Origin: Rathayibacter oskolensis
GTDB taxonomy: Bacteria; Actinomycetota; Actinomycetes; Actinomycetales; Microbacteriaceae
Assembly: GCF_900177245.1 (NCBI RefSeq)
Contig: NZ_FXBM01000001.1
Location: 372,001 to 436,000, forward strand
Length of the DNA stretch: 64,000 nucleotides
Direction of reading: 5' to 3'
The position numbers were made by a program, and so were the translations under genes. The number at the start of each line of letters is the position of its first letter. Position 1 is the first letter of the stretch. Of this stretch, positions 1 to 64,000 are shown piece after piece. The notes under the pieces were generated by a model, which made no database searches, had not been told where the DNA came from, and saw nothing but the letters and a program-made list of their open reading frames with translations.

Positions 1-165
1 CGAGCCGTCGTGCTCGTCGGGCCGCACTCCGGGAGGGAGGTGCGGAGCGACCAGGGACGGGTCCACCCGCCAGTGCAGGAAGGACGCCTCCGTCCAGCGC
101 TGGCGGAGGATGCGCGGCCCGCCGAGCGCGGGCGCGGAACGGGTGACGGGGTCGACGGAGCTCAC
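1..165 (-). CDS. DUF2071 (YqjF-like) family protein, N-terminal part only
   Basis: Only the first 55 codons are inside the window; the gene runs off the left edge. The visible residues include FLHWRVDP (29-36) and PHLPPGVRPD (41-50), the typical opening of DUF2071/YqjF proteins, whose biochemical role is not established. A GTG start at 165 is chosen because the only nearby ATG reads into a stop after three codons and because a CACGAT hexamer sits six bases upstream, the same arrangement as for the divergent transporter gene. Family assignment is from these motifs only. Confidence 0.72.
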   Translation of the reverse strand, partial: MSSVDPVTRSAPALGGPRILRQRWTEASFLHWRVDPSLVAPHLPPGVRPDEHDGS

Positions 166-171
166 GCGCCC

Positions 172-177
172 ATCGTG
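172..177 (-). promoter_or_regulatory. Candidate -10 hexamer of DUF2071 gene
   Basis: CACGAT on the minus strand, six bases before the GTG start at 165; implies a leaderless transcript. No clear -35 was seen. Confidence 0.4.
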
Positions 178-267
178 CTCCTCGGTGCTGCGAGGACACC
201 TCGGCGGCGGAGGACGGCATCTGCCGCGGCGCGAGGCGTCCCGTCCGGCCGCCGTCGTGCGAGCGGC

Positions 268-273
268 CACGAT
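268..273 (+). promoter_or_regulatory. Candidate -10 hexamer of EamA gene
   Basis: CACGAT, six bases before the ATG at 280. The start codon has no convincing Shine-Dalgarno sequence, which fits a leaderless mRNA. Confidence 0.4.
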
Positions 274-279
274 GGGTGC

Positions 280-1215
280 ATGACCTCGACCGCTCCCCGC
301 GTCTCCTCGCCCGCCGGCGGGAGCGCGACCCTGCTCTGGGTCGCCATCGCGATCACGATCACCCTCTGGGCCTCCGCCTTCGTCGCCATCCGGGCCACCG
401 CCGCGGACTTCGGTCCGGGCTCCCTCACGCTCGGCCGGATCGCGATCGGCTCGGTCGCCCTGACCGTCCTGCACCTCGCCCTCGCGGCGCGGCGGCGCAG
501 GGCTGCGACGAGCGACTCCCGCACAGCCGTCCCGCGCGGGCGCCTGCTCCTGCTCGTGGTGCTCTGGGGCATCGCCTGGTTCGGTCTCTACAACCTCGCC
601 CTCAACGCCGCCGAGCAGCACGTCGACGCGGGCACGGCTGCCCTCCTGGTGAACATCGCCCCGATGATCACCGCCGTCCTGGCCGGGCTCCTGCTCGGCG
701 AGGGGTTCCCGCGCCGGCTCATCGGCGGCATGCTCGTGGCGCTCACGGGCGTCGCGGTGATCGCCCTCTCGACCTCGACCGGGCAGTTCGACGTCATCGG
801 CGTCGTGCTGGGCGTCGCGGCGGCGGTGCTCTACGGAGGCGCCGCGACGCTGCAGAAGCTGCTGCTGCGCCGCATCGACGCCCCCACCATGACCTGGATC
901 GGCTGCCTCGCCGCGACGCTCGCCTGCCTGCCGTTCGCGCCGGAGCTCGTGGGCGACCTGGCGACTGCGCCCGCCTCCTCCGTTCTGGCGGTGGTCTACC
1001 TCGGCGTGTTCCCGACGGCCGTCGCGTTCACCACGTGGGGGTACGTGCTCGCGCGGACGAGCGCCGGCCGCACCGCGGCGACCACCTACGCGGTGCCCGC
1101 CGTCGTGGTCGCCCTGTCGGGGCTCGTCCTCGACGAGACTCCGCCGCTCGCAGCCCTCATCGGAGGCGCGATCGCACTCGGAGGCGTCGCCGTCGCGACC
1201 CTGCGGCGCCGGTAG
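280..1215 (+). CDS. EamA/DMT-family transporter
   Basis: 311-residue inner-membrane protein with the two-repeat architecture of the drug/metabolite transporter superfamily: hydrophobic segments spread over residues 15-150 and 165-310, about ten helices. The first repeat has LWASAFVAIRA (28-38) and the second begins near VLGVAAAVLYGGAATLQ. Such proteins usually export amino acids or small metabolites; the substrate cannot be read from sequence. The ATG at 280 is the first codon before the hydrophobic N-terminus. It is divergent from the DUF2071 gene and is followed by a GC-rich hairpin before the TelA operon. A second, unrelated EamA copy lies at 32642-33496. Confidence 0.88.
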   Translation: MTSTAPRVSSPAGGSATLLWVAIAITITLWASAFVAIRATAADFGPGSLTLGRIAIGSVALTVLHLALAARRRRAATSDSRTAVPRGRLLLLVVLWGIAWFGLYNLALNAAEQHVDAGTAALLVNIAPMITAVLAGLLLGEGFPRRLIGGMLVALTGVAVIALSTSTGQFDVIGVVLGVAAAVLYGGAATLQKLLLRRIDAPTMTWIGCLAATLACLPFAPELVGDLATAPASSVLAVVYLGVFPTAVAFTTWGYVLARTSAGRTAATTYAVPAVVVALSGLVLDETPPLAALIGGAIALGGVAVATLRRR

Positions 1216-1240
1216 CCGGGGCTCCCTCACGACACCCCGG
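1216..1240 (+). terminator. Candidate hairpin after EamA gene
   Basis: Six-base stem CCGGGG (1216-1221) with CCCCGG (1235-1240) and a 13-base loop, directly after the stop codon. There is no T-tract, so it is weak. Confidence 0.35.
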
Positions 1241-1242
1241 GA

Positions 1243-1248
1243 TATGCT
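1243..1248 (+). promoter_or_regulatory. Candidate -10 hexamer of the TelA-PP2C operon
   Basis: TATGCT lies 54 bases before the TelA start, leaving a 5' leader of about 47 bases with an AGGAA ribosome-binding site near 1294-1298. Confidence 0.35.
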
Positions 1249-1302
1249 GTCCGCACGTTCATCCGCAGTCGGCGCCGAGCGCCAGGAACGGTGAGGAACC
1301 CG

Positions 1303-2508
1303 ATGACCGAGGCCCTGCAGCCGCCCGTCCAGAACGCCCTCTCTCTGACGCCGCCGGAGCCCGTCGCTGCCGTGCCGACCACGTCGGCGCCGTCGATCGC
1401 GCCGAAGGTGCCCGAGCAGGCGCTGCCCGGTCTCGAGGCCAAGGTCGACGGCTACCTGAACTCGCTGCTGCAGACGGAGGCGCGCAGCCCCGAGTTCGCG
1501 GCGAAGGCCAACGACATCCGCACGATGGGCGACGCCGACATCCGCTCGGCCGCCGACTCCTCGAACCGGCTGCTCAAGACGCCGGTGCGCGCGCTGCAGG
1601 AGGGCGGGCTCTCCGAGGGGTCGACCATCGGCAAGACCCTGCTCGAGCTGCGCCGCACGGTCGAGGATCTCGACCCCTCCGAGGACAACATCCAGAAGAA
1701 GATCCTCGGATTCATCCCCTTCGGCAACAAGATCACCGACTACTTCCGCCGCTACGAGAGCGCGCAGTCGCACCTCAACGCGATCATCCAGGCGCTCTAC
1801 GACGGGCAGGACGAGCTCCGCAAGGACAACGCCGCGCTCAACCTCGAGAAGCAGAACCTGTGGGACACGATGACGCGTCTCAACGAGTACATCTACGTCG
1901 CCGAGCGGCTCGACGTGAAGCTCTCGGCCAAGATCGCCGAGCTCGACGCGACCGATCCCGACCGCGCCCGGGCACTGCGCGAAGACGTCCTCTTCTATGC
2001 GCGACAGAAGCACCAGGACCTGCTGACCCAGCTGGCGGTCTCGATCCAGGGCTACCTCGCGATCGACGTCGTGATCAAGAACAACGTCGAGCTGATCAAG
2101 GGCGTCGACCGGGCGACGACGACCACCGTGTCGGCGCTGCGCACCGCCGTCATCGTCGCGCAGGCGCTGGCGAACCAGCGTCTCGTGCTCGACCAGATCA
2201 CCGCCCTCAATACGACCACGTCGAACATGATCGAGGCGACCTCGCGGATGCTCGCCGAGCAGTCCGCGAGCATCCAGTCCCAGGCGGCGTCGGCGACCGT
2301 CGGTCTGCCGCAGCTGCAGGCCGCGTTCGCCAACATCTACCAGACGATGGACTCGATCTCGGACTTCAAGATCAAGGCGCTCGACAGCATGGCCCAGACG
2401 GTCGGAGTGCTGCAGACCGAGACCGCGAAGGCCGGCGAGTACGTCGAGCGCGCCCGCCGCTCGACGACCGACATCGACGCGACCTCCTCGCTCGATCTCG
2501 GCCGCTAG
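1303..2508 (+). CDS. telA: TelA/KlaA-family toxic anion resistance protein
   Basis: 401 residues, the usual length of TelA (KlaA, YaaN) proteins, which are cytoplasmic, alpha-helical and linked to tellurite, nisin and envelope stress without a known biochemical activity. The long helical body includes GNKITDYFRRYESAQSHLNA (around 144-163) and LREDVLFYARQKHQDLLTQL (around 226-245), both typical of the family. The ATG at 1303 is preferred over an in-frame GTG at 1291 because GTGAGGAA supplies the ribosome-binding site. It is the first gene of an eight-gene operon; the next gene starts three bases after its stop. TerC, another tellurite-linked family, is at 48321-49349. Confidence 0.9.
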   Translation: MTEALQPPVQNALSLTPPEPVAAVPTTSAPSIAPKVPEQALPGLEAKVDGYLNSLLQTEARSPEFAAKANDIRTMGDADIRSAADSSNRLLKTPVRALQEGGLSEGSTIGKTLLELRRTVEDLDPSEDNIQKKILGFIPFGNKITDYFRRYESAQSHLNAIIQALYDGQDELRKDNAALNLEKQNLWDTMTRLNEYIYVAERLDVKLSAKIAELDATDPDRARALREDVLFYARQKHQDLLTQLAVSIQGYLAIDVVIKNNVELIKGVDRATTTTVSALRTAVIVAQALANQRLVLDQITALNTTTSNMIEATSRMLAEQSASIQSQAASATVGLPQLQAAFANIYQTMDSISDFKIKALDSMAQTVGVLQTETAKAGEYVERARRSTTDIDATSSLDLGR

Positions 2509-2511
2509 ACC

Positions 2512-3114
2512 ATGGGCTGGCTCTCCCGCCTGCTCGGTGGTGGCGACGCCGCACCGGAGGAGTCCGCCCCCGCCGCCCTGCCCCGCGTCCCCACCAGCGA
2601 CGACATCCTCGCGGCGCTCGACCGCGTCGCCGCGGAGACCGAGGGGCGGGTGCCGCCCCTCGTCTCGGCGCGCATCCGACGGGTCGACGAGACCGTGCGC
2701 GAGATGGTGCCGCGCCTGGACCGCCTCGGCGGAATGAGCCAGCAGGGCCACACGGTGGTCGCCACCGCGACGAGCTACCTGCCCGAGGCCGTGGAGGGGT
2801 ACCTCCGCCTCCCGCGCGACTTCGCCGACCGCCGCGCCGTCCACAAGGGGAAGACCTCGCTGATGATCCTCTGCGACCAGCTCGACCTCCTCGGGGCGAC
2901 GCTCGACCGCATCTCCGACGCCGTCTCGCGGCAGGACGCGTCCGCTCTCATCGCGCACGGGCAGTTCCTCGCCGAGAAGTTCACGGAGTCGTCCCTCTCG
3001 CCGAGCGCGCTCGACGGCCCGAGCGCGCCGGGTGCCGCCGGTGCTCCCGGCTCCCTCGGTACCCCCGGCTCCCTCGGTACCCCCGGCTCCCTCCAGCCCC
3101 CGAGCGCCTCGTGA
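2512..3114 (+). CDS. XpaC-like partner of TelA, repeat-bearing C-terminus
   Basis: 200 residues. Residues 25-165 form a charged helical domain containing YLPEAVEGYLRLP (about 87-99), which resembles the YLP..V..Y core of XpaC proteins that sit beside TelA in Firmicutes; the match is distant and the assignment is inferred. The last 35 residues are low complexity and carry the repeat PGSLGT, encoded by an 18-bp tandem DNA repeat at 3049-3094. The gene lies three bases after telA and its stop overlaps the GTG of the AAA+ gene by four bases, so it is probably translationally coupled to both. No signal peptide or membrane helix is seen. Confidence 0.75.
   Translation: MGWLSRLLGGGDAAPEESAPAALPRVPTSDDILAALDRVAAETEGRVPPLVSARIRRVDETVREMVPRLDRLGGMSQQGHTVVATATSYLPEAVEGYLRLPRDFADRRAVHKGKTSLMILCDQLDLLGATLDRISDAVSRQDASALIAHGQFLAEKFTESSLSPSALDGPSAPGAAGAPGSLGTPGSLGTPGSLQPPSAS
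3049..3094 (+). repeat. 18-bp tandem repeat inside the XpaC-like gene
   Basis: Two exact copies of an 18-base unit starting GGCTCCCTCGG (3049-3066, 3067-3084) and a partial third copy. The unit is a multiple of three and encodes repeating PGSLGT, so copy-number change would keep the frame. Confidence 0.85.
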
Positions 3115-4622
3115 CCGCGTTCGGCTCGGCGCTGGACGCGCTGGTGGTCACCGGATCCGCAGCCGGACTCGACGCGGCCGCCGTCCGCGAGGAGGGCGCC
3201 CGCCTCGGGGCCGCGGTCGCCGAGTCCATCACGGGCGCCGGCCCCGACTGGCTCGCGGCGACCGAGGCACCCGGTGGCCTCGAGGCCTTCTTCACCGCCG
3301 CCTCCCGGGGTCGCCGCTGGCGCGGTGCTCCGACCGACCTGCTCGCAGCGCTCGTCGCGGCGCGATCCGAGCACGCCGCCGCCTATGCGCGCGCGCTCAC
3401 CGAGGTCGTCTCGGCGGCGAGTGCGCTCGGCGAGCCGGGCATCGGAGGCATCGCCTCCGCCTCCGCGACCGCGGCGGCGCAGCTCGGCGCACTGCCGACG
3501 CAGGGGCCCCCGGCCGGAACCGTGCACCCGGGGCGGTCCGTGAATCCCGTGCACCCCGCGAGGTCGGCGCTCCCGACCGAGCTCCCCGCCGGGGTCCCCG
3601 GCGTCGACGAGATCCTCGCGCGCCTGCGCCGCACCGAGCACGACGGTCCGCAGGACGAGCCCGACCCCTCGACGGCCGCGGCGCCTCCGGCCGCACCCGC
3701 CGCCGAGGAGGAGCCGGAGCCGCTCCCGCCCCCCGAGAAGATCGAGGATCTGCTCGCCGAGCTCGACGCCCTCATCGGGCTCGACCGGGTGAAGAGCGAG
3801 ATCAAGCGCCAGACGCAGCTGCTCCGCATCGACACGCTGCGCCAGGCCGCCGGCCTCACCACACCGACCCTCACCCGGCACCTCGTCTTCACGGGCAACC
3901 CGGGCACGGGCAAGACCACCGTCGCCCGGCTCGTCTCGCGGATCTACCGCTCCCTCGGGATCCTCTCGAAGGGCGTGCTCGTCGAGGTCGACCGGTCGGA
4001 GCTGGTCGCCGGCTACCTCGGGCAGACCTCGATGAAGACGGCCGAGGTGATCGCGAGGGCCCGCGGCGGCGTGCTCTTCATCGACGAGGCCTACGCGCTC
4101 GCGCTCGACCAGTACGGCGCCGAGGCGGTCACCACGCTCGTCAAGGACATGGAGGACCACCGCGGCGACCTGGTCGTGATCGTCGCGGGCTACTCCGGGC
4201 CCATGCAGGGCTTCCTCGACACCAACCCCGGCCTCGCGAGCCGCTTCTCGACGACGATCGACTTCGCCGACTACACCGACGACGAGCTGTCCGCGATCTT
4301 CCGGCGCCTCGCCTCCTCGGCCGATTTCGAGCCGACGGAGGAGGCGCTCACCGCCTTCGCCGAGCTCGCCGCGGCCCAGGAGCGCACCGAGGCGTTCGGC
4401 AACGGCCGCTGGGTGCGCAACGTGCTCGACGCCTCCATCGCCAGGCACGCCTGGCGGCTGCGCGACACCGAGGAGCCGACGCTCGACGAGCTGCGGATCC
4501 TGGTGCCGGAGGACGTGGTGGAGGCGCTGCCCGCGGAGGACGACGCTGCCGCTGAGGACGCTGCACAGGACGAGCCTGCTGAGCACCGAGCCCCCGACGA
4601 CGCTCCGGAGGAGACCGCATGA
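3111..4622 (+). CDS. CbxX/CfqX-type AAA+ ATPase
   Basis: 503 residues from a GTG that overlaps the upstream stop (GTGA). Residues 1-205 are an alanine-rich helical extension ending in a Pro/Glu linker; residues 215-465 are a AAA+ module of the CbxX/CfqX (SpoVK-like) group. Visible motifs are Walker A GNPGTGKTT (about 261-269), Walker B GVLFIDEAYAL (about 320-330) and the arginine-finger region NPGLASRF (about 372-379). These ATPases remodel protein partners; the partner here is unknown but is likely a product of this operon. The C-terminus is acidic. The frame stays open far upstream on the same strand, but the overlap with the preceding gene fixes the start. Confidence 0.9.
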   Translation: MTAFGSALDALVVTGSAAGLDAAAVREEGARLGAAVAESITGAGPDWLAATEAPGGLEAFFTAASRGRRWRGAPTDLLAALVAARSEHAAAYARALTEVVSAASALGEPGIGGIASASATAAAQLGALPTQGPPAGTVHPGRSVNPVHPARSALPTELPAGVPGVDEILARLRRTEHDGPQDEPDPSTAAAPPAAPAAEEEPEPLPPPEKIEDLLAELDALIGLDRVKSEIKRQTQLLRIDTLRQAAGLTTPTLTRHLVFTGNPGTGKTTVARLVSRIYRSLGILSKGVLVEVDRSELVAGYLGQTSMKTAEVIARARGGVLFIDEAYALALDQYGAEAVTTLVKDMEDHRGDLVVIVAGYSGPMQGFLDTNPGLASRFSTTIDFADYTDDELSAIFRRLASSADFEPTEEALTAFAELAAAQERTEAFGNGRWVRNVLDASIARHAWRLRDTEEPTLDELRILVPEDVVEALPAEDDAAAEDAAQDEPAEHRAPDDAPEETA

Positions 4623-5944
4623 GCACCGCCCCCGCCTCGCCGCCCGCCGTGCGGACGCCGGAGGCGTCCCCGGTGCGGATCGCGAACCCGCCCGCGACCA
4701 AGCGGCCGACGCTGCTCGCGCGGGCGACCTCGACCACTCCGCGCACCCTCCGGCTCCTGCTCGTGCTCACTGTGATCGCGGCGGTGCTCTTCGGGGTCGC
4801 CGCGCAGCAGGCCGGCGCGCTGCAGTCGCGCGCCGCGGCCGAGGCCCGTGAGCAGTCGGCGCAGATCGTGGGCGTGCAGGAGGTGCGGAACCTCCTGGTC
4901 GACGCGAACGCGATCGCGGCGAACACGTTCCTCGTCGGCGGGCTCGAGCCGGCCGACCAGCGGGCGGAGTTCACCGGCAACGTCCAGGCCGCCGCGACGC
5001 AGCTCGCGACCCTCTCGGCCTCCGAGCCCCGCGACTCCGAGGCGCTCGCCGCCGTCGCCCGCGACCTCACCACCTACAGCGGCCTCATCGAGCAGGCCCG
5101 CGCGAACAACCGCCAGGGCTTCCCGGTCGGCTCGGCCTACCTCGACCAGGCGTCGGCGGTCCTGACCGCCGACGACGGGATCCTCGCCGACCTGAACGAG
5201 CTCGTCAGCACCGGTGCCGACCGCGTGGCGAGCGCCTACGACGCCGTGCGCTGGAGCGGCCTGCTGCTCATCGGCTCCCTCGCGATGCTGCTGCTCATGG
5301 TCGGCGCGCAGGTCTGGCTGGCCCGGCGCACCCACCGCTATCTCAACCGTCCGCTCGCGACCGCCACCGCGCTGCTGCTCGTGCTCGGCATCGGCGCCGC
5401 ACTGGCCTACGGTGCCGCCGCCTCGAACGCGGGCACCGTGCGCAGCGAGTCCTACCGGGCGACGCTCGCCGTCTCGCAGGCGCTCACCGAGGCGAGCGAG
5501 GCGAAGTCGCTCGAGAGCTTCACGCTGATCAAGCGCGGCTCGGGTGCGGCGCTCGAGGCGCAGTTCCAGGAGGCGGCGACCCAGGCGCGCGACCGGCTCG
5601 AGGACGCGACGGCCACCGGGATCCTCGACGGTGGCCTGGTGGACGACCTCGACGCGTGGCTCGACAGGCACACCGCGATCCGCGAGGCCGACGACGCAGG
5701 TCGCTGGGACGAGGCGGTCGGCCTCGCCGTCGACACGGGCCCCGACTCGGCGAACGCCGCCTTCACCACCTTCAGCGACGCCGCAGAGGCGGCCGTGACG
5801 ACCGACGCGAGCAGCACCGAGAACACCCTCGGGACCTGGGGGGCGATCTCGTCGATCGCCTCGTGGATCCTGCTGGCCGGCGGGCTGATCGGCGCCGCGC
5901 TGGCCTGGCGCGGGGTCTCGCAGCGACTCGAGGAGTACCGATGA
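4619..5944 (+). CDS. glnX: GlnX-like membrane sensor partner
   Basis: 441 residues, almost the length of mycobacterial GlnX (Rv0412c). Four hydrophobic helices are visible near 44-62, 215-237, 248-268 and 411-431, with two large predicted extracytoplasmic helical domains (65-210 and 270-405) rich in Ala/Glu. This matches the proposed role of GlnX: receiving the ligand state of the binding protein GlnH outside the membrane and passing it to PknG inside. The ATG overlaps the AAA+ stop by four bases and the stop overlaps glnH. No kinase or HAMP domain is present, so it must act through a partner. The assignment rests on topology, length and synteny with glnH and pknG. Confidence 0.82.
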   Translation: MSTAPASPPAVRTPEASPVRIANPPATKRPTLLARATSTTPRTLRLLLVLTVIAAVLFGVAAQQAGALQSRAAAEAREQSAQIVGVQEVRNLLVDANAIAANTFLVGGLEPADQRAEFTGNVQAAATQLATLSASEPRDSEALAAVARDLTTYSGLIEQARANNRQGFPVGSAYLDQASAVLTADDGILADLNELVSTGADRVASAYDAVRWSGLLLIGSLAMLLLMVGAQVWLARRTHRYLNRPLATATALLLVLGIGAALAYGAAASNAGTVRSESYRATLAVSQALTEASEAKSLESFTLIKRGSGAALEAQFQEAATQARDRLEDATATGILDGGLVDDLDAWLDRHTAIREADDAGRWDEAVGLAVDTGPDSANAAFTTFSDAAEAAVTTDASSTENTLGTWGAISSIASWILLAGGLIGAALAWRGVSQRLEEYR

Positions 5945-6939
5945 ACCGCCTGCGCCCTTCCCGTCCGCGCCCCTCCCGCCTGCGCACGGCCGCCCTCGTC
6001 CTCGTGACGGCCGCGGCGCTCGCGGTCTCGGGGTGCAGCACGGGGGCCGACGACCTCGGCACCGTGATCGGCGCCGCCACGCCCACCCCGACCGCCACGC
6101 CGGCGCCGACCGCGAGTGCAGGAGCACCGGCGACCGAGTGCTCGCCGTCGGCGGTCACCTCCTACGCGCCGACCGGAGTCACCGACAGCGCGAGGCTCAC
6201 CGCCATCCGCCAGGCGGGCACCCTGCGCGTCGGCGTCTCGGCCGACACCCTGCTGATGAGCGCGCGCAACCCGCTCACCGGGTCGATCGAGGGCTTCGAC
6301 ATCGACATCGCGCGCGAGATCGCCCGCGCGATCCTCGGCGACCCCGACGCGATCACCTTCGTGGTGATCACCTCCGCCCAGCGCCTCCCCGCCCTGACCG
6401 GAGGCGACGGCGCGCCGCAGGTCGACATGGTCGCGCGCACGCTCACCATGACCTGCGACCGCTGGGGCAGCATCGCCTTCTCGTCGGAGTACTACGGCGC
6501 AGGGCTCAAGGTCCTGGTGTCGGACAGCAGCGAGGCAGACAGCATCGCCGACCTGTCGGGCGAGACGGTCTGCGCGCCCCGCAGCACCACGACGCTCAGC
6601 AGGCTCGAGAACGACTACCCCGAGGTCGAGGCGGTCGCCGCGGACACCCACACCCAGTGCCTCGCGCTCTTCCAGGAGGGATCCGTCGACGCCATCGCGG
6701 GCGACGACACGATCCTCGCCGGCTTCGTCGCGCAGGACCCCTACGCGAAGGTCATCGGCGACGCGCTCAGCTCGGAGCCCTACGGACTCGGGATGCCCGC
6801 CGACGACCTGGACTACGTCCGCTTCGTGAACGCCGCGCTCGAGAGCATCCGCGCCGACGGTCGCTGGCAGAGCATCTACGACCGCTGGCTGGGCGAACTC
6901 GGGGCGGCCTCGCCGCCGGCGCCCGCCTACGGACGATGA
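5941..6939 (+). CDS. glnH: GlnH-like amino-acid-binding lipoprotein
   Basis: 332-residue family 3 solute-binding protein. A twin-charge N-terminus and hydrophobic stretch end in the lipobox LAVSGC with Cys32, so it is a membrane-anchored lipoprotein. A Thr/Pro/Ala-rich linker (about 45-65) precedes the binding fold (70-325), with GTLRVGVSADT near the first strand and EGFDIDIAREIARAI typical of glutamate or aspartate binders. No ABC permease or ATPase is nearby, which points to sensing rather than import; mycobacterial GlnH signals aspartate/glutamate to PknG. It is coupled by four-base overlaps to glnX and to the coiled-coil gene. Confidence 0.9.
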   Translation: MNRLRPSRPRPSRLRTAALVLVTAAALAVSGCSTGADDLGTVIGAATPTPTATPAPTASAGAPATECSPSAVTSYAPTGVTDSARLTAIRQAGTLRVGVSADTLLMSARNPLTGSIEGFDIDIAREIARAILGDPDAITFVVITSAQRLPALTGGDGAPQVDMVARTLTMTCDRWGSIAFSSEYYGAGLKVLVSDSSEADSIADLSGETVCAPRSTTTLSRLENDYPEVEAVAADTHTQCLALFQEGSVDAIAGDDTILAGFVAQDPYAKVIGDALSSEPYGLGMPADDLDYVRFVNAALESIRADGRWQSIYDRWLGELGAASPPAPAYGR

Positions 6940-8108
6940 GCGTCGCGGCGAACGGGACGGGACTCGCCGAGGGCAGCCCGGTCGCGCCGGGCCGCCTGGG
7001 CGAGGCGGCACCGCAGCGCGAGCTCTTCGAGTACCTCGCGGCACTCACCCGCTGGCTCGAGCGGACCACGCGCGAGCTGTCGCGGCTGGACGCCGCGGCC
7101 CTCGCCTCGCCTCAGGCCGACAGCTACACCTCCGACGTCGTGCTCGCCCAGTCGCTGCGCGAGTCGGTGACGCGACGCCTCGCCGAGCTCGAGCTGGTGT
7201 GGGACTCGGGCCGCGTCGACGTCGTCGCCCGCGAGCGGATGTCGCAGCTGATCTGGGGCCGCCTCGACTCCTCAGGGTCGGGCGCGAGCGCCGCGGTCTC
7301 GCTGGTGGAGGCGGTCAGGCTGTGCGACGCCGTCGTCGGGCAGCTGAAGTCGCGGCTCGAGCTCGACCCGAGCGGCACCGACGTGGCCGGCCGGATCGTC
7401 GGGGTGCGCGCCGAGATCGAGCGCTGCCGCGACCTCACCCGCGACAATCGCGGGACCGTCGACCAGGAGTCCGCGCAGCGGGTCGCCGTGCTGCGCTCCC
7501 GCCTCGACGCCCTGGCCGAGAAGGCGAGCAGGGGAGCGGACGTCTCCGGCCCGCTCGGCCAGCTCGAGAGCGACTCGGCCCGCCTCGAGCGCGACCTGAT
7601 CATCGCCGCCTCCGAGGGCCGTGGACTCGAGCGCGACCGCCGGCGCGCACGCGAGCTCGCGGAGGCGGCGGAGCGGAGGGAGGCGCCGCTGCGCGAGCTC
7701 GTGGCCCGCTGCCGCCGCGAGATCGCCGACCCGCCCCGGCTCGCGGTGCCCGACGTCTCGCGCCTCGGCGAGCCACCCTCGAACCGGGAGGCGCTCGACG
7801 CGCACCTCGCCCGCCTCACCGCCGTGGGCCGCGCCTTCGACGCCGTCGAGGCCGCCTACACGTCGCCGCTGCGCGAGCGCGCGGCGCTCGGCTTCCGACT
7901 CCGCGCTCTCCGCGAGCGGGCGGCCGCGAACGGCCGCGCCGCCTCCGCCGTCGGAGTGGCCGCCGAGGAGGAGGTCAGGGCCGCCCTCGACGCCGTGCCC
8001 TGCTCGGTGCCCCTCGCCCGACACCTCGTCGAGCAGTACGACGTCGTCACGCGCGACCTGCCGCGCGCAGCCCCCGCCAGCCCGCACCACCGGAAGGCCA
8101 CCCCATGA
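6936..8108 (+). CDS. Coiled-coil protein of the PknG operon, function unknown
   Basis: 390 residues, soluble, nearly all alpha-helical, with many Arg/Glu/Ala heptads (for example ERDRRRARELAEAAERREAP) and no recognised catalytic motif, signal peptide or membrane helix. It is inserted between glnH and pknG, positions that are adjacent in mycobacteria, and overlaps both neighbours by four bases (ATGA). A scaffold role linking the receptor pair to the kinase is a guess from position only. Confidence 0.75.
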   Translation: MSVAANGTGLAEGSPVAPGRLGEAAPQRELFEYLAALTRWLERTTRELSRLDAAALASPQADSYTSDVVLAQSLRESVTRRLAELELVWDSGRVDVVARERMSQLIWGRLDSSGSGASAAVSLVEAVRLCDAVVGQLKSRLELDPSGTDVAGRIVGVRAEIERCRDLTRDNRGTVDQESAQRVAVLRSRLDALAEKASRGADVSGPLGQLESDSARLERDLIIAASEGRGLERDRRRARELAEAAERREAPLRELVARCRREIADPPRLAVPDVSRLGEPPSNREALDAHLARLTAVGRAFDAVEAAYTSPLRERAALGFRLRALRERAAANGRAASAVGVAAEEEVRAALDAVPCSVPLARHLVEQYDVVTRDLPRAAPASPHHRKATP

Positions 8109-10480
8109 ACGGCGAACCCTGCACCTCGACTCCGGGCTGCACCGGAGTCATCGAGGACGGCTACTGCAACGTCTGCGGGCTGCCGCCCGAGTCGGGCGCG
8201 GTCGCCGCGGCCCCGGCCGCCGCCCCGGCTCCCGCTGCCGGCTCGACGCCGACCGCCCGCCGTCCCGCGACCGCCGGGGCGGCTCCCGCGACCGCGTCGG
8301 CCGCCTTCGGGACCGGCTTCGACGAGGGAACCCCGAACACCGCCGCGCCCGTCGGATCGAGCACCGAGGAGGCGCCGACCGCGCGCAGTGGGCGCACCTC
8401 CTCCGCGCGCCTCGCGACCGCCGCACTCGGCTCGGCCCGCACCGCGCAGACCGGCTCGAAGGTCACGCGCCGCGTCGGCACGACGTCGACGCGCCTGCGC
8501 GGGCCGCGGCTCGGCGCGGGACTGACGACCGTCCCCTCCCGCCCGGCCGCCGACCCGATGGCCGCGCTGATGAAGGAGGCGGTGCTCCCCGAGCGCAAGC
8601 GCTTCTGCTCGAACTGCGGCACCGCAGTGGGTCGCGCTCGCGACGGCAAGCCGGGGCGCACCGAGGGCTTCTGCCCCAACTGCCGCACGCCGTTCTCGTT
8701 CAAGCCGCAGCTGAAGCAGGGCGACGTGGTCGGCGGCCAGTACGAGGTGGTCGGCTGCCTCGCCTACGGCGGGCTCGGCTGGATCTACCTCGCCCGCGAC
8801 CGCAACGTCTCCGGCCGCTGGGTCGTGCTGAAGGGCCTGCTGAACTCGGGCGATCCCGACGCCTACGCCGCGGCGATCACCGAGCGCCAGTTCCTGGCCG
8901 AGGTCGAGCACCCGCTGATCGTCGAGATCTACAACTTCGTGATGCACGACTCGGCCGGCTACATCGTGATGGAGTACGTCGGAGGCCCGAGCCTCAAGCA
9001 GATCCTCAAGGAGCGGCTCGAGGCGAACGGGGGAGCGGCAGACCCGCTGCCCGTCGACCAGGCCCTCGCCTTCGTGCTCGAGGTGATGCCGGCCTTCGCC
9101 TACCTGCACGACCAGGGCATGCTCTACTGCGACTTCAAGCCCGACAACATGATCCAGGTCGGCGATCAGGTCAAGCTGATCGACCTGGGAGGCGTGCGCC
9201 GGATGGACGACGACGAGTCGGCCATCTACGGCACCATCGGCTACCAGGCTCCCGAGGTGCCCGAGGTCGGGCCGTCGGTCGCCTCCGACGTCTACACGAT
9301 CGGGCGCACCATCGCCTCGCTGGTGCTCGACTTCCGCGGCAACCAGACCACCTACGTCGCCTCGCTGCCGCCGGTGTCCGAGACGCCGCTGTTCCAGCGC
9401 TACGACTCCTTCTACCGCCTGATCGCGAAGGCGTGCGCGCCCGATCCGCAGGACCGCTTCGCGACCGTCGACGAGATGCGCGGCCAGCTGCTCGGCGTGC
9501 TGCGGGAGGTCGTCGCGACCGACCGCGGGCCCGGTCACCCGGCGCTGCACTCGACGGAGTCGGCGCTGTTCGAGGCGCCCGTCGCCGACGTGGTCGACCG
9601 ACCGCTGCCGTGGGACGCGCTGCCGCTGCTCAAGATCGACGAGTCCGACGCGGCGAAGGCCTGGCTCGCGGGCGTGAACGTCGCCGACCCGATCGTCCGC
9701 CTCCGCGCGCTGGGGCTGGCGCCGACGGTCACCGTCGAGGTGCGGCTCGCCCGCGCCCGCGCGGCGATCGAGGCGGAGCGCTGGGACGACCTCGCGCGGG
9801 CGACCGGCGAGATCCTCACCGAGGACCCGTGGGAGTGGCGCGCGGTCTGGATGAGCGGTCTCGCGCAGCTCGCGCGGGGCGACGACATCGGTGCGCGCGC
9901 CTCCTTCAACACCGTCTACGGGCAGGTGCCGGGCGAGCTCGCCCCGAAGCTGGCCCTCGCGGCCGCCTGCGAGGCGAGCGGCGAGCCCGAGGTGGCGGAG
10001 TCGCTCTACGTCATCTGCGCGCGCGCCGACGCGAACTACACGGCTCCGGCCGCCTTCGGCCTCGCGCGGGTGCGCCAGCAGCGCGACGACCTCGACGGGG
10101 CGCTCGACGCGCTCGACATCGTCACGCCGACCCGCTCCTCCTACGTCGACGCGCGCCGCCGGCGGGCCGAGCTGCTCGCCTCGTCGGGTCGCGGCCTGCC
10201 GTCGCTCTCGGCAGCGCTCTCGAGCGTCGACGCCGTCGCGATCGATCAGCGCACCCGGCTCGAGCTCACGACGGGTGTCCTCGAGTCGGCCCTCGAGCTC
10301 GTCCGCCGGGACGGCCCGGCCGAGGGCGCGATGCTCGGCGGAGTCGAGGCCAACGAGGCCTCGATCCGCGACGGTCTCGAGGCGTCGTACCGCTCGCTCG
10401 CGGCCTCGACCAGGGAGCGCGACGAGCGGCTGCGCCTCGTCGACCGCGCCAACGAGGTCCGGCGCTGGACGCTGACGTGA
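8105..10480 (+). CDS. pknG: PknG-type serine/threonine protein kinase
   Basis: 791 residues with the full PknG order. Residues 1-25 hold a short zinc-knuckle tag (C6, C12, C21, C24); then a disordered Ala/Pro/Thr linker to about 150; a rubredoxin-like module CSNCG...CPNC (168-192); a kinase domain about 205-460; and TPR-like helices from about 535 to the end. Kinase marks are the glycine loop AYGGLGWIY, VVLKG with the ATP-binding Lys near 243, catalytic YCDFKPDN (Asp near 343, with Tyr/Cys replacing the usual His/Arg) and IDLGGV in place of DFG, all as in PknG. In mycobacteria this soluble kinase phosphorylates the FHA protein GarA and tunes glutamate metabolism. Its stop overlaps the PP2C gene. 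Confidence 0.95.
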   Translation: MNGEPCTSTPGCTGVIEDGYCNVCGLPPESGAVAAAPAAAPAPAAGSTPTARRPATAGAAPATASAAFGTGFDEGTPNTAAPVGSSTEEAPTARSGRTSSARLATAALGSARTAQTGSKVTRRVGTTSTRLRGPRLGAGLTTVPSRPAADPMAALMKEAVLPERKRFCSNCGTAVGRARDGKPGRTEGFCPNCRTPFSFKPQLKQGDVVGGQYEVVGCLAYGGLGWIYLARDRNVSGRWVVLKGLLNSGDPDAYAAAITERQFLAEVEHPLIVEIYNFVMHDSAGYIVMEYVGGPSLKQILKERLEANGGAADPLPVDQALAFVLEVMPAFAYLHDQGMLYCDFKPDNMIQVGDQVKLIDLGGVRRMDDDESAIYGTIGYQAPEVPEVGPSVASDVYTIGRTIASLVLDFRGNQTTYVASLPPVSETPLFQRYDSFYRLIAKACAPDPQDRFATVDEMRGQLLGVLREVVATDRGPGHPALHSTESALFEAPVADVVDRPLPWDALPLLKIDESDAAKAWLAGVNVADPIVRLRALGLAPTVTVEVRLARARAAIEAERWDDLARATGEILTEDPWEWRAVWMSGLAQLARGDDIGARASFNTVYGQVPGELAPKLALAAACEASGEPEVAESLYVICARADANYTAPAAFGLARVRQQRDDLDGALDALDIVTPTRSSYVDARRRRAELLASSGRGLPSLSAALSSVDAVAIDQRTRLELTTGVLESALELVRRDGPAEGAMLGGVEANEASIRDGLEASYRSLAASTRERDERLRLVDRANEVRRWTLT

Positions 10481-11532
10481 GCGGCGAGCTGTCCACGCCG
10501 TGCCCCGTCTGCGGCGAGCCGGTGACCGCCGGCGACGCCTTCTGCGAGGCGTGCGGGAGCACCCTGATCGTCCGGGCGGCCCAGGCGGCTCCCCCGACCG
10601 CCGAGCCCGCGCCGTGCGTGTACTGCGGCGGCACGGTGGCCGACGACGGCTACTGCGAGCAGTGCGGCCGGCCGGCGCCGACCGAGCGCGAGCACTGGGC
10701 GGAGGCGCCCCATCCTCTGGTCGGCGGCGTCTGCGACCGGGGGCTGCGCCACGCGGCGAACGAAGACGCGATGGCGCTCGGCGCCCGCGCGGACGGGGGC
10801 GGCGTGCTCCGCACCGCGCTGCTGGTCGTCTGCGACGGCGTCTCGTCGACCCCCGACTCCGACCGGGCCTCGCTGGCGGCCGCGCGTGCCGCGCTGAGCG
10901 CCCTGCAGGCCGAGGTCGGCGAGGAGGCTCGCGGGGCCGATCGGTGGGGCGCGCTCCTGCAGATGGCGGTCGCGCGCGCCTCCGGAGCGATCGACGCGGC
11001 CGTGCCCGAGAAGCGGGCGAACCCGCCCTCGTGCACCTTCACCGCCGCGATCCTCGACGGCGCGCTGCTGGTCACCGGCAACGTCGGCGACAGCCGCAGC
11101 TACTGGATCCCCGACGCGGGGCCGGCGCGGCAGCTGACGGTCGACGACTCCTGGGCCCAGGAGCAGATCGCCTCGGGGATGGGGCGGGCGGAGGCGGAGA
11201 CCGCTCCCGACGCGCACGCGATCACGAAGTGGCTCGGCGCCGACGCCCACGACGAGGAGCCGACCATCGCCTCCGTCGTGCTCGAGGAGCCGGGCTGGGT
11301 GCTCGCGTGCTCGGACGGACTGTGGAACTACGCCTCGTCGGCGGAGGACCTCGCGGGAGTGCTCCGGACCACGCTGGAGCGCGTCGGCAGCGACCCGGTC
11401 ACCGTCTCGGAGGCGCTCGTCGCCTGGGCGAACGAGCGCGGCGGCCACGACAACATCACAGCGGCACTGGCGCGCTTCGAGCCCGAGCCGGTGGAGAAGG
11501 CGGATCCGTCCACCAGCACCCCGCCGCACTAG
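10477..11532 (+). CDS. PP2C-family protein phosphatase with two zinc ribbons
   Basis: 351 residues from a GTG overlapping the pknG stop. Two N-terminal zinc ribbons have Cys at 9, 12, 23, 26 and 47, 50, 60, 63; the second (DDGYCEQCGRP) matches the tag of PknG. A PP2C domain follows (about 78-345) with the metal-binding motifs RHAANEDA, VCDGVSS, GNVGDSRSY, SDGLWNY and GGHDNIT, so the Asp residues for two-metal catalysis are present. It probably removes phosphates placed by PknG or the kinase at 19475-20479. It is the last gene of the operon; the next gene has its own promoter. Confidence 0.93.
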   Translation: MSGELSTPCPVCGEPVTAGDAFCEACGSTLIVRAAQAAPPTAEPAPCVYCGGTVADDGYCEQCGRPAPTEREHWAEAPHPLVGGVCDRGLRHAANEDAMALGARADGGGVLRTALLVVCDGVSSTPDSDRASLAAARAALSALQAEVGEEARGADRWGALLQMAVARASGAIDAAVPEKRANPPSCTFTAAILDGALLVTGNVGDSRSYWIPDAGPARQLTVDDSWAQEQIASGMGRAEAETAPDAHAITKWLGADAHDEEPTIASVVLEEPGWVLACSDGLWNYASSAEDLAGVLRTTLERVGSDPVTVSEALVAWANERGGHDNITAALARFEPEPVEKADPSTSTPPH

Positions 11533-11566
11533 ACGAATCCACCCACCCCGCGGCGCCCCCTCCGCC

Positions 11567-11572
11567 TACAGT
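11567..11572 (+). promoter_or_regulatory. -10 hexamer of the semialdehyde dehydrogenase gene
   Basis: TACAGT, seven bases before the ATG at 11580; a leaderless start that separates this gene from the signalling operon. Confidence 0.5.
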
Positions 11573-11579
11573 CGACCCC

Positions 11580-13097
11580 ATGAGCATCGCCGAGCCCCGA
11601 ACGCAGCTGTCCATCGTCGGCCACTGGATCGACGGGGCGCCGTCGGCCTCCTCCTCCGGCCGCACCTCACCGGTCTACGACCCGGCACTCGGAGTCGTGA
11701 CGAAGGAGGTCGCGCTCGCCGACGCCGCCGAGGTCGACGCGGCCGTCGCGTCCGCCAAGGCCGCGTTCCCCGCCTGGCGCGAGACCTCGCTCGCCAAGCG
11801 GCAGCAGATCGTCTTCCGGTTCCGCGAGATGCTCGAGGCGAAGAAGCAGGAGCTCGCCGAGCTCATCACCTCCGAGCACGGCAAGGTCGTCTCGGACGCG
11901 CTCGGCGAGATCACGCGCGGCCAGGAGGTCGTCGAGTTCGCGACCGGCCTCGCGCACCACCTCAAGGGCGAGTACTCCGAGCAGGTCTCGACCGGTGTCG
12001 ACGTCTACTCGACGAAGCAGCCCCTCGGGGTCGTCGGCATCATCAGCCCCTTCAACTTCCCGGCGATGGTGCCGATGTGGTTCTTCCCGATCGCGATCGC
12101 CGCGGGCAACACGGTCGTCGTGAAGCCCTCCGAGAAGGACCCGTCGCCGGCGATCTGGCTCGGCGCGCTCTGGAAGGAGGCCGGGCTCCCCGACGGCGTC
12201 TTCACCGTGCTCAACGGCGACAAGGTCGCGGTCGACGGACTCCTCGAGCACCCCGACGTGAAGTCGATCTCGTTCGTGGGCTCGACCCCGATCGCGCAGT
12301 ACGTCTACGAGACGGGCACGAAGCACGGCAAGCGCGTCCAGGCGCTCGGCGGCGCGAAGAACCACATGCTGGTCCTGCCCGACGCCGACCTCGACCTTGT
12401 GGCCGACTCCGCGATCAACGCGGGCTTCGGCTCCGCGGGCGAGCGCTGCATGGCGATCTCGGTCGTCGTCGCGGTCGAGCCGGTCGCCGACGAGCTGATC
12501 ACCAAGATCCAGGAGCGCGCCGCGAAGCTGCGCATCGGCGACGGCCGCCGCGGCTGCGACATGGGGCCGCTGGTCACGAAGCAGCACCGCGACAAGGTCG
12601 CCTCCTACATCGCGATCGCGGAGGAGGACGGCGCGACGGTCGTCATCGACGGCCGCGGCATCGAGGTCGACGGCGACGAGAACGGGTTCTGGCTCGGCCC
12701 GACGCTGATCGACGACGTGCCGATCACCTCGAAGGTGTACACCGAGGAGATCTTCGGGCCGGTGCTCTCGATCGTGCGGGTCGCCTCCTACGAGGAGGGC
12801 GTGACGCTGATCAACACCGGCGCGTTCGGCAACGGCACCGCCATCTTCACCAACGACGGAGGCGCCGCCCGGCGCTTCCAGAACGAGGTCGAGGTCGGGA
12901 TGATCGGCATCAACGTGCCGATCCCCGTGCCGGTGGCGACGTTCTCGTTCGGCGGTTGGAAGTCGTCGCTCTTCGGCGACACCAAGGCCCACGGCGCCGA
13001 GGGCGTCCGCTTCTTCACTCAGCAGAAGGCGATCACCAGCCGCTGGCTCGACCCGTCGCACGGCGGGATCAACCTGGGGTTCCCGCAGAACTCCTAG
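11580..13097 (+). CDS. mmsA: CoA-acylating methylmalonate/malonate-semialdehyde dehydrogenase
   Basis: 505 residues, normal for MmsA. The protein has the aldehyde dehydrogenase fold with NAD-binding ISPFNFPAMVPMWFFPIA and VKPSEKDPS, the catalytic Cys290 in GSAGERCMAIS, and GGAKNHMLVLPDADLD, where the general-base Glu of ordinary aldehyde dehydrogenases is absent, a mark of CoA-dependent MmsA. It would turn methylmalonate semialdehyde into propionyl-CoA or malonate semialdehyde into acetyl-CoA, releasing CO2. With the nearby aminotransferase (15070) and PucR regulator (13470) the likely route is beta-alanine breakdown; valine or inositol catabolism is the alternative, but no other genes of those routes are present. 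Confidence 0.9.
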   Translation: MSIAEPRTQLSIVGHWIDGAPSASSSGRTSPVYDPALGVVTKEVALADAAEVDAAVASAKAAFPAWRETSLAKRQQIVFRFREMLEAKKQELAELITSEHGKVVSDALGEITRGQEVVEFATGLAHHLKGEYSEQVSTGVDVYSTKQPLGVVGIISPFNFPAMVPMWFFPIAIAAGNTVVVKPSEKDPSPAIWLGALWKEAGLPDGVFTVLNGDKVAVDGLLEHPDVKSISFVGSTPIAQYVYETGTKHGKRVQALGGAKNHMLVLPDADLDLVADSAINAGFGSAGERCMAISVVVAVEPVADELITKIQERAAKLRIGDGRRGCDMGPLVTKQHRDKVASYIAIAEEDGATVVIDGRGIEVDGDENGFWLGPTLIDDVPITSKVYTEEIFGPVLSIVRVASYEEGVTLINTGAFGNGTAIFTNDGGAARRFQNEVEVGMIGINVPIPVPVATFSFGGWKSSLFGDTKAHGAEGVRFFTQQKAITSRWLDPSHGGINLGFPQNS

Positions 13098-13366
13098 GCC
13101 TCTCTCCTCGCTGCGCTCGTCGATCGGCCGCGGTCGGCTCGGCGAGGTGGGTGCGTTCCGCGGAGCGTCCTGCCTCCGCGCACGGCGAATCGCTGGACGC
13201 GATTCGGCGGTTGCGCTCGGCCGTGGTGGTCGGCCTCTCTCCTCGCTGCGCTCGTCGATCGGCCGCGGTCGGCTCGGCGAGGTGGGTGCGTTCCGCGGAG
13301 CGTCCTGCGGTCGCGCACGTCGATCCGGTGGAACGCGGATCGCCGGTTGCGCTTGGCCTGAGGGGA
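13097..13366. repeat. 135-bp tandem duplication in intergenic DNA
   Basis: Unit one spans 13097-13231 and unit two 13232-13366. The first 77 bases are identical (13097-13173 and 13232-13308); the remaining 58 are diverged but keep GCGCAC and CGGTTGCGCT. The first copy begins at the last base of the mmsA stop codon. No credible gene is present; reading frames across it are low-complexity Arg/Ala/Pro. Confidence 0.9.
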
Positions 13367-13469
13367 CCCTCGCGTCCCGCCTGCTTGCTGGTAGAGCAGC
13401 CCGGAGGGGCGGATCGAGACCCACGTGACCCGGGCGGTGGATTCCCGGGCATACCGGGACAGCCGTCGC
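13367..13469. repeat. Candidate dispersed intergenic repeat of Microbacteriaceae type
   Basis: On the minus strand this holds GGTCTCGATCCGCCC followed by GGGCTGCTCTACCAGCAAGC, close to a palindromic sequence that I recall as scattered between genes in this family. A CCCGGG...CCCGGG pair near 13427-13447 may act as a terminator between the convergent mmsA and pucR genes. Nothing else is visible in the 372-base gap. Family membership is from memory and was not searched. Confidence 0.45.
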
Positions 13470-14972
13470 TCAGACGAACCGCAGCGCCGTCCACAGCTCG
13501 GCGCGGGCGCCGAAGTCGTCGAGGTCGATGCCCAGCGCGCGCTCGACGGCGGTGATGCGGTTGCGGAGGGTGTGTCGGTGCACACCGAGCTCGCGAGCGG
13601 TGGGATCCCACGCGCCGTTGCGGCGGAGCCAGACGCGCGCGGTCTCGAGCAGCACGGCACCGTCCGGGGTGAGCAGCGGCTCGAGCATCCTCCGGGCGAG
13701 CGGCTCGGCTCCGGAGGCGGTGAGCAGGCCCAGCATCCCCCGCTCGGCGACCTCCTCGAAGCGCAGCAGCGGATGATCGACGCCGGCGCGCTCGGCGGCG
13801 CGGGTCGCCTCCTGCAGCCCTCGGCCGAGCTCGGCCCACCCGATCGGCGCGGAGGCGCCCGCGGTGAGTCCGTGCCGGCCGAGCACCCCCGCGATCGGCT
13901 CCAGGTCGTCGGCTCCGGTGATCACGACGAGGGCGGAGTCGCGCTCGGCGAAGAAGAGCCGCGCGCCGTTCTCCTCCGCGAAGACCTCGAGCTCGTCGAG
14001 CAGCGATTCGCCGTGGACGGGCTCGCTCAGCACGCTCACCCGCACGGGCTCGGCCGGCAGGGTGCCCCAGAGCTGCTGGGCCGTGCGCGATGCGACGTCG
14101 AAGGCGCCCGCGGCGAGCAGCTCGAGCAGCCCCGACCGCAGCTGGCGCCGGGAGGTGTCGAGCGCCCGCCGCTGCTCGAGGGCGATGCTCGCCAGGCCGA
14201 TGACGCTCGCGACGAGGTCGTTGCCCGCCGGGTCGAGCGGAGTCCCGGTGCCGACGGCGAGCACGCCGCGCAGGTGATCGCGCTGCCCCAGCGTCTGCAG
14301 GGTCACGCCGCCGCCGTCGTCGAGTCTGAGCCCCGCGCGGCTGCCGCGGGAGAGCGCGTGCCGCACCGCGGCGGTGACCGACGCCTCCGCCGCCTCCGGA
14401 ACGTCGAGCCGCGTCTGCAGGTGCACGCGCTGCCCGACGGCGTCGTAGAGCGCGACCCAGCAGTCGAGCTGATGCTCGAGCTCCGAGAGGATCGCCGCGA
14501 GCCCGTCGGGCCGCAGTGCCGCGCGCGCGACGCGGCGCTGCGCCTCCAGCGACCACTCGAGCCGTTCGCGCTGCTCGCGCGAGATCACGTCGGCGACGAA
14601 GCGGATGATCCCCATGAACGGCGTGCGCTCGGCGACCTCGAGCAGTGGCAGGCCCTGCCGCTCGCAGGCGGCGATCAGCCGAGGGGGCACCTCGTCGTGC
14701 ACGATGTCGGTCGCGAAGCCGAGCGCCCGGATCCCGCGACCGCGCAGGCGCGCGACGTAGCCCTCCGAGAACTCGGCCGAGTCGGCGCCCGTGAAGTGCA
14801 CGCCGTCGGTGAGCAGAAGCTGGCCCGATTCGAGCCACGGAGTCGGATCGACGAGGTCGGACGAGTGCGCCCACACGAGCGGGGCGTCCAGCGCCGCCTC
14901 GTCGTGCACCCCGGCGAGGATCCGCAGCCGGAACGCCGGCTCGGCGAGCAGATCGCGGACGGTCGCGGGCAT
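13470..14972 (-). CDS. PucR-family transcriptional regulator
   Basis: 500 residues. The N-terminal PucR domain (about 5-125) opens with TVRDLLAEPAFRLRILAG; a GGDEF-like/CdaR middle region follows; and the C-terminal PucR-type helix-turn-helix (about 445-498) contains WDPTARELGVHRHTLRNRI. Such proteins sense small nitrogen compounds and usually activate neighbouring catabolic genes. It is divergent from the aminotransferase gene (97-base shared promoter region) and convergent with mmsA, so it probably controls both. A TACGAT hexamer at 15003-15008 (minus strand) is a candidate -10, giving a short leader. Confidence 0.92.
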   Translation of the reverse strand: MPATVRDLLAEPAFRLRILAGVHDEAALDAPLVWAHSSDLVDPTPWLESGQLLLTDGVHFTGADSAEFSEGYVARLRGRGIRALGFATDIVHDEVPPRLIAACERQGLPLLEVAERTPFMGIIRFVADVISREQRERLEWSLEAQRRVARAALRPDGLAAILSELEHQLDCWVALYDAVGQRVHLQTRLDVPEAAEASVTAAVRHALSRGSRAGLRLDDGGGVTLQTLGQRDHLRGVLAVGTGTPLDPAGNDLVASVIGLASIALEQRRALDTSRRQLRSGLLELLAAGAFDVASRTAQQLWGTLPAEPVRVSVLSEPVHGESLLDELEVFAEENGARLFFAERDSALVVITGADDLEPIAGVLGRHGLTAGASAPIGWAELGRGLQEATRAAERAGVDHPLLRFEEVAERGMLGLLTASGAEPLARRMLEPLLTPDGAVLLETARVWLRRNGAWDPTARELGVHRHTLRNRITAVERALGIDLDDFGARAELWTALRFV

Positions 14973-15057
14973 GAGCGGCTCCCCGGGTTCGACGGTGTGT
15001 CCATCGTAGGCGCGGAGGTTCGACGGATCCGGCAGTCACCTCCGGAGCCGGACGCGG

Positions 15058-15063
15058 CACGAT
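15058..15063 (+). promoter_or_regulatory. Candidate -10 hexamer of the aminotransferase gene
   Basis: CACGAT, six bases before the ATG at 15070, in the shared region with the divergent PucR gene. Confidence 0.4.
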
Positions 15064-15069
15064 GGAGTC

Positions 15070-16431
15070 ATGACGCTCTCGACGACCCCGCACGACGTCC
15101 ACGACGGCACCGGCCGCGAAGAAGGCACGACCCGCGACAACGCCTCCGTCGCCGCCGCCGACCGCTCGCGCGTCTTCCACTCCTGGTCGGCGCAGGGCGC
15201 GCTGAACCCGCTGCCGATCGCGGGAGGCCTCGGCTCGGAGGTCTGGGACGTCGACGGCACCCGCTACCTCGACTTCTCGAGCCAGCTGGTCAACGTCAAC
15301 ATCGGGTACCAGCACCCGAAGGTCGTCGCGGCGATCCAGGAGCAGGCGGCGATCCTCACCACGGTCGGTCCGGCCGCCGCGAACGAGACCCGCGCCGAAG
15401 CGGCGCGCCTCATCACCGAGCGCGCTCCCGAGGGCTTCGAGAAGGTCTTCTTCACCAACGGGGGCGCCGACGCCAACGAGAACGCGATCCGCATGGCGCG
15501 CCTGTACACCGGCCGCGACAAGGTCGTGTCGTTCTACCGCTCGTACCACGGCAACACCGGCGCCGCGATCGTCTCGACCGGCGACTGGCGCCGCATCCCG
15601 AACGAGTACGCGCGCGGCCACGTGCACGCCTTCGGCCCCTACCTCTACCGCACCGAGTTCTGGGCCGAGACGCCCGAGCAGGAGTGCGAGCGCGCGCTGC
15701 ACCACCTCGAGCGCGTCGTGCAGGCCGAGGGTCCGGAGTCGATCGCCGCGTTCCTGATCGAGACGATCCCCGGCACCGCCGGGATCCTGACTCCGCCGCC
15801 CGGCTTCCTGCCCGGCGTCCGCGCGATCGCCGACCGCTACGGGATCCAGCTCATCCTCGACGAGGTGATGGCCGGCTTCGGCCGCACGGGCCAGTGGTTC
15901 GCCTTCGACGCGTTCGACGTCCGCCCCGATCTGATCACCTTCGCCAAGGGCGTCAACTCGGGCTACGTGCCGATCGGAGGCGTCATCATCTCGGACCCGA
16001 TCGCGCACCACTTCGACGACCGCGTGTTCCCCGGCGGCCTCACCTACTCCGGGCACCCGCTCGCTGCGGCGAGCGTCATCGCGACCCTCGAGGCGATGGA
16101 GGAGGAGGGGATCGTCGACAACGCGAAGACCATCGGCTCCGAGCACCTCGCTCCCGGTCTCGCCGCCCTCGAGGCGAAGCACGACGTGATCGGCGAGGTG
16201 CGCGGCTCCGGTGTCTTCTGGGCGCTCGAGCTCGTGTCGGACCGCGAGGCGCGGACCCCGCTGCCCGTCGCGTCGGTCGGCCGGTTGAAGGCCGACCTGC
16301 TCTCCCGCGGCCTGCTGCCGTTCACCGCCGACAACCGGATCCACGTCGTCCCGCCCGCGGTCGTCACCCCCGCCGAGGTCGCCCGCGGCCTCGGGATCCT
16401 CGACGACGCGCTGACGGCCTTCAGCGGCTGA
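15070..16431 (+). CDS. Class III (omega) aminotransferase, PLP-dependent
   Basis: 453 residues with the fold-type I omega-aminotransferase pattern: SEVWDVDGTRYLDFSSQLVN near 55-75, FFTNGGADANENAIRMAR around 127-144, YRSYHGNTGA, the Asp-bearing ILDEVMAGFGRTG, and the PLP Schiff-base Lys293 in FAKGVNSGYVPIGG. It would move an amino group from a terminal amine such as beta-alanine, GABA or putrescine to pyruvate or 2-oxoglutarate. Placement beside mmsA and PucR favours beta-alanine to malonate semialdehyde, which MmsA would convert to acetyl-CoA; substrate choice is inferred. Confidence 0.9.
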   Translation: MTLSTTPHDVHDGTGREEGTTRDNASVAAADRSRVFHSWSAQGALNPLPIAGGLGSEVWDVDGTRYLDFSSQLVNVNIGYQHPKVVAAIQEQAAILTTVGPAAANETRAEAARLITERAPEGFEKVFFTNGGADANENAIRMARLYTGRDKVVSFYRSYHGNTGAAIVSTGDWRRIPNEYARGHVHAFGPYLYRTEFWAETPEQECERALHHLERVVQAEGPESIAAFLIETIPGTAGILTPPPGFLPGVRAIADRYGIQLILDEVMAGFGRTGQWFAFDAFDVRPDLITFAKGVNSGYVPIGGVIISDPIAHHFDDRVFPGGLTYSGHPLAAASVIATLEAMEEEGIVDNAKTIGSEHLAPGLAALEAKHDVIGEVRGSGVFWALELVSDREARTPLPVASVGRLKADLLSRGLLPFTADNRIHVVPPAVVTPAEVARGLGILDDALTAFSG

Positions 16432-16456
16432 CGAGAAGACGTCGACGCCCGGACTC

Positions 16457-17245
16457 TCAGCACTGCCGGGAGACGAAGCCGTCGTCCCCCGGCACGAGCA
16501 GGTCGCGGTCGCGCAGCACCACCCCGATGCGGTCGCCGCGGAGGGAGCACGCGCGGTCGAAGACGGCCTCCGACCCGTCGGTGTACTCGACCTCGTAGAC
16601 CCGCGCGCCGTACACGTCGGTGTAGGCGTCGCACTCGCGGAACGCCTCGCACTCCTCGGTGATCGCGAAGTCGAAGCCGAGCGCCCGCATCTCGCCGGCG
16701 CGCTCGGCCGCGTTCTTCTGGCCGATCGCGAGACCGGAGGCGTGCGCCGACTCGACCAGCGCCTCGGCGAACGCTCCCGTGTCCTCGTCGCTCAAGAGGC
16801 CCTCGGAGCGGGTGGCGGAGTCGAGGTTGTCGGTCTCGATCGCGTCGAAGCCGGTGTCGGCGCAGCCCGCGATCCACTCCGAGACGACGTCCAGCAGGGC
16901 GTCCCGCTTCTGCGGTGTCGAGACGTCGAGGAGGATCTCGTCGGGCCAGTCGGGATCGGTCACCGCGACGCCGTCGTCGTCGCGCAGCAGCAGCTCCGCC
17001 CGCGCGCCCGTCCACTCCGCCTCCTCGCCCGGCTGGGTCTGGAACGCGTTGACGTAGCAGACCGAGTACAGGCCCGGCTCCGGCCGGTCGGTGCGGTCGC
17101 GCACCACGAGGCCGACGCCGTCGGCCGGCGGGTAGCCGCCGCCGAGCTGGTAGTCGAAGCGGACGCCCTCGGGAGGCGGGGCGACGCCGGTCGCCGGGCT
17201 TCCTGCGCATCCGGCGAGGAGGGCCACCGACGAGAGCACGGCCAA
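16457..17245 (-). CDS. GH114/TM1410-type glycosidase-like lipoprotein
   Basis: About 262 residues if the TTG at 17245 is used. A hydrophobic stretch ends in the lipobox LLAGC, so export as a lipoprotein is likely. The body contains GVRFDYQLGGGYPP, YSVCYVNAFQTQP, DVVSEWIAGCADTGFDAIET and GLAIGQKNA, which match the TIM-barrel GH114 (alpha-1,4-polygalactosaminidase) family. The start is unsure: TTG at 17245 gives a signal peptide without positive charge, while a GTG at 17323 gives a charged N-terminus but overlaps the divergent VWA gene by 66 bases. A role in degrading galactosamine-containing polymers follows only from the family. Confidence 0.75.
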   Translation of the reverse strand: MAVLSSVALLAGCAGSPATGVAPPPEGVRFDYQLGGGYPPADGVGLVVRDRTDRPEPGLYSVCYVNAFQTQPGEEAEWTGARAELLLRDDDGVAVTDPDWPDEILLDVSTPQKRDALLDVVSEWIAGCADTGFDAIETDNLDSATRSEGLLSDEDTGAFAEALVESAHASGLAIGQKNAAERAGEMRALGFDFAITEECEAFRECDAYTDVYGARVYEVEYTDGSEAVFDRACSLRGDRIGVVLRDRDLLVPGDDGFVSRQC

Positions 17246-17251
17246 TAAGCT
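17246..17251 (+). promoter_or_regulatory. -10 hexamer of the VWA gene
   Basis: TAAGCT, six bases before the ATG at 17258: a leaderless start opening the second half of the signalling island. Confidence 0.5.
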
Positions 17252-17257
17252 GACGGA

Positions 17258-18532
17258 ATGGCGGAGTTCAGCGCGAGTGTCTTTCAGAACGAGTTCCTCT
17301 CGGACGGCGCCACCGACGTGCACGCGATCGTGACGGTGACCGCCTCGGGCACCGGTGCGGCCGGCAGCGACGGTGCGGCCGCCGAGATCATCATCGTCGA
17401 CTGCTCCGGCTCGATGACCGGCGAGAACATGGTCGCCGCCAAGCGCGCCGCCGCGGTCGCCGTCGACCAGATCCTCGACGGCACCTTCTTCGCCGTCGTC
17501 GCGGGCTCCGAGCGCGCCGACCGCGCCTTCCCCTACCCCAACGCCTCCGTGCCGATGGTGCGCATGGAGCCGGGGGCGCGCGCCGCCGCCAAGGAGGCGA
17601 TCGGCTACCTCCAGGCCGATGGTGGCACCGCGATGGGCACGTGGCTCACGCTCGCCCGCCAGCTCTTCGCGAGCGTCCCCGAGGCCACGCAGCGGCACGC
17701 GATCCTGCTGACCGACGGCAAGAACGAGCACGAGTCGCGGATGCAGCTCGACGCGGCGATCCGTGCCGCCGGCGGCGTCTTCCAGTGCGATGTCCGCGGC
17801 GTCGGCTCCCGCTGGGTCGTCGAGGAGGCCCGCACGATCGCGAGCGCGCTGCTCGGCACGGTCGGACTGATCGCGAACCCCGCCGACATGGCGGCCGACT
17901 TCGAGCAGCTGATCCAGGCGTCGATGGGCCGCGGAGTCGCCAGCGGCGAGCTGCGCGTCTGGACCCCGCAGGGCGCACAGCTGCTCTTCGTGCGGCAGGT
18001 CGCGCCGAACCTCGAGGACCTCAGCTCCCGCCGCACCTCGGTGAACCCCCTCACCGGCTCCTATCCGACCGGCGCCTGGGGCGACGAGTCACGGGAGTAC
18101 CACGTGGCCGTGCGGGTCGCCTCCAAGCCCGTCGGGGCCGAGCAGCTGGCCGCCCGGGTGCAGCTGAGCGTGCGCGACGAGGTGGTCGCCTCCGCCCTCG
18201 TCAAGGCGCGCTGGACCGACGACTCCGCCCTCACCGCCCGCATCGACCCGGCCGTGGCGCACTACACCGGTCAGACCGAGCTGGCCTCGGCGATCCAGGA
18301 CGGGCTCGCGGCGAAGGCCGCGGGCGACGAGGCCACGGCGACCGTGAAGCTCGGCCGCGCGGTGCAGCTGGCCGCCGTCACGGGCAACGACGAGGCGACC
18401 GCGAAGCTGCGCAAGGTCGTCGAGATCGACAACCCGAACGAGGGCACCGTGCGGCTGAAGCGCGGAGTCGCCAAGCTCGACGAGATGGCGCTGGACACCG
18501 CGTCGACCAAGACCACGCGGGTGCGCAAGTGA
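17258..18532 (+). CDS. von Willebrand factor A domain protein
   Basis: 424 residues, cytoplasmic. The VWA domain (about 40-215) has the metal-ion adhesion site DCSGS (D48, S50, S52), a Thr in ADGGTAMGTW near 118-127 and LLTDGKNEHES further on. The C-terminal half has beta-rich and helical segments ending in a basic tail (TTRVRK). VWA proteins of this kind hold protein complexes together; in Ter-type stress systems a VWA protein works with a kinase and a PP2C phosphatase. The stop overlaps the FHA gene start (GTGA), so the two are translated together. Confidence 0.92.
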   Translation: MAEFSASVFQNEFLSDGATDVHAIVTVTASGTGAAGSDGAAAEIIIVDCSGSMTGENMVAAKRAAAVAVDQILDGTFFAVVAGSERADRAFPYPNASVPMVRMEPGARAAAKEAIGYLQADGGTAMGTWLTLARQLFASVPEATQRHAILLTDGKNEHESRMQLDAAIRAAGGVFQCDVRGVGSRWVVEEARTIASALLGTVGLIANPADMAADFEQLIQASMGRGVASGELRVWTPQGAQLLFVRQVAPNLEDLSSRRTSVNPLTGSYPTGAWGDESREYHVAVRVASKPVGAEQLAARVQLSVRDEVVASALVKARWTDDSALTARIDPAVAHYTGQTELASAIQDGLAAKAAGDEATATVKLGRAVQLAAVTGNDEATAKLRKVVEIDNPNEGTVRLKRGVAKLDEMALDTASTKTTRVRK

Positions 18533-19437
18533 GCTTCCGCTGCCCCGAGGGGCACACGTCGACCTCCGGCGACTACTGCGACGTCTGCGGCGCCCCGATC
18601 GGTGCCGCTCAGACTCCGGCGCCCGTCGCATCGAGTCCCGCCGCCCCGACGACGGCCATCCCGACGGGCCCGGCCGTCTGCCCGAACTGCTCGTACCCGA
18701 ACGAGGCGGGCGCGCTGTTCTGCGAGAACTGCGGCTACGACTTCACGACGGGCTCGCTGCCCGAGGCCGATCCGTTCACGGCGTCCGGCGCGGTCCGCGC
18801 CCCGGCCGAGGTCGGCGGGTCGGCGTCCGCCGCCGGCGACCCCTCCGCCCATCCGGGCGAGGTGCACGCCGCCGAGGCGCCGGGGGAGCAGTCACTGCCC
18901 CCGACGGCGCTCGTTCCGGAGTCGGAGGCCGGCTTCGACGTGCCCGTCGCCACCGCGCCGCCCGCCCCCTCCGCGCCGAGCGCTCCGACCGAGGTGACCC
19001 CCGAGGCGACGCCGGCCGCCGAGGCGTCCTCGCCCGACCCGTGGGTCGCCGAGCTCTGGATCGACCCCGACTGGTACGCGGAGCAGCGCGCGGAGGATCC
19101 GATGCCCTCTCCCGGCCCGCCGTCGACCGTCGTGCTGCGCGAGCGCTCCCTGCTCGTGGGGCGGCCCTCCGTCTCCCGCGGCATCTCGCCGCAGATCGAC
19201 TGCGGCACCGACTCCGGTGTGTCGCGGAGGCAGTGCCAGCTCTCGACCGACGGCGTGCGCTGGTGGGTCGAGGATCTGCAGTCGGCGAACGGCACCTACC
19301 TCGCCGCCGCCGGAGCGGGGCTGCCGCAGACGCCCCTCCCCGCCGGCCAGCGCCGCGAGGTCGGCGAGGGCGACCGGATCTACGTCGGCGCGTGGACGCG
19401 CCTGGTGCTCAGGAAGGCGCTGCCGGGCGAGGTCTGA
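18529..19437 (+). CDS. FHA-domain protein with two zinc ribbons
   Basis: 302 residues from a GTG overlapping the VWA stop. Two N-terminal zinc ribbons (C5/H9/C17/C20 and C51/C54/C65/C68) are followed by a Pro/Ala/Glu-rich linker (about 75-175) and a C-terminal FHA domain (about 200-300) with LLVGRPS, GVSRRQCQL, where Gln replaces the usual His of SRRH, and LQSANGTYL. FHA domains bind phosphothreonine, so this is the probable reader of PknG or of the adjacent kinase, similar in role to GarA though the N-terminus is different. It ends convergently with the kinase gene. Confidence 0.93.
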   Translation: MSFRCPEGHTSTSGDYCDVCGAPIGAAQTPAPVASSPAAPTTAIPTGPAVCPNCSYPNEAGALFCENCGYDFTTGSLPEADPFTASGAVRAPAEVGGSASAAGDPSAHPGEVHAAEAPGEQSLPPTALVPESEAGFDVPVATAPPAPSAPSAPTEVTPEATPAAEASSPDPWVAELWIDPDWYAEQRAEDPMPSPGPPSTVVLRERSLLVGRPSVSRGISPQIDCGTDSGVSRRQCQLSTDGVRWWVEDLQSANGTYLAAAGAGLPQTPLPAGQRREVGEGDRIYVGAWTRLVLRKALPGEV

Positions 19438-19449
19438 GCGGGCGTCGAT

Positions 19450-19471
19450 CCGCGGCCCGCAGAGGCCGCGG
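19450..19471. terminator. Bidirectional hairpin between FHA and kinase genes
   Basis: Perfect 8-bp stem CCGCGGCC (19450-19457) and GGCCGCGG (19464-19471) with a six-base loop, in the 37-base gap between convergent stops. Confidence 0.6.
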
Positions 19472-19474
19472 GGC

Positions 19475-20479
19475 TCAGCGGCCGGCGAGCACTCCGAGCA
19501 TCCACGACAGCGCGGAGACGGCGCCGACGCCCACGACGCTCGACGCGATGATGATGCTGCGGCGCACGCGCGCCGAGCGGGTGTCGGAGGCGGCGACCGG
19601 CTCCGGGACCTGCACGGCCATCGGCGCGGTCGTGCCCGCCGCGAGCCCGCTCCGCAGTCGCTGGGCGACCTGCTCGGCGGTCGGACGCCGGGCGGGGTCG
19701 CGCTGCGTCATGGCGACCAGGAGGCCGCGCCAGGCCTCGGGCAGCGACTCCGGAACGGCCGGGCTGCGGTGCAGGCGAGCGATCGCCGCCTCCAGCACGG
19801 TGCCGGCGTACTCGCGGTGCCCGGTGAGCGCCTCCAGCAGCACCAGCCCGAGCGAGAACACATCGCTGGCTCCACTGATCGGCTCGCCGGCGACCTGCTC
19901 GGGGCTGACGAAGCTGGCCGTGCCGATGACGATGCCGTCGCTGGTGAGGCGCGAGCCGTCCATGAAGTGCGCGACGCCGAAGTCGGTGAGCTTGGCGGTG
20001 TGGTCGTAGCCGCTCGAGCCGACGTCGCTGACGAGGATGTTCGCCGGCTTCACGTCGCGGTGCACGACTCCGCGCTCGTGCAGGTAGGCGAGGGCCTCGG
20101 CGAGCTGGGCGCCGATCGCGGCCACCTCTCCGGCGGCCATCCGGCCCGAGTCGAGCCGCTTCTCCATCGTCGGGTCGGCCACGAGCTCCATGACGACGTA
20201 GCGGCGCACTTCGCCGCCGAAGTTGTGCAGTCCCGCGTCGAAGAGGTTGACGATGCCCGGGTGCGCGAACGAGCTGAGCATCCGCACCTCGCGCTCCTGA
20301 CGGGCGACGTCGTCGGGGCTCGAGGCCTCGGCGCGGAACACCTTCACGGCGACGTCGCGCTGCACGGTCTCGTCCCGCGCTCGGTAGACCGAGCCCATGC
20401 CTCCCGAGCCGATGCGCTCGATGAGGTAGTAGCGGCCGGCCACCTTCTGCTGCGCAGCGCCGGCGGCGATGACACTCAC
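19475..20479 (-). CDS. Membrane-anchored serine/threonine protein kinase
   Basis: 334 residues from a GTG. The kinase domain fills residues 15-275: GSGGMGSVY loop (24-32), ATP-binding Lys46 in VAVKVF, HRDVKPAN (H140, catalytic D142), DFG (166-168) and the GTASFVSPEQ activation segment, all typical of PknB-like Hanks kinases. A linker and one hydrophobic helix (about 302-328) close the protein with only a few residues outside, so no extracellular sensor such as PASTA repeats is present. It faces the FHA gene convergently, which makes that protein a natural substrate. It is the second kinase of the island. Confidence 0.93.
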   Translation of the reverse strand: MSVIAAGAAQQKVAGRYYLIERIGSGGMGSVYRARDETVQRDVAVKVFRAEASSPDDVARQEREVRMLSSFAHPGIVNLFDAGLHNFGGEVRRYVVMELVADPTMEKRLDSGRMAAGEVAAIGAQLAEALAYLHERGVVHRDVKPANILVSDVGSSGYDHTAKLTDFGVAHFMDGSRLTSDGIVIGTASFVSPEQVAGEPISGASDVFSLGLVLLEALTGHREYAGTVLEAAIARLHRSPAVPESLPEAWRGLLVAMTQRDPARRPTAEQVAQRLRSGLAAGTTAPMAVQVPEPVAASDTRSARVRRSIIIASSVVGVGAVSALSWMLGVLAGR

Positions 20480-20547
20480 GACGACCCTCGCCTCTCGCTG
20501 AACGGCACGTCCGGAGCACCCCGGCAGGGTGCCTGCACTACCCGGGA

Positions 20548-20563
20548 CGCCCCGAGAGGGGCG
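20548..20563 (-). terminator. Candidate terminator of the sugar ABC operon
   Basis: CGCCCC and GGGGCG stem closed by a GAGA tetraloop, 83 bases beyond the stop of the last permease gene. There is no T-tract. Confidence 0.4.
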
Positions 20564-20645
20564 CCTGTGGTAGACGGTACCGCTCGCGCCAGGACCTGTG
20601 GAGTGGCAGAGGAGGACTTGACAAGAGTGGCCAGGCGGGACTGGG

Positions 20646-21470
20646 TCAGCGCAGTCCGCTGCGCGCGAATCCCTGCACGAAGTAGCGCTGGAACACGAGG
20701 AAGAGCACGACCATCGGCACCACGTTCACGAGTGCGAAGGCCATCGTCGCTCCGTAGTCGCTGCCGAACTGCCCCTGGAGGAAGAGCAGCCCGATCGGCA
20801 GTGTGAAGAGCACGTTCTCCTTCAGCGCGATCAGGGGCCAGGCGAAGTCGTTCCACGAGCCCAGGAGGGTCATGAAGAACAGCACGGCGATCAGGGGCTT
20901 CGAGAGCGGGAGGACGATGCGGGTGAACACGCGGAAGTGCCCGGCTCCGTCGATCCGCGCGGCCTCGATCAGATCGCGGGGGATCGCCAGGATGAACTGC
21001 CGCGCGAGGAACAGACCGAACGCCGAGGCGGCCGTCGGCAGGATCACGGCCCAGTAGCTCCCGTAGAGGCCGAGGTCGGTGACCAGCCGGAACAGCGACA
21101 CCATGATGACCTGCACGGGCAGCGTCAGCGTCGACAGCGCGAGGAGGAAGAGCGCGGAGGAGCCGCGGAACCGCAGCTGCGCGAACGCGTAGCCGCCGAG
21201 CAGGTTGATCGCCACGGTGATCAGGGCCGTGACCAGGCTGATGGCGACGGAGTTGCCGAACCAGGTCGCGACCGGGAACGACGAGAAGACGCGCTCGAAG
21301 TTCACGAGGGTGAGCTCGCGCGGCCAGAGGCGCAGGGTGCCGCCGAGCAGCTCGGCGCGCGAGGAGAACGCGACCACGATCATCCAGTAGAGCGGGAACA
21401 GGATGACGATCGAGACCACGACGGCCAGGGCGAGCCGGACGACGAGCGAGGTGCGGGAGGAGCGGATCAT
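20646..21470 (-). CDS. Carbohydrate ABC transporter permease (MalG-like)
   Basis: 274 residues with six predicted membrane helices. The cytoplasmic EAA loop reads EAARIDGAGHFRVFTRIVLP (about 166-185), the site that docks the ATPase. The ATG at 21470 overlaps the upstream permease stop (ATGA), which fixes the start although the frame stays open upstream. It is the last gene of a three-gene operon (binding protein, permease, permease) of the CUT1 class. No ATP-binding subunit is encoded, so a shared ATPase such as MsiK elsewhere is expected. Confidence 0.93.
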   Translation of the reverse strand: MIRSSRTSLVVRLALAVVVSIVILFPLYWMIVVAFSSRAELLGGTLRLWPRELTLVNFERVFSSFPVATWFGNSVAISLVTALITVAINLLGGYAFAQLRFRGSSALFLLALSTLTLPVQVIMVSLFRLVTDLGLYGSYWAVILPTAASAFGLFLARQFILAIPRDLIEAARIDGAGHFRVFTRIVLPLSKPLIAVLFFMTLLGSWNDFAWPLIALKENVLFTLPIGLLFLQGQFGSDYGATMAFALVNVVPMVVLFLVFQRYFVQGFARSGLR

Positions 21471-22396
21471 TCGACGAGGTCCCTGCTGCGGTTCGTGCGC
21501 CACTGCACGGCGGTGAAGATCATCGTGAACACGAGCAGGACGATGCCGATGGCCGCCGCGTAGCCCTGGTCGCGCGTGACGAATCCGGTGTCGTAGGCGT
21601 AGGTGACCAGCACCGAGGTCGCATTCTGCGGCCCGCCCCCGGTGAGCACGAAGACGATGTCGAAGACCTGGAACGAGTAGATGACGTTCAGGATCAGCAG
21701 GAAGAACGTCGACGGGCCGACGAGCGGCAGGGTGACGTGCCGGAACTGCTGCCAGCCGTTCGCGCCGTCGAGTCGGGCCGCCTCGTACAGCGCGGGGTTC
21801 ACGCCCTGCAGCCCGGCGAGGTAGATCAGCATGTTGAAGCCCGTGCGCCACCAGAGCGTCACCAGCACGACGGAGGCGAACGCCGCGGCTCCTCCGGACT
21901 GCCACGCGATCCTCGGCAGGCCGATGGTCTGCAGGAGCCCGTCGAGCACTCCGCTGTTCTCGTCGAAGATCAGCACGCCCATGAGCGCCGTCGCGACGCC
22001 CGAGACCGCCATCGGCAGGATCAGGATCGACCGGAACACCGCTCGCGCCGGCAGCACCGAGTTGAGCAGCACCGCTGCTCCCAGGCCGAGGGCCATGGAG
22101 GCGGGGGTGACGATCAGGGTGAACAGCGCGGTGTTCAGCGTGGAGCGCCAGAACAGCGGATCGGAGAGCAGTCTCACGTAGTTGTCGAGGCCGATGAAGA
22201 CGCCGACGCCGAACCCGTTGGTGCTCTGGAAGCTGATCAGGAACGCACCGCCCAGCGGGACGAACACGAAGAGCCCGAGCATCAACAGGTTCGGGGCCAG
22301 GAAGGCGTAGGCAGCGGCGGTCTCGCGGGCGGGCGCACGGGAGGAGCGCCGGGGGCGGGCGGTGACCGCCTCCGGCGCGAGGGGGGCGACGCTCAC
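21467..22396 (-). CDS. Carbohydrate ABC transporter permease (MalF-like)
   Basis: 309 residues with six membrane helices; the first (about 28-50) follows an Arg-rich N-terminus. The EAA loop is YEAARLDGANGWQQFRHVTLP-like at about 209-229. It pairs with the MalG-like permease to form the channel of a sugar importer. Its GTG/ATG region overlaps the stop of the binding protein gene by four bases. Confidence 0.93.
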   Translation of the reverse strand: MSVAPLAPEAVTARPRRSSRAPARETAAAYAFLAPNLLMLGLFVFVPLGGAFLISFQSTNGFGVGVFIGLDNYVRLLSDPLFWRSTLNTALFTLIVTPASMALGLGAAVLLNSVLPARAVFRSILILPMAVSGVATALMGVLIFDENSGVLDGLLQTIGLPRIAWQSGGAAAFASVVLVTLWWRTGFNMLIYLAGLQGVNPALYEAARLDGANGWQQFRHVTLPLVGPSTFFLLILNVIYSFQVFDIVFVLTGGGPQNATSVLVTYAYDTGFVTRDQGYAAAIGIVLLVFTMIFTAVQWRTNRSRDLVE

Positions 22397-23763
22397 GACG
22401 TCGCGGCCGCGATGCCGGCCGTGAGTCCGGCGATCGTGTCCTCCGTGCTCTGCCCGCCGACGAAGGCCTGCTCGAGCTGTTCCTTGAGCACCGCGATGAT
22501 GGCGGCCATGTCGGGCGACGCCACCTGAGCGGAGTCGGAGGCCTGCACCGTGCCGGCCTGGCCGAGGAAGACCTCGGAGAGCTCCGGGCGCACGGCGAAC
22601 TCGATGCCCGACTCGGTCAGGTCGCGACGGGTCGGCAGGAGCGAGGCGCCGGCGCAGAAGTCGCTCATCGCCTCCTCCTCGGTGACGAAGGACAGGAACG
22701 CGGCCGCCAGCTCCGGCTGCGCGGTCGCCTTCGTCGCGACGAGCGCGTTACCGCCGAAGTCGCCGCCGCCGCGGACGTTCCGCGGCGAGTAGGTGGCGCC
22801 CCACTCGAAGTCGAGGGTCGCGTCGGCGTCGGGGATCAGGAACGCGCCGGCGAAGGTCATGGCGGTCGTCTGCGAGTACCAGAGGTCGCTGGCGTAGGTC
22901 GTCGCCTGGATCGAGCTGCTCGGCGGGACGAGCCCGTTCGTGAAGAAGCTGCGGCTGAAGTCGATCGCCGCACGACCGGCGTCGGAGTCGATGGCGGGCG
23001 CCGAGAGGTCCTCGGTGAGGAACCGGCCGTCGGCCTGGAAGAGCAGGCTGAGCCAGCGGGTGACTCCGTTGCCCTGCCAGTTGTAGGCGAACGGGAAGCG
23101 CTCGGCGGGGAGCGAGGCGCGGAGCTTGTTCCCGACCTCGGTGAACTCGTCCCAGGTCCACGCCTCGTCGGGCGAGGACGGGAAGCTCGTGACCCCCGCG
23201 GCCGCCAGCGCCTCGGTGTTGTAGAGGATCAGCGACGTGTCGGTGTGGTGCGGGACGCCGAAGGGGCTCCCGTTGCTCTGCACGGCGGCCCACGCCGCGT
23301 CGGTGAAGCGGTCGGCCACGTCGCCGTCGAGGTAGTCGGAGAGGTCGAGCAGCTGGTCGCGCCCCGCGTAGCTGCCGAAGGTGTAGTACGGCACCCGGAA
23401 GACGTCGGGCGGGTTGCCCGCCTGCAGCTGGGCGTCGATGTTCGTGAACATCTGTTCGTAGGGGACTGCGTTCAGGGTCACCGTCGCCCCGGAGTTCGCC
23501 TCCTGGAACCGGTCGATCGCCCGCTGGAACCCGGCGAGCTCGGCGTCGGTGCCCCAGGTGGTGAAGGTGAGCGTGCCGCTGTCGGCGCTCGCCTGCGGAG
23601 CGGCAGGAGCGAACCCGCAGCCGGCGAGCACGAGCGGCGCCGCGGCGACTCCCAGAGCGCCGAGGAACCGTCGCCGATCGAGAACGGCCCGCTCGAAGAC
23701 GGTCCTGTCGAACGCGCTCCTGCCGAGCGCGGAGCTGAGCGGATCCCTGCTGTTCCGAACCAT
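22393..23763 (-). CDS. Sugar-binding lipoprotein of an ABC importer
   Basis: 456 residues, extracellular solute-binding protein family 1. The signal region has DRRRFLGALG before a hydrophobic stretch and the lipobox VLAGC (Cys49), so a Tat-type lipoprotein signal is possible. The mature part begins with GTLTFTTWGTDAELAGFQRA and has AQLQAGNPPDVFRVPYYTFG, typical of CUT1 binders of oligosaccharides. A GGGAGG ribosome-binding site is present. The N-terminal 30 residues ahead of the Arg pair are unusually long. The sugar is unknown; the GH1 enzyme and LacI regulator at 54-56 kb may share its substrate. Confidence 0.92.
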   Translation of the reverse strand: MVRNSRDPLSSALGRSAFDRTVFERAVLDRRRFLGALGVAAAPLVLAGCGFAPAAPQASADSGTLTFTTWGTDAELAGFQRAIDRFQEANSGATVTLNAVPYEQMFTNIDAQLQAGNPPDVFRVPYYTFGSYAGRDQLLDLSDYLDGDVADRFTDAAWAAVQSNGSPFGVPHHTDTSLILYNTEALAAAGVTSFPSSPDEAWTWDEFTEVGNKLRASLPAERFPFAYNWQGNGVTRWLSLLFQADGRFLTEDLSAPAIDSDAGRAAIDFSRSFFTNGLVPPSSSIQATTYASDLWYSQTTAMTFAGAFLIPDADATLDFEWGATYSPRNVRGGGDFGGNALVATKATAQPELAAAFLSFVTEEEAMSDFCAGASLLPTRRDLTESGIEFAVRPELSEVFLGQAGTVQASDSAQVASPDMAAIIAVLKEQLEQAFVGGQSTEDTIAGLTAGIAAATS

Positions 23764-23895
23764 GACGGCCTCCCTCTCGGGGGCCAGACGGTGGCTCCCG
23801 GAGGGAGGCTAGCCCGAGCGGGCACGTGCGGTCCGGTACTGGACGGATCGCCGTTCCTGTGAGAGAAGCGAGCTATCCGTGCCGGTTCCGGCGGC

Positions 23896-24522
23896 TCAGC
23901 CGCGCTTGCCGAGCATGCCCTCGAACGAGTCGTCGAGCGCCCAGGGGTCGCGCACCGCGCCCGACCGCGTCGAGCGCGCGGCCTCGCCGGCGAGCTCGCG
24001 GCCGGCGCGCTCGATGCGCGACGGGAGCGCCCTGCCGTCCTCGGTCGCGCCGCCCCAGTCGTCCGTGGCCGCGAAGACCGTCGTCGAGAGGGGAGCCGCG
24101 TGGAGGTAGGCGAAGAGCGGCCGCATCGCGTAGTCGATCGCCAGCGAGTGCCGGGGCGAGCCGCCGGTCGCCGCGAGCAGCACGGGGAGGCCCCGGAGCG
24201 CCTCCGTGTCGAGCACGTCGACGAACGACTTGAAGAGGCCGCTGTAGCTCGTGGTGAAGATCGGCGTGACGGCGACGAGGCCGTCGGCGCCGGCGACCGC
24301 GTCGAGCGCGGTCTGCAGCGCCGGGCTGGCGAAGCCGGTGAGGAGGGTGTTCGTCACGTCGTGCGCGAGGTCGCGCAGCTCGATGACGCTCCGCTCGACG
24401 GCGTAGCCCTGCTCGGCGAGGGCGGCCTCGGTCGCGTCGCCGAGCCGGTCGGCGAGGAGCCGGGTCGACGACGGCTGGCTGAGGCCAGCGGAGAGGACGG
24501 TGATCCTGCGGGTGTTGTCCAT
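23896..24522 (-). CDS. NAD(P)H-dependent FMN reductase, CE1759 type
   Basis: 208 residues, flavodoxin-like reductase fold: ITVLSAGLSQPSSTRLLADR at the N-terminus binds FMN phosphate and TPIFTTSYSGLFKSFVD (about 86-102) is the flavin loop. It lies 12 bases after the luciferase-like monooxygenase gene and matches the LLM-partnered FMN reductase group (CE1759), expected to supply reduced FMN. The C-terminal 30 residues are acidic and partner-specific. The oxidised substrate is unknown. Confidence 0.88.
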   Translation of the reverse strand: MDNTRRITVLSAGLSQPSSTRLLADRLGDATEAALAEQGYAVERSVIELRDLAHDVTNTLLTGFASPALQTALDAVAGADGLVAVTPIFTTSYSGLFKSFVDVLDTEALRGLPVLLAATGGSPRHSLAIDYAMRPLFAYLHAAPLSTTVFAATDDWGGATEDGRALPSRIERAGRELAGEAARSTRSGAVRDPWALDDSFEGMLGKRG

Positions 24523-24534
24523 GGCGGGTGCCTC

Positions 24535-25629
24535 CTAGACGGCGACGGGAACGGGCTGCGCGTCGCGCGCGGCCACGAGGGAGGAGTGGGTGGGGGCGTC
24601 GGGCACGTGGGCGGGGCGTCCCTCCGCGAAGCCGCGGCGCAGCTCCGGCAGGATCTCGCCGAGCATGTCCATCTGCTCGAGCACCGTCTTGAGCGGGAGC
24701 CCGGCGTGATCGATCAGGAACAGCTGGCGCTGGTAGTCGCCGACGTACTCGCGGAACCCCAGGGTGCGGTCGATGATCTGCTGCGGCGATCCGACGGTGA
24801 GCGGGGTCTGCTCGGTGAAGTCCTCGAGCGAGGGTCCGTGGCCGTAGACCGGGGCGTTGTCGAAGTAGGGGCGGAACTGCGTCACGGCGTCCTGCGAGTT
24901 CTTCGCCATGAAGATCTGGCCGCCCAGCCCGACGATCGCCTGGTCGGCGGTGCCGTGACCGTAGTGCTCGAAGCGCTGGCGGTAGAGCTGCACCATCTTC
25001 TGGGTGTGCGAGGCGGGCCAGAAGATGTGGTTCGCGAAGAAGCCGTCGCCGTAGTAGGCGGCCTGCTCGGCGATCTGGGGCGAGCGGATCGAGCCGTGCC
25101 AGACGAAGGGTGCGACGCCGTCGAGCGGGCGCGGGGTCGACTGGAAGCCCTGGAGGGGCGTGCGGAACTGGCCCTCCCAGTCGACGTACTCCTCGGTCCA
25201 GAGGCGGTGCAGCAGGTCGTAGTTCTCGATCGTCAGCTCGATGCCGCGACGGATGTCCTTGCCGAACCACGGGTAGACCGGGCCGGTGTTGCCGCGCCCG
25301 AGCATCAGGTCGACGCGGCCGTCGGCGAGGTGCTGGAGCATCGCGTAGTCCTCGGCGAGCTTCACCGGGTCGTTCGTGGTGATCAGGGCCATCGCGGTCG
25401 AGAGCAGGAGGCGCTCCGTGCGCGCCGCGATGTACCCGAGGGTGGTCGTCGGCGAGGACGACCAGAAGGGCGGGTTGTGGTGCTCGCCGAGGGCGAAGAC
25501 GTCGAGCCCGATCTCCTCGGCCTTCAGCGCGATGGCGACGGTCGCCTTGATCTTCTCGGCTTCGGTCGGGGTGTGCCCGTCGGTGGGATCGGTCGTGATG
25601 TCGCTGACCGTGAAGATGCCGAACTGCAT
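24535..25629 (-). CDS. FMN-dependent luciferase-like monooxygenase, CE1758 type
   Basis: 364 residues. The ATG at 25629 is chosen because AAGGAG lies nine bases upstream; the longer frame to 25674 has no such site. Bacterial luciferase-like barrel features include MQFGIFTVSDIT, EEIGLDVFALGEHHNPPF (about 44-61), LLLSTAMALITTNDPVKLAEDYA and VDLMLGRGNTGPVY. Together with the following reductase it forms the CE1758/CE1759 two-component monooxygenase found in actinobacteria. Substrate and physiological role are not known; sulfonate or alkane-type carbon compounds are guesses. Confidence 0.9.
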   Translation of the reverse strand: MQFGIFTVSDITTDPTDGHTPTEAEKIKATVAIALKAEEIGLDVFALGEHHNPPFWSSSPTTTLGYIAARTERLLLSTAMALITTNDPVKLAEDYAMLQHLADGRVDLMLGRGNTGPVYPWFGKDIRRGIELTIENYDLLHRLWTEEYVDWEGQFRTPLQGFQSTPRPLDGVAPFVWHGSIRSPQIAEQAAYYGDGFFANHIFWPASHTQKMVQLYRQRFEHYGHGTADQAIVGLGGQIFMAKNSQDAVTQFRPYFDNAPVYGHGPSLEDFTEQTPLTVGSPQQIIDRTLGFREYVGDYQRQLFLIDHAGLPLKTVLEQMDMLGEILPELRRGFAEGRPAHVPDAPTHSSLVAARDAQPVPVAV

Positions 25630-25671
25630 GAGGCGCTCCTTACTCTCCTGGCGCCTCCCGGGCGCCCTGTC

Positions 25672-25685
25672 CATGCGTTTGCATG
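25672..25685. promoter_or_regulatory. Candidate operator upstream of the monooxygenase pair
   Basis: Inverted repeat CATGC (25672-25676), GTTT spacer, GCATG (25681-25685), 43 bases upstream of the monooxygenase start and followed by a second TGTACA-like palindrome. A regulator site is inferred from symmetry only. Confidence 0.35.
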
Positions 25686-25828
25686 TACATCACCATCCAA
25701 CCAGACGGCGGCGGATCTATTCCATCGGGTGCGGCGGAGGCGATGAGGGAACCGGCCGCTGGGAGCAGCCTGTAGCTAAGGCGTTCAAATCAGAGCAGAA
25801 TGGCACCTGCAACGATCAGGAGGTCGAA

Positions 25829-26128
25829 GTGGTTGCCCGACGCTCACCGCAACGGACTCGCCAGCTCGTGGAGTTCGGAGCCAACATCGTGCGCTGGCGC
25901 GCCGTCAACGACATGAGCGCCTCCCTTCTGGCGGAGCGGGCGGGAGTCACCCGCGAGACGCTGCGACGCCTCGAAGCGGGCGACGGCTCCGCTCGGATCG
26001 ACTCGGTCTTCGCCGTCCTGGCCGCACTCGGCATCGCCGATACCGTCGTCCAGTCGTCCGATCCCTACCGGAGCGAGACGGCCCGGGTCCGCATCGACGC
26101 CATCCTCGGCGCCGGCGGCTCGCTGTGA
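25829..26128 (+). CDS. hipB: HipB-like antitoxin / helix-turn-helix regulator
   Basis: 99 residues from a GTG preceded by AGGAGG with a six-base spacer. The Xre/Cro helix-turn-helix (about 27-75) contains SASLLAERAGVTRETLRRLE. The stop overlaps the hipA start (GTGA). In HipBA systems this protein represses the operon and neutralises the kinase HipA. A TAGCTA palindrome near 25773-25778 is in the promoter region and could be an operator. Confidence 0.88.
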   Translation: MVARRSPQRTRQLVEFGANIVRWRAVNDMSASLLAERAGVTRETLRRLEAGDGSARIDSVFAVLAALGIADTVVQSSDPYRSETARVRIDAILGAGGSL

Positions 26129-27396
26129 CGGCGCCGCCCGTCGAGGTGCACCTCGACGACGAGCGGCTCGGGCTCGTCCGGGTGGGCGTCCTGCATCCGT
26201 CGTTCGCCGGCCGGACCCTCGCCTCGTCCTCGTTCCAGTACGACGAGAGCTACCTCGCGGCGAGGGGAGCGTTCGCCGTGTCGCCCGACCTCCCGCTCGT
26301 GACGGGTCGCCTCTGGATGCCCGAGACCCACGCCCTCCCCGGCGCCTTCGAGGACGCATCCCCTGACGAGTGGGGGCAGCGGCTCATCGAGGCGAACCAT
26401 GCCGCGCGCCGCAAGCGGGACGCATCGGTCCCCGCGCTCCGCGGAGCGTGGGATCAGCTCCTCGGCGTCTCGGACGCCTCTCGGCTCGGCGCGCTCCGAT
26501 TCCGCGCAACGGAGGCGGAGGAGTGGCTCTCGAGCGACAGCGGAGTGGCGAACATCCACGAGATCGACCGCGTCGTCAGGGTCGCCGCGCGGTACGAGGC
26601 CGAGGACGCATCGGAGGACGATCTCGCCTACCTCTCCGACATCGCGACTTCTCCCGGCGGGGCTCGCCCGAAGGCGAACGTGCGGAGAGCCGACGGGCGC
26701 CTGGCCCTGGCGAAGCTCCCGCACTCGAAGGACGGAGACCTGGATGTGGAGCGATGGGAGGCGCTCGCGCTCACCCTCGCTGCGCGTGTCGGTATCGCGA
26801 CTTCGGAGTGGACGCTGCACCGCGCGTCGGGCGAGAAGAGCGTGCTGATCCTCGACAGGTTCGATCGCACTCCGAGAGGAGGCAGGAGAGCGTACCTCTC
26901 GGCTGCGTCCGCACTCGGGATCGGGGCGAACGACCTGTCGAAGTACACCTACGAGCAGTTCTCGGACGTCGTGAACGACCTCAGTGCGGATCCACGCGAG
27001 GATCTGCGAGAGATGTTCCGCCGCATCGCGCTGACGGTCCTGATCAACAACGTCGACGACCACTGGCGCAATCACGGCTTCCTCCGCACTCCGGCGGGTT
27101 GGCGGCTGGCTCCGGCCTTCGACGTCAATCCGAGCACGAGCGTCGGAGCGACCGCGTCGAGGCCCATCAGCGACCGGGACGATCCGCGCGCTCGAGACCT
27201 CGCGAACCTGCTCGACGTCGCGGACGCCTTCTCTCTCAAGCGGGAAGAGGGCGTGAGGATCATCCGCACTGTCGCCGATCATGTCCGAACGTGGCCGGAG
27301 GTCGCCGAGGGTCTCGGGATTCCCGAACGCCAGCGCAGGCGGATGGCGCGCGCGTTCGACGAGGACAGGATCGCTGCGGCCATCGCCCTCGCCTGA
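26125..27396 (+). CDS. hipA: HipA-type serine/threonine kinase toxin
   Basis: 423 residues, the usual HipA length. Visible family motifs are the N-terminal subdomain with GRLWMPETHALPGAFEDASPD-like sequence (about 53-73), SPGGARPKANV (about 176-186), which is the mobile P-loop-like segment, and the catalytic core LINNVDDHWRNHGFL (about 307-321) with metal-binding DVN further on (FDVNPSTS). HipA of E. coli phosphorylates glutamyl-tRNA synthetase and stops growth; the target here is not known. Codon use seems slightly less GC-extreme than the neighbours, compatible with horizontal arrival. Confidence 0.92.
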   Translation: MTAPPVEVHLDDERLGLVRVGVLHPSFAGRTLASSSFQYDESYLAARGAFAVSPDLPLVTGRLWMPETHALPGAFEDASPDEWGQRLIEANHAARRKRDASVPALRGAWDQLLGVSDASRLGALRFRATEAEEWLSSDSGVANIHEIDRVVRVAARYEAEDASEDDLAYLSDIATSPGGARPKANVRRADGRLALAKLPHSKDGDLDVERWEALALTLAARVGIATSEWTLHRASGEKSVLILDRFDRTPRGGRRAYLSAASALGIGANDLSKYTYEQFSDVVNDLSADPREDLREMFRRIALTVLINNVDDHWRNHGFLRTPAGWRLAPAFDVNPSTSVGATASRPISDRDDPRARDLANLLDVADAFSLKREEGVRIIRTVADHVRTWPEVAEGLGIPERQRRRMARAFDEDRIAAAIALA

Positions 27397-27437
27397 GCGG
27401 CGGAACCGCCGAAACATCCCCGCAATACGGCCCGCAC

Positions 27438-27443
27438 TAGAGT
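27438..27443 (+). promoter_or_regulatory. -10 hexamer of the ATP-grasp operon
   Basis: TAGAGT, six bases before the ATG at 27450; leaderless start. Confidence 0.5.
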
Positions 27444-27449
27444 CGTGCC

Positions 27450-29123
27450 ATGGGTGACCTCTTCGACGGATACGGGTCCCAGAAGGTCGAGCGGCGCCGC
27501 GCAGGCGAGCCACCCTGGGACGAGATGTTCGCCGATGTCGCGGCGGCCGGTGGCCCCGACGGCGTCCGCGACGCGTACCGCGACATCTACAGCTCGCTGG
27601 CCAGGATGACCCAGGAGGAGCTGCGCGGGCGCACCGACGCGCTCGCCTCCTCCTACCTCGCGCAGGGCGTGACCTTCGACTTCGCAGGGGAGGAGCGCCC
27701 GTTCCCCCTCGACGCGGTGCCGCGCGTGATCGAGCGCGCCGAGTGGAACGAGGTGCAGAGCGGCATCAAGCAGCGCGTCCGCGCTCTCGAGGCGTTCCTC
27801 GCCGATGTCTACGGCCCGCAGAACGCGGTCAAGGACGGAGTCATCCCCGCCGGTCTCATCTCGAGCTCGAGCCACTTCCACCGCCAGGCGGCCGGCATCG
27901 TCTCGGCCAACGGCGTGCGGATCCAGGTGTCCGGCATCGACCTCATCCGCGACGAGGTCGGCGACTGGCGGGTCCTCGAGGACAACGTCCGCGTGCCCTC
28001 GGGCGTCTCCTACGTGATCTCGAACCGCCGCGTGATGGCGCAGACCCTGCCCGAGCTGTTCGTCTCGATGCGCGTGCGGCCCGTCGGCGACTACCCCAAC
28101 CGGCTCCTGCAGGCCCTGCGCGCATCCGCACCCGAGGGAGTCGACGACCCCACGGTGGTCGTGCTCACCCCCGGGGTCTACAACTCCGCCTACTTCGAGC
28201 ACACCCTGCTCGCGCGGCTGATGGGCGTCGAGCTCGTCGAGGGCCGCGACCTCTTCTGCACCGGCGGCAAGGTCTTCATGCGGACGACCTCCGGCCCGAC
28301 CCGGGTCGACGTCATCTACCGCCGCGTGGACGACGAGTTCCTCGACCCGCTGCAGTTCCGCGCCGACTCGATGCTCGGCTCGCCCGGGCTCATGCTCGCC
28401 GCCCGGCTCGGCACCGTGACCATCGCGAACGCGGTCGGCAACGGCGTCGCCGACGACAAGCTCGTCTACACCTACATGCCCGACCTCATCCGGTACTACC
28501 TCTCCGAGGATCCGGTGATCAAGAACGTCGACACCTGGCGCCTCGAGGATCCGGGCGCACTCGAGGAGGTTCTCGACCGGCTCGACGAACTCGTCGTGAA
28601 GCCGGTCGACGGCTCCGGCGGCAAGGGCCTCGTGGTCGGGCCCGACGCGTCGGCGAAGGAGCTCGCAGAGCTGCGCTCGCGCCTCCAGGCCGACCCGCGC
28701 GGGTGGATCGCGCAGCCGGTCGTGCAGCTCTCGACCATCCCGACCCTCGTCGACGACGGGATGCGGCCGCGGCACGCCGACCTGCGGCCCTTCGCGGTCA
28801 ACGACGGGACCGACATCTGGGTGCTCCCCGGCGGCCTCACCCGGGTGGCTCTGCCCGAGGGGCAGCTCGTCGTGAACTCGTCGCAGGGCGGCGGGTCGAA
28901 GGACACGTGGGTCGTCGGCCTCGAGGGGCAGCCCGCCACGGAGCCGGACGCGCACGACATCCAGGGCCTCGTCGCCGACCAGGCGGCCGTCACGAGCTCG
29001 ATCCCGATCGTCTACCCGCTCAACCACACGCCCGACCACTCGCCGCAGGACGCCCCGAACAACGACCAGGACCAGCAGCAGCAGCAGTCGCGCACCGCGG
29101 CCGACGCGGAGGAGGAGGCCTGA
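27450..29123 (+). CDS. Circularly permuted ATP-grasp type 2 protein
   Basis: 557 residues. Family marks include WNEVQSGIKQRVRALEAFLA (about 92-111), DLIRDEVGDWRVLEDNVRVPSG-like core split around 168-190, VVVLTPGVYNSAYFEHTLLA, and the ATP-grasp end VVKPVDGSGGKGLVVG (about 387-402) and LPGGLTRVAL. The C-terminal 50 residues are polar with a Gln run. Such proteins form a conserved set with alpha-E and transglutaminase-like proteins and were predicted to make or attach peptides; no reaction is proven. The stop overlaps the alpha-E start. Confidence 0.93.
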   Translation: MGDLFDGYGSQKVERRRAGEPPWDEMFADVAAAGGPDGVRDAYRDIYSSLARMTQEELRGRTDALASSYLAQGVTFDFAGEERPFPLDAVPRVIERAEWNEVQSGIKQRVRALEAFLADVYGPQNAVKDGVIPAGLISSSSHFHRQAAGIVSANGVRIQVSGIDLIRDEVGDWRVLEDNVRVPSGVSYVISNRRVMAQTLPELFVSMRVRPVGDYPNRLLQALRASAPEGVDDPTVVVLTPGVYNSAYFEHTLLARLMGVELVEGRDLFCTGGKVFMRTTSGPTRVDVIYRRVDDEFLDPLQFRADSMLGSPGLMLAARLGTVTIANAVGNGVADDKLVYTYMPDLIRYYLSEDPVIKNVDTWRLEDPGALEEVLDRLDELVVKPVDGSGGKGLVVGPDASAKELAELRSRLQADPRGWIAQPVVQLSTIPTLVDDGMRPRHADLRPFAVNDGTDIWVLPGGLTRVALPEGQLVVNSSQGGGSKDTWVVGLEGQPATEPDAHDIQGLVADQAAVTSSIPIVYPLNHTPDHSPQDAPNNDQDQQQQQSRTAADAEEEA

Positions 29124-30055
29124 TGCTCTCCCGGATCGCCGAGTCGCTGTTCTGGATCGGCCGCTACATCGAGCGCTCGGACGGCACGGCGCGCATCCTC
29201 GACGTCCACCTCCAGCTCCTGCTCGAGGACCCGTGGATCGACGAGGACACCGCGTGCCGCTCGCTGCTGTCGGTGATGGGATCCACCCCTCCGGACGACA
29301 TGCGCGAGATCACCCGCGCCGATGTCCTGACGATCCTCGCGATCGACCGCACCAACCCCGCCTCGATCGCGTACTCGCTCGGCGCCGCCCGCGAGAACGC
29401 CCGGCGCGCGCGCGAGATCGTCTCGACCGAGCTGTGGGAGTGCCTCAACACCACCCGCACGCGCATGCCCCGCCGGGTCACCGGCGACCGGGTGTCGGAG
29501 TTCTTCAGCTGGGTGCGCGAGCGCTCGGCGCTCGCCGTGGGCATCATCGAGTCGGCCACCTCGCGCGACGAGGCCTGGCAGTTCTTCACGCTCGGGCGCT
29601 CGATCGAGCGCGCCGACATGACGGCCCGCCTGCTGGCGACGCGGTCGCTGACCGAGGCGAGCGGCCCGTCGTGGACGACGATCCTCCGCTCGTGCGGCGC
29701 CTACGAGGCCTACCTGCGCACCTACCGCGGCGTGCCGAGCGCGCGCAACGCGGCCGAGTTCCTCCTCCTGGACCGCCTGTTCCCGCGCTCGATCCTCTTC
29801 TCGGTCTCCCGGGCCGAGATGTGCATGCGCGACATCGAGCCGCGCACCGGCCGCATCGGTCACAGCGGAGACGCCCAGCGCGTGCTGGGTCAGATCCGCA
29901 GCGAGCTCGAGTACCGGCCGATCGCCGAGATCCTCGACGATCTCCCGCGGCACATGGACAGCGTGCAGGAGGCGACCTCGGCGGCGTCCGAGGCGATCCG
30001 GCAGCGCTACTTCCCCACGAACGTCATGCCGAGCTGGATCGGGGAGGCGCTGTGA
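29123..30055 (+). CDS. Alpha-E domain protein
   Basis: 310 residues, all helical, beginning with MLSRIAESLFWIGRYIERSD, the diagnostic opening of alpha-E proteins, and containing SLGAARENARRAREIVSTEL and FFTLGRSIERADMTARLL, which give a repeated pattern of conserved Arg and Glu. No catalytic activity is known. The ATG shares its A with the preceding TGA stop and the stop overlaps the transglutaminase gene, so the three proteins are likely made in fixed ratio and act as a complex. Confidence 0.92.
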   Translation: MLSRIAESLFWIGRYIERSDGTARILDVHLQLLLEDPWIDEDTACRSLLSVMGSTPPDDMREITRADVLTILAIDRTNPASIAYSLGAARENARRAREIVSTELWECLNTTRTRMPRRVTGDRVSEFFSWVRERSALAVGIIESATSRDEAWQFFTLGRSIERADMTARLLATRSLTEASGPSWTTILRSCGAYEAYLRTYRGVPSARNAAEFLLLDRLFPRSILFSVSRAEMCMRDIEPRTGRIGHSGDAQRVLGQIRSELEYRPIAEILDDLPRHMDSVQEATSAASEAIRQRYFPTNVMPSWIGEAL

Positions 30056-30900
30056 GCAGGCTGCGCATCAAGCACACCACGGGGTTCACCTACCAGGGCG
30101 ACGTCGTCGCCTCCTACAACGAGGCCCGGATGCTCCCCGCGTCCTCCGACGGGCAGCTCGTGCTGTTCTCGAACCTCGACATCCGCCCCGTCACCTCGGC
30201 GCACACCTACACCGACTACTGGGGCACGCGGGTGTCGTCGTTCGACGTCCTCAACGCGCACCAGGAGCTCTCGCTCACGGCGACCTCGCTCGTCGAGGTG
30301 CGGCCCAGGGCGCACCCCGAGCACCCCTACGGCTGGGAGCAGCTGGCCGAGCAGGTCGAGACCCTCACCGAGTACGTCGAGCAGTCGAAGCAGACGACCC
30401 GCACCGCGCCTCCCGAGGATCTGGTCGCGCTCGCCCGCACGCTCGCCGACGAGGCCGAGGGCCCGTGCGAGGCGGCGCTGACGATCGCCGAGCGCATCGG
30501 CCGCGAGATGACCTACCGGCAGGGCGTCACCGGCGTGCACTCGACGGCGACCGAGTCGTGGACCGCGCGCGAGGGCGTCTGCCAGGACATCACGCACATC
30601 GTGCTCGGAGCCCTGCGCTCGGTCGGGATCCCGGCGCGCTACGTCTCGGGCTACCTGCACCCCAAGCCCCACGCCGCGATCGGCGAGACGGTCACGGGGG
30701 AGTCGCACGCCTGGGTCGAGTGGTTCTGCGGAGGCACGTGGCGCGGCTACGACCCGACGAACCTCATCGACATCGGCGACCGCCACGTGATCGTCGGGCG
30801 GGGCCGCGACTACAACGACATCGCGCCGCTGCGCGGGGTGTACGCCGGCCCGCACTCGTCGAAGCTGTTCGTGAAGGTCGAGATCACGCGCGAGGCGTGA
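30052..30900 (+). CDS. Transglutaminase-like cysteine protease family protein
   Basis: 282 residues from a GTG overlapping the alpha-E stop. N-terminal bacterial transglutaminase-like region (about 1-80) begins LRIKHTTGFTYQGDVVASYN; the catalytic domain has Cys177 in EGVCQDITH, His219 in SHAWVEWF and Asp234 in YDPTN, a complete triad. Members may cleave or form isopeptide bonds; together with ATP-grasp and alpha-E genes a peptide ligation/removal cycle has been suggested. Its last 17 bases overlap the convergent MFS gene. Confidence 0.93.
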   Translation: MSRLRIKHTTGFTYQGDVVASYNEARMLPASSDGQLVLFSNLDIRPVTSAHTYTDYWGTRVSSFDVLNAHQELSLTATSLVEVRPRAHPEHPYGWEQLAEQVETLTEYVEQSKQTTRTAPPEDLVALARTLADEAEGPCEAALTIAERIGREMTYRQGVTGVHSTATESWTAREGVCQDITHIVLGALRSVGIPARYVSGYLHPKPHAAIGETVTGESHAWVEWFCGGTWRGYDPTNLIDIGDRHVIVGRGRDYNDIAPLRGVYAGPHSSKLFVKVEITREA

Positions 30901-32149
30901 GCGCGGGGGTCGCGACGAGCGCCGGCTCGATCGACGGCGTCGTCCTCCTGCGGCGGGTCCTCAGGTACCAGCCGAGGCCGATGGCGGCCGCGACGGCTCC
31001 GGAGGAGGCGCCGACGAGCATCGCCCACCGCGGCCCTGCGGCGTTCGCGACCCAGCCGATCAGCGGCGCGCCGATCGGGGTGCCTCCCATGAAGATCGCC
31101 ATGTAGAGCGCCATCACCCGGCCGCGCATCTCGGGCGTCGTCGAGAGCTGCACGTAGCCGTTGGCCGAGGTCATCAGCGTCTGAGCAGCGATCCCGACGA
31201 AGGGCAGGAGGATCGCGAACGCCCAGACGGTCGGCATCACGCCGGCCAGCGCGAGCGCCATCCCGAAGGCGGCGGCCGCTCCGACGATCAGCCGGAGGCG
31301 GGGCCGGTCGCGTCGCGCCGACAGCAGGGCACCGGCGACCGAGCCCACCGCGATCGCCGACGAGAGCAGCCCGAACTCGCTCGCGCCCATGTGGAACTCG
31401 ACCGTCGCCATCGTCGACGCGAAGATCGGGAAGTTGAGCCCGAACGTGCCGATGAGGAACACGATCGCGAGGACCACGAGGATGTCGGGCCGCCTCGAGA
31501 CGTAGCGGAAGCCCTCGAGCAGGGCGCCGGGGCCGCGGGTCGCCCGGGGTGCCGAGCGCAGCTGGTCGCGGTGCAGGAAGCGCAGCGAGAGCAGCACGGC
31601 GAGGAAGCTCGCGGCGTTGAGGAGGAAGACCCAGCCGGAGCCGATCGCGGCGATGAGGACGCCGGCGAGGGCCGGTCCGATCATCCGGGCGGAGTTGAAC
31701 GAGGCCGAGTTCAGCGACACGGCGTTCGAGAGGTGGTTCTCGTCGACGAGCGCCGAGACGAAGGTCTGGCGCACGGGGGCGTCCACGGCCGCCGCGAAGC
31801 CCAGGAGCAGCGCGAAGACGTAGACCATCCACAGCTGCACGACTCCGGTGACCACGATCAGGCCGAGGGCGAGACCGAGGACGCCCATCGCGGCCTGCGT
31901 CGCCATCAGGAGCTTGCGGCGGTCGAAGCGGTCGGCGATGAACCCCGAGAACGGGACCATCAGCAGCTGCGGGCCGAACTGCAGGGCCATCGTGACGCCC
32001 AGCGCCGTCGCGTCGTGATCGGTCAGATCGTTGATGACGATCCAGTCCTGGGCGGTGCGCTGCATCCAGGTGCCGATGTTCGAGACCATCGCGCCGGCGA
32101 ACCAGATGCGGTAGTTGGGGATCGCCAGGGAGCGGAACATGGCGCTCAT
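30884..32149 (-). CDS. MFS efflux transporter (DHA3-like)
   Basis: 421 residues, about twelve helices. The N-terminal half has SNIGTWMQRTAQDWIVINDL (24-43) and SGFIADRFDRRKLLM (motif A), typical of MFS_3/enterobactin exporter-like proteins. The ATG overlaps the stop of the MarR gene (ATGA), fixing the start. It probably exports a toxic compound sensed by the MarR repressor. The 3' end overlaps the transglutaminase gene by 17 bases on the other strand. Confidence 0.92.
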   Translation of the reverse strand: MSAMFRSLAIPNYRIWFAGAMVSNIGTWMQRTAQDWIVINDLTDHDATALGVTMALQFGPQLLMVPFSGFIADRFDRRKLLMATQAAMGVLGLALGLIVVTGVVQLWMVYVFALLLGFAAAVDAPVRQTFVSALVDENHLSNAVSLNSASFNSARMIGPALAGVLIAAIGSGWVFLLNAASFLAVLLSLRFLHRDQLRSAPRATRGPGALLEGFRYVSRRPDILVVLAIVFLIGTFGLNFPIFASTMATVEFHMGASEFGLLSSAIAVGSVAGALLSARRDRPRLRLIVGAAAAFGMALALAGVMPTVWAFAILLPFVGIAAQTLMTSANGYVQLSTTPEMRGRVMALYMAIFMGGTPIGAPLIGWVANAAGPRWAMLVGASSGAVAAAIGLGWYLRTRRRRTTPSIEPALVATPALTPRA

Positions 32150-32592
32150 CGGTCGGCCACCTCCCGCAGCAGGGCGGCGGCGTCGCGCAGCAGGGCGCGC
32201 TGGTCCGGGGAGAGCTCGCGGAGGCGGGCGACCAGCCACGCGTCGCGGCTGCGGCGGACGTCGAGGACGAGCGCTGTGCCCTCCGCCGTCGGCCGGATGC
32301 GCGTGACACGGCCGTCGGAGGGATCGGCGAGGCGCTCGGCCAGGCCGTCGTCGACCAGGCACGCGACGGTGCGGGTCATCGACGGCGGCCGGACGCGCTC
32401 GGAGTCGGCCAGCTCGCCGAGGGTCTTCGGACCCTCGCGCTGGAGCAGCGCGAGCACGCCGAACTGCGCATCGCTGAGCTCGTGCTCGGCCTTCTCCTGC
32501 CGGAGCCGCCTGCTGAGCCGGCCGACGGCCACGCGGGTCTCGCCGGCGAGCGCGGTCAGCGCGGGGTCGGAAGGGTCGGTCTCGGGGGTCAC
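32146..32592 (-). CDS. MarR-family transcriptional regulator
   Basis: 148 residues with the winged-helix core FGVLALLQREGPKTLGELAD and the wing ADPSDGRVTRIRPT, typical of MarR. It is transcribed with the MFS gene (four-base overlap). The GTG start at 32592 follows a TAGGCT -10 by six bases. An 11-bp palindrome covers this -10, so auto-repression relieved by the exported compound is likely. Confidence 0.92.
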   Translation of the reverse strand: MTPETDPSDPALTALAGETRVAVGRLSRRLRQEKAEHELSDAQFGVLALLQREGPKTLGELADSERVRPPSMTRTVACLVDDGLAERLADPSDGRVTRIRPTAEGTALVLDVRRSRDAWLVARLRELSPDQRALLRDAAALLREVADR

Positions 32593-32595
32593 ATA

Positions 32596-32606
32596 GTTAG
32601 CCTAAC
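32596..32606 (-). promoter_or_regulatory. MarR operator palindrome over the -10 hexamer
   Basis: GTTAG-C-CTAAC is a perfect 11-bp inverted repeat. It covers the minus-strand -10 TAGGCT (32599-32604), which is six bases before the GTG start. Position and symmetry make it a likely MarR site. Confidence 0.6.
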
Positions 32607-32641
32607 AAAAGAACCGGGATGAACGGAGGTTCGCTTCCGCT

Positions 32642-33496
32642 TCATCGCCGAGCGGTCCGCACCGCTCCCACGCTCGCGGCGACGACCAGTCCGATGCCGA
32701 TCGCCTCGACGACGCTCAGCCGCTGCCCGAGGACCACGAAGCCCGACAGTGCGGCGGCACCGGGCGCGAGCGACATCAGGATCGAGAACGTCGAGGAACG
32801 GAGGCGGCGCAGGGCGAGCAGCTCGAGCGCGTAGGGGACGGCGGAGGAGAGCACCGCCACGGCGAGACCGAGCAGGAGCACCGGCGGGAGCACGAGGGAG
32901 GCGCCCGCGGTCGCGATCCCGAACGGCAGCGAGACGACGGCGCCGGCCGCGAGAGCCAGCGCCAGGCCGTCCAGGCGCGGGAAGCGCCCGCCCGTGCGTC
33001 CCGCGAAGACGATGTAGGTCGCCCAGAGCACCGCCGCACCGAGTGCGAACGCGACCCCCACGGGGTCGAGCGCCGAGAACCCGCCCTGCGAGAGAGTGAC
33101 GACGCCGGCGAGCGCCAGGCCCGCCCAGACGAGGCTCATCACGCTCCGCCCGGCGATCACCGACAGGACCAGCGGGCCGAGCACCTCGAGCGTCACCGCC
33201 GCGCCCTGCGGGATGCGGGCGATCGCCTCGTAGTAGCAGGCGTTCATCCCGCCGAGTGCCAGGCCGTACACCCCGACGGTGGCCCAGTCGGCGCGCGAGT
33301 AGCCGCGGATCCGCGGGCGGCACACGAGCAGCAGCACCGCCGCCGAGAAGACGAGGCGCAGCGTCACCGTGCCGATCGGCCCGGCCGCCGGGAACAGCAG
33401 CACCGCGAACGAGGCTCCGAGCTGGACGCTGGCGACGGAGCCCAGGACGAGCCCGACGGAGCCCGCGCCGTTCGGAGAGCGCGGCGGCTCCGTCAC
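32642..33496 (-). CDS. EamA/RhtA-like transporter
   Basis: 284 residues with about ten membrane helices and two EamA repeats; GGMNACYYEAIARIPQGAAV (about 83-102) is typical of threonine/homoserine exporter RhtA relatives. The GTG at 33496 gives the standard length; it starts five bases after the stop of the histidine phosphatase gene, so the two are co-transcribed. The frame runs open further upstream but only through the phosphatase gene in another frame. Substrate unknown. Confidence 0.88.
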   Translation of the reverse strand: MTEPPRSPNGAGSVGLVLGSVASVQLGASFAVLLFPAAGPIGTVTLRLVFSAAVLLLVCRPRIRGYSRADWATVGVYGLALGGMNACYYEAIARIPQGAAVTLEVLGPLVLSVIAGRSVMSLVWAGLALAGVVTLSQGGFSALDPVGVAFALGAAVLWATYIVFAGRTGGRFPRLDGLALALAAGAVVSLPFGIATAGASLVLPPVLLLGLAVAVLSSAVPYALELLALRRLRSSTFSILMSLAPGAAALSGFVVLGQRLSVVEAIGIGLVVAASVGAVRTARR

Positions 33497-33501
33497 GGCG
33501 C

Positions 33502-34128
33502 TCAGCTGGAGCGCCGCTGCTTCTGCACGGGCGGCACGTTGTAGCCGAGCAGTCCGATGCCCGTCTCGTCCCAGCGCAGCGTGGTGAGGGACACGTTGTC
33601 GACCGCCGGGAAGATGTGGCGGTACGACTCCGGGTTGATGCCGAGGTACGCGCAGAGCAGAAGTCTGATGAGCGTGCCGTGGGCGACGACGAGCACGCGC
33701 CCCTCGGGGTGCTCGCGGTGGATCCGGGCGAGCGAGGTGTTGGCCCGCGCCACCGCGTCGAGGCCCGACTCGCCGCCCGGCATCGGCTGGATCGCCGGAG
33801 CGGCTACCCACGCCCGGTAGGCGTCGGGGAAGCGCTTCTCCATCTCGTCGTTGGTCAGCCCCTCGCCCTCGCCGAAGTCGACCTCGACCAGCGCGGGGTC
33901 GAGCTGCACCTCGAGGTGCGCCGCCCGGGCGGCGGGGACCGCGGTCCGGACCGCACGGACGAGAGTGGAGGAGTAGACCGCCTCGAGCTCGGCGTCGACG
34001 GCCCAGGAGGCGAGCGTCGCCGCCTGATCCTGGCCCAGCGCGGTCAGGGGGATGTCGGAGGAGCCCGCGTAGCGGTTCTCGGAGTGCCAGACAGTCTCTC
34101 CGTGCCTGGCGAGGATCAGCGTCGTCAC
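33502..34128 (-). CDS. Histidine phosphatase family protein (phosphoglycerate mutase-like)
   Basis: 208 residues. LILARHGETVWHSENRYAG (4-22) carries the RHG catalytic motif with the phosphorylated His9; AVYSSTLVRA and the second catalytic His in VVAHGTLIR (about 147-155) complete the site. The substrate is not deducible; sugar phosphates are common for the group. GTG start six bases after a TAGGCT hexamer. Confidence 0.9.
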   Translation of the reverse strand: MTTLILARHGETVWHSENRYAGSSDIPLTALGQDQAATLASWAVDAELEAVYSSTLVRAVRTAVPAARAAHLEVQLDPALVEVDFGEGEGLTNDEMEKRFPDAYRAWVAAPAIQPMPGGESGLDAVARANTSLARIHREHPEGRVLVVAHGTLIRLLLCAYLGINPESYRHIFPAVDNVSLTTLRWDETGIGLLGYNVPPVQKQRRSS

Positions 34129-34134
34129 CCCCCG

Positions 34135-34140
34135 AGCCTA
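34135..34140 (-). promoter_or_regulatory. -10 hexamer of the histidine phosphatase/EamA operon
   Basis: TAGGCT on the minus strand, six bases before the GTG at 34128. Confidence 0.5.
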
Positions 34141-34192
34141 CCGACCGCCCGCCCGGGGCCCGACGGGGTTGCGGCCGGCCGGGCGTCGCCGC

Positions 34193-34891
34193 TCAGGCCG
34201 CGGGGATCTCGTAGTGCGCGTCGACGAGAACGGGGAGGTGGTCCGAGAGTCCCTGCGGGAGGGTCGAGACGCGCTCGATGCGCACGGCGTCGCTGATGGC
34301 GAAGTCGAAGTGCCCGCTGAAGTACTTGTAGCGGGCGTAGGTGGGGGAGTCGCTCCGCGACACGAGATAGCCGTTCCGCGTCATCTTGCGGTCGAGACCG
34401 CGGAAGAACCACGGGTAGTTGTAGTCGCCCACCATCAGCGCGGGAGTGTCCGGGGCGTACTCGCGGAGCCGGTTGAGGGCCTCGTCGATCTGCTTCCGGC
34501 GGAGGGCGTTGCCGGCCGAGAGCGGGGCCGCGTGGAACGACGAGACGGCGATCGATCCGCCGTCGCGGTCGGTCAGCCGGACGGCGAGCAGCCGCTCGTG
34601 AGCGGGGGACATCACGCGGTCGTGCATCGACTTGCTGAGCTCGAAGGCGGCGCTCCCCTCGAGCTCGAAGCGCTCGTGCGAGTAGTAGACGGCGAGGCCG
34701 AGCCGGTTGCGGGCGGTCACCGACGCGAGCCTCAGATCGCCGAGCTCCTGGGGGAGCTTCGTCGTGTCGCACTCCTGGAGGCAGAGGACGTCGACGTCGT
34801 GACGGGCGGCGAGCGGAGCGATCTCGACGTGCGCCCGGTGCTCGCGGAGGTTGTACGAGATCACGCGGAGCGCGCGTTCATTCGGCTGCAT
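34193..34891 (-). CDS. Endonuclease/exonuclease/phosphatase-fold protein
   Basis: 232 residues with the EEP fold marks: VISYNLREH (9-17), CLQECD with the metal-binding Glu (about 37-42), SFHAAPLS, GDYNYPWF (catalytic Asp/Asn) and LSDHLPVL near the C-terminus (Asp/His). It is a metal-dependent phosphodiesterase or phosphatase; whether it acts on DNA, lipid or small molecules cannot be told. No signal peptide. Monocistronic, with a -10 six bases before the ATG. Confidence 0.9.
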   Translation of the reverse strand: MQPNERALRVISYNLREHRAHVEIAPLAARHDVDVLCLQECDTTKLPQELGDLRLASVTARNRLGLAVYYSHERFELEGSAAFELSKSMHDRVMSPAHERLLAVRLTDRDGGSIAVSSFHAAPLSAGNALRRKQIDEALNRLREYAPDTPALMVGDYNYPWFFRGLDRKMTRNGYLVSRSDSPTYARYKYFSGHFDFAISDAVRIERVSTLPQGLSDHLPVLVDAHYEIPAA

Positions 34892-34897
34892 TTCGCC

Positions 34898-34903
34898 AGT
34901 GTA
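34898..34903 (-). promoter_or_regulatory. -10 hexamer of the EEP gene
   Basis: TACACT on the minus strand, six bases before the ATG at 34891. Confidence 0.5.
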
Positions 34904-34945
34904 GAGCCGCCGTGGCGGCGATCCGGCGTCGGTCAGGCGAACACG

Positions 34946-35002
34946 GAGGGACCTCGCCGAGTCGGGTTCGGCGCGTGCGCCGAGCGGCCGGGGAGGTCCC
35001 TC
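34946..35002 (-). terminator. Two-stage hairpin after the small acidic gene
   Basis: Outer 10-bp stem GAGGGACCTC (34946-34955) with GAGGTCCCTC (34993-35002), enclosing an inner stem CGGCGC/GCGCCG (34969-34974, 34977-34982). It starts 12 bases beyond the stop at 35015. Confidence 0.6.
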
Positions 35003-35014
35003 TCGAGGTGTCGA

Positions 35015-35266
35015 TCAGCGGGTCGCGGTGCCCGACGCGTCGGTCTCGGCGTCGGTGCCGTGCTCCCCGTCGGTGGGTCCCCAGTCGGGGAGGGGCGGGT
35101 TCACCTCGTCGCCGTTGGCGTCGACGCCGGCGGCGCCGTCGGGGGACGTGCCGCCCACCTCGTCGAGGCCCGCGGGGGTCTCGGTCGGCGTCGACGGGTC
35201 GCCCGCGCCCGGGGTCTGCTCGGGGTCGATGAGGGTCGGTTCGATGTCGTTGTCGGAGCTGCTCAT
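35015..35266 (-). CDS. Small acidic protein, function unknown
   Basis: 83 residues, strongly acidic, rich in Asp, Pro, Thr and Gly, beginning MSSSDNDIEPTLIDPEQTPG; no hydrophobic segment or known motif. It looks disordered. Support for a real gene is the TACCGT -10 seven bases before the ATG and the strong hairpin after the stop. Confidence 0.65.
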   Translation of the reverse strand: MSSSDNDIEPTLIDPEQTPGAGDPSTPTETPAGLDEVGGTSPDGAAGVDANGDEVNPPLPDWGPTDGEHGTDAETDASGTATR

Positions 35267-35273
35267 GGGTTCC

Positions 35274-35279
35274 ACGGTA
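35274..35279 (-). promoter_or_regulatory. -10 hexamer of the small acidic gene
   Basis: TACCGT on the minus strand, seven bases before the ATG at 35266. Confidence 0.45.
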
Positions 35280-35470
35280 GGTCGCCCGCTCGGCCCGTGC
35301 ACCCCCCTTGATTTCCGCTCTGACCCGCCTGTGGGGGGCAAGCTCGTGGCCCTTGGTCGAGGGGGTCGTCCCCCGCGACGATCTGGTCAGCACCTCCCTC
35401 CGAACCGTCCGCGTCCGCGCGGGTCCGGTGCATGCCGGAGGCCTTGGCCCCTCGACAGAAAGGCACCACC

Positions 35471-35986
35471 GTGTCCCACGACTCCACTCCCGCCCCCCTC
35501 GACGCCGAGCGCGTCGTCACGCGTCGCTCCGTCGCCGCCGCCGCAGCCTGGACCGTTCCGGTCGTCGCGGTGGCCGTCGCGACGCCCTCGGCCGCCGCCT
35601 CGATCATCGACGTCGGAGCCTTCCAGCTCGTCGGCGACTGCGGCACCCTCGGCATCCTCGGCCCCGGCTTCACGCTGACCGCGGGATCGGCGGCCCTGCC
35701 CGTCAACACCACCGTCACGGTCATCGGCAGCGGCGTCGCAAACATCGGCGTCTTCAGCGTGACCGGCGGTGCGGCGAGCGTCGCTGTGTTGAGCGGCACC
35801 AGCCGTCAGATCACCCTGACCGCCGCACTTCCGGCTGGAGCGACCATCGCCTTCAGGACGACGCTCTCGATCTCGGCGGCGTTCACGCTGAACGCGGTGG
35901 CGACCCTGCCGGCCGGCTACATCGGCACCGGCTCCAAGGCCTCGGGCAACGTCAGCTCGACGCTCGTCCTCTGCAGCGACAACTGA
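35471..35986 (+). CDS. Tat-exported small surface protein, function unknown
   Basis: 171 residues from a GTG with AAAGG upstream; an ATG at 35432 lacks a good site. The N-terminus has the twin-arginine motif TRRSVAAAAAW then a hydrophobic stretch and ATPSAAAS, a likely signal peptidase site near residue 40. The mature 130 residues are Gly/Ala/Thr/Val-rich beta-type sequence with two Cys (in VGDCGTLG and LVLCSDN), possibly one disulfide. It resembles small secreted proteins common in Microbacteriaceae, but no domain was recognised. A strong terminator follows. Confidence 0.75.
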   Translation: MSHDSTPAPLDAERVVTRRSVAAAAAWTVPVVAVAVATPSAAASIIDVGAFQLVGDCGTLGILGPGFTLTAGSAALPVNTTVTVIGSGVANIGVFSVTGGAASVAVLSGTSRQITLTAALPAGATIAFRTTLSISAAFTLNAVATLPAGYIGTGSKASGNVSSTLVLCSDN

Positions 35987-36033
35987 GCCGCTGAGAGACC
36001 GGGCACGCCGTCGTGACGGCGGCCCGCGCACGA

Positions 36034-36072
36034 CGAAGGCCCTCCCCCGAGAGATCGGAGGGAGGGCCTTCG
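36034..36072. terminator. Strong terminator between secreted protein and desaturase genes
   Basis: Perfect 12-bp stem CGAAGGCCCTCC (36034-36045) with GGAGGGCCTTCG (36061-36072). It lies between convergent genes and can serve both. Confidence 0.8.
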
Positions 36073-36092
36073 CCGTGCCGGAGGAGCGGTGC

Positions 36093-37214
36093 TCAGCGTC
36101 CGTAGGCCGAGGCGGCCGGGCAGTCGAACGGGTCGCCGCCGGCCGACAGGCCCACGCGGTTCAGGTAGCGGACGACGATGCCGTACGACTCGAGCAGCGA
36201 GGTCTCGGTGTAGGGGATCTGGTGGGTCGCGCAGTACTCCTTCGCGATGACCTGGGCCTGGCGGAGGGCCGGGCGGGGCATGTTCGGGAACAGGTGGTGC
36301 TCGACCTGGTAGTTCAGGCCGCCCATGAAGTAGTCGTTGAACCAGTTGCCGCGGATGCTGCGCGAGGTGAGGACCTGGCGGCGGAGGAAGTCGACGCGCG
36401 CCTCCTTGGGCAGCAGGGGCATGCCCTTGTGGTTCGGAGCGAACGAGGCGCCCATGTACAGGCCGAACACGCCCATCTGCACGCCGACGAAGGCGAAGGC
36501 CATGCCGAGCGGGAGCGCCCAGAAGACGACCGCGAGGTAGAGGCCGACGCGGGCGACGAGCATCGAGATCTCGACCCAGCGCTTGTCGACCTTGCCCCTG
36601 CCGAACACGGTGCGGAAGCCGTGCAGGTGCAGGTTGATGCCCTCGAGCAGCAGCAGCGGGAAGAAGGCGTAGCCCTGGCGACGGGTCAGCCAGGCGTAGG
36701 CGCCGCGCGAGCGCGCCGCGTCCTCGGGCGTGAACGAGACGACGTCGCGGTCGATGTCGGGGTCTTTGCCGAGGACGTTCGGGTTGGCGTGATGACGGCT
36801 GTGCTTCGTCATCCACCACGAGTAGCTGATGCCGACGACGAGATTGGCGAGGGTGCGGCCGGCGACGTCGTTGGCCTTGCCCGACTCGAACACCTGGCGG
36901 TGCGAGGCCTCGTGAGCGAGGAACGCGAACTGGGTGAGCACGATGCCGAGCGCTGCAGCGAGCAGCAGCTGGAACCAGGAGTCGCCCAGCAGGACGAAGC
37001 CGGTGACGATGCCGCCGAGTGCGAGGGAGAGCACCGCGAACACGGCGTAGTAGAAGCCGGTGCGGCGGCGCAGGAGGCCGGCGTCGCGGACCGTGCTGAG
37101 AAGGCCGGAGTACTCGGTCGTCGGGTTGACGCGTCCGTCGCTGCGGGGGCGTGTCCGCACGACGCGCGGCCGGGGGACGGATGTTCCATCGGACAGGATG
37201 CTGGGGGTGCTCAT
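36093..37214 (-). CDS. Membrane fatty acid desaturase
   Basis: 373 residues with about four helices and the three histidine boxes HEASH (101-105), HSRHH (138-142) and QVEHH (303-307) that bind the di-iron centre. The Gln in the third box is typical of acyl-lipid/front-end type desaturases; no cytochrome b5 domain is fused, so electrons come from a separate ferredoxin or oxidoreductase. It would introduce a double bond into membrane acyl chains and adjust fluidity, for example in cold. Regulation is not visible; the upstream gap holds no clear promoter. Confidence 0.92.
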   Translation of the reverse strand: MSTPSILSDGTSVPRPRVVRTRPRSDGRVNPTTEYSGLLSTVRDAGLLRRRTGFYYAVFAVLSLALGGIVTGFVLLGDSWFQLLLAAALGIVLTQFAFLAHEASHRQVFESGKANDVAGRTLANLVVGISYSWWMTKHSRHHANPNVLGKDPDIDRDVVSFTPEDAARSRGAYAWLTRRQGYAFFPLLLLEGINLHLHGFRTVFGRGKVDKRWVEISMLVARVGLYLAVVFWALPLGMAFAFVGVQMGVFGLYMGASFAPNHKGMPLLPKEARVDFLRRQVLTSRSIRGNWFNDYFMGGLNYQVEHHLFPNMPRPALRQAQVIAKEYCATHQIPYTETSLLESYGIVVRYLNRVGLSAGGDPFDCPAASAYGR

Positions 37215-37473
37215 AAGCGCCTCGCTCTTCTGGGTGGCCGTCTTGGGGGACGACCGCTCGGTGAGCGATCCCCGGCTGAGCCCGGTCCGCTCCTGGTGCG
37301 CCGTGTCCGTCTATGCCGGACGCGGCATGAATCGACCAGTGTCAGGGGTCTCTCTGAAGAGTAGGGGGTGCGCGGGAGCGGCGCACCCGGGCGATTGCCA
37401 GTTTCCGGCGCCGGCCCCGATCGAGGGTGGTCCGCCGCGCCGCGACGGTCGTCCAGCGCGGCTCGGCACAACC
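37215..37473. other. Intergenic region upstream of desaturase
   Basis: Part of a 315-base gap between the desaturase start and pspA stop. No gene on either strand. TAGACG on the minus strand near 37310 could be a -10, without a convincing -35. The remainder of the gap is the hairpin after pspA. Confidence 0.5.
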
Positions 37474-37519
37474 GCGCGCCTCCGACGGGGGTTGACTTCA
37501 CGCCCCGCCGGAGGCGCGC
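37474..37519 (-). terminator. Long hairpin terminator of pspA
   Basis: Perfect 11-bp stem GCGCGCCTCCG (37474-37484) and CGGAGGCGCGC (37509-37519), prolonged inside by CGGGG/CCCCG after one mismatch, starting 11 bases beyond the pspA stop. Confidence 0.75.
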
Positions 37520-37529
37520 GGGCTCGCGG

Positions 37530-38267
37530 TCAGGAGCCGATCGAGTCCTGCGCCCGGCCCGACTTGAGGGCTGCCAGCCGCGCCTCGACCTCGGTCATCT
37601 CGCCGAGGTCCTCGAGCGACTCGAACTGCGCGTCGAGGCTCGACGACGCGAGCTCCTCCGCACCGCGGACGCGAGCCTCCTCGCGGCGGATCTTCTGCTC
37701 GAAACGGCTCACCTCGCTGGTCGGGTCCATGATGTCGATGCTCTTGATCGCGTCCTGGACCTGGCTCTGCGCCTCGACGGTCTTCGAACGGGCGATCAGC
37801 TCGTCGCGCTTCGACGAGAGCTGCTGCAGCTTCTCGCGCATCTGGTTGAGCCCGGTCTTCAGCTTGTCGACGACCTCGGTCTGCGAGGCGATCGTCGGCT
37901 CGGCGTCCTTCGCCTCCCGCTCCGACTGGATCTGGCGCTGCAGGGCGACCTTGGCGAGGGCGTCGAACTTGTCTGCGTCGGCCGAGGTGCCCGACGCGCG
38001 CAGTTCATCGGCCTTCCGGCTCGCGGCGAGGGCCTTGCCGCCCCACTCGTCGGCGTTCTGGACGTCCTCGCGGTAGTCGTCCTCGAGCAGCCGCAGGTTG
38101 CCGATGGTCTGCGCGATGGCGGCCTCCGCGTCGCGGATGCTGTCGGTGTAGTCGCGCACCATCTGGTCGAGCATCTTCTGCGGATCCTCGGCCTGGTCGA
38201 GGAGCGCGTTGATGTTGGCCTTCGTGAGCTGCGCGATGCGGCCGAAGATCGACTGTTTCTGAGCCAT
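37530..38267 (-). CDS. pspA: PspA/IM30 phage-shock protein
   Basis: 245 residues, nearly all coiled coil, with MAQKQSIFGRIAQLTKANIN and LLDQAEDPQKMLDQMVRDY at the N-terminus, typical of PspA/IM30. The protein binds and mends the cytoplasmic membrane under envelope stress. It lies 89 bases downstream of the TPM-domain gene on the same strand, a pairing that supports a joint membrane-stress role. The ATG has GGAG upstream. Confidence 0.93.
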   Translation of the reverse strand: MAQKQSIFGRIAQLTKANINALLDQAEDPQKMLDQMVRDYTDSIRDAEAAIAQTIGNLRLLEDDYREDVQNADEWGGKALAASRKADELRASGTSADADKFDALAKVALQRQIQSEREAKDAEPTIASQTEVVDKLKTGLNQMREKLQQLSSKRDELIARSKTVEAQSQVQDAIKSIDIMDPTSEVSRFEQKIRREEARVRGAEELASSSLDAQFESLEDLGEMTEVEARLAALKSGRAQDSIGS

Positions 38268-38356
38268 GCTGTCTCTCCTTGCGTGGGGTGGCCTTGCGTG
38301 GGTGGTCGTGCGGGCTGGGTGGTGAGGTCGTTCGTCCGAGTCGTGGGGGAGGAGGG

Positions 38357-40447
38357 TCAGAAGCGGCCGCCGCCGCCGCGACGTCCGCCTCCGCCCCGGG
38401 AGCCGCCGCCGAAGCCGCCGCCTCCGGAGCGGCGCGAGGAGCCGCCGCCTCCTCCGAAGCCGCCGCTGAAGCCGCCTCCGCCGAATCCGCCGGAACGGTA
38501 TCCGGAGCGGCGTCCGCCGCCGCCGAGCAGGGAGTCGACGAGGATCCCGCCGAGGAAGGCGCCGGTGGTGTCGCCGCCGAAGGGTCCCTGACCGCCGCTC
38601 GGGGCGGCGTAGGAGCTCGCGTCGGCGCGGGCCCGGTCGAGTGCCTGCTGGGCGAGGGACGAGGCGCGCTGCGCCGAGCCGAGGGCCTCGCGCGGATCGC
38701 TCTCGGCGATCTGGGCTGCGTACTCCGCGGCGCGCGCGGCCTCCGCGACGCGGGTGCGCGCCTCGGAGCCGACCGCGCCGCGACGGGCGGCGATGAAGTC
38801 CTCGGCCGCCGAGACGCGCATGCGGGCCGACGTGAGCTCGGCGGCGACTGCGGCGCGCTCGCGCTGCTGCTGCGCCTGAGCGTCCCGGTAGCCGCCGACG
38901 GCGGAGTCGATGGTCGCGTCGGCCGCGGCGAGCCGCTCGAGCAGGCCGAGCGGATCGTTCGGCCGCCCCGAGGCGTCGCGCTCGATCGCATCGAGCGCGG
39001 CCTCGGTCGAGGCCACGGCCGTCGAGATGTTCTGCGCGAGAGGCGCCGACGAGGGATCGGCCTCGCCCGCCGCCAGGGTCCGTCCCTGGGCGACGTCGGC
39101 CCGGACCTCGGCGACCCTGCCCGCGAGGGTCGCCTCCGCCTCCTGCAGCTCCGTCGCGCGCTTCGCGACCGTGTCGAGGAGCCCGGAGGCCTGCTCCGCC
39201 GCCTGCTGCGCCGCTCGGAGGAGGACCGCCGCGCGGCCGGTGTCGCCGGTCGCCAGCGCCTCCTGCGCCGAGCCGGCACCGTCGCGGGCGAAGCGGAGGC
39301 GGTCCTCGGCCTGGTCGGCGTCGTCGCCGACGTCGTCGATCGCCGAGGGGGCGTAGCGGGCGGCGAGCTCGGCGAGGATCGCGCGGGTCGGTGCGACGCG
39401 CGCGGTCACGGCGTCGACGCGGGTGCTCAGCCGAGCGGCGACCTCGGGGGCGTTCTTCTCGAGCGCGCGCAGCTCCTCGAACGCCTCCGCCTTCTCGTCG
39501 AGCACCGTGTCGATGTCGGAGCAGAGCCGGAGGATCCGCTCGTAGCCCTCCCGGCGCTCCTGATCGGTCTCGGGCTCGGCGTCGTCGAGACGCTGCTGGA
39601 GCGAGAACGCCTCGCCGAGGAGGCGCGTCGCCTCGACCAGCGCCTCGCGGAACGGCCCGGTCGCGTCGGAGCCGAACTGCGCCTCCGCGAAGCCCACCTC
39701 CTGCTCGCTCGTGCGCACGGCGTCGTCGGCGTGGACCAGAGCGGAGCCGGCGCGGGTCGCGAGCTCGTCGAGCGAGGCCTCGACCGCCTCCTCGGCCTTC
39801 CGGCGGCGGGAGCGGCGGACGAGGAGCCAGACGACGACTCCGACGACCGCGAGCGCGACGAGGATCCCGAGGGTGAGCAGAAGACCCGAGCCGAGCGTCT
39901 CGCCCGCGGACGGGGCGTCGAGGCGCTCGCCGATTCCCTCGGCCGCGGCGACGGCCGCACCCGCCCAGTCGCCGTCGACGAGCCGCGGCTCGATGTCGTC
40001 GGTCTGCAGCGCCGAGACCTGCGCGTCGTCGAGCTCGAAGCCCTGGGCGACCGACACCTGGTACTGACGCGCGTCGACCGCGACGGCGAGGAGGACGTCG
40101 TCGGTCCCGAGGCCGTTCACCGTCGCGGTCTCATCGGCCCACGCCTCCCGATCGGCCGGGTCGCTGAACTCGTCGACGAAGGCGACGAAGAGCTGCACCT
40201 GGTGCTCGTCGTAGAGGGTCGCCGCGGCCGACTCCACCTCGGCGACCTCGTCGGGGCTGAGCGCGCCGACCGAGTCGAGCACGGGGGAGGAGGAGAACGA
40301 GACGGGCGGCTCGGCGGATGCCGCTGTCGCGGGGACGAGAGCCAGGCCGATGGCCGCGGTCAGCGCCGACAGCACTGCCCCGAGTCTGCGGCGGCGTCTC
40401 GCGGGCCGCTCTCGGAGGGGGGATTCGTCGATCGGCCTCGCCGGCAT
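38357..40447 (-). CDS. TPM-domain membrane protein with Gly-rich tail
   Basis: 696 residues from the ATG at 40447, which has AAGGAG nine bases upstream; longer frames are non-coding. A signal peptide (about 20-45, ending ASAEPP) leads into a TPM domain (about 55-180) with DDVLLAVAVDARQYQVSV. A membrane helix (about 205-230, LLLTLGILVALAVVGVVVWLL) is followed by an RRSRRRK stop-transfer and a long cytoplasmic coiled coil. The last 55 residues are Gly/Ser/Arg repeats. TPM proteins are linked to photosystem repair in plants and to envelope assembly in bacteria. Probably works with PspA. Confidence 0.9.
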   Translation of the reverse strand: MPARPIDESPLRERPARRRRRLGAVLSALTAAIGLALVPATAASAEPPVSFSSSPVLDSVGALSPDEVAEVESAAATLYDEHQVQLFVAFVDEFSDPADREAWADETATVNGLGTDDVLLAVAVDARQYQVSVAQGFELDDAQVSALQTDDIEPRLVDGDWAGAAVAAAEGIGERLDAPSAGETLGSGLLLTLGILVALAVVGVVVWLLVRRSRRRKAEEAVEASLDELATRAGSALVHADDAVRTSEQEVGFAEAQFGSDATGPFREALVEATRLLGEAFSLQQRLDDAEPETDQERREGYERILRLCSDIDTVLDEKAEAFEELRALEKNAPEVAARLSTRVDAVTARVAPTRAILAELAARYAPSAIDDVGDDADQAEDRLRFARDGAGSAQEALATGDTGRAAVLLRAAQQAAEQASGLLDTVAKRATELQEAEATLAGRVAEVRADVAQGRTLAAGEADPSSAPLAQNISTAVASTEAALDAIERDASGRPNDPLGLLERLAAADATIDSAVGGYRDAQAQQQRERAAVAAELTSARMRVSAAEDFIAARRGAVGSEARTRVAEAARAAEYAAQIAESDPREALGSAQRASSLAQQALDRARADASSYAAPSGGQGPFGGDTTGAFLGGILVDSLLGGGGRRSGYRSGGFGGGGFSGGFGGGGGSSRRSGGGGFGGGSRGGGGRRGGGGRF

Positions 40448-40476
40448 CGCGCACACTCCTTCGTCGTCGCCTCCCG

Positions 40477-40482
40477 AGTGTA
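40477..40482 (-). promoter_or_regulatory. Candidate -10 hexamer of the TPM gene
   Basis: TACACT on the minus strand, giving a leader of about 23 bases that contains the AAGGAG site. Confidence 0.4.
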
Positions 40483-40627
40483 GACAGCCCGCGCGTCGCA
40501 GAACCGGACGCGAGCCCGGCGGATGGGAGAACGCCGGGAACCGGAATGCGCCGCCGCAGCCTCCCGTTGTCGGACCGGGGTGCGAGTCCAGCTCGCGACC
40601 CCTCTGTCCTCCGATGAAAGGCGATCC

Positions 40628-41697
40628 GTGGATCCGTTCTCCCCCCTCACCGCCGGCGCACTCGAGCTGCCGAACCGCCTCGTGATGGCCCCGATGACGC
40701 GCCTGCGCGCCGACGAGAAGGGCGTCCCCGGCCCTCTCATCGCCCAGCACTACGCGCAGCGCGCCAGCATCGGGCTCATCATCAGCGAGGGCGTGTTCCC
40801 GAGCGCCGAGTCGAAGGGCTACGTCGGGCAGCCCGGCATCGAGACCGACGAGCAGGCGGAGGGCTGGCGCGCGGTCGCCGAGGCCGTGCCGGCGGACGCA
40901 TCGTCATGCAGCTCATGAACGCCGGTCGCGTCTCGCACACCGGGATCACCGGGACCGAGCGGATCGTCGCTCCCAGCGCGATCGCGATCGACGGCACCGT
41001 GCACCTCGCCGACGGCGCGACGGCTCCGTTCCCGGTGCCGCACGCGCTCACCACCGACGAGCTGGCCACGGTGCGCGACGAGTTCGTCGCCGCCGCCCGT
41101 CGCGCGATCGACGCGGGCTTCGACGGCGTCGAGGTGCACTCGGCCAACGGCTACCTGCTGCACGATTTCCTCTCGCCGGCGTCGAACGTGCGCACCGACG
41201 CCTACGGCGGCAGCCCCACGGCTCGTGCCGCGTTCGGCATCGAGGTGACCCGCGCGGTCGCGGACGAGGTCGGAGCGGGCCGCGTCGGCATCCGCATCTC
41301 GCCGAGCCACAACATCCAGGACGTGCTCGAGACCGACGCCGACGATGTGCGCGCCACCTACGGGGCGCTCGTCGACGGCCTGGCGCCGCTCGGCCTGTCC
41401 TACCTCAGCGTCCTGCACGCCGAGCCGACCGGCGAGTTCGTGCAGAGCCTCCGCGCCCGCTTCGGGGGCGTGCTGGTCGCCAACAGCGGCTTCGGCTCGC
41501 CGACGACCCGCGAGGAGGCGAGCGCACTGATCGCCGACGGTCACGCCGATGCCGTCGCGGTCGGCCGCCCGGTGATGGCGAACCCCGACCTCGTCGAGCG
41601 CTGGAAGGGCGGGCACCCCGAGAACGAGCTCGACCAGGCCACGGTCTACGCGAGCGGCCCCGAGGGCTACGTCGACTACGAGAAGCTCTCGGCCTAG
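40628..41697 (+). pseudogene. Old yellow enzyme-family oxidoreductase with a frameshift
   Basis: Two frames read one protein. 40628-40918 gives VDPFSPLTAGALELPNRLVM, PMTRLRA and ISEGVFPSAESKGYVGQPGI; from about 40891 the next frame continues IVMQLMNAGRVSHTGIT, VEVHSANGYLLHDFLSP and YGGSPTARAAFGIEVTRAV to 41697. The join is at about 40889-40890: relatives would need roughly four or seven more bases between AEAV and GGRIVMQLM. The active-site HSAN of FMN ene-reductases is kept, but QLMNAG has Asn where relatives usually have His. Either an inactive gene or a sequencing error. GTG start with AAAGG upstream. Confidence 0.82.
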
Positions 41698-41705
41698 AGC
41701 CCGGA

Positions 41706-41749
41706 ATGCAGAAGGCCCGCTCCCTCGTGGGGGAGCGGGCCTTCTGCAT
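41706..41749. terminator. Very strong terminator hairpin
   Basis: Perfect 19-bp stem (41706-41724 with 41731-41749) and a six-base loop TCGTGG, eight bases after the ene-reductase stop and before the convergent small gene. Confidence 0.85.
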
Positions 41750-41793
41750 CGATCGAGGCTCTGCATCGGTCGAGGCTCTGCATCGGTCGAGGT
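41743..41793. repeat. Three tandem copies of a 17-bp unit at the terminator foot
   Basis: Units TCTGCATCGATCGAGGC (41743-41759), TCTGCATCGGTCGAGGC (41760-41776) and the same with a final T (41777-41793). The first unit uses the 3' arm of the terminator stem; the third runs into the stop codon of the next small gene. Confidence 0.85.
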
Positions 41794-41960
41794 CAGGCCC
41801 GACCCTTGAGCTTCTTCTCGATCTCGGCGTCCTCCTCGGGCGTCAGCTTCTGCTCGACGTCCTCCGGTCCGGCCGACTCGCCGACCCGCCCCTCGCCCAG
41901 GTTGCGGATCGACTCGATCTCGTCCGTCAGCGCCGGATCCTCGGCGCCGTGATCGCTCAC
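41793..41960 (-). CDS. Small charged protein, function unknown
   Basis: 55 residues from a GTG: MSDHGAEDPALTDEIESI at the start and LTPEEDAEIEKKLKGRA at the end; highly charged, no membrane segment. The start overlaps the stop of the upstream 80-residue gene (GTGA), which argues that it is real and co-translated. Its stop codon lies in the last copy of the 17-bp repeat. Confidence 0.65.
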   Translation of the reverse strand: MSDHGAEDPALTDEIESIRNLGEGRVGESAGPEDVEQKLTPEEDAEIEKKLKGRA

Positions 41961-42199
41961 GAGCCGACCTCGACCTCGCCCGCCGAGACGGCCTCCGCGT
42001 ACTTGCGGAGGTCCGGTCCGGGCTCGAAGTCGATGAACCGGTCCTTCAGGCGGGCGTTGAGCTCGGCGAAGACGTCCTCCCAGGGCTCGCCCTTCTTGCT
42101 CTTCGCGAGGTCGAGGACCGCCTCGCGGAGAACCGCGTCGGAGTCGTCGAGGATCTTCGCGCGTGCTTCGTCGTTCCAGCGGATGTCCTGTGCGTCCAT
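41957..42199 (-). CDS. Small soluble protein, function unknown
   Basis: 80 residues: MDAQDIRWNDEARAKIL then DLAKSKKGEPWEDVFAELNA and FEPGPDLRKYAEAVSAG. Charged and helical, no domain recognised. The ATG at 42199 follows a TACGGT -10 by six bases; longer frames have no support. It overlaps the 55-residue gene and probably forms a two-gene unit with it. Confidence 0.75.
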   Translation of the reverse strand: MDAQDIRWNDEARAKILDDSDAVLREAVLDLAKSKKGEPWEDVFAELNARLKDRFIDFEPGPDLRKYAEAVSAGEVEVGS

Positions 42200-42205
42200 G
42201 CCTCG

Positions 42206-42211
42206 ACCGTA
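42206..42211 (-). promoter_or_regulatory. -10 hexamer of the small two-gene unit
   Basis: TACGGT on the minus strand, six bases before the ATG at 42199. Confidence 0.45.
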
Positions 42212-42246
42212 GGCGGGCGGGTACCGGGGCGCAGGGACTTGCGGAG

Positions 42247-42280
42247 CCGCGGCGAGGGGCGTAGGCGCCTCCCGCCGCGG
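42247..42280 (-). terminator. Candidate terminator of the F420-type oxidoreductase gene
   Basis: CCGCGGCG (42247-42254) pairs with CGCCGCGG (42273-42280), with further partial pairing inside; 17 bases beyond the stop at 42297. Confidence 0.55.
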
Positions 42281-42296
42281 TCTCACGCCGCCTCTC

Positions 42297-43289
42297 TCAC
42301 GCGAGAGCGGGCAGCACCTCGCGCTCGAACAGCTCGATACCCGAGCGGTCGTAGGCCGCCTCGGGGAAGTAGAAGATGCCGTAGTCCATCCCGCGCGACG
42401 CCATGTCGGAGAGGCGCTCGACGATCTGCGCGGGCGTGCCGACCGCCAGCGCGTCGGGCGTGCGGTACTCGGCGACGAACGACGCGGCTCCCTCGGCTCC
42501 GAGGTAGGGCGTCACCCGCTCCTCGAGGCGCTGGAGGCCCTTCTCGACGTCGGCGTCGGTCTCGCCGATCACCACGTTGTAGTTGGCGCTGCGGGTGATC
42601 GCCGAGTAGTCGGTGCCGAGGCGCTCGCAGTGGGCGCGCAGCACCGCGCTCTTGTGGTCGAACGCCTCCGGCGCACCGGCGAAGTTGGTGTACTGCGCGT
42701 ACTGCGCCGCGATGCGCAGCGTGACCTTCTCGCCTCCGCCCGCGACCCACAGCGGGATCCCGCCCTCCTGGAGCGGCAGGGGGCGGTTCACGGCACCGTC
42801 GACCTGGTAGTACTTCCCGTCCAGCGTCGAGACGCCCTCGGTCCAGGCCTGGCGCATGATCTGGACGCCCTCGTCGAGGCGGCCGAGCCGCTCGGCGATG
42901 GGCGGGAACCCGTAGCCGTAGGCGCGCCACTCGTGCTCGTACCAGCCGCCGCCGATGCCCATCTCGACCCGGCCGCCCGAGACGATGTCGACGGTCGTCG
43001 CGACCTTGGCGAGGTAGGCCGGGTTGCGGTAGCTCATGCAGGTGCACATCTGGCCGAGGCGCACGCGCGAGGTGGTGGCGCCGAACGCGCTCATCAGCGA
43101 CCACGCCTCGTGCGTCGCCTCCTGGGTCACCCGGGGGACGGTGTGGAAGTGGTCGTACACCCAGATCGACTCCCAGGCGCCGGCGTCGGCGTGCTGGGCG
43201 AGATCGTTCATGGTGCGCCACTGCTGGGCGGGGTCGATGCCGACGAGGTCGTGGCGCCAGCCCTGGGGGATGAAGAGTCCGAATCGCAT
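42297..43289 (-). CDS. LLM-class F420-dependent oxidoreductase (TIGR03560-like)
   Basis: 330 residues with the luciferase-like barrel: MRFGLFIPQGWRHDLVGI, WESIWVYDHFHTVPR (about 39-53), LGQMCTCMSYRNPAYLAK and VEMGIGGGWYEHEWRAYGY (about 109-127). The last motif is typical of the TIGR03560 group thought to use coenzyme F420 rather than FMN. Reaction unknown. It differs from the monooxygenase at 24535-25629 in subgroup and has no reductase partner. Divergent from the TSUP permease, with leaderless promoters on both sides. Confidence 0.9.
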   Translation of the reverse strand: MRFGLFIPQGWRHDLVGIDPAQQWRTMNDLAQHADAGAWESIWVYDHFHTVPRVTQEATHEAWSLMSAFGATTSRVRLGQMCTCMSYRNPAYLAKVATTVDIVSGGRVEMGIGGGWYEHEWRAYGYGFPPIAERLGRLDEGVQIMRQAWTEGVSTLDGKYYQVDGAVNRPLPLQEGGIPLWVAGGGEKVTLRIAAQYAQYTNFAGAPEAFDHKSAVLRAHCERLGTDYSAITRSANYNVVIGETDADVEKGLQRLEERVTPYLGAEGAASFVAEYRTPDALAVGTPAQIVERLSDMASRGMDYGIFYFPEAAYDRSGIELFEREVLPALA

Positions 43290-43296
43290 GCCGCCG

Positions 43297-43302
43297 ACCC
43301 TA
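43297..43302 (-). promoter_or_regulatory. -10 hexamer of the F420-type oxidoreductase gene
   Basis: TAGGGT on the minus strand, seven bases before the ATG at 43289. Confidence 0.5.
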
Positions 43303-43344
43303 GGGTGGCGCCGTCAGCGCGTCTACGGGTCGACACCGCTCGCG

Positions 43345-43350
43345 TACGCT
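43345..43350 (+). promoter_or_regulatory. -10 hexamer of the TSUP permease gene
   Basis: TACGCT, eight bases before the ATG at 43359. Confidence 0.45.
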
Positions 43351-43358
43351 CGTCCCCG

Positions 43359-44162
43359 ATGCTGAGCCTCACCTCCGATCTCGGTCCGCCGATCATCGCG
43401 CTGATGATCCTCGCGGCCTTCGCCGCCGGCTGGATCGACGCGGTGGTGGGCGGGGGCGGCCTGCTCCAGCTCCCGGCGCTGCTGCTCGTGCCGGGGATCT
43501 CGCCGGTGCAGGCCCTCGCGACGAACAAGCTCGCCTCGATCTTCGGCACGACGACCAGCGCGATCACCTTCTACCGCCGGGCGAGGCCCGACCTGCGGAC
43601 GGCCCTGCCGATGGCGGCCGTCGCCCTCGGGGGCAGCTACGGAGGCGCGACGCTCGCGGGGCTGCTGCCCGCCTCCGTCTTCAAGCCGATCATCGTCGTG
43701 GCGCTCGTCGTCGTCGCCGTGGTCACCCTCGCCCGGCCGGCGATGGGCGCCGCGACGGCGCTGAAGCACGCGGGCCGACGGCATCTCGTGACCGCCGCGG
43801 TGCTCGGCCTCGTGATCGGCTTCTACGACGGGCTGATCGGCCCCGGGACCGGGACGTTCCTGATCATCGCGCTGATCACGGCCCTCGGGTACGACTTCCT
43901 CCTCGCCAGCGCGAAGGCGAAGATCGTGAACGTGGCGACGAACCTCGGGGCGCTGCTCTACTTCATCCCGGGCGGTCACGTGATCTGGGTGCTCGGCCTG
44001 TTCATGGGCCTGGCCAACGTGGCGGGCGCCTACCTCGGCTCGCGGATGGCGGTCGCGAAGGGCAGCCGCTTCATCCGGATCGCGTTCCTCGTGGTCGTCG
44101 GCGCGCTGATCCTGAAGCTCGGCACCGACGTCTGGGTCGAGAACATCGCGCCGCTGCTGTAG
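43359..44162 (+). CDS. TSUP (TauE/SafE) family permease
   Basis: 267 residues, about eight helices. Family motifs are AGWIDAVVGGGGLLQLPALL (22-41) and, in the second repeat, GFYDGLIGPGTGTFLII. TSUP proteins move sulfite, sulfonates or other organic anions across the membrane. No sulfur gene is near, so the substrate is open. It ends six bases before the convergent CitMHS stop. Confidence 0.92.
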   Translation: MLSLTSDLGPPIIALMILAAFAAGWIDAVVGGGGLLQLPALLLVPGISPVQALATNKLASIFGTTTSAITFYRRARPDLRTALPMAAVALGGSYGGATLAGLLPASVFKPIIVVALVVVAVVTLARPAMGAATALKHAGRRHLVTAAVLGLVIGFYDGLIGPGTGTFLIIALITALGYDFLLASAKAKIVNVATNLGALLYFIPGGHVIWVLGLFMGLANVAGAYLGSRMAVAKGSRFIRIAFLVVVGALILKLGTDVWVENIAPLL

Positions 44163-44168
44163 CCGGGC

Positions 44169-45644
44169 TCAGCCGAACGGGATCGCGCCGACCAGGACGC
44201 CGACCGCGAGCATCACCAGCGAGACGACCACCGCGCGCCACAGCACCTTGCGGTGGTGGTCGCCGAGGTTGACCGCGGCCAGCGACACCAGCAGCAGGAT
44301 GGCCGGCACGAGCGGGCTCTGCAGGTGCACCGGCTGCCCGGTGATCGAGGCGCGCGCCATCTCGACCGGGTCGATGCCGTAGTTGGCGGCGCTCTCGGAC
44401 AGCACCGGGAGGATCCCGTAGTAGAAGGCGTCGTTCGACATGAAGAACGTCATCGGGATGCTCAGGATGCCGGTGATCACGGCGAGGAACGGTCCGAGCG
44501 CCGGCGGGATGACGTCGACGACCCACTCCGCCATCGCGTCGACCATGCCGGTGCCGTTGAGCACGCCGATCAGCACGCCCGCCGCCAGGACCATAGAGAC
44601 CACGCCGACGATGCTCGGCGCGTGCTTGACGATCTCGGAGGCCTGATCCTTCAGCTTCGGGAAGTTGATCAGCAGCGCGACCGCCGAGCCGATCATGAAG
44701 ACGTAGGCGAGCGGGAGGATGTCGGCCACGAGGAGCGTCATCACGGCGAGGGTGAGCACGAGGTTGACCCAGATGAGCTTCGGACGCAGCGTCTCGCGCT
44801 CGGGGTCGAGCATCGTGTCGGCCATCGCGGTGTCGGCGTCGTCGGCCTGGACGCGGGCGGCGACGGCGACCTGGGCGCCGCGCAGCGACTCCGGCCCTCT
44901 GAGGAACGAGAAGCGCTCGCGGGCGACGGTGCGGATGCCGCCGGTGAAGGCGGCGAGACCGCCGGTGCGCGCCGAGCCCCGACCGGCTCCGACGACCTCG
45001 CGCTCGAGCATCGGCTCGGCGAGGGCGAGCGAGCCCAGGCGGCGGCGCTCGCCGAGCCCGAGGAACCACGCGAAGACCAGGGTGACCACCAGGCCCACCG
45101 CGAGGGAGGGGAGCATCGGCACGAAGATGTCGCTCGGCGAGACCTGCAGGGCGGCGGCGGCGCGCACGGTCGGTCCGCCCCAGGGGACGATGTTGAGGGT
45201 GCCGTTGGCGAGGCCGGCGACGCAGGTCAGCACGACCGGGTTCATCCCGAGGCGGAGGTAGATCGGCAGCATCGCCGCGGTCGTCACGATGAAGGTGGTC
45301 GAGCCGTCGCCGTCGAGCGAGACCGCCCCGGCGAGCAGCGCCGTGCCGAGCACGACCTTGGCCGGGTCGTCGCCGAGCGCGCGGACGATGAAGCGGATCA
45401 GCGGGTCGAAGAGCCCGACGTCGATCATGATCCCGAAGTACATGATCGCGAACATCAGCAGCGCGGCGGTCGGGGCGAGGCTGCCGATCGCCTCCAGCAC
45501 CATGTCGCCGATGCCCAGACCTGCGCCGGCGAAGAGCCCGAAGATCGTCGGCACGACGATCAGGGCGACCATCGGCGTCAGCCGCTTGGTCATGATCAGG
45601 GCCATGAAGGCCAGGATCATCGTGAAACCGAGTACTACCAACAC
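44169..45644 (-). CDS. citM: CitMHS-family citrate/metal symporter
   Basis: 491 residues from a GTG with AAGGAG upstream; the frame is open further but shows no coding sense. About twelve helices, with MLVVLGFTMILAFMALIMTK at the start and GDGSTTFIVTTAAMLPIY and IPMTFFMSNDAFYYGILPVL later, typical of CitMHS transporters that import citrate complexed with Mg2+ or Ca2+ with protons. A charged cytoplasmic loop lies at about 225-290. It is divergent from a CitA/CitB-type sensor pair, which probably activates it. The minus-strand TAGGGT at 45704-45709 is a candidate -10. Confidence 0.92.
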   Translation of the reverse strand: MLVVLGFTMILAFMALIMTKRLTPMVALIVVPTIFGLFAGAGLGIGDMVLEAIGSLAPTAALLMFAIMYFGIMIDVGLFDPLIRFIVRALGDDPAKVVLGTALLAGAVSLDGDGSTTFIVTTAAMLPIYLRLGMNPVVLTCVAGLANGTLNIVPWGGPTVRAAAALQVSPSDIFVPMLPSLAVGLVVTLVFAWFLGLGERRRLGSLALAEPMLEREVVGAGRGSARTGGLAAFTGGIRTVARERFSFLRGPESLRGAQVAVAARVQADDADTAMADTMLDPERETLRPKLIWVNLVLTLAVMTLLVADILPLAYVFMIGSAVALLINFPKLKDQASEIVKHAPSIVGVVSMVLAAGVLIGVLNGTGMVDAMAEWVVDVIPPALGPFLAVITGILSIPMTFFMSNDAFYYGILPVLSESAANYGIDPVEMARASITGQPVHLQSPLVPAILLLVSLAAVNLGDHHRKVLWRAVVVSLVMLAVGVLVGAIPFG

Positions 45645-45753
45645 AGCTGACTCCTTCGTCGTGGTGCGTGCGCCTCCCGGTGGGGCTCTCCGGGTCGTGG
45701 ACACCCTAGGGAGCGGGCGGGGCCGCCTCCGGGTATCGCTCATTACCGCGCGA

Positions 45754-45788
45754 TCTGCGCATAGTGTGGGTTCTGCGCATTCTGCGCA
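45754..45788 (+). promoter_or_regulatory. Octamer repeats around the citA-like promoter
   Basis: TCTGCGCA occurs three times: 45754-45761, 45772-45779 and 45781-45788, spaced 18 and 9 bases. The candidate -10 TAGTGT (45762-45767) sits between copies one and two. A direct-repeat operator for the response regulator is the likely reading; it would serve both divergent transcripts. Confidence 0.55.
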
Positions 45789-45810
45789 GACCCTGCGGCG
45801 AGGAGGCCGG

Positions 45811-47484
45811 ATGCGCTTCGCGACCCACGTCCTCGTGCTCCAGCTCGCGACCGTCTCGGCCGCGGTGCTGGTCTGCGCAGGGCTCGTGACCGCGCTGAGC
45901 GTGCAGCAGCTGCGCGGGGAGGCGGAGGAGACGGCGCTCGCCATCGCGCGGACCGTCGCGACGGACTCCGAGATCCGCTCCGCCGTCGCCGCCTCCTCGG
46001 CCGACCCCGGCACCCCCACGCGCCAGGAGCTGCAGGACGGGGTGCTCGAGCGCGCGGCGGAGGCGGTCGAGGAGCGCACGGGCGCGCTCTTCGTCGTGAT
46101 CACCGACGATCAGGGGATCAGGCTGGCCCACCCCGATCCCGAGCGCCTCGGCGAGGTGGTGTCGACGAGTCCCGAGGAGGCGCTCGCCGGCCGCGAGACG
46201 GTCTCGTGGGGCACCGGCACGCTCGGCGAGTCGGCGCGGGCGAAGGTGCCGGTCTACGGGCCGGAGTCGTCGGCGCCCGTCGTCGGCGAGGTCTCCATCG
46301 GCTTCGCCCGCTCGAGCGTCTTCACCGATCTGCCGACCGCGCTGCTCGGCGTGCTGGCCGCGGCGCTCGCCGGCCTCGCGCTCGCCGCGATCGCCTCCGT
46401 CTTCATCCGCCGCCGGCTGCTGCGGCTCACCCTCGGCCTCGCCCCCGAGGAGCTCACCGCGCTCGTGCAGGACCAGGCGGCCGTGCTCGACGGCGTCGAC
46501 GAGGGGGTCCTCGCCTTCGACCGCGACGGGCGCGTCGGCGTCTGCAACGCCCGTGCCGCCGCGATCCTCGGCTCGGACGACCCGACCGGGAACGCCCTGC
46601 ACGGACGCGCGCTCGCGGAGCTCGACCTGCCCGTCCCGCTGGCCGACGCGATCCAGGGCGCACTCCGCTCACCCGAGGCGTTCCGCGCGGCCGGCGCCGA
46701 GGGCTTCGTCGTCCACTCCCGCATCGTCTACGTCGACATCAGGAGGGTCACCCGCGGCGACCGCGATCTGGGCATCGTGGTCGTGCTGCGCGACCGCACC
46801 GATCTGGCCGCCCTCAGCCGCCGCCTCGACGCCGTGGGCGCCATGACGAACGCGCTGCGCGTCCAGCGGCACGAGTTCGCCAACCGGCTGCACGTGGTCG
46901 CGGGTCTGCTGGACGCGGGTCGCACGGAGTCGGCGCGCGACTACCTCGGCGAGGTCCTGACGCGCGGACCGCTGAAGTACCCGGTGCAGCACGCCGACCG
47001 CCTGCAGGAGCCCTACCTCCAGGCGCTCGTCGGCGCGAAGGGCATCGAGGCCGCGGAGCGCGGGGTGCTGCTGACGCTCGGCGAGGAGACGCTCGTGCGC
47101 GGAGTCGTCGTCGAGCCGGAGGACGTCGCGACCGTCGTCGGCAACCTGGTCGACAACGCGGTGCGCGCCGCGGTGGAGGGTCGGCGCGACGTGCGGTTCG
47201 TCGAGGTCGAGCTGCTCGACGACGGCGGCACGCTCTTCATCACGGTCGCCGACTCCGGAGACGGCGTCGCGGACCCGGAGTCGCTCTTCTCGCGCGGACC
47301 GAGAGGAGACGACGTCGACGACGACAGCGTGCACGGCCGCGGTTTCGGCCTGCCGCTCTGCCGCGAGGTCGCCGCTCGGCGGGGCGGATCGGTCTGGCTG
47401 GCGGATGCGGGCGGAGCCTCCGGGGGAGCGGTGCTCTGCGCGCGCCTGCCCGGCGTCGTGCGGCCGCCGACGGAGGAGGAGTGA
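45811..47484 (+). CDS. citA: CitA/DcuS-type sensor histidine kinase
   Basis: 557 residues; ATG with AGGAGG upstream. Helix 1 (about 9-30), an extracytoplasmic Cache/PASC-like sensor domain (about 32-170) with FVVITDDQGIRLAHPDPERLG, helix 2 (about 180-205), a cytoplasmic PAS domain (about 225-335), then the phospho-acceptor QRHEFANRLHVVAGLL (His about 353) and an HATPase domain with LVDNAVRAA (N box), DSGDGV and GRGFGLPLC. The architecture is that of CitA/DcuS, which sense citrate or C4-dicarboxylates. Overlaps the regulator gene by one base. Confidence 0.93.
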   Translation: MRFATHVLVLQLATVSAAVLVCAGLVTALSVQQLRGEAEETALAIARTVATDSEIRSAVAASSADPGTPTRQELQDGVLERAAEAVEERTGALFVVITDDQGIRLAHPDPERLGEVVSTSPEEALAGRETVSWGTGTLGESARAKVPVYGPESSAPVVGEVSIGFARSSVFTDLPTALLGVLAAALAGLALAAIASVFIRRRLLRLTLGLAPEELTALVQDQAAVLDGVDEGVLAFDRDGRVGVCNARAAAILGSDDPTGNALHGRALAELDLPVPLADAIQGALRSPEAFRAAGAEGFVVHSRIVYVDIRRVTRGDRDLGIVVVLRDRTDLAALSRRLDAVGAMTNALRVQRHEFANRLHVVAGLLDAGRTESARDYLGEVLTRGPLKYPVQHADRLQEPYLQALVGAKGIEAAERGVLLTLGEETLVRGVVVEPEDVATVVGNLVDNAVRAAVEGRRDVRFVEVELLDDGGTLFITVADSGDGVADPESLFSRGPRGDDVDDDSVHGRGFGLPLCREVAARRGGSVWLADAGGASGGAVLCARLPGVVRPPTEEE

Positions 47485-48146
47485 TGGCGACCGAGGACCG
47501 GACCGTGCTGGTGGTCGACGACGACTTCCGAGTGGCGCAGCTGCACGCCGATCTCGTCGACGCACGGCAGGGACTGCGCGCTCTGCCCCCCGTGCACACC
47601 GCCAGGGCCGCTCGCGCCGCGGTGCTCGAGCACGCCCCGGACCTGCTGCTGCTCGACGTGCACCTGCCCGACCAGAGCGGGATCGCCCTGCTGCGCGAGC
47701 TCGACACGGACGCCTTCGTGGTGAGCGCCGCCTCCGACGGGGCCACCGTGCGCCGGGCGCTGCACGCCGGCGCCCTCGGCTACCTCATCAAGCCGTTCGA
47801 CGCGCGCCTGCTCGGCGAGCGGCTCGACGCCTACGTGCGGTTCCGAAACGTGCTGCGGGAGGACGGGGTCGCCGATCAGGAGGCGGTCGAGCGCGCGCTG
47901 CGCATCCTGCACTCGGGCGATGCCGCGGCCGCCCAGCCCTCACGCTCGGCGACCGAGCAGCTGGTGCTCGCGCGGTTGAGCGAGGCGGGCGCCGAGCTCT
48001 CGGCGCTCGAGGTCGCGGAGCGGGCCGGCATCTCGCGGGCGACCGCGCAGCGCTACCTCTCCGGCCTCGCCGGCCGCGGCCTCGTCGAGATGACCCTCAG
48101 CTACGGGACGACGGGGCGGCCCGAGCACCGGTACCGGGCGGAGTGA
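47484..48146 (+). CDS. citB: CitB/DcuR-type response regulator
   Basis: 220 residues. Receiver domain 1-125 with acidic pocket VVDDD (10-14), phospho-acceptor Asp in LLLLDVHLP (about 55-63) and Lys in YLIKPF (about 105). The C-terminal helix-turn-helix has LSALEVAERAGISRATAQRYLS, as in CitB/DcuR. The ATG shares its A with the sensor stop codon (TGATG). Expected to bind the TCTGCGCA repeats and turn on citM. Confidence 0.93.
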   Translation: MATEDRTVLVVDDDFRVAQLHADLVDARQGLRALPPVHTARAARAAVLEHAPDLLLLDVHLPDQSGIALLRELDTDAFVVSAASDGATVRRALHAGALGYLIKPFDARLLGERLDAYVRFRNVLREDGVADQEAVERALRILHSGDAAAAQPSRSATEQLVLARLSEAGAELSALEVAERAGISRATAQRYLSGLAGRGLVEMTLSYGTTGRPEHRYRAE

Positions 48147-48212
48147 CCCGGTCGGCACGAAGGCCCCGGATCACGTCCGCGTGCATTCAGCGTGTCCCAC
48201 GAGGCGGACCGT

Positions 48213-48234
48213 CGATTCGCGTGTCAGCGAATCG
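48213..48234. terminator. Hairpin between response regulator and TerC genes
   Basis: Perfect 8-bp stem CGATTCGC (48213-48220) and GCGAATCG (48227-48234) with a six-base loop, between convergent genes. Confidence 0.6.
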
Positions 48235-48320
48235 GCGTAGCCGGGCGCTCCCCGCTCCCTGGAGCGCGACCACCTCATCATGTCGACCGCGGTGCGCCGC
48301 CGCGCGGCGCACAAGACGAC

Positions 48321-49349
48321 TCAGTGCGTGGCGTCCACGTCGGCGTCGGTCTCGGCGGCGAGGCGGCGGCGCTCCGAGGCCTCGGCCGCCATGCGGCGGC
48401 CCTTCGGGCTGACGAGGGAGGCGATCACCGTGATGACCAGGACGCCGATGATGACCGTGAGCGAGAGCCCGGTCCCGATCTCGAAGACCTCGACGTGCTC
48501 GCCGTTGTTGATGAAGGGCAGGTTGTTCTCGTGGAGCGCGTGCAGGATCAGCTTCACGCCGATGAACGCGAGGATCGCCGCGAGGCCGTAGCTGAGGTAC
48601 ACGAGGCGGTCGAGCAGGCCGTCGATGAGGAAGTAGAGCTGGCGGAGGCCCAGCAGCGAGAACGCGGTCGCCGTGAAGACGAGGTAGACGTCATTGGTGA
48701 GACCGAAGATCGCGGGGACGCTGTCGAGGGCGAACAGGATGTCGGTGCCGCCGATCGCGGCCATGACCAGGATCATCGGCGTGAGGACGCGCTTGCCGTC
48801 GATGTGCGTGTAGAACTTGTCGCCGTCGTACTTGTCGCTCGTCTTGAACAGGCGCTTCGCGAGGCGGACCATCACGTTGTCGCCGGCGTGCTCGTCGCCG
48901 GGCTTCACCAGGTTGAAGGCGGTCAGGAGCAGGATCAGGCCGAACAGGTAGAAGATCCACGCGAACGAGTTGATGAGCGCGGCGCCGAGGAAGATGAAGC
49001 CGGTGCGGGCGATCAGCGCGAACACGATGCCGAACAGCAGCACCTTCTGCTGGTCGGCGCGCGGCACCTTGAAGCTGGCCATGATGATCAGGAAGACGAA
49101 CAGGTTGTCGACCGAGAGCGCTTTCTCGGTGATGTACCCGGCGAAGTACTCGGAACCGGGCGTCGGGCCCCCGAACCAGAGGACGCCGACTCCGAAGAGC
49201 ACCGCGATACCCACGTAGAGCGCCGACCACTTCGCCGACTCCGCGAGCGTCGGCTCGTGCGCCTTGCGGACGTGGAAGAAGAAGTCGAAGAGCAGGAGCA
49301 GGACGATGAAGGCGATCGTCAGTGTCCAGATCAGGGGCGACACGGTCAT
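48321..49349 (-). CDS. terC: TerC-family membrane protein
   Basis: 342 residues with about nine helices. TerC/Alx marks are LLFDFFFHVRKAHEPTL (19-35), SVDNLFVFLIIMASFKVP with the intramembrane acid (about 78-95) and GGTDILFALDSVPAIFGL (about 197-214). Relatives export Mn2+ or take part in tellurite resistance and in metal loading of exported enzymes. The C-terminus is a charged tail. Monocistronic; a Mn riboswitch (yybP-ykoY) was looked for upstream and not recognised. Minus-strand TAGCGT at 49412-49417 is a possible -10. Confidence 0.92.
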   Translation of the reverse strand: MTVSPLIWTLTIAFIVLLLLFDFFFHVRKAHEPTLAESAKWSALYVGIAVLFGVGVLWFGGPTPGSEYFAGYITEKALSVDNLFVFLIIMASFKVPRADQQKVLLFGIVFALIARTGFIFLGAALINSFAWIFYLFGLILLLTAFNLVKPGDEHAGDNVMVRLAKRLFKTSDKYDGDKFYTHIDGKRVLTPMILVMAAIGGTDILFALDSVPAIFGLTNDVYLVFTATAFSLLGLRQLYFLIDGLLDRLVYLSYGLAAILAFIGVKLILHALHENNLPFINNGEHVEVFEIGTGLSLTVIIGVLVITVIASLVSPKGRRMAAEASERRRLAAETDADVDATH

Positions 49350-49542
49350 GGGGGGTGGCCTCGCTCGAGAAAGGGGTCGGGACGGTCGCGGCGGGTCCGC
49401 ACGTCGCTTGAACGCTAACGATCCCTGTGGGCGCGCACGGCGTCCGGGGGTCGATCGTGAGTATCTTCTCAGTTCCCAGCCGCTTCGTCACGCTCGCCGG
49501 CCGGTGGCCGCTCCGGATCCTCGGCCCGGTCGCGATGTCGGC

Positions 49543-49548
49543 CACACT
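49543..49548 (+). promoter_or_regulatory. Candidate -10 hexamer of the alpha/beta hydrolase gene
   Basis: CACACT, six bases before the ATG at 49555; a C-initial variant of the leaderless pattern. Confidence 0.35.
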
Positions 49549-49554
49549 TGAGCC

Positions 49555-50433
49555 ATGCCCGACATCGCGGTCGACAGGACCTACGAGGACGCCCACGGCG
49601 TGACGATCCACTACCGCCACTGGGCGCTCCCGCACCCGCGCGCCGTGATCCAGATCGCGCACGGAGTGGGCGAGCACTCCGGCCGCTACCTCGAGCTCGC
49701 TGAGGCGCTGGTCGCCGCCGGCTACGCGGTGGCCGCCGACGACCACCGCGGCCACGGGCGGACGGGGCTCCAGCAGCACGCGGGAGACGCGACGCAGCTC
49801 GGCCGCCTCGGGCCCGGCGGTCTCCGCGCGACGGAGGACGCGATCAGCCTCCTCACCCGCCGGCTCGCCGCCGAGGTGCCCGGCGTGCCCGTCGTGCTGC
49901 TCGGCCACTCCTGGGGTTCTCTGATGGCGCAGCGGATCATGAACCGCCGATCGGCCGACTACGCGGCGGTGATCCTCAGCGGCACGGCCTACCGCCTCCC
50001 GGGGTACATGAACGGAGGCGATCTGGCGCGCCGCCACCGCGTGGCCGGCGGGCTCGGGCTCGAGTGGCTCTCGCGCGATCCGGAGGTCTGGCAGCGGTTC
50101 CACGACGACCCGCTCACCTTCACCGACCCGCTCGCGCAGCGCATCGGCGTCCGCGAGACGCTCCGGCTCGTGGGCCGGCCGGCCCGCCGGATCGTGCCCG
50201 CGCTGCCGCTGCTGATCGTCGTCGGCTCCGAGGACACCCTCGGCGGCGAGCGGTCGGCGCGCGCGCTCGCTCGGGCCTACCGGCGTCGGGCGGGGTTCAC
50301 CGACGTGAGCGTGCGCATCTACCCGGAGGCGCGGCACGAGCTGTTCCAGGAGCTGAACCGTGCGGAGGTGACCGCCGAGGTCATCGCCTGGCTCGACGAG
50401 CGGTTCCCGGCCGTTGTCACCCCTCCGGCCTAG
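49555..50433 (+). CDS. Alpha/beta hydrolase (monoacylglycerol lipase-like)
   Basis: 292 residues. The nucleophile elbow GHSWGS has Ser119; Asp in VGSEDTLGG (about 224-232) and His in EARHELF (about 257-263) complete the triad, and ADDHRGHGRT (61-70) is the hallmark of lysophospholipase/monoacylglycerol lipases. Cytoplasmic. It may release fatty acids from lysolipids or monoglycerides. Its stop codon TAG is the first half of the -10 of the lipoate ligase gene. Confidence 0.9.
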   Translation: MPDIAVDRTYEDAHGVTIHYRHWALPHPRAVIQIAHGVGEHSGRYLELAEALVAAGYAVAADDHRGHGRTGLQQHAGDATQLGRLGPGGLRATEDAISLLTRRLAAEVPGVPVVLLGHSWGSLMAQRIMNRRSADYAAVILSGTAYRLPGYMNGGDLARRHRVAGGLGLEWLSRDPEVWQRFHDDPLTFTDPLAQRIGVRETLRLVGRPARRIVPALPLLIVVGSEDTLGGERSARALARAYRRRAGFTDVSVRIYPEARHELFQELNRAEVTAEVIAWLDERFPAVVTPPA

Positions 50434-50436
50434 GCT
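50431..50436 (+). promoter_or_regulatory. -10 hexamer of the lipoate ligase gene
   Basis: TAGGCT, six bases before the ATG at 50443 and overlapping the stop codon of the hydrolase gene. Confidence 0.5.
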
Positions 50437-50442
50437 GGCGTC

Positions 50443-51492
50443 ATGCATGGCGAGTACAAGGTCCCCGGCGGAAAACTCGTGGTCGTCGACCTCGACGTGG
50501 TCGACGGGAGGTTCTCCGGCTTCCGGCTCGCGGGCGACTTCTTCCTCGAGCCCGACACGGCGCTCGACGACATCGACCGCGCGGTCGTGGGTCTCCCGGT
50601 CGAGTCCGACGCGAAGACGATCGCCGCCGCGATCCGTCAGGCGCTGCCCGCCGACGCGGTCCTGCTCGGCTTCACTCCCGAGGCCGTCGCCGTCGCGATC
50701 CGCCGCTCGCTCCAGCAGGCGACGAGCTGGCGCGACTACGACTGGAGGATCGTGCACGAGAGGGCGGTCCCGCCCGCGATGCATCTCGCGCTCGACGAGG
50801 TGCTGACCGCCGCGGTCGGCGAGGGCCGACGCGAGCCGACGCTGCGCATCTGGGAGTGGGACCAGCCCGCGGTCGTGATCGGCAGCTTCCAGTCGCTGCG
50901 CAACGAGGTCGATCTCGAGAACGCCGAGAAGTACGGGGTCGAGGTGGTCCGCCGCATCTCGGGCGGCGGTGCGATGTTCATGGAGGCGGGCAGCGTCGTC
51001 ACCTACTCGCTCTACGTCCCCGGCGACCTGGTGCAGGGGCTGACCTTCGCCGACTCCTACGCCTTCCTCGACGAGTGGGCCGTCATCGCCCTGCAGTCGC
51101 TCGGCATCGACGCCGTCTACCAGCCCCTCAACGACATCACCTCGCCGTCGGGCAAGATCGGCGGAGCCGCGCAGAAGCGCCTCGGGTCCGGCGCGGTCCT
51201 GCACCACGTGACGATGAGCTACGACATCGACGCCGAGAAGATGGTGCAGGTGCTGCGGATCGGCCGCGAGAAGCTCTCCGACAAGGGGATCGCCTCCGCC
51301 GTGAAGCGGGTCGACCCGCTGCGCAGCCAGACGGGGCTCAGCCGGGCCGAGATCATCGAGCGGATGAAGGCGACGTTCGTGCAGCTGCACGGGGGGACGG
51401 CGGGGGAGCTGACCGCAGAGGAGTACGCGGAGGCCGAGGAGCTCGTGCGCTCGAAGTACTCGACCCCGGAGTGGCTGCGCCGGGTCCCCTGA
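50443..51492 (+). CDS. Lipoate-protein ligase family protein, accessory domain first
   Basis: 349 residues. Residues 1-85 (GEYKVPGGKLVVVDLDVVDG, FSGFRLAGDFFLEP) look like the lipoate ligase accessory domain, normally C-terminal in E. coli LplA or a separate LplB; residues 95-340 form the catalytic BPL/LplA domain with HLALDEVL, VVRRISGGGAMFMEAGSVV and the Lys of SPSGKIGGAAQKR. It would attach lipoate (through lipoyl-AMP) to 2-oxoacid dehydrogenase or GcvH lipoyl domains. The domain order is unusual against the E. coli enzyme. Confidence 0.88.
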   Translation: MHGEYKVPGGKLVVVDLDVVDGRFSGFRLAGDFFLEPDTALDDIDRAVVGLPVESDAKTIAAAIRQALPADAVLLGFTPEAVAVAIRRSLQQATSWRDYDWRIVHERAVPPAMHLALDEVLTAAVGEGRREPTLRIWEWDQPAVVIGSFQSLRNEVDLENAEKYGVEVVRRISGGGAMFMEAGSVVTYSLYVPGDLVQGLTFADSYAFLDEWAVIALQSLGIDAVYQPLNDITSPSGKIGGAAQKRLGSGAVLHHVTMSYDIDAEKMVQVLRIGREKLSDKGIASAVKRVDPLRSQTGLSRAEIIERMKATFVQLHGGTAGELTAEEYAEAEELVRSKYSTPEWLRRVP

Positions 51493-51526
51493 GTCGGCGT
51501 CGCCCTGAGACCTGGGCGGTGCGGGC

Positions 51527-51811
51527 TCAGCTCGCGAGGAGCTCCTGGTAGTCGGGGTGGTCGGCGATGAACTCCGCGACGAACGGGCAGACGGGGACGA
51601 CGTGGGCGCCGAAGCGCTCGTGGGCGTCGTCGAGGGCCGCCTCGACGAGGCGGTCGCCGAGCCCCTCGTGCCGGTGCTCGGGCGCGATCTCGGTGTGGAG
51701 GAAGACGACGTCGCGACCGCGGAGGGCGTAGTCCGCAAGGCCGACGTTCTCGCCGTCGACCCACAGCGTGTAGCGGGAGCGGTCCTCGTCGTGGCGCACT
51801 TCGGAGATCAT
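51527..51811 (-). CDS. Short GNAT-family (YidJ-like) acetyltransferase
   Basis: 94 residues, the length of minimal GCN5-like proteins. FLHTEIAPEHRHEGLGDRLVE (split: beta4 FLHTEI; acetyl-CoA loop HRHEGLGDRLV) and VPVCPFVAEFIADHPDY at the end match the YidJ/YjdJ subgroup. Substrate unknown. ATG six bases after TAGAGT. Confidence 0.9.
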   Translation of the reverse strand: MISEVRHDEDRSRYTLWVDGENVGLADYALRGRDVVFLHTEIAPEHRHEGLGDRLVEAALDDAHERFGAHVVPVCPFVAEFIADHPDYQELLAS

Positions 51812-51817
51812 CGCGTC

Positions 51818-51823
51818 ACTCTA
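51818..51823 (-). promoter_or_regulatory. -10 hexamer of the GNAT gene
   Basis: TAGAGT on the minus strand, six bases before the ATG at 51811. Confidence 0.5.
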
Positions 51824-51897
51824 CGCCGGAGCCTCCGGGGGTCGGCTCAGCGTCCGTCCGGGCCCGTCGGCGTGTCGGCTGCGCGCCGGCGCACTGG

Positions 51898-51903
51898 CAC
51901 ACT
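51898..51903 (+). promoter_or_regulatory. Candidate -10 hexamer of the DNA methyltransferase gene
   Basis: CACACT, six bases before the ATG at 51910; same C-initial variant as at 49543. Confidence 0.35.
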
Positions 51904-51909
51904 TGCGGG

Positions 51910-52782
51910 ATGGCCAGGACGATCGACATCGCGGACGACCTCCTGACACGGCGGAGCGCGGTGATCCACGCCGAGAACCTCGAGGTCCTGCCGCAGCTCG
52001 CCGACGGGTCGTTCACCGTCGTGTACCTCGACCCGCCGTTCAACACCGGGCGGGCGCAGGTCAGGACCTCGACCACCTCCGTCCGCTCGGCGACGGGCTC
52101 GATCGCGGGGTTCAAGGGCCGCACCTACGACCGCATCCGCGGCGACCTCCTGCGCTACGACGACCGCTTCGACGACTACTGGTCGTTCCTCGAGCCGCGG
52201 CTGGCGGAGGCCTGGCGGCTGCTCGCCGACGACGGCACGCTCTACCTGCACCTCGACTACCGGGAGGCGCACTACGCGAAGGTGCTCCTCGACGCGCTGT
52301 TCGGGCGCGAGTGCTTCCTCAACGAGATCATCTGGGCCTACGACTACGGGGCGAAGGCGACCCGGCGCTGGCCGACCAAGCACGACACGATCCTCGTCTA
52401 CGTGAAGGATCCGCGCGGCTACCACTTCGACTCCGTCGCCGTCGATCGCGAGCCCTACATGGCTCCCGGCCTCGTGACGCCCGAGAAGGCAGCGCTCGGC
52501 AAGCGCCCGACCGACGTCTGGTGGCACACGATCGTCTCGCCGACGGGACGGGAGAAGACCGGGTACCCGACCCAGAAGCCGGAGGGGATCCTCCGGCGCA
52601 TCGTGCAGGCCTCGAGTCGCGAGGGCGACGCCGTGCTCGACTTCTTCGCCGGCTCCGGGACGACCGGCGCGGTCGCGCACGCCCTCGGCCGCCGCTTCGT
52701 CCTCGTCGACGAGCACGCCGACGCGATCGCCGTCATGCGCCGCCGCTTCGCCTCCCTCGACCCGGCCCCGCTCTTCCTCTGA
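51910..52782 (+). CDS. Orphan site-specific DNA methyltransferase (N6-adenine or N4-cytosine)
   Basis: 290 residues. The catalytic motif DPPFNTG (41-47) comes first and the SAM-binding motif DFFAGSGTTG (about 247-256) near the end, the order of beta-class enzymes. LYLHLDYREAHYAKVLLD and YPTQKPEGILRRIV are typical of this group. No restriction gene or specificity subunit is adjacent, so it may control gene expression or be a defence remnant; the DUF559 cassette lies just downstream. Target site cannot be read from sequence. Confidence 0.9.
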   Translation: MARTIDIADDLLTRRSAVIHAENLEVLPQLADGSFTVVYLDPPFNTGRAQVRTSTTSVRSATGSIAGFKGRTYDRIRGDLLRYDDRFDDYWSFLEPRLAEAWRLLADDGTLYLHLDYREAHYAKVLLDALFGRECFLNEIIWAYDYGAKATRRWPTKHDTILVYVKDPRGYHFDSVAVDREPYMAPGLVTPEKAALGKRPTDVWWHTIVSPTGREKTGYPTQKPEGILRRIVQASSREGDAVLDFFAGSGTTGAVAHALGRRFVLVDEHADAIAVMRRRFASLDPAPLFL

Positions 52783-52847
52783 CGCCTCGTTCCTCGCCCC
52801 GCTCGTGCCCTGACTCTCGCTCCTGCTCTCGACCCGGCTCGTTGAGA

Positions 52848-52893
52848 GTCCAAGAGTTGTCGCACTCGACGTCGAGTGCGACAACTTCCGGAC
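52848..52893. repeat. Left 46-bp inverted repeat of the DUF559 cassette
   Basis: Runs from GTCCAAGAGTTGTCGCAC to GGAC. Its inner 32 bases (52855-52886) are a perfect palindrome (AGTTGTCGCACTCGAC and its complement). It is the reverse complement of 53934-53979 with four mismatches. Confidence 0.9.
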
Positions 52894-52968
52894 AGTCGAA
52901 TGACCTGACGCTCCTCCCCAGCACGAAGATCGGCAAGGCGTCCCCCGAAGCGATGCGGGGCGGTCGAG

Positions 52969-53907
52969 GTGTCTGATCGAGCGGGCATCCTCGTCCGCAT
53001 GACAGGCATCGACCTCGGCACCTTCACTCGACGCGAGGCGCTCCAGAAGGGAGTGACCGATGCCCAGCTGAGGTCCCCGCGTCTTGCCAGCCCTTTCCAC
53101 GGAGTCCGGACCTCTGTGCTCCCGATCACGCACCTGGACCGCGCTCGCGCGTACCGCCCGCGCCTGCGCCCCACCCAGTTCTACTCGCACCTCACGGCGG
53201 CGGAGATTTGGGGCGTTCCCCTGCCGTCGCGATCGGCTGAGGACGACCCGATCCATGTCGGGGCACTCGTCCCGCACCGGCCGCCACGAACCCGCGGCGT
53301 CGTCGGGCACACGCTCGGCGCAGAGCATGTCGAGGTCGTCGAGCGCTGGGGCATGCCGGTGCTGACTGCGGCGACCACCTGGATGACCCTGGCAACGCTG
53401 CTGACGGATCGCGACCTCCTCGCAGCAGCCGACCACCTGCTCTTGGCGCCGCGGTACGAGAGCCGGACGGACGACCGGCCCTACACCACGCTGTCCGAAC
53501 TGGAGGCACGTCTGGAAGGCTTCCGGGGCCGCGGGAGGAAGCGCCTCCTCGAAGCCCTGCATCTCGCATCGACGCGTGCGGCGTCGCGCCGAGAGACATG
53601 GCTCCGGTCGCTCTTGCATGAAGCAGGCCTCCCCGCGCCGGAGGTGAATGCGGAGATCTGGGACGGCGGCGTGCTCATCGCGGTCGGCGACCTCGTCTTC
53701 CGCCGATGGAAGGTGCTCGCCGAGTACGACGGCGGTCAGCATCGGACGGACGACGCGCAGTTCGCGCGCGATCGGGAGAGGTCCCTCCGCCTTCAGCTCG
53801 CGGGATGGATCATCGTCGTCGTCCGCGCTGAAGGGCTCGGACGCGGGAGGTCGCGGACGGTCTCCGAAGTGAAGCAGGCGCTCTCGGCCCACGGGTGGCG
53901 GCCGTGA
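52969..53907 (+). CDS. AbiEi-like N-terminal domain fused to DUF559 nuclease-like domain
   Basis: 312 residues from GTG at 52969 (302 if the ATG at 52999 is used; the GTG has a slightly better ribosome-binding site). Residues 10-60 (FTRREALQKGVTDAQLRS, FHGVRT) resemble the AbiEi-type antitoxin winged helix. The C-terminal 110 residues are DUF559, a Vsr/PD-(D/E)XK fold: SRRETWLRSLL (Glu), VGDLVF (Asp) and LAEYDGGQH (Glu/Asp), so metal-site residues are present. Nuclease activity is unproven. The gene stands alone between 46-bp inverted repeats, and codons appear less GC-rich than the neighbours. Confidence 0.85.
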   Translation: MSDRAGILVRMTGIDLGTFTRREALQKGVTDAQLRSPRLASPFHGVRTSVLPITHLDRARAYRPRLRPTQFYSHLTAAEIWGVPLPSRSAEDDPIHVGALVPHRPPRTRGVVGHTLGAEHVEVVERWGMPVLTAATTWMTLATLLTDRDLLAAADHLLLAPRYESRTDDRPYTTLSELEARLEGFRGRGRKRLLEALHLASTRAASRRETWLRSLLHEAGLPAPEVNAEIWDGGVLIAVGDLVFRRWKVLAEYDGGQHRTDDAQFARDRERSLRLQLAGWIIVVVRAEGLGRGRSRTVSEVKQALSAHGWRP

Positions 53908-53933
53908 CCCGCAGATGGTGCCCGCCGGCCGCT

Positions 53934-53979
53934 GTCCGGAAGTTGTCGCAGTCGCCTCCGAGTGCGACAACTCTTGGAC
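53934..53979. repeat. Right 46-bp inverted repeat of the DUF559 cassette
   Basis: Starts GTCCGGAAGTTGTCGCA and ends AACTCTTGGAC. It matches the reverse complement of 52848-52893 at 42 of 46 positions; the four changes cluster in the centre and weaken the internal palindrome. Confidence 0.9.
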
Positions 53980-54026
53980 ACTCGCGTTCGCTCAGCCAGC
54001 CGAGACCTACCCCCGCGCCGGTCGCG

Positions 54027-55055
54027 TCAGGAGCTGGCGCGCACGATCAGCTCGGTGGGCATCAGGGTGCGGTGCTCGACGGGCTCGCCTTCGATGCGCG
54101 CCGTCAGCAGCTCGGCCATGCGCGCGCCGAGCTCGACGGGGATCTGGCGCACCGTGCTCAGGGCCGGGACCGCGGTGCGGGCGAACATGTCGTCGTCGAA
54201 GCCGACGACCGCGACGTCCTCCGGGATGCGGCGGCCCGCCTCCCGGAGTGCCGCGTAGGCGCCGACGGCCATCTGGTCGTTGGCGGCGAACACCCCGTCG
54301 AGGCCGGCGTCGCGCTCGAGGAGGCGGCGCATCGCCTCCGCCCCGCTGTCGGGCGAGAAGTCGCCCCACTCGACCAGGCCGTCGTCGAGGCCCGCGTCGG
54401 TGAGCGCACTCCGCCAGCCGATGAGCCGGTCGACACCCGGGGGCATGTCGGCCGGACCTGCGATCGTCGCGATCCTCCGGCGGCCGCGCTCGATGAGGTG
54501 CGCGGTCGCGACGGCCGCCCCCTCGGCGTTGTCGACGTCGACGTAGTAGGAGCCGCGCTCGTCCGGCGACAGCGGGCGGCCGCCGAAGACGAGCGGGAGC
54601 GAGCCGGAGAGCGCCGCGTAGGAGTGGTCGCCGGAGTGGTGCGAGACCACCAGTGCACCGTCGACGTTGCCGCCGAGGAGGTAGCGCCTCGTCTTCTCGC
54701 CGTCCGTCTCGGAGGCGATCAGCATCGAGAGCGTGTAGTCGGTGTCGGCCAGCCGCATGGCCGCGCCCTGCACGATCGAGGCGAAGAAGGGGTCGGCGAA
54801 GACGCGCGCGGTCGACTCCGGCACGATCAGAGCGATCGACTGCGTCCGGCGGGAGGCGAGCATCCGCGCTGCGCGATTGGGCACGTAGTCGAGCTCGCCG
54901 ATCGCCTTCTCGACGGCGGCGACGATCTCGGCGGCGACCTGGGGAGCGCGGTTGACCACCCGCGACACGGTCGCCCGCGACACACCGGCGCGCGCCGCCA
55001 CCATCTCGAGTGTCGGCGACCGGCCCGCGCCCCTGGCCGACGGGAGCTCGCTCAC
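54027..55055 (-). CDS. LacI-family transcriptional regulator
   Basis: 342 residues. The LacI helix-turn-helix is at about 15-62 (TLEMVAARAGVSRATVSRVV, hinge YVPNRAARMLASRR), followed by a periplasmic-binding-like sugar domain with GYDDD-like GFDDDMFART (about 277-286). It starts three bases after the GH1 gene stop on the same strand, so it is made with the enzyme it probably represses. It resembles CebR/BglR regulators that respond to beta-glucosides. Confidence 0.93.
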   Translation of the reverse strand: MSELPSARGAGRSPTLEMVAARAGVSRATVSRVVNRAPQVAAEIVAAVEKAIGELDYVPNRAARMLASRRTQSIALIVPESTARVFADPFFASIVQGAAMRLADTDYTLSMLIASETDGEKTRRYLLGGNVDGALVVSHHSGDHSYAALSGSLPLVFGGRPLSPDERGSYYVDVDNAEGAAVATAHLIERGRRRIATIAGPADMPPGVDRLIGWRSALTDAGLDDGLVEWGDFSPDSGAEAMRRLLERDAGLDGVFAANDQMAVGAYAALREAGRRIPEDVAVVGFDDDMFARTAVPALSTVRQIPVELGARMAELLTARIEGEPVEHRTLMPTELIVRASS

Positions 55056-55058
55056 GGC

Positions 55059-56534
55059 CTAGCCCAGCGCTTCGGCGGCGGTGCCGCCGATGAGGCGGGA
55101 GTAGACCAGGCCCGAGTCCTTCACGGTGCGCTCCTGGGAGTCGTAGTCGACCCGCACGATCCCGAACCGCTTCTCGTAGCCCCAGGCCCACTCGTAGTTG
55201 TCCAGGAGGGACCAGACGAAGTAGCCGCGGACGTCGGCGCCCTGGTCGATCGCGTCGGCGACCTTCTCGACGTGGTCGAGGACGTACTGCGTGCGGTCGG
55301 CGTCGTGGATCCGTCCGCCCTCGACGACGTCGTCGTAGGCGGCGCCGTTCTCGGTGACGTACAGCGGAGGCAGGTTCTCGTACTCCAGGCCCAGTCGGGT
55401 CAGCAGGTAGCGCAGGCCGTCGGGATTGACCTCCCAGTCCATCGCGGTGCGCGGCAGGCCGCGGGAGGGGAAGGTGAGGAACTCGGAGCCGACCCACGGC
55501 GAGCCGATCTCGCGGTCGGTGGCCTGCTCGAAGTCCTCGGCGCCCTCGGGCAGCGGGTGACCCGAGACGTTGTCGTCGTGGTAGTGGTTCACTCCGAGGA
55601 AGTCGAGCGGGAGCGAGATGAGGTCGAGGTCGCCGTCGGCGATCAGCTCGTCGAGTCCGAGCCCCGCGACGTCCTCGAGGAGGTCCTCCGGGTACTCGCC
55701 GCGCAGGAGCGGGTCGAGGAAGATCCGGTTCTGCAGCGCGTCGAAGCGGCGGGCGGCGTCGAGGTCGACCTCGTCCTCGGGGTTGTCGGGGACGGCGTTC
55801 GAGAGGTTGAGCGTGATCCCGAGGTTCTGGGCGCCGAGCTCCCGGAGCGTCGACACCGCGAGGCCGTGCGCGAGGTGGGTGTGGTGCACCGCGGCGAGTG
55901 CCGCCTGCTGCGAGATCACTCCGGGGGCGTGGATGCCCGCTCCGTAGGACAGCAGCGTGGAGCAGAACGGCTCGTTGAAGGTCGTCCAGTGCTGCACCCG
56001 ATCGCCGAGGCTCGCGTAGACGGCCTCCGCGTAGTCGCGGAAGCGCTCGGCCGTGTCGCGGCTGGCCCAGCCGCCCCTGTCTTCGACGGCCTGCGGGAGA
56101 TCCCAGTGGTAGAGCGTCAGCCAGGGCAGGATGCCGGCCGCGAGCAGCTCGTCGACCAGTCGGGAGTAGAAGTCGAGGCCCTCGGGGTTCAGGCCGCGGT
56201 CGCCGGGCTTCACCCGCGACCAGCTCACCGAGAAGCGGTAGGAGCCGAGGCCGAGCTCCTTCATCAGCTGCACGTCGGCGGGCATGCGGTGGTAGTGGTC
56301 GACGGCTACCTCGGGGGTGTCGCCCTTCGCGACGGCTCCGGGGACCCGAGAGAACGCGTCCCAGATGCTGTCCTCCTTGCCGCCCTCGTGACCGGCGCCC
56401 TCGATCTGGGCAGCCGCGGTCGCGGAGCCCCAGAGGAAGCCGACGGGCCAGTCGCGCACGGCGAGGCGGTCGGCCCTGGCGATCTGCTCCTCGAGGCTCG
56501 GCGTCTCGGTGGCGGGGGTGGGGGCAACGCTCAT
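55059..56534 (-). CDS. bglB: GH1 beta-glucosidase
   Basis: 491 residues, normal for GH1. DWPVGFLWGSATAAAQIEGA near the N-terminus, the acid/base Glu188 in TTFNEPF and the nucleophile Glu395 in LYVTENG are present. No signal peptide, so it splits imported beta-glucosides (for example cellobiose) in the cytoplasm. First gene of a two-gene operon with the LacI regulator; GAAGGAG precedes the ATG. The importer could be the ABC system at 20646-23763. Confidence 0.94.
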   Translation of the reverse strand: MSVAPTPATETPSLEEQIARADRLAVRDWPVGFLWGSATAAAQIEGAGHEGGKEDSIWDAFSRVPGAVAKGDTPEVAVDHYHRMPADVQLMKELGLGSYRFSVSWSRVKPGDRGLNPEGLDFYSRLVDELLAAGILPWLTLYHWDLPQAVEDRGGWASRDTAERFRDYAEAVYASLGDRVQHWTTFNEPFCSTLLSYGAGIHAPGVISQQAALAAVHHTHLAHGLAVSTLRELGAQNLGITLNLSNAVPDNPEDEVDLDAARRFDALQNRIFLDPLLRGEYPEDLLEDVAGLGLDELIADGDLDLISLPLDFLGVNHYHDDNVSGHPLPEGAEDFEQATDREIGSPWVGSEFLTFPSRGLPRTAMDWEVNPDGLRYLLTRLGLEYENLPPLYVTENGAAYDDVVEGGRIHDADRTQYVLDHVEKVADAIDQGADVRGYFVWSLLDNYEWAWGYEKRFGIVRVDYDSQERTVKDSGLVYSRLIGGTAAEALG

Positions 56535-56560
56535 GGCGGACTCCTTCGGCTGTTACCGCC

Positions 56561-56585
56561 ATCCTAAGGCGTCCGTGGAGCGCTC
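56561..56585 (-). promoter_or_regulatory. Promoter and LacI-type operator of the GH1 operon
   Basis: Minus-strand -10 TAGGAT at 56561-56566; the palindrome GAGCGCTC (56578-56585) lies just upstream in the -35 region. GAGCGCTC is the core of CebR-type LacI operators, so repression by the adjacent LacI protein is likely. Confidence 0.6.
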
Positions 56586-56643
56586 TCTCGTGCCCGGCCG
56601 GGAACGTGCCGGACGCCGGATCCGGGCACGACCGGCCGAGCGG

Positions 56644-58488
56644 TCAGCTCCGGCGGTCGTCCCCGGTCTCGTCCGAGCGGGGCGAGCCGACCGTGCGCAC
56701 GGTGTCGGTCCGGACGTCGGGCTCGATGCTCCCCGCGGCGAGGTCGGCACCCGCGCGGGCGGCGAGCTGCGGATCGGTGCGTCGGAGCTCGGCGGCCGCT
56801 TCCTCTCCGGCGAGGTCGTGCGCCTCCTGCATGGCCGACTTCGCCCGCAGCGGCGGGGTCTTGAGGAACCACGAGAGCACGAACGCCAGGAGCACCACAC
56901 CGAGGGCGACCGAGAACACTGTGACGGTGGCGTCGTTGAATCCAGTGAGGAACGGCGCCGACAGCGCCTTGTCGGCGGTGTTGAGGAACGACGTGTCGCC
57001 GTCGAGCGCCGAGCCGATCGCCGAGGAGTCCTGCGACTGCAGGAGCTTCAGGATGGTCGCGTTCGCCGGGTCGGCCGCGATGGCCGGGTCGGCGACGGCG
57101 GCCTGCAGGTTCGCGGCGATCGTCGGGTTCTTGAAGGCGGCGGCGATCGTCTCGGGGATGCGGCTGAACAGTACCGAGAAGATGACGGCCGTGCCCAGGG
57201 TGCCGCCGATCTGGCGGAAGAACGTGGAGGCGCTCGTCGCCACACCCATGTTGGCCACGTCGACCGAGTTCTGCGACGCCAGCGTGAGGGTCTGCATCAT
57301 CTGGCCGAGGCCCAGGCCCAGCATCAGCATGCCTCCCATCATGAAGATCACCGGCTTGTCGATGCTCACGAAGGTGAAGTAGAAGAACGCGGCCGACATG
57401 AAGAACGTGCCGATGATCGGGAACGCGCGGTAGCGGCCGGTGCGCGAGATGATCTGGCCCGAGACGATCGAGGCGATCATCAGGCCGAGGATCATCGGCA
57501 GCATCAAAAAGCCCGACTCGGTCGGCGTCGCGCCGTTGACGAGCTGCAGGTACAGCGGGATCGTCATCATCCCGCCGAACATGCCGAAGCCGACGAGGAC
57601 GCCCAGGATCGTGGCCATCGAGAAGGTCGGCGAGCGGAAGAGCTTGAGCGGGATCAGCGCGTCGTCGCCCATCATCCGCTCGGCCGCGATGAAGCCGACG
57701 ATGCCGAGCGCACCGACGATGTAGCAGACCCAGGCGATGGGGGAGCCCCAGCCCCACTCGCGGCCCTGCTCGGCGATCAGGAGCAGCGGGCCCGCGGCGA
57801 TGATGACGAGCGACGCGCCCCACCAGTCGATCCGCACCGAGCGCTTGCCGGCGGGCTTGGGGAGGTGCAGGAACCGCACGACGATGAACAGCGCGACCGC
57901 GCCGATCGGCAGGTTGATGAGGAACACCCAGCGCCAGCCGGTGATGAAGAGGATCTCGGGGGTGCCGGCCAGGAGGCCGCCGATCAGCGGACCGACGACG
58001 CTCGAGACTCCGAACACGGCGAGGAAGTAGCCCTGGTACTTGGCGCGCTCGCGCGGGGGCAGGATGTCGCCCATCACGGTGAGGGCGAGCGACATCAGGC
58101 CGCCGGCGCCGAGGCCCTGCACGGCGCGGAAGCCGGCGAGTCCGAGCATCGAGGTCGCGAATCCGGCGAGGAGCGAGCCGATCAGGAACAGGACGATCGC
58201 GATCAGGTAGAGCGGGCGCCTCCCGAAGATGTCGGAGAGCTTGCCGTAGATGGGCGTCGCGATCGTCGAGACGATCAGGTAGGCGGTGGTGACCCACGCC
58301 TGCTGCGAGAGGCCGTCGAGGTCGTCGGCGATCGTGCGCATCGACGTGCCGACGATCGTCTGGTCGAGCGAGGACAGGAACATCCCCGCCATCAGGCCGA
58401 AGATCACGAAGAGGATCTGGCGGTGCGTCATCACCGCACCCGACGGAGTCGGCGCGGGCGAGGTCGAGCGAGGTGCGGTGTCCGCCAT
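56644..58488 (-). CDS. DHA2-family multidrug MFS exporter
   Basis: 614 residues, fourteen predicted helices, with FLSSLDQTIVGTSMRTIADD (38-57; the D-x-x-I-V motif of DHA2), LSDIFGRRPLYLIAIVLFL (motif A) and a large extracytoplasmic loop (about 440-510) before the last helix. The C-terminal 90 residues are cytoplasmic and charged. Probably a proton-driven drug exporter of the EmrB/QacA type. The long last loop is typical of actinobacterial members. Confidence 0.93.
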   Translation of the reverse strand: MADTAPRSTSPAPTPSGAVMTHRQILFVIFGLMAGMFLSSLDQTIVGTSMRTIADDLDGLSQQAWVTTAYLIVSTIATPIYGKLSDIFGRRPLYLIAIVLFLIGSLLAGFATSMLGLAGFRAVQGLGAGGLMSLALTVMGDILPPRERAKYQGYFLAVFGVSSVVGPLIGGLLAGTPEILFITGWRWVFLINLPIGAVALFIVVRFLHLPKPAGKRSVRIDWWGASLVIIAAGPLLLIAEQGREWGWGSPIAWVCYIVGALGIVGFIAAERMMGDDALIPLKLFRSPTFSMATILGVLVGFGMFGGMMTIPLYLQLVNGATPTESGFLMLPMILGLMIASIVSGQIISRTGRYRAFPIIGTFFMSAAFFYFTFVSIDKPVIFMMGGMLMLGLGLGQMMQTLTLASQNSVDVANMGVATSASTFFRQIGGTLGTAVIFSVLFSRIPETIAAAFKNPTIAANLQAAVADPAIAADPANATILKLLQSQDSSAIGSALDGDTSFLNTADKALSAPFLTGFNDATVTVFSVALGVVLLAFVLSWFLKTPPLRAKSAMQEAHDLAGEEAAAELRRTDPQLAARAGADLAAGSIEPDVRTDTVRTVGSPRSDETGDDRRS

Positions 58489-58533
58489 GGTGGTCCCCTT
58501 GTCTGGCGGACGCCGTCGGGCACGGCGGACCGC

Positions 58534-58546
58534 CGCAAACGTTGCG
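58534..58546 (-). promoter_or_regulatory. Candidate repressor site upstream of the DHA2 exporter
   Basis: CGCAA-ACG-TTGCG inverted repeat, 46 bases upstream of the exporter start. A TetR- or MarR-like repressor is possible, but no regulator gene is adjacent. Confidence 0.35.
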
Positions 58547-58674
58547 TGCTGCGCAAAGTTACACCCCGTGCGCGGTCGCCTCGAGGGGTCTCGGCGAGCC
58601 TGAACGGGATCTCAGGAGGTGCTCGACGGCTCCTGCAGGAGGCGCCACGACCCACGCGGACCGGACAGGGAGGG

Positions 58675-60222
58675 TCAGACGGTGGAGGGGACCGCCTCGT
58701 CGGCCCAGCCGGCTTCGCGGAGCGCTGCCCGCGCCTCCGCCCGGGCCGAGTAGGGCGTGCGGACACCCTGGATGTCGCGGTAGTTCTGGTGCCCGGGACC
58801 CGCCCAGAGGATCGAGTCGCCCTCCTCGGCCAGACCGACCGCGACGCGGATCGCCCGCTTGGGGTCGTCCACCTCGTGGATCTCGCCGTCGGGTCGAGCG
58901 GCCCGCGCCGCCTCGACGAGCGTGCGCCGGATCGATGCCGGCTCCTCGAAGCGAGGGTGGTGGTCGGTCACGACGAGGATGTCGCTCCCGGTCACGGCGG
59001 CCTGCGCCATGGCGGGCCGCTTGAGCGCGTCGCGGTCGCCGTCGGCGCCGAAGACCATGATGACGCGGCCGGGAGTGACCTCGCGGACCGCCTCCAGAGT
59101 GCGCTGGAAGGCGTCGGCGCTGTGCCCGAAGTCGACGTAGACGGTCGGGCCGCGATCGCCGGAGACGCGCTCGGTGCGCCCGGGGAGGGAGACGTCGACC
59201 CCGCCGTCGCGGTGCAGCGCGGCGCGGATCTCGGCGATCGGGCGACCCGCCTCGATCAGCATCACGATGGCGAGGGCGGCGTTCGCGGCCATGTGCGCGC
59301 CGATGATCGGCACCGAGGTCGTGATCGCCCGCGACTGCCGGTTCTCGAGTCGGAAGTGCGTGCGCCCGAACTCCTGCTCGAGGATGCCGACGCGCCAGTC
59401 GGCGTCGACTCCGGGAAGAGAGGTGATGGTCGTCACCGGGATCCCCGCCGTGTCGCGGATGCGCTCGCCGGCGGGCGAGTCGAGCGAGACGACGGCGCGG
59501 CGGGCGCGGTCGGGCTGGAACAGCTGCGCCTTCTGGGCGAAGTAGGTCTCCATGTCGCCGTAGTCGTCGAGGTGGTCGTGGCTGAGGTTGGTGAAGCCGG
59601 CGACGTCGAACACGACTCCGTCGACGCGGTGACGGGTCAGGGCCTGCGCACTGACCTCGATGGCCGCGGCCCCGACACCCTCCTCGTGCATGCGCGCGAT
59701 CAGCGCGTGCAGCTCGCTCGCCTCGGGAGTGGTCAGCCCGCTGGTGACGGAGGTGTCGCCGATGTGCCGCTCGGCCGTCGAGCTCAGGCCGGGGACGACC
59801 CCGAGCTGACGCAGGATCCCCTCGAGCATGTGGACGGTCGAGGTCTTGCCGTTCGTGCCGGTCACGCCGAAGAGCTGCGGCGCGCGCTCGGCCGTGGCGT
59901 AGACCGCGGCGGCGACCGCCCCGAGGCTGGCGCGGGGATCGTCGACGACGAGGGTCGGCAGCCCGGTCGCGCGAGCGGCGCTCTCGCCGGTGGCGTCGGT
60001 CAGCACGGCCGCGGCACCGCGGTCCCGCGCCTCTCTGACGAAATCCGCTCCGTGGCGGTGGATGCCGGCGAGGGCGACGAAGAGGTCGCCCGGCTCGACG
60101 TCGGAGGCGATGAGCGTCACTCCGGTGAGCTCGACGGCGTCGGAGGAGTCGCCGCCGGAGATCCCGAGAAGGCTCGTCAGGCCGGCGAGGGGGAGTGCCG
60201 GCGCGTGTCGAGGTCGGAGCAT
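58675..60222 (-). CDS. MurE-like Mur ligase (orphan paralogue)
   Basis: 515 residues from the ATG at 60222 (AAAGGA upstream). N-terminal Mur domain with SDVEPGDLFVALAGIHRHGA (about 40-59), P-loop GTNGKTST (122-129), central domain with VEVSAQALTRHRVDG-like sequence and a C-terminal domain containing GADGDRD and TDHHPRFEEP where typical MurE has a DNPR motif. It belongs to UDP-MurNAc-tripeptide ligases but is isolated from any division/cell-wall cluster. The altered motif suggests another third-position amino acid or another substrate. Confidence 0.9.
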   Translation of the reverse strand: MLRPRHAPALPLAGLTSLLGISGGDSSDAVELTGVTLIASDVEPGDLFVALAGIHRHGADFVREARDRGAAAVLTDATGESAARATGLPTLVVDDPRASLGAVAAAVYATAERAPQLFGVTGTNGKTSTVHMLEGILRQLGVVPGLSSTAERHIGDTSVTSGLTTPEASELHALIARMHEEGVGAAAIEVSAQALTRHRVDGVVFDVAGFTNLSHDHLDDYGDMETYFAQKAQLFQPDRARRAVVSLDSPAGERIRDTAGIPVTTITSLPGVDADWRVGILEQEFGRTHFRLENRQSRAITTSVPIIGAHMAANAALAIVMLIEAGRPIAEIRAALHRDGGVDVSLPGRTERVSGDRGPTVYVDFGHSADAFQRTLEAVREVTPGRVIMVFGADGDRDALKRPAMAQAAVTGSDILVVTDHHPRFEEPASIRRTLVEAARAARPDGEIHEVDDPKRAIRVAVGLAEEGDSILWAGPGHQNYRDIQGVRTPYSARAEARAALREAGWADEAVPSTV

Positions 60223-60403
60223 GGGGTCCTTTCGTCTTCGGGACCGGGGGCCGCGGATCCGAGGGGCCGGAGCCGCGCAGTCGCCGAGGCTGTCGCACAC
60301 GCTAGGGGAGGCGCATATGTGAATCCTTCGAGGATATTGGAGTCGGCCGCGAAGGGGGACCGCTCCACACCGGGGTGCCCGGAGTGCCTCCGAGGGCCGC
60401 GGT

Positions 60404-60409
60404 TAGGCT
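60404..60409 (+). promoter_or_regulatory. -10 hexamer of the VanY-type gene
   Basis: TAGGCT, six bases before the ATG at 60416. A minus-strand TAGCGT at 60298-60303 may serve the divergent Mur ligase gene. Confidence 0.5.
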
Positions 60410-60415
60410 CGGGGG

Positions 60416-61294
60416 ATGACCTCGAGCGAGAACGAGCCCCGGGACGGGCGACCTGTCGGGCGGCGAGCGCTGGTGATCGGGGGCGTCGCCGCGGCGGCCG
60501 GTGCCACCGCGTTCGGGGTCGGTGCGGCGATCGGCAACGGCCGTGCCTCCGCTCCTTCGCCGACGCCGACGACTCCGGTGAGTCCGCCGTCGACTCCGAC
60601 GCCCACCGCCACCACGCCGTCCGCGGAGCCGACCCCTGCCCCCACTCCGACACCGACCCCCACGCCCGGGATCGACCTCACCGCGAACTCCGTCGACGAT
60701 CCCGCCAGCGTCTGGGTGGTCGTCAACAAGCTCCGGACCCTCTCGCCGATCGACTACGTCCCGGCCGACCTGGTCTCGCCCGACGTGCCCTACGTGAACC
60801 GCCAGCCGATGCGGCAGGCCACCGCCGACGCTCTCGTCGCCCTCTTCTCGGCCGCCGTGGCCGAGGCGGGCCTCTCGCTCGCTGTTCAGAGCGCCTACCG
60901 CTCGTACGACACCCAGGTCAGCGTCTACGCGGGGTGGGTGTCGACGCGCGGCCAGGCGGGCGCCGACGCGACCAGCGCCCGACCCGGTCACAGCGAGCAT
61001 CAGACGGGGTGGGCGGTCGACGTGGTCGGCGCATCCGGTGCCTGCGCCCTCGAGATCTGCTGGGGCGACACTCCCGAGGGGCAGTGGGTGGGTGCCAACG
61101 CGCACCGCTTCGGCTTCCTGGTCCGCTACCGCCCCGAGAGCACTCCGATCACGGGGTACGAGTCGGAGCCGTACCACCTGAGGTACGTGGGCACCGAGCT
61201 CTCGCAGTACCTGCACGACTCGGGGATCGAGACCCTGGAGCGTCTCTTCGGGCTTCCGGATGCGCCCGATTACGCGGCGGGAACCGTGAGCTGA
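60416..61294 (+). CDS. VanY-type D-Ala-D-Ala carboxypeptidase (M15)
   Basis: 292 residues. GRRALVIGG then a hydrophobic stretch (about 18-45) gives a Tat-like signal or anchor, followed by a Pro/Thr-rich linker (45-85). The M15B catalytic domain has SAYRSYDTQ (about 161-169), SARPGHSEHQTGWAVDV (zinc His and Asp, about 184-200) and EPYHLRYVG (third zinc ligand). It would trim stem pentapeptides of peptidoglycan outside the cell. Divergent from the Mur ligase, so both may serve wall remodelling. Confidence 0.92.
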   Translation: MTSSENEPRDGRPVGRRALVIGGVAAAAGATAFGVGAAIGNGRASAPSPTPTTPVSPPSTPTPTATTPSAEPTPAPTPTPTPTPGIDLTANSVDDPASVWVVVNKLRTLSPIDYVPADLVSPDVPYVNRQPMRQATADALVALFSAAVAEAGLSLAVQSAYRSYDTQVSVYAGWVSTRGQAGADATSARPGHSEHQTGWAVDVVGASGACALEICWGDTPEGQWVGANAHRFGFLVRYRPESTPITGYESEPYHLRYVGTELSQYLHDSGIETLERLFGLPDAPDYAAGTVS

Positions 61295-61343
61295 GGGTCG
61301 CGCGATCAGATCCGGGTGATCTCGGACGTGACACGCGCGGCTC

Positions 61344-61360
61344 GTTACCGTACTGTTACC
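61344..61360 (+). promoter_or_regulatory. MtrA-like direct repeat upstream of the amidase-domain gene
   Basis: GTTACC at 61344-61349 and again at 61355-61360, five bases apart (11-bp period). The same form is known for MtrA boxes in actinobacteria, whose targets include wall hydrolase genes. It lies 132 bases upstream of the GTG start. Inferred from similarity only. Confidence 0.5.
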
Positions 61361-61491
61361 CGAAGCATTCCGGAGAGCGCCTCCCCACGGCCTCCCGATC
61401 GCGTCTGTCGACCCGCATCTGTCGACACAGTCGCCTCCCCCGATCCCGCGCGTGGTCCCCTGCCGCGCGACCCGAACCGTGAGATACCTCT

Positions 61492-63018
61492 GTGCCCCAT
61501 CGCTCCACCCGTTCCACCCCTGCTCCGCCGCTCGCCCCTGAGACCGCCGCCTCTGAGACCGCCGCCCCTGAGGCCGCCCCGCTCGCTGACGGTGCGAGCA
61601 CTGCACCACCGCTGACCCGCCGGGAGGCGCGCGAGCGCGAGGGACGCCGACGCGCTGACCCCGGCGCGACCGAGACGGTCTCCGTCCCGGTACCGGTCGA
61701 GCGCGCGGTCTCCGCCCCGGTCCCGCCGCACTCCGTCGCCGAGACGGTCTTCTCGTCGCGGCGCGATCGACGGACGGCCGAGGGACACCGTCAGCGTGCG
61801 GAGCCCGCACGCCGCGGCGCCTCCTTCTTCCGCCCCTCCCGCCGGCACCTGGTGCTCGCGATGTCGGGCGGCCTCGTCGTGGTCGCCGTCGCCTCCGGAG
61901 TCAGCCTGACCGTCGGATCGTCGGGATCCGCGGAGTCGGCCGCCGCGACCTCGACGGGCACCCCCTCCACCACCCCGTCTCCGTCGACGGTCGCCGTCCT
62001 CCCCGCGACCACGGCGTCGGCGCGGGTCGTCCTCAGCGCCGTCTCGACCACCTCGGGCACGGTGGCCGGGGGCACGAGCGTCACCCTCTCGGGAGCGAAC
62101 CTCGACGCCGTCGCGACCGTCCGCTTCGGCGACGCCGAGGGCAGCGTCGCCGTCGAGAACCCCGATCAGATCACCGTCACCGCGCCTCCCGCCTCCGGAG
62201 AGGCCGAGGGCGTCGTCCCCGTCGCCTTCTTCGACTCCGACGGTCGGCCCATCACCTTCGACGCGGTCACGGACGAGGCCGCGGCGGTCACCGTCGACGG
62301 CACTCCGGCCGAGGCCGTCCAGCCGGCGGTCGACACCGCTGCACCGGAGGCGACGGCACCGCCGGTGGAGGCCGACCCCGTCACCGCGCCCCCGGCGACC
62401 GCACAGGCCACCGTCGAACCCGCCTCCGACCTCGAGGCGCCCGCCGCGACCGCCTCGCCGAGTCCGACGGCGACCGGCGTGCTGGCCACGACCAAGGTCG
62501 TCGCCTCGGCCATCACCTTCGCCTACACCCCCGACCCGGCGATCGAGGCAGCCAAGGCCGAGGCGGCGCTCGCCGCGAGCCGGCTGGCCTCGCAGCTCGA
62601 CTACCTCGAGACCTACTGGTCCGACTACAACTCCGCGCAGTACGGCGCGATCTCGGGCAACGACTGCGTCAACTTCGCGTCGCAGTCGCTCATCGCCCGC
62701 GGCTGGGCGATGGACGGGGAGTGGAACTACTCCTCCACCGGCGGCTACAGCTCCGCGTGGGCGTCGTCCACCGCGTTCAACTCCTATCTGGCGGCGCACC
62801 CGGAGCGGGCGACGCCGCTCTCGAACGCGCAGCGCGACCAGGTAGAGGTCGGCGACGTCGTGCAGTTCGACTGGGACGGCTCCGGCGACTGGGACCACAC
62901 CGGCATCGTCACCGCCGTCGACGGCGACACGATCCTCTACTCCTCGCACACGGTCGACAACTTCGACCAGAGCATCGACTCGGCCTCGGCCGCGCGGATC
63001 ATGTTCTGGAGCGTCTGA
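61492..63018 (+). CDS. Membrane-anchored protein with IPT/TIG and amidase_6-type domains
   Basis: 508 residues from a GTG. A 118-residue cytoplasmic N-terminus with LTRREAREREGRR, one membrane helix (119-141), a Thr/Ser linker, an IPT/TIG beta-sandwich (about 178-247, SGTVAGGTSVTLSGANLD), another Pro/Ala linker, and a C-terminal putative amidase domain (about 345-508) with Cys392 in GNDCVNFASQ, GDVVQFDWDG and WDHTGIVT (His). The last part is cysteine-peptidase-like (NlpC/CHAP relative), probably cutting peptidoglycan stem peptides. A possible MtrA box lies upstream and a hairpin downstream. Confidence 0.88.
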   Translation: MPHRSTRSTPAPPLAPETAASETAAPEAAPLADGASTAPPLTRREAREREGRRRADPGATETVSVPVPVERAVSAPVPPHSVAETVFSSRRDRRTAEGHRQRAEPARRGASFFRPSRRHLVLAMSGGLVVVAVASGVSLTVGSSGSAESAAATSTGTPSTTPSPSTVAVLPATTASARVVLSAVSTTSGTVAGGTSVTLSGANLDAVATVRFGDAEGSVAVENPDQITVTAPPASGEAEGVVPVAFFDSDGRPITFDAVTDEAAAVTVDGTPAEAVQPAVDTAAPEATAPPVEADPVTAPPATAQATVEPASDLEAPAATASPSPTATGVLATTKVVASAITFAYTPDPAIEAAKAEAALAASRLASQLDYLETYWSDYNSAQYGAISGNDCVNFASQSLIARGWAMDGEWNYSSTGGYSSAWASSTAFNSYLAAHPERATPLSNAQRDQVEVGDVVQFDWDGSGDWDHTGIVTAVDGDTILYSSHTVDNFDQSIDSASAARIMFWSV

Positions 63019-63048
63019 CTCGAGGAGAAGGGGCCGCTCCACGAGAAA

Positions 63049-63078
63049 GGGCCGCCATCGCGTGTGCGATGACGGCCC
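63049..63078. terminator. Terminator between amidase-domain and CsbD genes
   Basis: Arms 63049-63061 and 63066-63078 pair at 12 of 13 positions (GGGCCG...CATCGC with GCGATG...CGGCCC) around a GTGT loop, between convergent genes. Confidence 0.75.
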
Positions 63079-63095
63079 CGACTGCTCGGAGAGGG

Positions 63096-63269
63096 TCAGT
63101 TCTTGAAGACGTCCTTGACGTCCTCGCCGACCTTCTTGGCCTGCGCCTTGGTCTGATCGGCCTGGCCCTCGGCCTCGAGGCGCTCGTTGTCGGTCAGCTT
63201 GCCGACCGCCTCCTTCGCCTTTCCGACCAGGTTCTCGGCGGTGTTGCGGATCTTGTCGTCTGCACCCAT
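63096..63269 (-). CDS. CsbD-family stress protein
   Basis: 57 residues from the ATG at 63269 (AAGGAG upstream). The whole protein is a CsbD domain: DKIRNTAENLVGKAKEAVGK, then ADQTKAQAKKVGEDVKDVF. Members are small, charged, abundant general-stress proteins of unknown mechanism. It lies 96 bases downstream of the AmaP-like gene on the same strand, a pairing seen with Asp23/Gls24-type envelope stress genes. Confidence 0.92.
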   Translation of the reverse strand: MGADDKIRNTAENLVGKAKEAVGKLTDNERLEAEGQADQTKAQAKKVGEDVKDVFKN

Positions 63270-63365
63270 GAGGGGCTCCTTCCGTTCGGTGGGATGGTCC
63301 TCCGGCGAGGTCCGCCGGAGGGGGATCATGCAGGTGCGGGTGGATCGCTCCACCGGCACCCGTGG

Positions 63366-63989
63366 TCACGCGACGCGGTCCTCCTTGGAGAACCCGGCGC
63401 GAGCGCTCGAGGCGACCTCGAGCACGACGGGGAGGCGGGCTCCGAGCAGGCGGTCGAGCTCGAGGACCTCCTGGTGCACGGAGTCGACCACGGCGCGCGG
63501 CGAGACGCCGGCGCGGGGGAGGACGCGGACCTTCAGCGCGGTGGCGGAGCCGTGGCGGAAGGCCGCCACGGTCACGTCGAGCAGGTCGGTCCGGCCGGCC
63601 AGCGCGTTCTCGAGCACGTCCTGCGCGAAGCCGGTGCCGATCTCGACGTCCCCGGCCGGTCCGTCGTCGCGACCGGAGTCGATGAGGACCGTCGCCGTCC
63701 GCCCGCGGCCGTGGGCCACGGCGAGGGCGATGCAGACGATGATCGCGAGCAGACAGAGTCCGACGATCGCGTACAGCGGCCAGAGCACGGCCGTGTCGCT
63801 CCAGGCGGTGCCGTCCTCCGGTGAGATCCGCGAGACGAGAGCCGCACCCTGGTCGGAGGCGAACGCCGACACGGCGTCGCGCACCGGCTGCGAGACGGCG
63901 ACGAGGACGAGTCCTGCCGCCACCGCGGCCAGCACGAGCCCGACGACGAAGAGGACGAGGCGGTTGACGAAGCGGTTGCTCGTGGTCAT
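63366..63989 (-). CDS. AmaP-like (alkaline shock membrane anchor) protein
   Basis: 207 residues with two helices (about 10-32 and 69-92) and a cytoplasmic C-terminal domain (about 110-200: VLIDSGRDDGPAGDVEIGTG, ALKVRVLPRAGVSPRAVVDS) resembling the Asp23/Gls24-associated anchor AmaP or DUF6286. It probably tethers an Asp23-type protein to the membrane. The ATG overlaps the stop of an upstream gene that lies almost wholly outside the window (ATGA), with GGAGG as ribosome-binding site. Confidence 0.8.
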   Translation of the reverse strand: MTTSNRFVNRLVLFVVGLVLAAVAAGLVLVAVSQPVRDAVSAFASDQGAALVSRISPEDGTAWSDTAVLWPLYAIVGLCLLAIIVCIALAVAHGRGRTATVLIDSGRDDGPAGDVEIGTGFAQDVLENALAGRTDLLDVTVAAFRHGSATALKVRVLPRAGVSPRAVVDSVHQEVLELDRLLGARLPVVLEVASSARAGFSKEDRVA

Positions 63990-64000
63990 CAGATCCTCCC
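63989..64000 (-). CDS. Last codons of an upstream gene
   Basis: On the minus strand the final twelve bases read GRI and a stop that overlaps the AmaP-like ATG by four bases. From context it may be an Asp23/Gls24 or related gene, but nothing more can be seen. Confidence 0.35.
   Translation of the reverse strand, partial: GRI

Follow-up and report, generated by a model that had tools for sequence, protein, structure and literature searches.

PknG is a well-known bacterial nutrient-sensing kinase that has mostly been studied within a three-gene set. In Mycobacterium and Corynebacterium, this set is the GlnX-GlnH-PknG operon, which acts on GarA/OdhI. PMC6069109 states that the glnX-glnH-pknG triad is conserved in Actinobacteria, and the action of GlnX on PknG is termed still elusive in PMC9769921. 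A second related system, TerY-P, is presented in PMC11090510 as a VWA protein, a PP2C phosphatase and a kinase with a zinc ribbon, and PMC7159879 places a zinc-ribbon kinase, a PP2C and a stand-alone vWA next to conflict systems.

We analyzed a 64,000-nucleotide stretch of Rathayibacter oskolensis DNA (contig NZ_FXBM01000001.1, positions 372,001 to 436,000; hereafter the window), in which homologues of GlnX, GlnH and PknG occur together, as in the known operon, within a cassette of ten genes. An OdhI-like protein is likewise encoded elsewhere in the two genomes checked. However, the cassette adds seven genes, one of which (CC) lies between GlnH and PknG; its PknG bears an extra N-terminal zinc ribbon, and position 232 of its GlnH is not Trp. 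As in TerY-P, a VWA protein, a PP2C and a kinase are encoded together (although split in the window) and zinc ribbons are present, so the preliminary description of this DNA was right to see a resemblance. Unlike TerY-P, the kinase is PknG, with ribbon and rubredoxin at the N-terminus and TPR rather than a ribbon at the C-terminus, and the cassette adds an FHA protein, CC and an amino-acid sensor. TelA-family loci share TelA with the cassette, often with an adjoining SmB-like gene, but the cassette TelA falls in its own clade (together with two TelA-AAA-only genomes) and is accompanied by an AAA+ ATPase. That ATPase has the AAA+ plus lid domain of CbbX, SpoVK and EccA, yet scores under their equivalog cut-offs; family scans of the nine other cassette genes found none of Rubisco, sporulation or type VII secretion. 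No description of the ten-gene set appeared among the matches listed in full-text searches, which covered the main text of freely accessible papers.

Results

Gene order in the window

Eight genes, TelA, SmB, AAA+, GlnX, GlnH, CC, PknG and PP2C, follow one another in this order between positions 1303 and 11532, with a 3-base gap between TelA and SmB and 4-base overlaps at the six remaining junctions. Further downstream, the FHA start overlaps the VWA end by 4 bases (VWA, 17258-18532; FHA, 18529-19437). These coordinates agree with the layout given in the preliminary description. Its island stands as a gene set but had overlooked four unrelated genes between PP2C and VWA (11580-17245, mixed strands), which encode an aldehyde dehydrogenase, a PucR regulator (reverse strand), a class-III aminotransferase and a GH114 protein (reverse strand). 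They are absent between PP2C and VWA outside Rathayibacter, where VWA directly follows PP2C except for one 0.9-kb spacer, and they are outside the cassette. Since VWA-FHA stands directly after PP2C in the other genera, the window carries a split copy, and comparison of gene order places the split in Rathayibacter after PP2C. The split shows that co-translation of VWA-FHA with the other cassette genes is dispensable. Scans for promoters and terminators gave no signal above that of shuffled sequences.

Conservation of the ten-gene set

All ten genes were present in 62 of 80 related loci; the remaining 18 had fewer genes, and comprised 14 at a contig end and four from Rathayibacter. An order sample of 99 genomes, chosen regardless of PknG and partly overlapping the 80, yielded GlnX in 12 genomes, of which ten had the full ten-gene set, one was cut by a contig end and one was split (Rathayibacter). 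Any GlnX match at all occurred in 24 genomes: eight were over the family cut-off, four were full-length below it (212-247 bits), and 12 were weak (E of 1.5e-7 or worse) and were set aside; eight of these 12 loci were checked and contained none of the ten cassette families. PknG exceeded its cut-off in 13 of the 99 genomes, namely the same 12 and the fragmentary G434, while a match below the cut-off in G433 was set aside. In a flank control of 15 loci from 13 named genera (Kineosporia twice), 14 had ten genes and the other, L028 of Rathayibacter, had eight, with VWA-FHA past the flank; families wholly outside the cassette did not recur in more than three of the 15. Apparent non-colinearity at L050 was an artefact of taking a single HMM domain line where open frames are long, and from L043 we infer the same for an odd gene position at L195. 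The preliminary description had held that it would fall if TelA, AAA+, PP2C, VWA and FHA were not linked to glnX-glnH-pknG, and the neighbourhood survey found conserved linkage. Comparison of genomes shows that the ten genes stay together in a conserved order across many genera of actinobacteria, bounded by TelA and FHA.

The sensor pair

GlnX (4619-5944, forward strand) belongs to the GlnX family (NF058618, 266.7 bits; cut-off, 250) and has four hydrophobic segments by hydropathy, but it scored 82.1 bits against the PknG-activating equivalog NF041460, whose cut-off is 780. GlnH (5941-6939, forward strand) is a solute-binding protein (SBP_bac_3, 1.1e-20) with a lipobox-like Cys, and its structure match is M. 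tuberculosis GlnH (6h2t, 7.1e-60). The lipobox pattern was found in 72/89 proteins of the ten-gene form and in 0/17 of the seven-gene form. When residue numbering was carried over, the amino/carboxyl-binding positions Ser164, Arg169 and Asp250 read Thr, Arg and Asp in the window, and the side-chain contacts Arg147, Thr162 and Trp232 read Arg, Thr and His. Arg169 and Asp250 are present in all 89 ten-gene proteins, with Thr (83) or Ser (6) at position 164. Position 232 varies by form, being Trp in three-gene loci (21/21), Gln in seven-gene loci (18/18, L127 included) and His (67), Asp (19) or Val (3) among the 89 ten-gene proteins, so sensing of Asp/Glu is not assured. With regard to the aspartate/glutamate signal proposed earlier, GlnH keeps its core amino-acid-binding residues but has His at the position of the Trp that touches the ligand side chain in mycobacterial GlnH, and the specificity of the mycobacterial protein cannot simply be assumed for other actinobacteria.

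CC and the kinase PknG

CC (6936-8108, forward strand) is a soluble helical/coiled-coil protein of ~390 aa that belongs to no Pfam family; none of 46 family members matched Pfam at E<=0.001 (best listed, 0.0067). Its AlphaFold model (pLDDT 89.3) contains helices of 59 and 48 residues, and a fold search of the PDB gave no match at E<=0.001. CC is weakly recognised in the seven-gene form (14/17 loci, 27-35 bits). PknG (8105-10480, forward strand) consists of the extra N-terminal zinc ribbon, rubredoxin, kinase and TPR regions, and belongs to its family by domain content (PF16919, 1.2e-26; PF00069, 1.5e-27; PF16918, 4.6e-48) and by structure (2pzi, 1.7e-138). The zinc-ribbon pattern was counted in 72 of 91 ten-gene loci. 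PADLOC matches of PknG (PD-T4-6 and others) covered the kinase domain and were taken as generic kinase hits rather than as signs of defence.

Phosphatase, VWA and FHA proteins

PP2C (10477-11532, forward strand) has a PP2C_2 domain and an N-terminal double zinc ribbon (PF13672, 2.1e-12; PF12773, 2.7e-06). Its GG.DN motif is conserved in 89/90 ten-gene and 17/17 seven-gene homologues, and its ribbon pattern was counted in 75/90 ten-gene loci. The VWA protein (17258-18532, forward strand; VWA with VWA_3_C; PF18571 and PF13768) has a metal-site motif, D.SGSM, in 84/85 and 17/17 homologues, respectively. The zinc-ribbon FHA protein (18529-19437, forward strand; 302 aa; PF00498, 1.6e-08; PF13240, 2.5e-07) shows its first ribbon, CP.GH.S....[WY]C..CG, in 79/80 and 17/17. 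Several PknG, PP2C and FHA patterns (0/17 in seven-gene loci) and one second-FHA-ribbon pattern (0/80 in ten-gene loci) were taken as too narrow, and those sequences that were listed in full have variant residues at the sites of these patterns. The cassette FHA protein scored 18.2 bits against the OdhI model NF041660 (cut-off, 200), placing it outside OdhI/GarA, and neither ETT nor DTT occurs in its 302 residues. Away from the cassette, Rathayibacter (G001) and Agreia (G003) each encode an FHA protein that is OdhI-like and bears a TDTT motif; for both, NF041660 was the best NCBIfam match over about the whole model (165 and 163 bits, against the cut-off of 200).

TelA, SmB and the AAA+ ATPase

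TelA (1303-2508, forward strand; PF05816, 1e-91) is a family member by score (307.9 bits; cut-off, 30) and heads the cassette in related loci too. SmB (2512-3114, forward strand) is a helical protein of ~200 aa in no Pfam family: none of 45 family members matched at E<=0.001 (best listed, 0.0013), and a search for a recognisable Pfam family with SmB and two SmB-like genes gave no match over cut-off. The AlphaFold model of SmB (pLDDT 81.8) had no match in the PDB at E<=0.001; SmB may resemble XpaC. Weak C-terminal relatives of SmB adjoin other TelA genes, and SmB-like genes (21-62 bits) adjoin TelA in 11 of the 17 TelA loci that lack PknG in the order sample. The AAA+ ATPase (3111-4622, forward strand; TIGR02881, 2.7e-76, among others) is of the SpoVK/CbbX/EccA kind, with AAA and AAA_lid_6 domains and CbbX as structure match (3syk, 2.4e-55); against TIGR02881 and other equivalog models, all scores were under the cut-offs. 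In a tree, the cassette TelA proteins form one clade in which two genomes, G139 and G470, are nested; these have TelA-AAA without PknG or GlnX. In G410, TelA-SmB-AAA lies where a contig ends, and neither PknG nor GlnX was found in its assembly. These three genomes without the PknG switch suggest that TelA-SmB-AAA may be a separate module.

Three forms across the phylum

PknG loci of the phylum fall into three main forms, with three, seven and ten genes, the seven-gene form being the three-gene set plus CC, PP2C, VWA and FHA. Because at most 14 candidates were scored per genome, the phylum search gives a figure of at least 42 of 396. The seven-gene form accounts for 17 of 46 loci, none of which has TelA-SmB-AAA beside it, so the switch would work without that module. 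Among the 21 three-gene loci, L147, L148 and L156 break off at PknG or shortly beyond it, and the absence of CC alone decided their class. In a PknG tree of 43 rows, from which five rows without the G-loop pattern had been dropped, each form was one clade (support 85/92, 99/97 and 100/100 for three, seven and ten genes, respectively), and two copies of PknG alone also fell in the three-gene clade. With its very long root branch, the tree fits either gene loss or primary absence in the three-gene form.

Discussion

The composition of the cassette points to PknG as part of a larger machine, together with a phosphatase, two adaptors, a molecular motor and two proteins without a family match. On grounds of conservation, we consider it moderately probable that the ten genes work as a single unit and represent an enlarged version of the known GlnX-GlnH-PknG pathway. 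The reading we favor is a PknG/PP2C/VWA/FHA phospho-switch, TerY-P-like and regulated by GlnH-GlnX, that would be coupled to a TelA-SmB-AAA+ module. The counts in the 80 loci and the order sample, the flank control, the conserved catalytic and metal motifs, the occurrence of the seven-gene form, the OdhI-like protein of two genomes and the nesting of the TelA-AAA-only genomes in the cassette TelA clade speak for a single unit. The seven-gene loci without TelA-SmB-AAA, the three genomes that keep TelA-AAA or TelA-SmB-AAA without the switch, the weak recognition of CC and the lack of the lipobox pattern in the seven-gene form, and the split in Rathayibacter speak against it. Extracellular GlnH would bind an amino acid and then act on GlnX, which in turn would control PknG, probably via the soluble helical CC. 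PP2C would undo the phosphorylations made by PknG, the FHA protein would read phospho-threonines, the VWA protein may be a metal-dependent scaffold, and the zinc ribbons on PknG, PP2C and FHA are candidate docking modules. As in known species, the target would be an OdhI/GarA-like protein whose gene lies elsewhere; where all ten genes are present, the switch would additionally act on the TelA-SmB-AAA+ assembly. Taken as a whole, the following proposal is tentative and stands at somewhat less than even confidence: that in many actinobacteria PknG serves as kinase in a nutrient-gated phospho-switch of ten parts (with PP2C, VWA, FHA and CC as a new adaptor, docked via shared zinc ribbons), which drives a TelA-SmB-AAA+ machine, that the mycobacterial/corynebacterial three-gene form is a stripped-down derivative, and that the GlnH ligand changed between forms.

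It is also conceivable, although we regard it as rather unlikely, that one transcript carries two independent modules, the seven-gene switch acting on metabolism via the OdhI/GarA-like protein, and TelA-SmB-AAA+ being a stress module that is only co-expressed. The lack of TelA-SmB-AAA in seven-gene loci, the solitary TelA-AAA pairs of G139 and G470, the TelA-SmB-AAA of G410, where no PknG was detected, and the SmB-like neighbors of TelA in 11/17 PknG-free loci are all in keeping with separate modules. In contrast, the cassette TelA proteins form one clade that takes in the two TelA-AAA-only genomes, and TelA, SmB and AAA adjoin full-length GlnX in all 11 loci examined in the order sample, as well as in G001. 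An improbable alternative is a TerY-P-like switch for metal stress or phage defence that borrowed PknG as its kinase. This would account for VWA, PP2C, kinase, zinc ribbons and TelA occurring together, and recalls the conflict-system neighbors in PMC7159879, but the ribbons are N-terminal rather than C-terminal, and gene order is constant over many genera while the flanks change. Moreover, the VWA protein had no match among the PADLOC models, a library that may hold no TerY model, and PP2C had one (E=0.001). That the locus is an ordinary glnX-glnH-pknG operon with passenger genes appears very improbable: the triad itself is conserved in Actinobacteria according to PMC6069109, but the presence of ten genes in 14/15 control loci, with flanks that do not recur, contradicts the idea of passengers.

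The cassette supplies candidates, namely CC, PP2C, VWA, FHA, TelA, SmB and AAA+, for the step from GlnX to PknG and for targets of PknG beyond OdhI/GarA. Two of these candidates, SmB and CC, are without known family, and both questions become testable.

The preliminary description, whose conserved linkage and likeness to TerY-P hold but whose phospho-relay to an envelope or chemical-stress response is speculative, had also counted a second kinase as a member. This PknB-like kinase (19475-20479, reverse strand, convergent; PF00069, 1e-48) has one C-terminal hydrophobic segment. Since the K2 HMM was built mostly from PknG matches, we relied on BLAST, by which only two of the 80 loci (L005 and L006) have a match over 200 bits next to the cassette; a relative with 89% identity also occurs at L205 of Rathayibacter. 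With near relatives beside the cassette in these three loci only, gene neighbourhood marks the second kinase as a local neighbor and not a conserved member.

Results

The ten-gene set comprises TelA, SmB, AAA+, GlnX, GlnH, CC, PknG, PP2C, VWA and FHA, SmB and CC being working labels. As the preliminary description had stated, the first eight of these (TelA to PP2C, forward strand, 1303-11532) are tightly joined, with one 3-base gap followed by six 4-base overlaps; its overlap between VWA (17258-18532, +) and FHA (18529-19437, +), which measures 4 bases, and its convergent second kinase (19475-20479, -), which is PknB-like, were likewise confirmed. Its signalling island at 1303-20479 holds as an eight-gene run plus VWA-FHA; PP2C and VWA are separated by four genes that went unmentioned, encoding an aldehyde dehydrogenase, a PucR regulator, an aminotransferase and a GH114 protein. 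Past the second kinase, reverse-strand genes at 20646-23763 resemble a binding-protein-dependent transport operon, judged from translations alone.

A search with PknG returned 262 encoding stretches, of which the best 80 loci were analysed, each with flanks of at most 10 kb. The neighbourhood survey of these loci bears out the proposal that TelA, AAA+, PP2C, VWA and FHA are conserved beside glnX-glnH-pknG, all ten genes being present in 62 of the 80. Order was colinear in 79 of 80 at first count; the non-colinear locus, L050, was an artefact that arose when a single domain line was taken for an extended open frame. Fourteen of the 18 loci with fewer genes meet a contig end (among them L074, also Rathayibacter), and the other four are Rathayibacter loci (L001, L003, L004, L028) with VWA-FHA beyond the flank or, in L003, beyond the contig. 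Among the 80 best loci, VWA directly follows PP2C outside Rathayibacter, the sole exception being L005 with a spacer of ~0.9 kb. Within Rathayibacter, VWA-FHA lies farther downstream, beyond the same catabolic genes (L002, L074, and L205 and L206, stretches belonging to the same genomes as L001 and L028), so that, judged from gene order, the window holds in split form a ten-gene cassette that is otherwise contiguous. The PknG encoded here shares 91-92% identity with those of Rathayibacter sp. Leaf185 (L001) and VKM Ac-2754 (L028). A ten-gene cassette recorded as Streptomyces sp. SID13031 (L072) shows Kribbella-like similarity values, and the name may be wrong.

As a flank control, we used 15 loci, which come from 13 named genera, with two from Kineosporia, and from one record without a genus name; 14 have all ten genes and one, L028, is without VWA-FHA inside the flank. 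When open frames outside the cassette were grouped by BLASTP (E<=1e-15, over 80 bits), no flanking family occurred in more than three of these loci. In families mixing inside and outside frames, just three outside frames lie past FHA, namely the L005 second kinase, an L080 frame grouping with PknG and one antisense L058 frame.

We also drew 99 genomes of the order regardless of PknG, some of them also in the 80-locus set, and the pattern agreed with that of the 80 loci. Twelve carry a full-length GlnX, eight of these scoring above the family cut-off: ten have all ten genes together, one is a split Rathayibacter, and in one (G482) the cassette breaks at a contig end, its PknG, PP2C, VWA and beginning of FHA lying on a second contig (L273). 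PknG exceeded its cut-off in 13 genomes, these 12 and the fragmentary G434. In this sample, the signalling genes of the cassette are thus close to all-or-none. TelA was found in 35 of the 99. For TelA, one genome departs from this: G410 has TelA-SmB-AAA at a contig end, with PknG and GlnX not found in the genome. TelA-AAA by itself occurs in two genomes that lack PknG and GlnX; their TelA nests in the cassette clade, which would fit a remnant. SmB-like genes (21-62 bits, several weak) adjoin TelA in 11 of the 17 PknG-free TelA loci of this sample. A second GlnX-like gene, without other cassette genes in the fetched stretch, was seen at L202, L203 and L204 (genomes G457, G443 and G482).

Of 396 genomes across the phylum, at least 42 have a PknG rubredoxin domain that exceeds its cut-off, and 46 loci were examined for gene content. 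GlnX-GlnH-PknG alone, matching the published arrangement, accounts for 21, and GlnX-GlnH-CC-PknG-PP2C-VWA-FHA for 17, with a further seven-gene locus cut at a contig end (L127). One locus has ten genes (L138) and one is rearranged (L137: CC-PknG-PP2C-VWA-FHA, GlnH and GlnX on the opposite strand); the rest are a PknG-like/VWA pair (3) or PknG alone (2). In the PknG tree the three-, seven- and ten-gene forms each make one clade (85/92, 99/97 and 100/100), and L137 is a long branch beside the ten-gene clade. CC of the seven-gene form is weakly recognised (14/17 loci, 27-35 bits), and in L126 a 434-aa gene occupies its position. TelA occurs elsewhere in three of nine seven-gene genomes searched, each time outside the cassette TelA clade. 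Three large genomes with a seven-gene locus (L140, L141, L142) also have a PknG-like kinase adjoining a VWA protein, which bears a C-terminal zinc ribbon in the two inspected (L140 and L142). L133 and L136 are second PknG copies without GlnX/GlnH in the fetched stretch, from genomes also carrying a three-gene locus.

The PknG catalytic motif is kept in 91/91 ten-gene homologues, and a structure comparison pairs the window protein with 2pzi of M. tuberculosis at 1.7e-138. A pattern for one more zinc ribbon at the N-terminus fits 72/91 ten-gene PknGs, and a variant was seen in both seven-gene PknG proteins inspected. The first ribbon of the FHA protein (79/80 ten-gene, 17/17 seven-gene) and the VWA metal motif (84/85 and 17/17) are similarly retained. 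SmB and CC, predicted to be helical (pLDDT 81.8 and 89.3), had no match at E<=0.001 in Pfam or in a fold search of the PDB.

Discussion

In Corynebacterium and Mycobacterium, PknG is controlled by GlnH and GlnX and phosphorylates OdhI/GarA, according to PMC9769921, PMC8546545 and PMC6069109; the last also names the Asp-binding residues of GlnH and has Trp232 touching the ligand side chain. With numbering transferred by motif, Arg147, Arg169 and Asp250 are invariant in all 21 proteins of the three-gene form, 18 of the seven-gene form (counting L127) and 89 of the ten-gene form. Position 232 is Trp in 21/21 three-gene and Gln in 18/18 seven-gene proteins, and His (67), Asp (19) or Val (3) in the ten-gene form, in which position 162 is Thr (27), Ala (34) or Asn (28). 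An amino acid probably remains the ligand, but outside the three-gene form its being Asp or Glu is not assured.

The comparison shows the gene set and its conservation; in the mechanism that we infer, CC would couple GlnX to PknG, PP2C would counteract PknG, VWA and FHA may form a phospho-dependent scaffold, and TelA-SmB-AAA+ would be a further output of the switch. The OdhI output is probably retained, since OdhI-like proteins with a TDTT motif, encoded elsewhere in Rathayibacter (L219) and Agreia (L220) genomes, have OdhI as best NCBIfam match (165 and 163 bits vs. a cut-off of 200).

The larger gene set was sought in full-text literature, including passages of PMC1262709 and PMC7159879, and no description was found in the text searched. 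The kinase/PP2C/VWA set would work like TerY-P (described in PMC11090510), but the cassette kinase has its ribbon at the N-terminus and the set is therefore not a TerY-P member. In several genomes, FHA proteins of the OdhI/GarA-like kind (L208, L214, L225, L231) carry a zinc ribbon at the N-terminus, and the ribbon is thus common to these and the cassette proteins.
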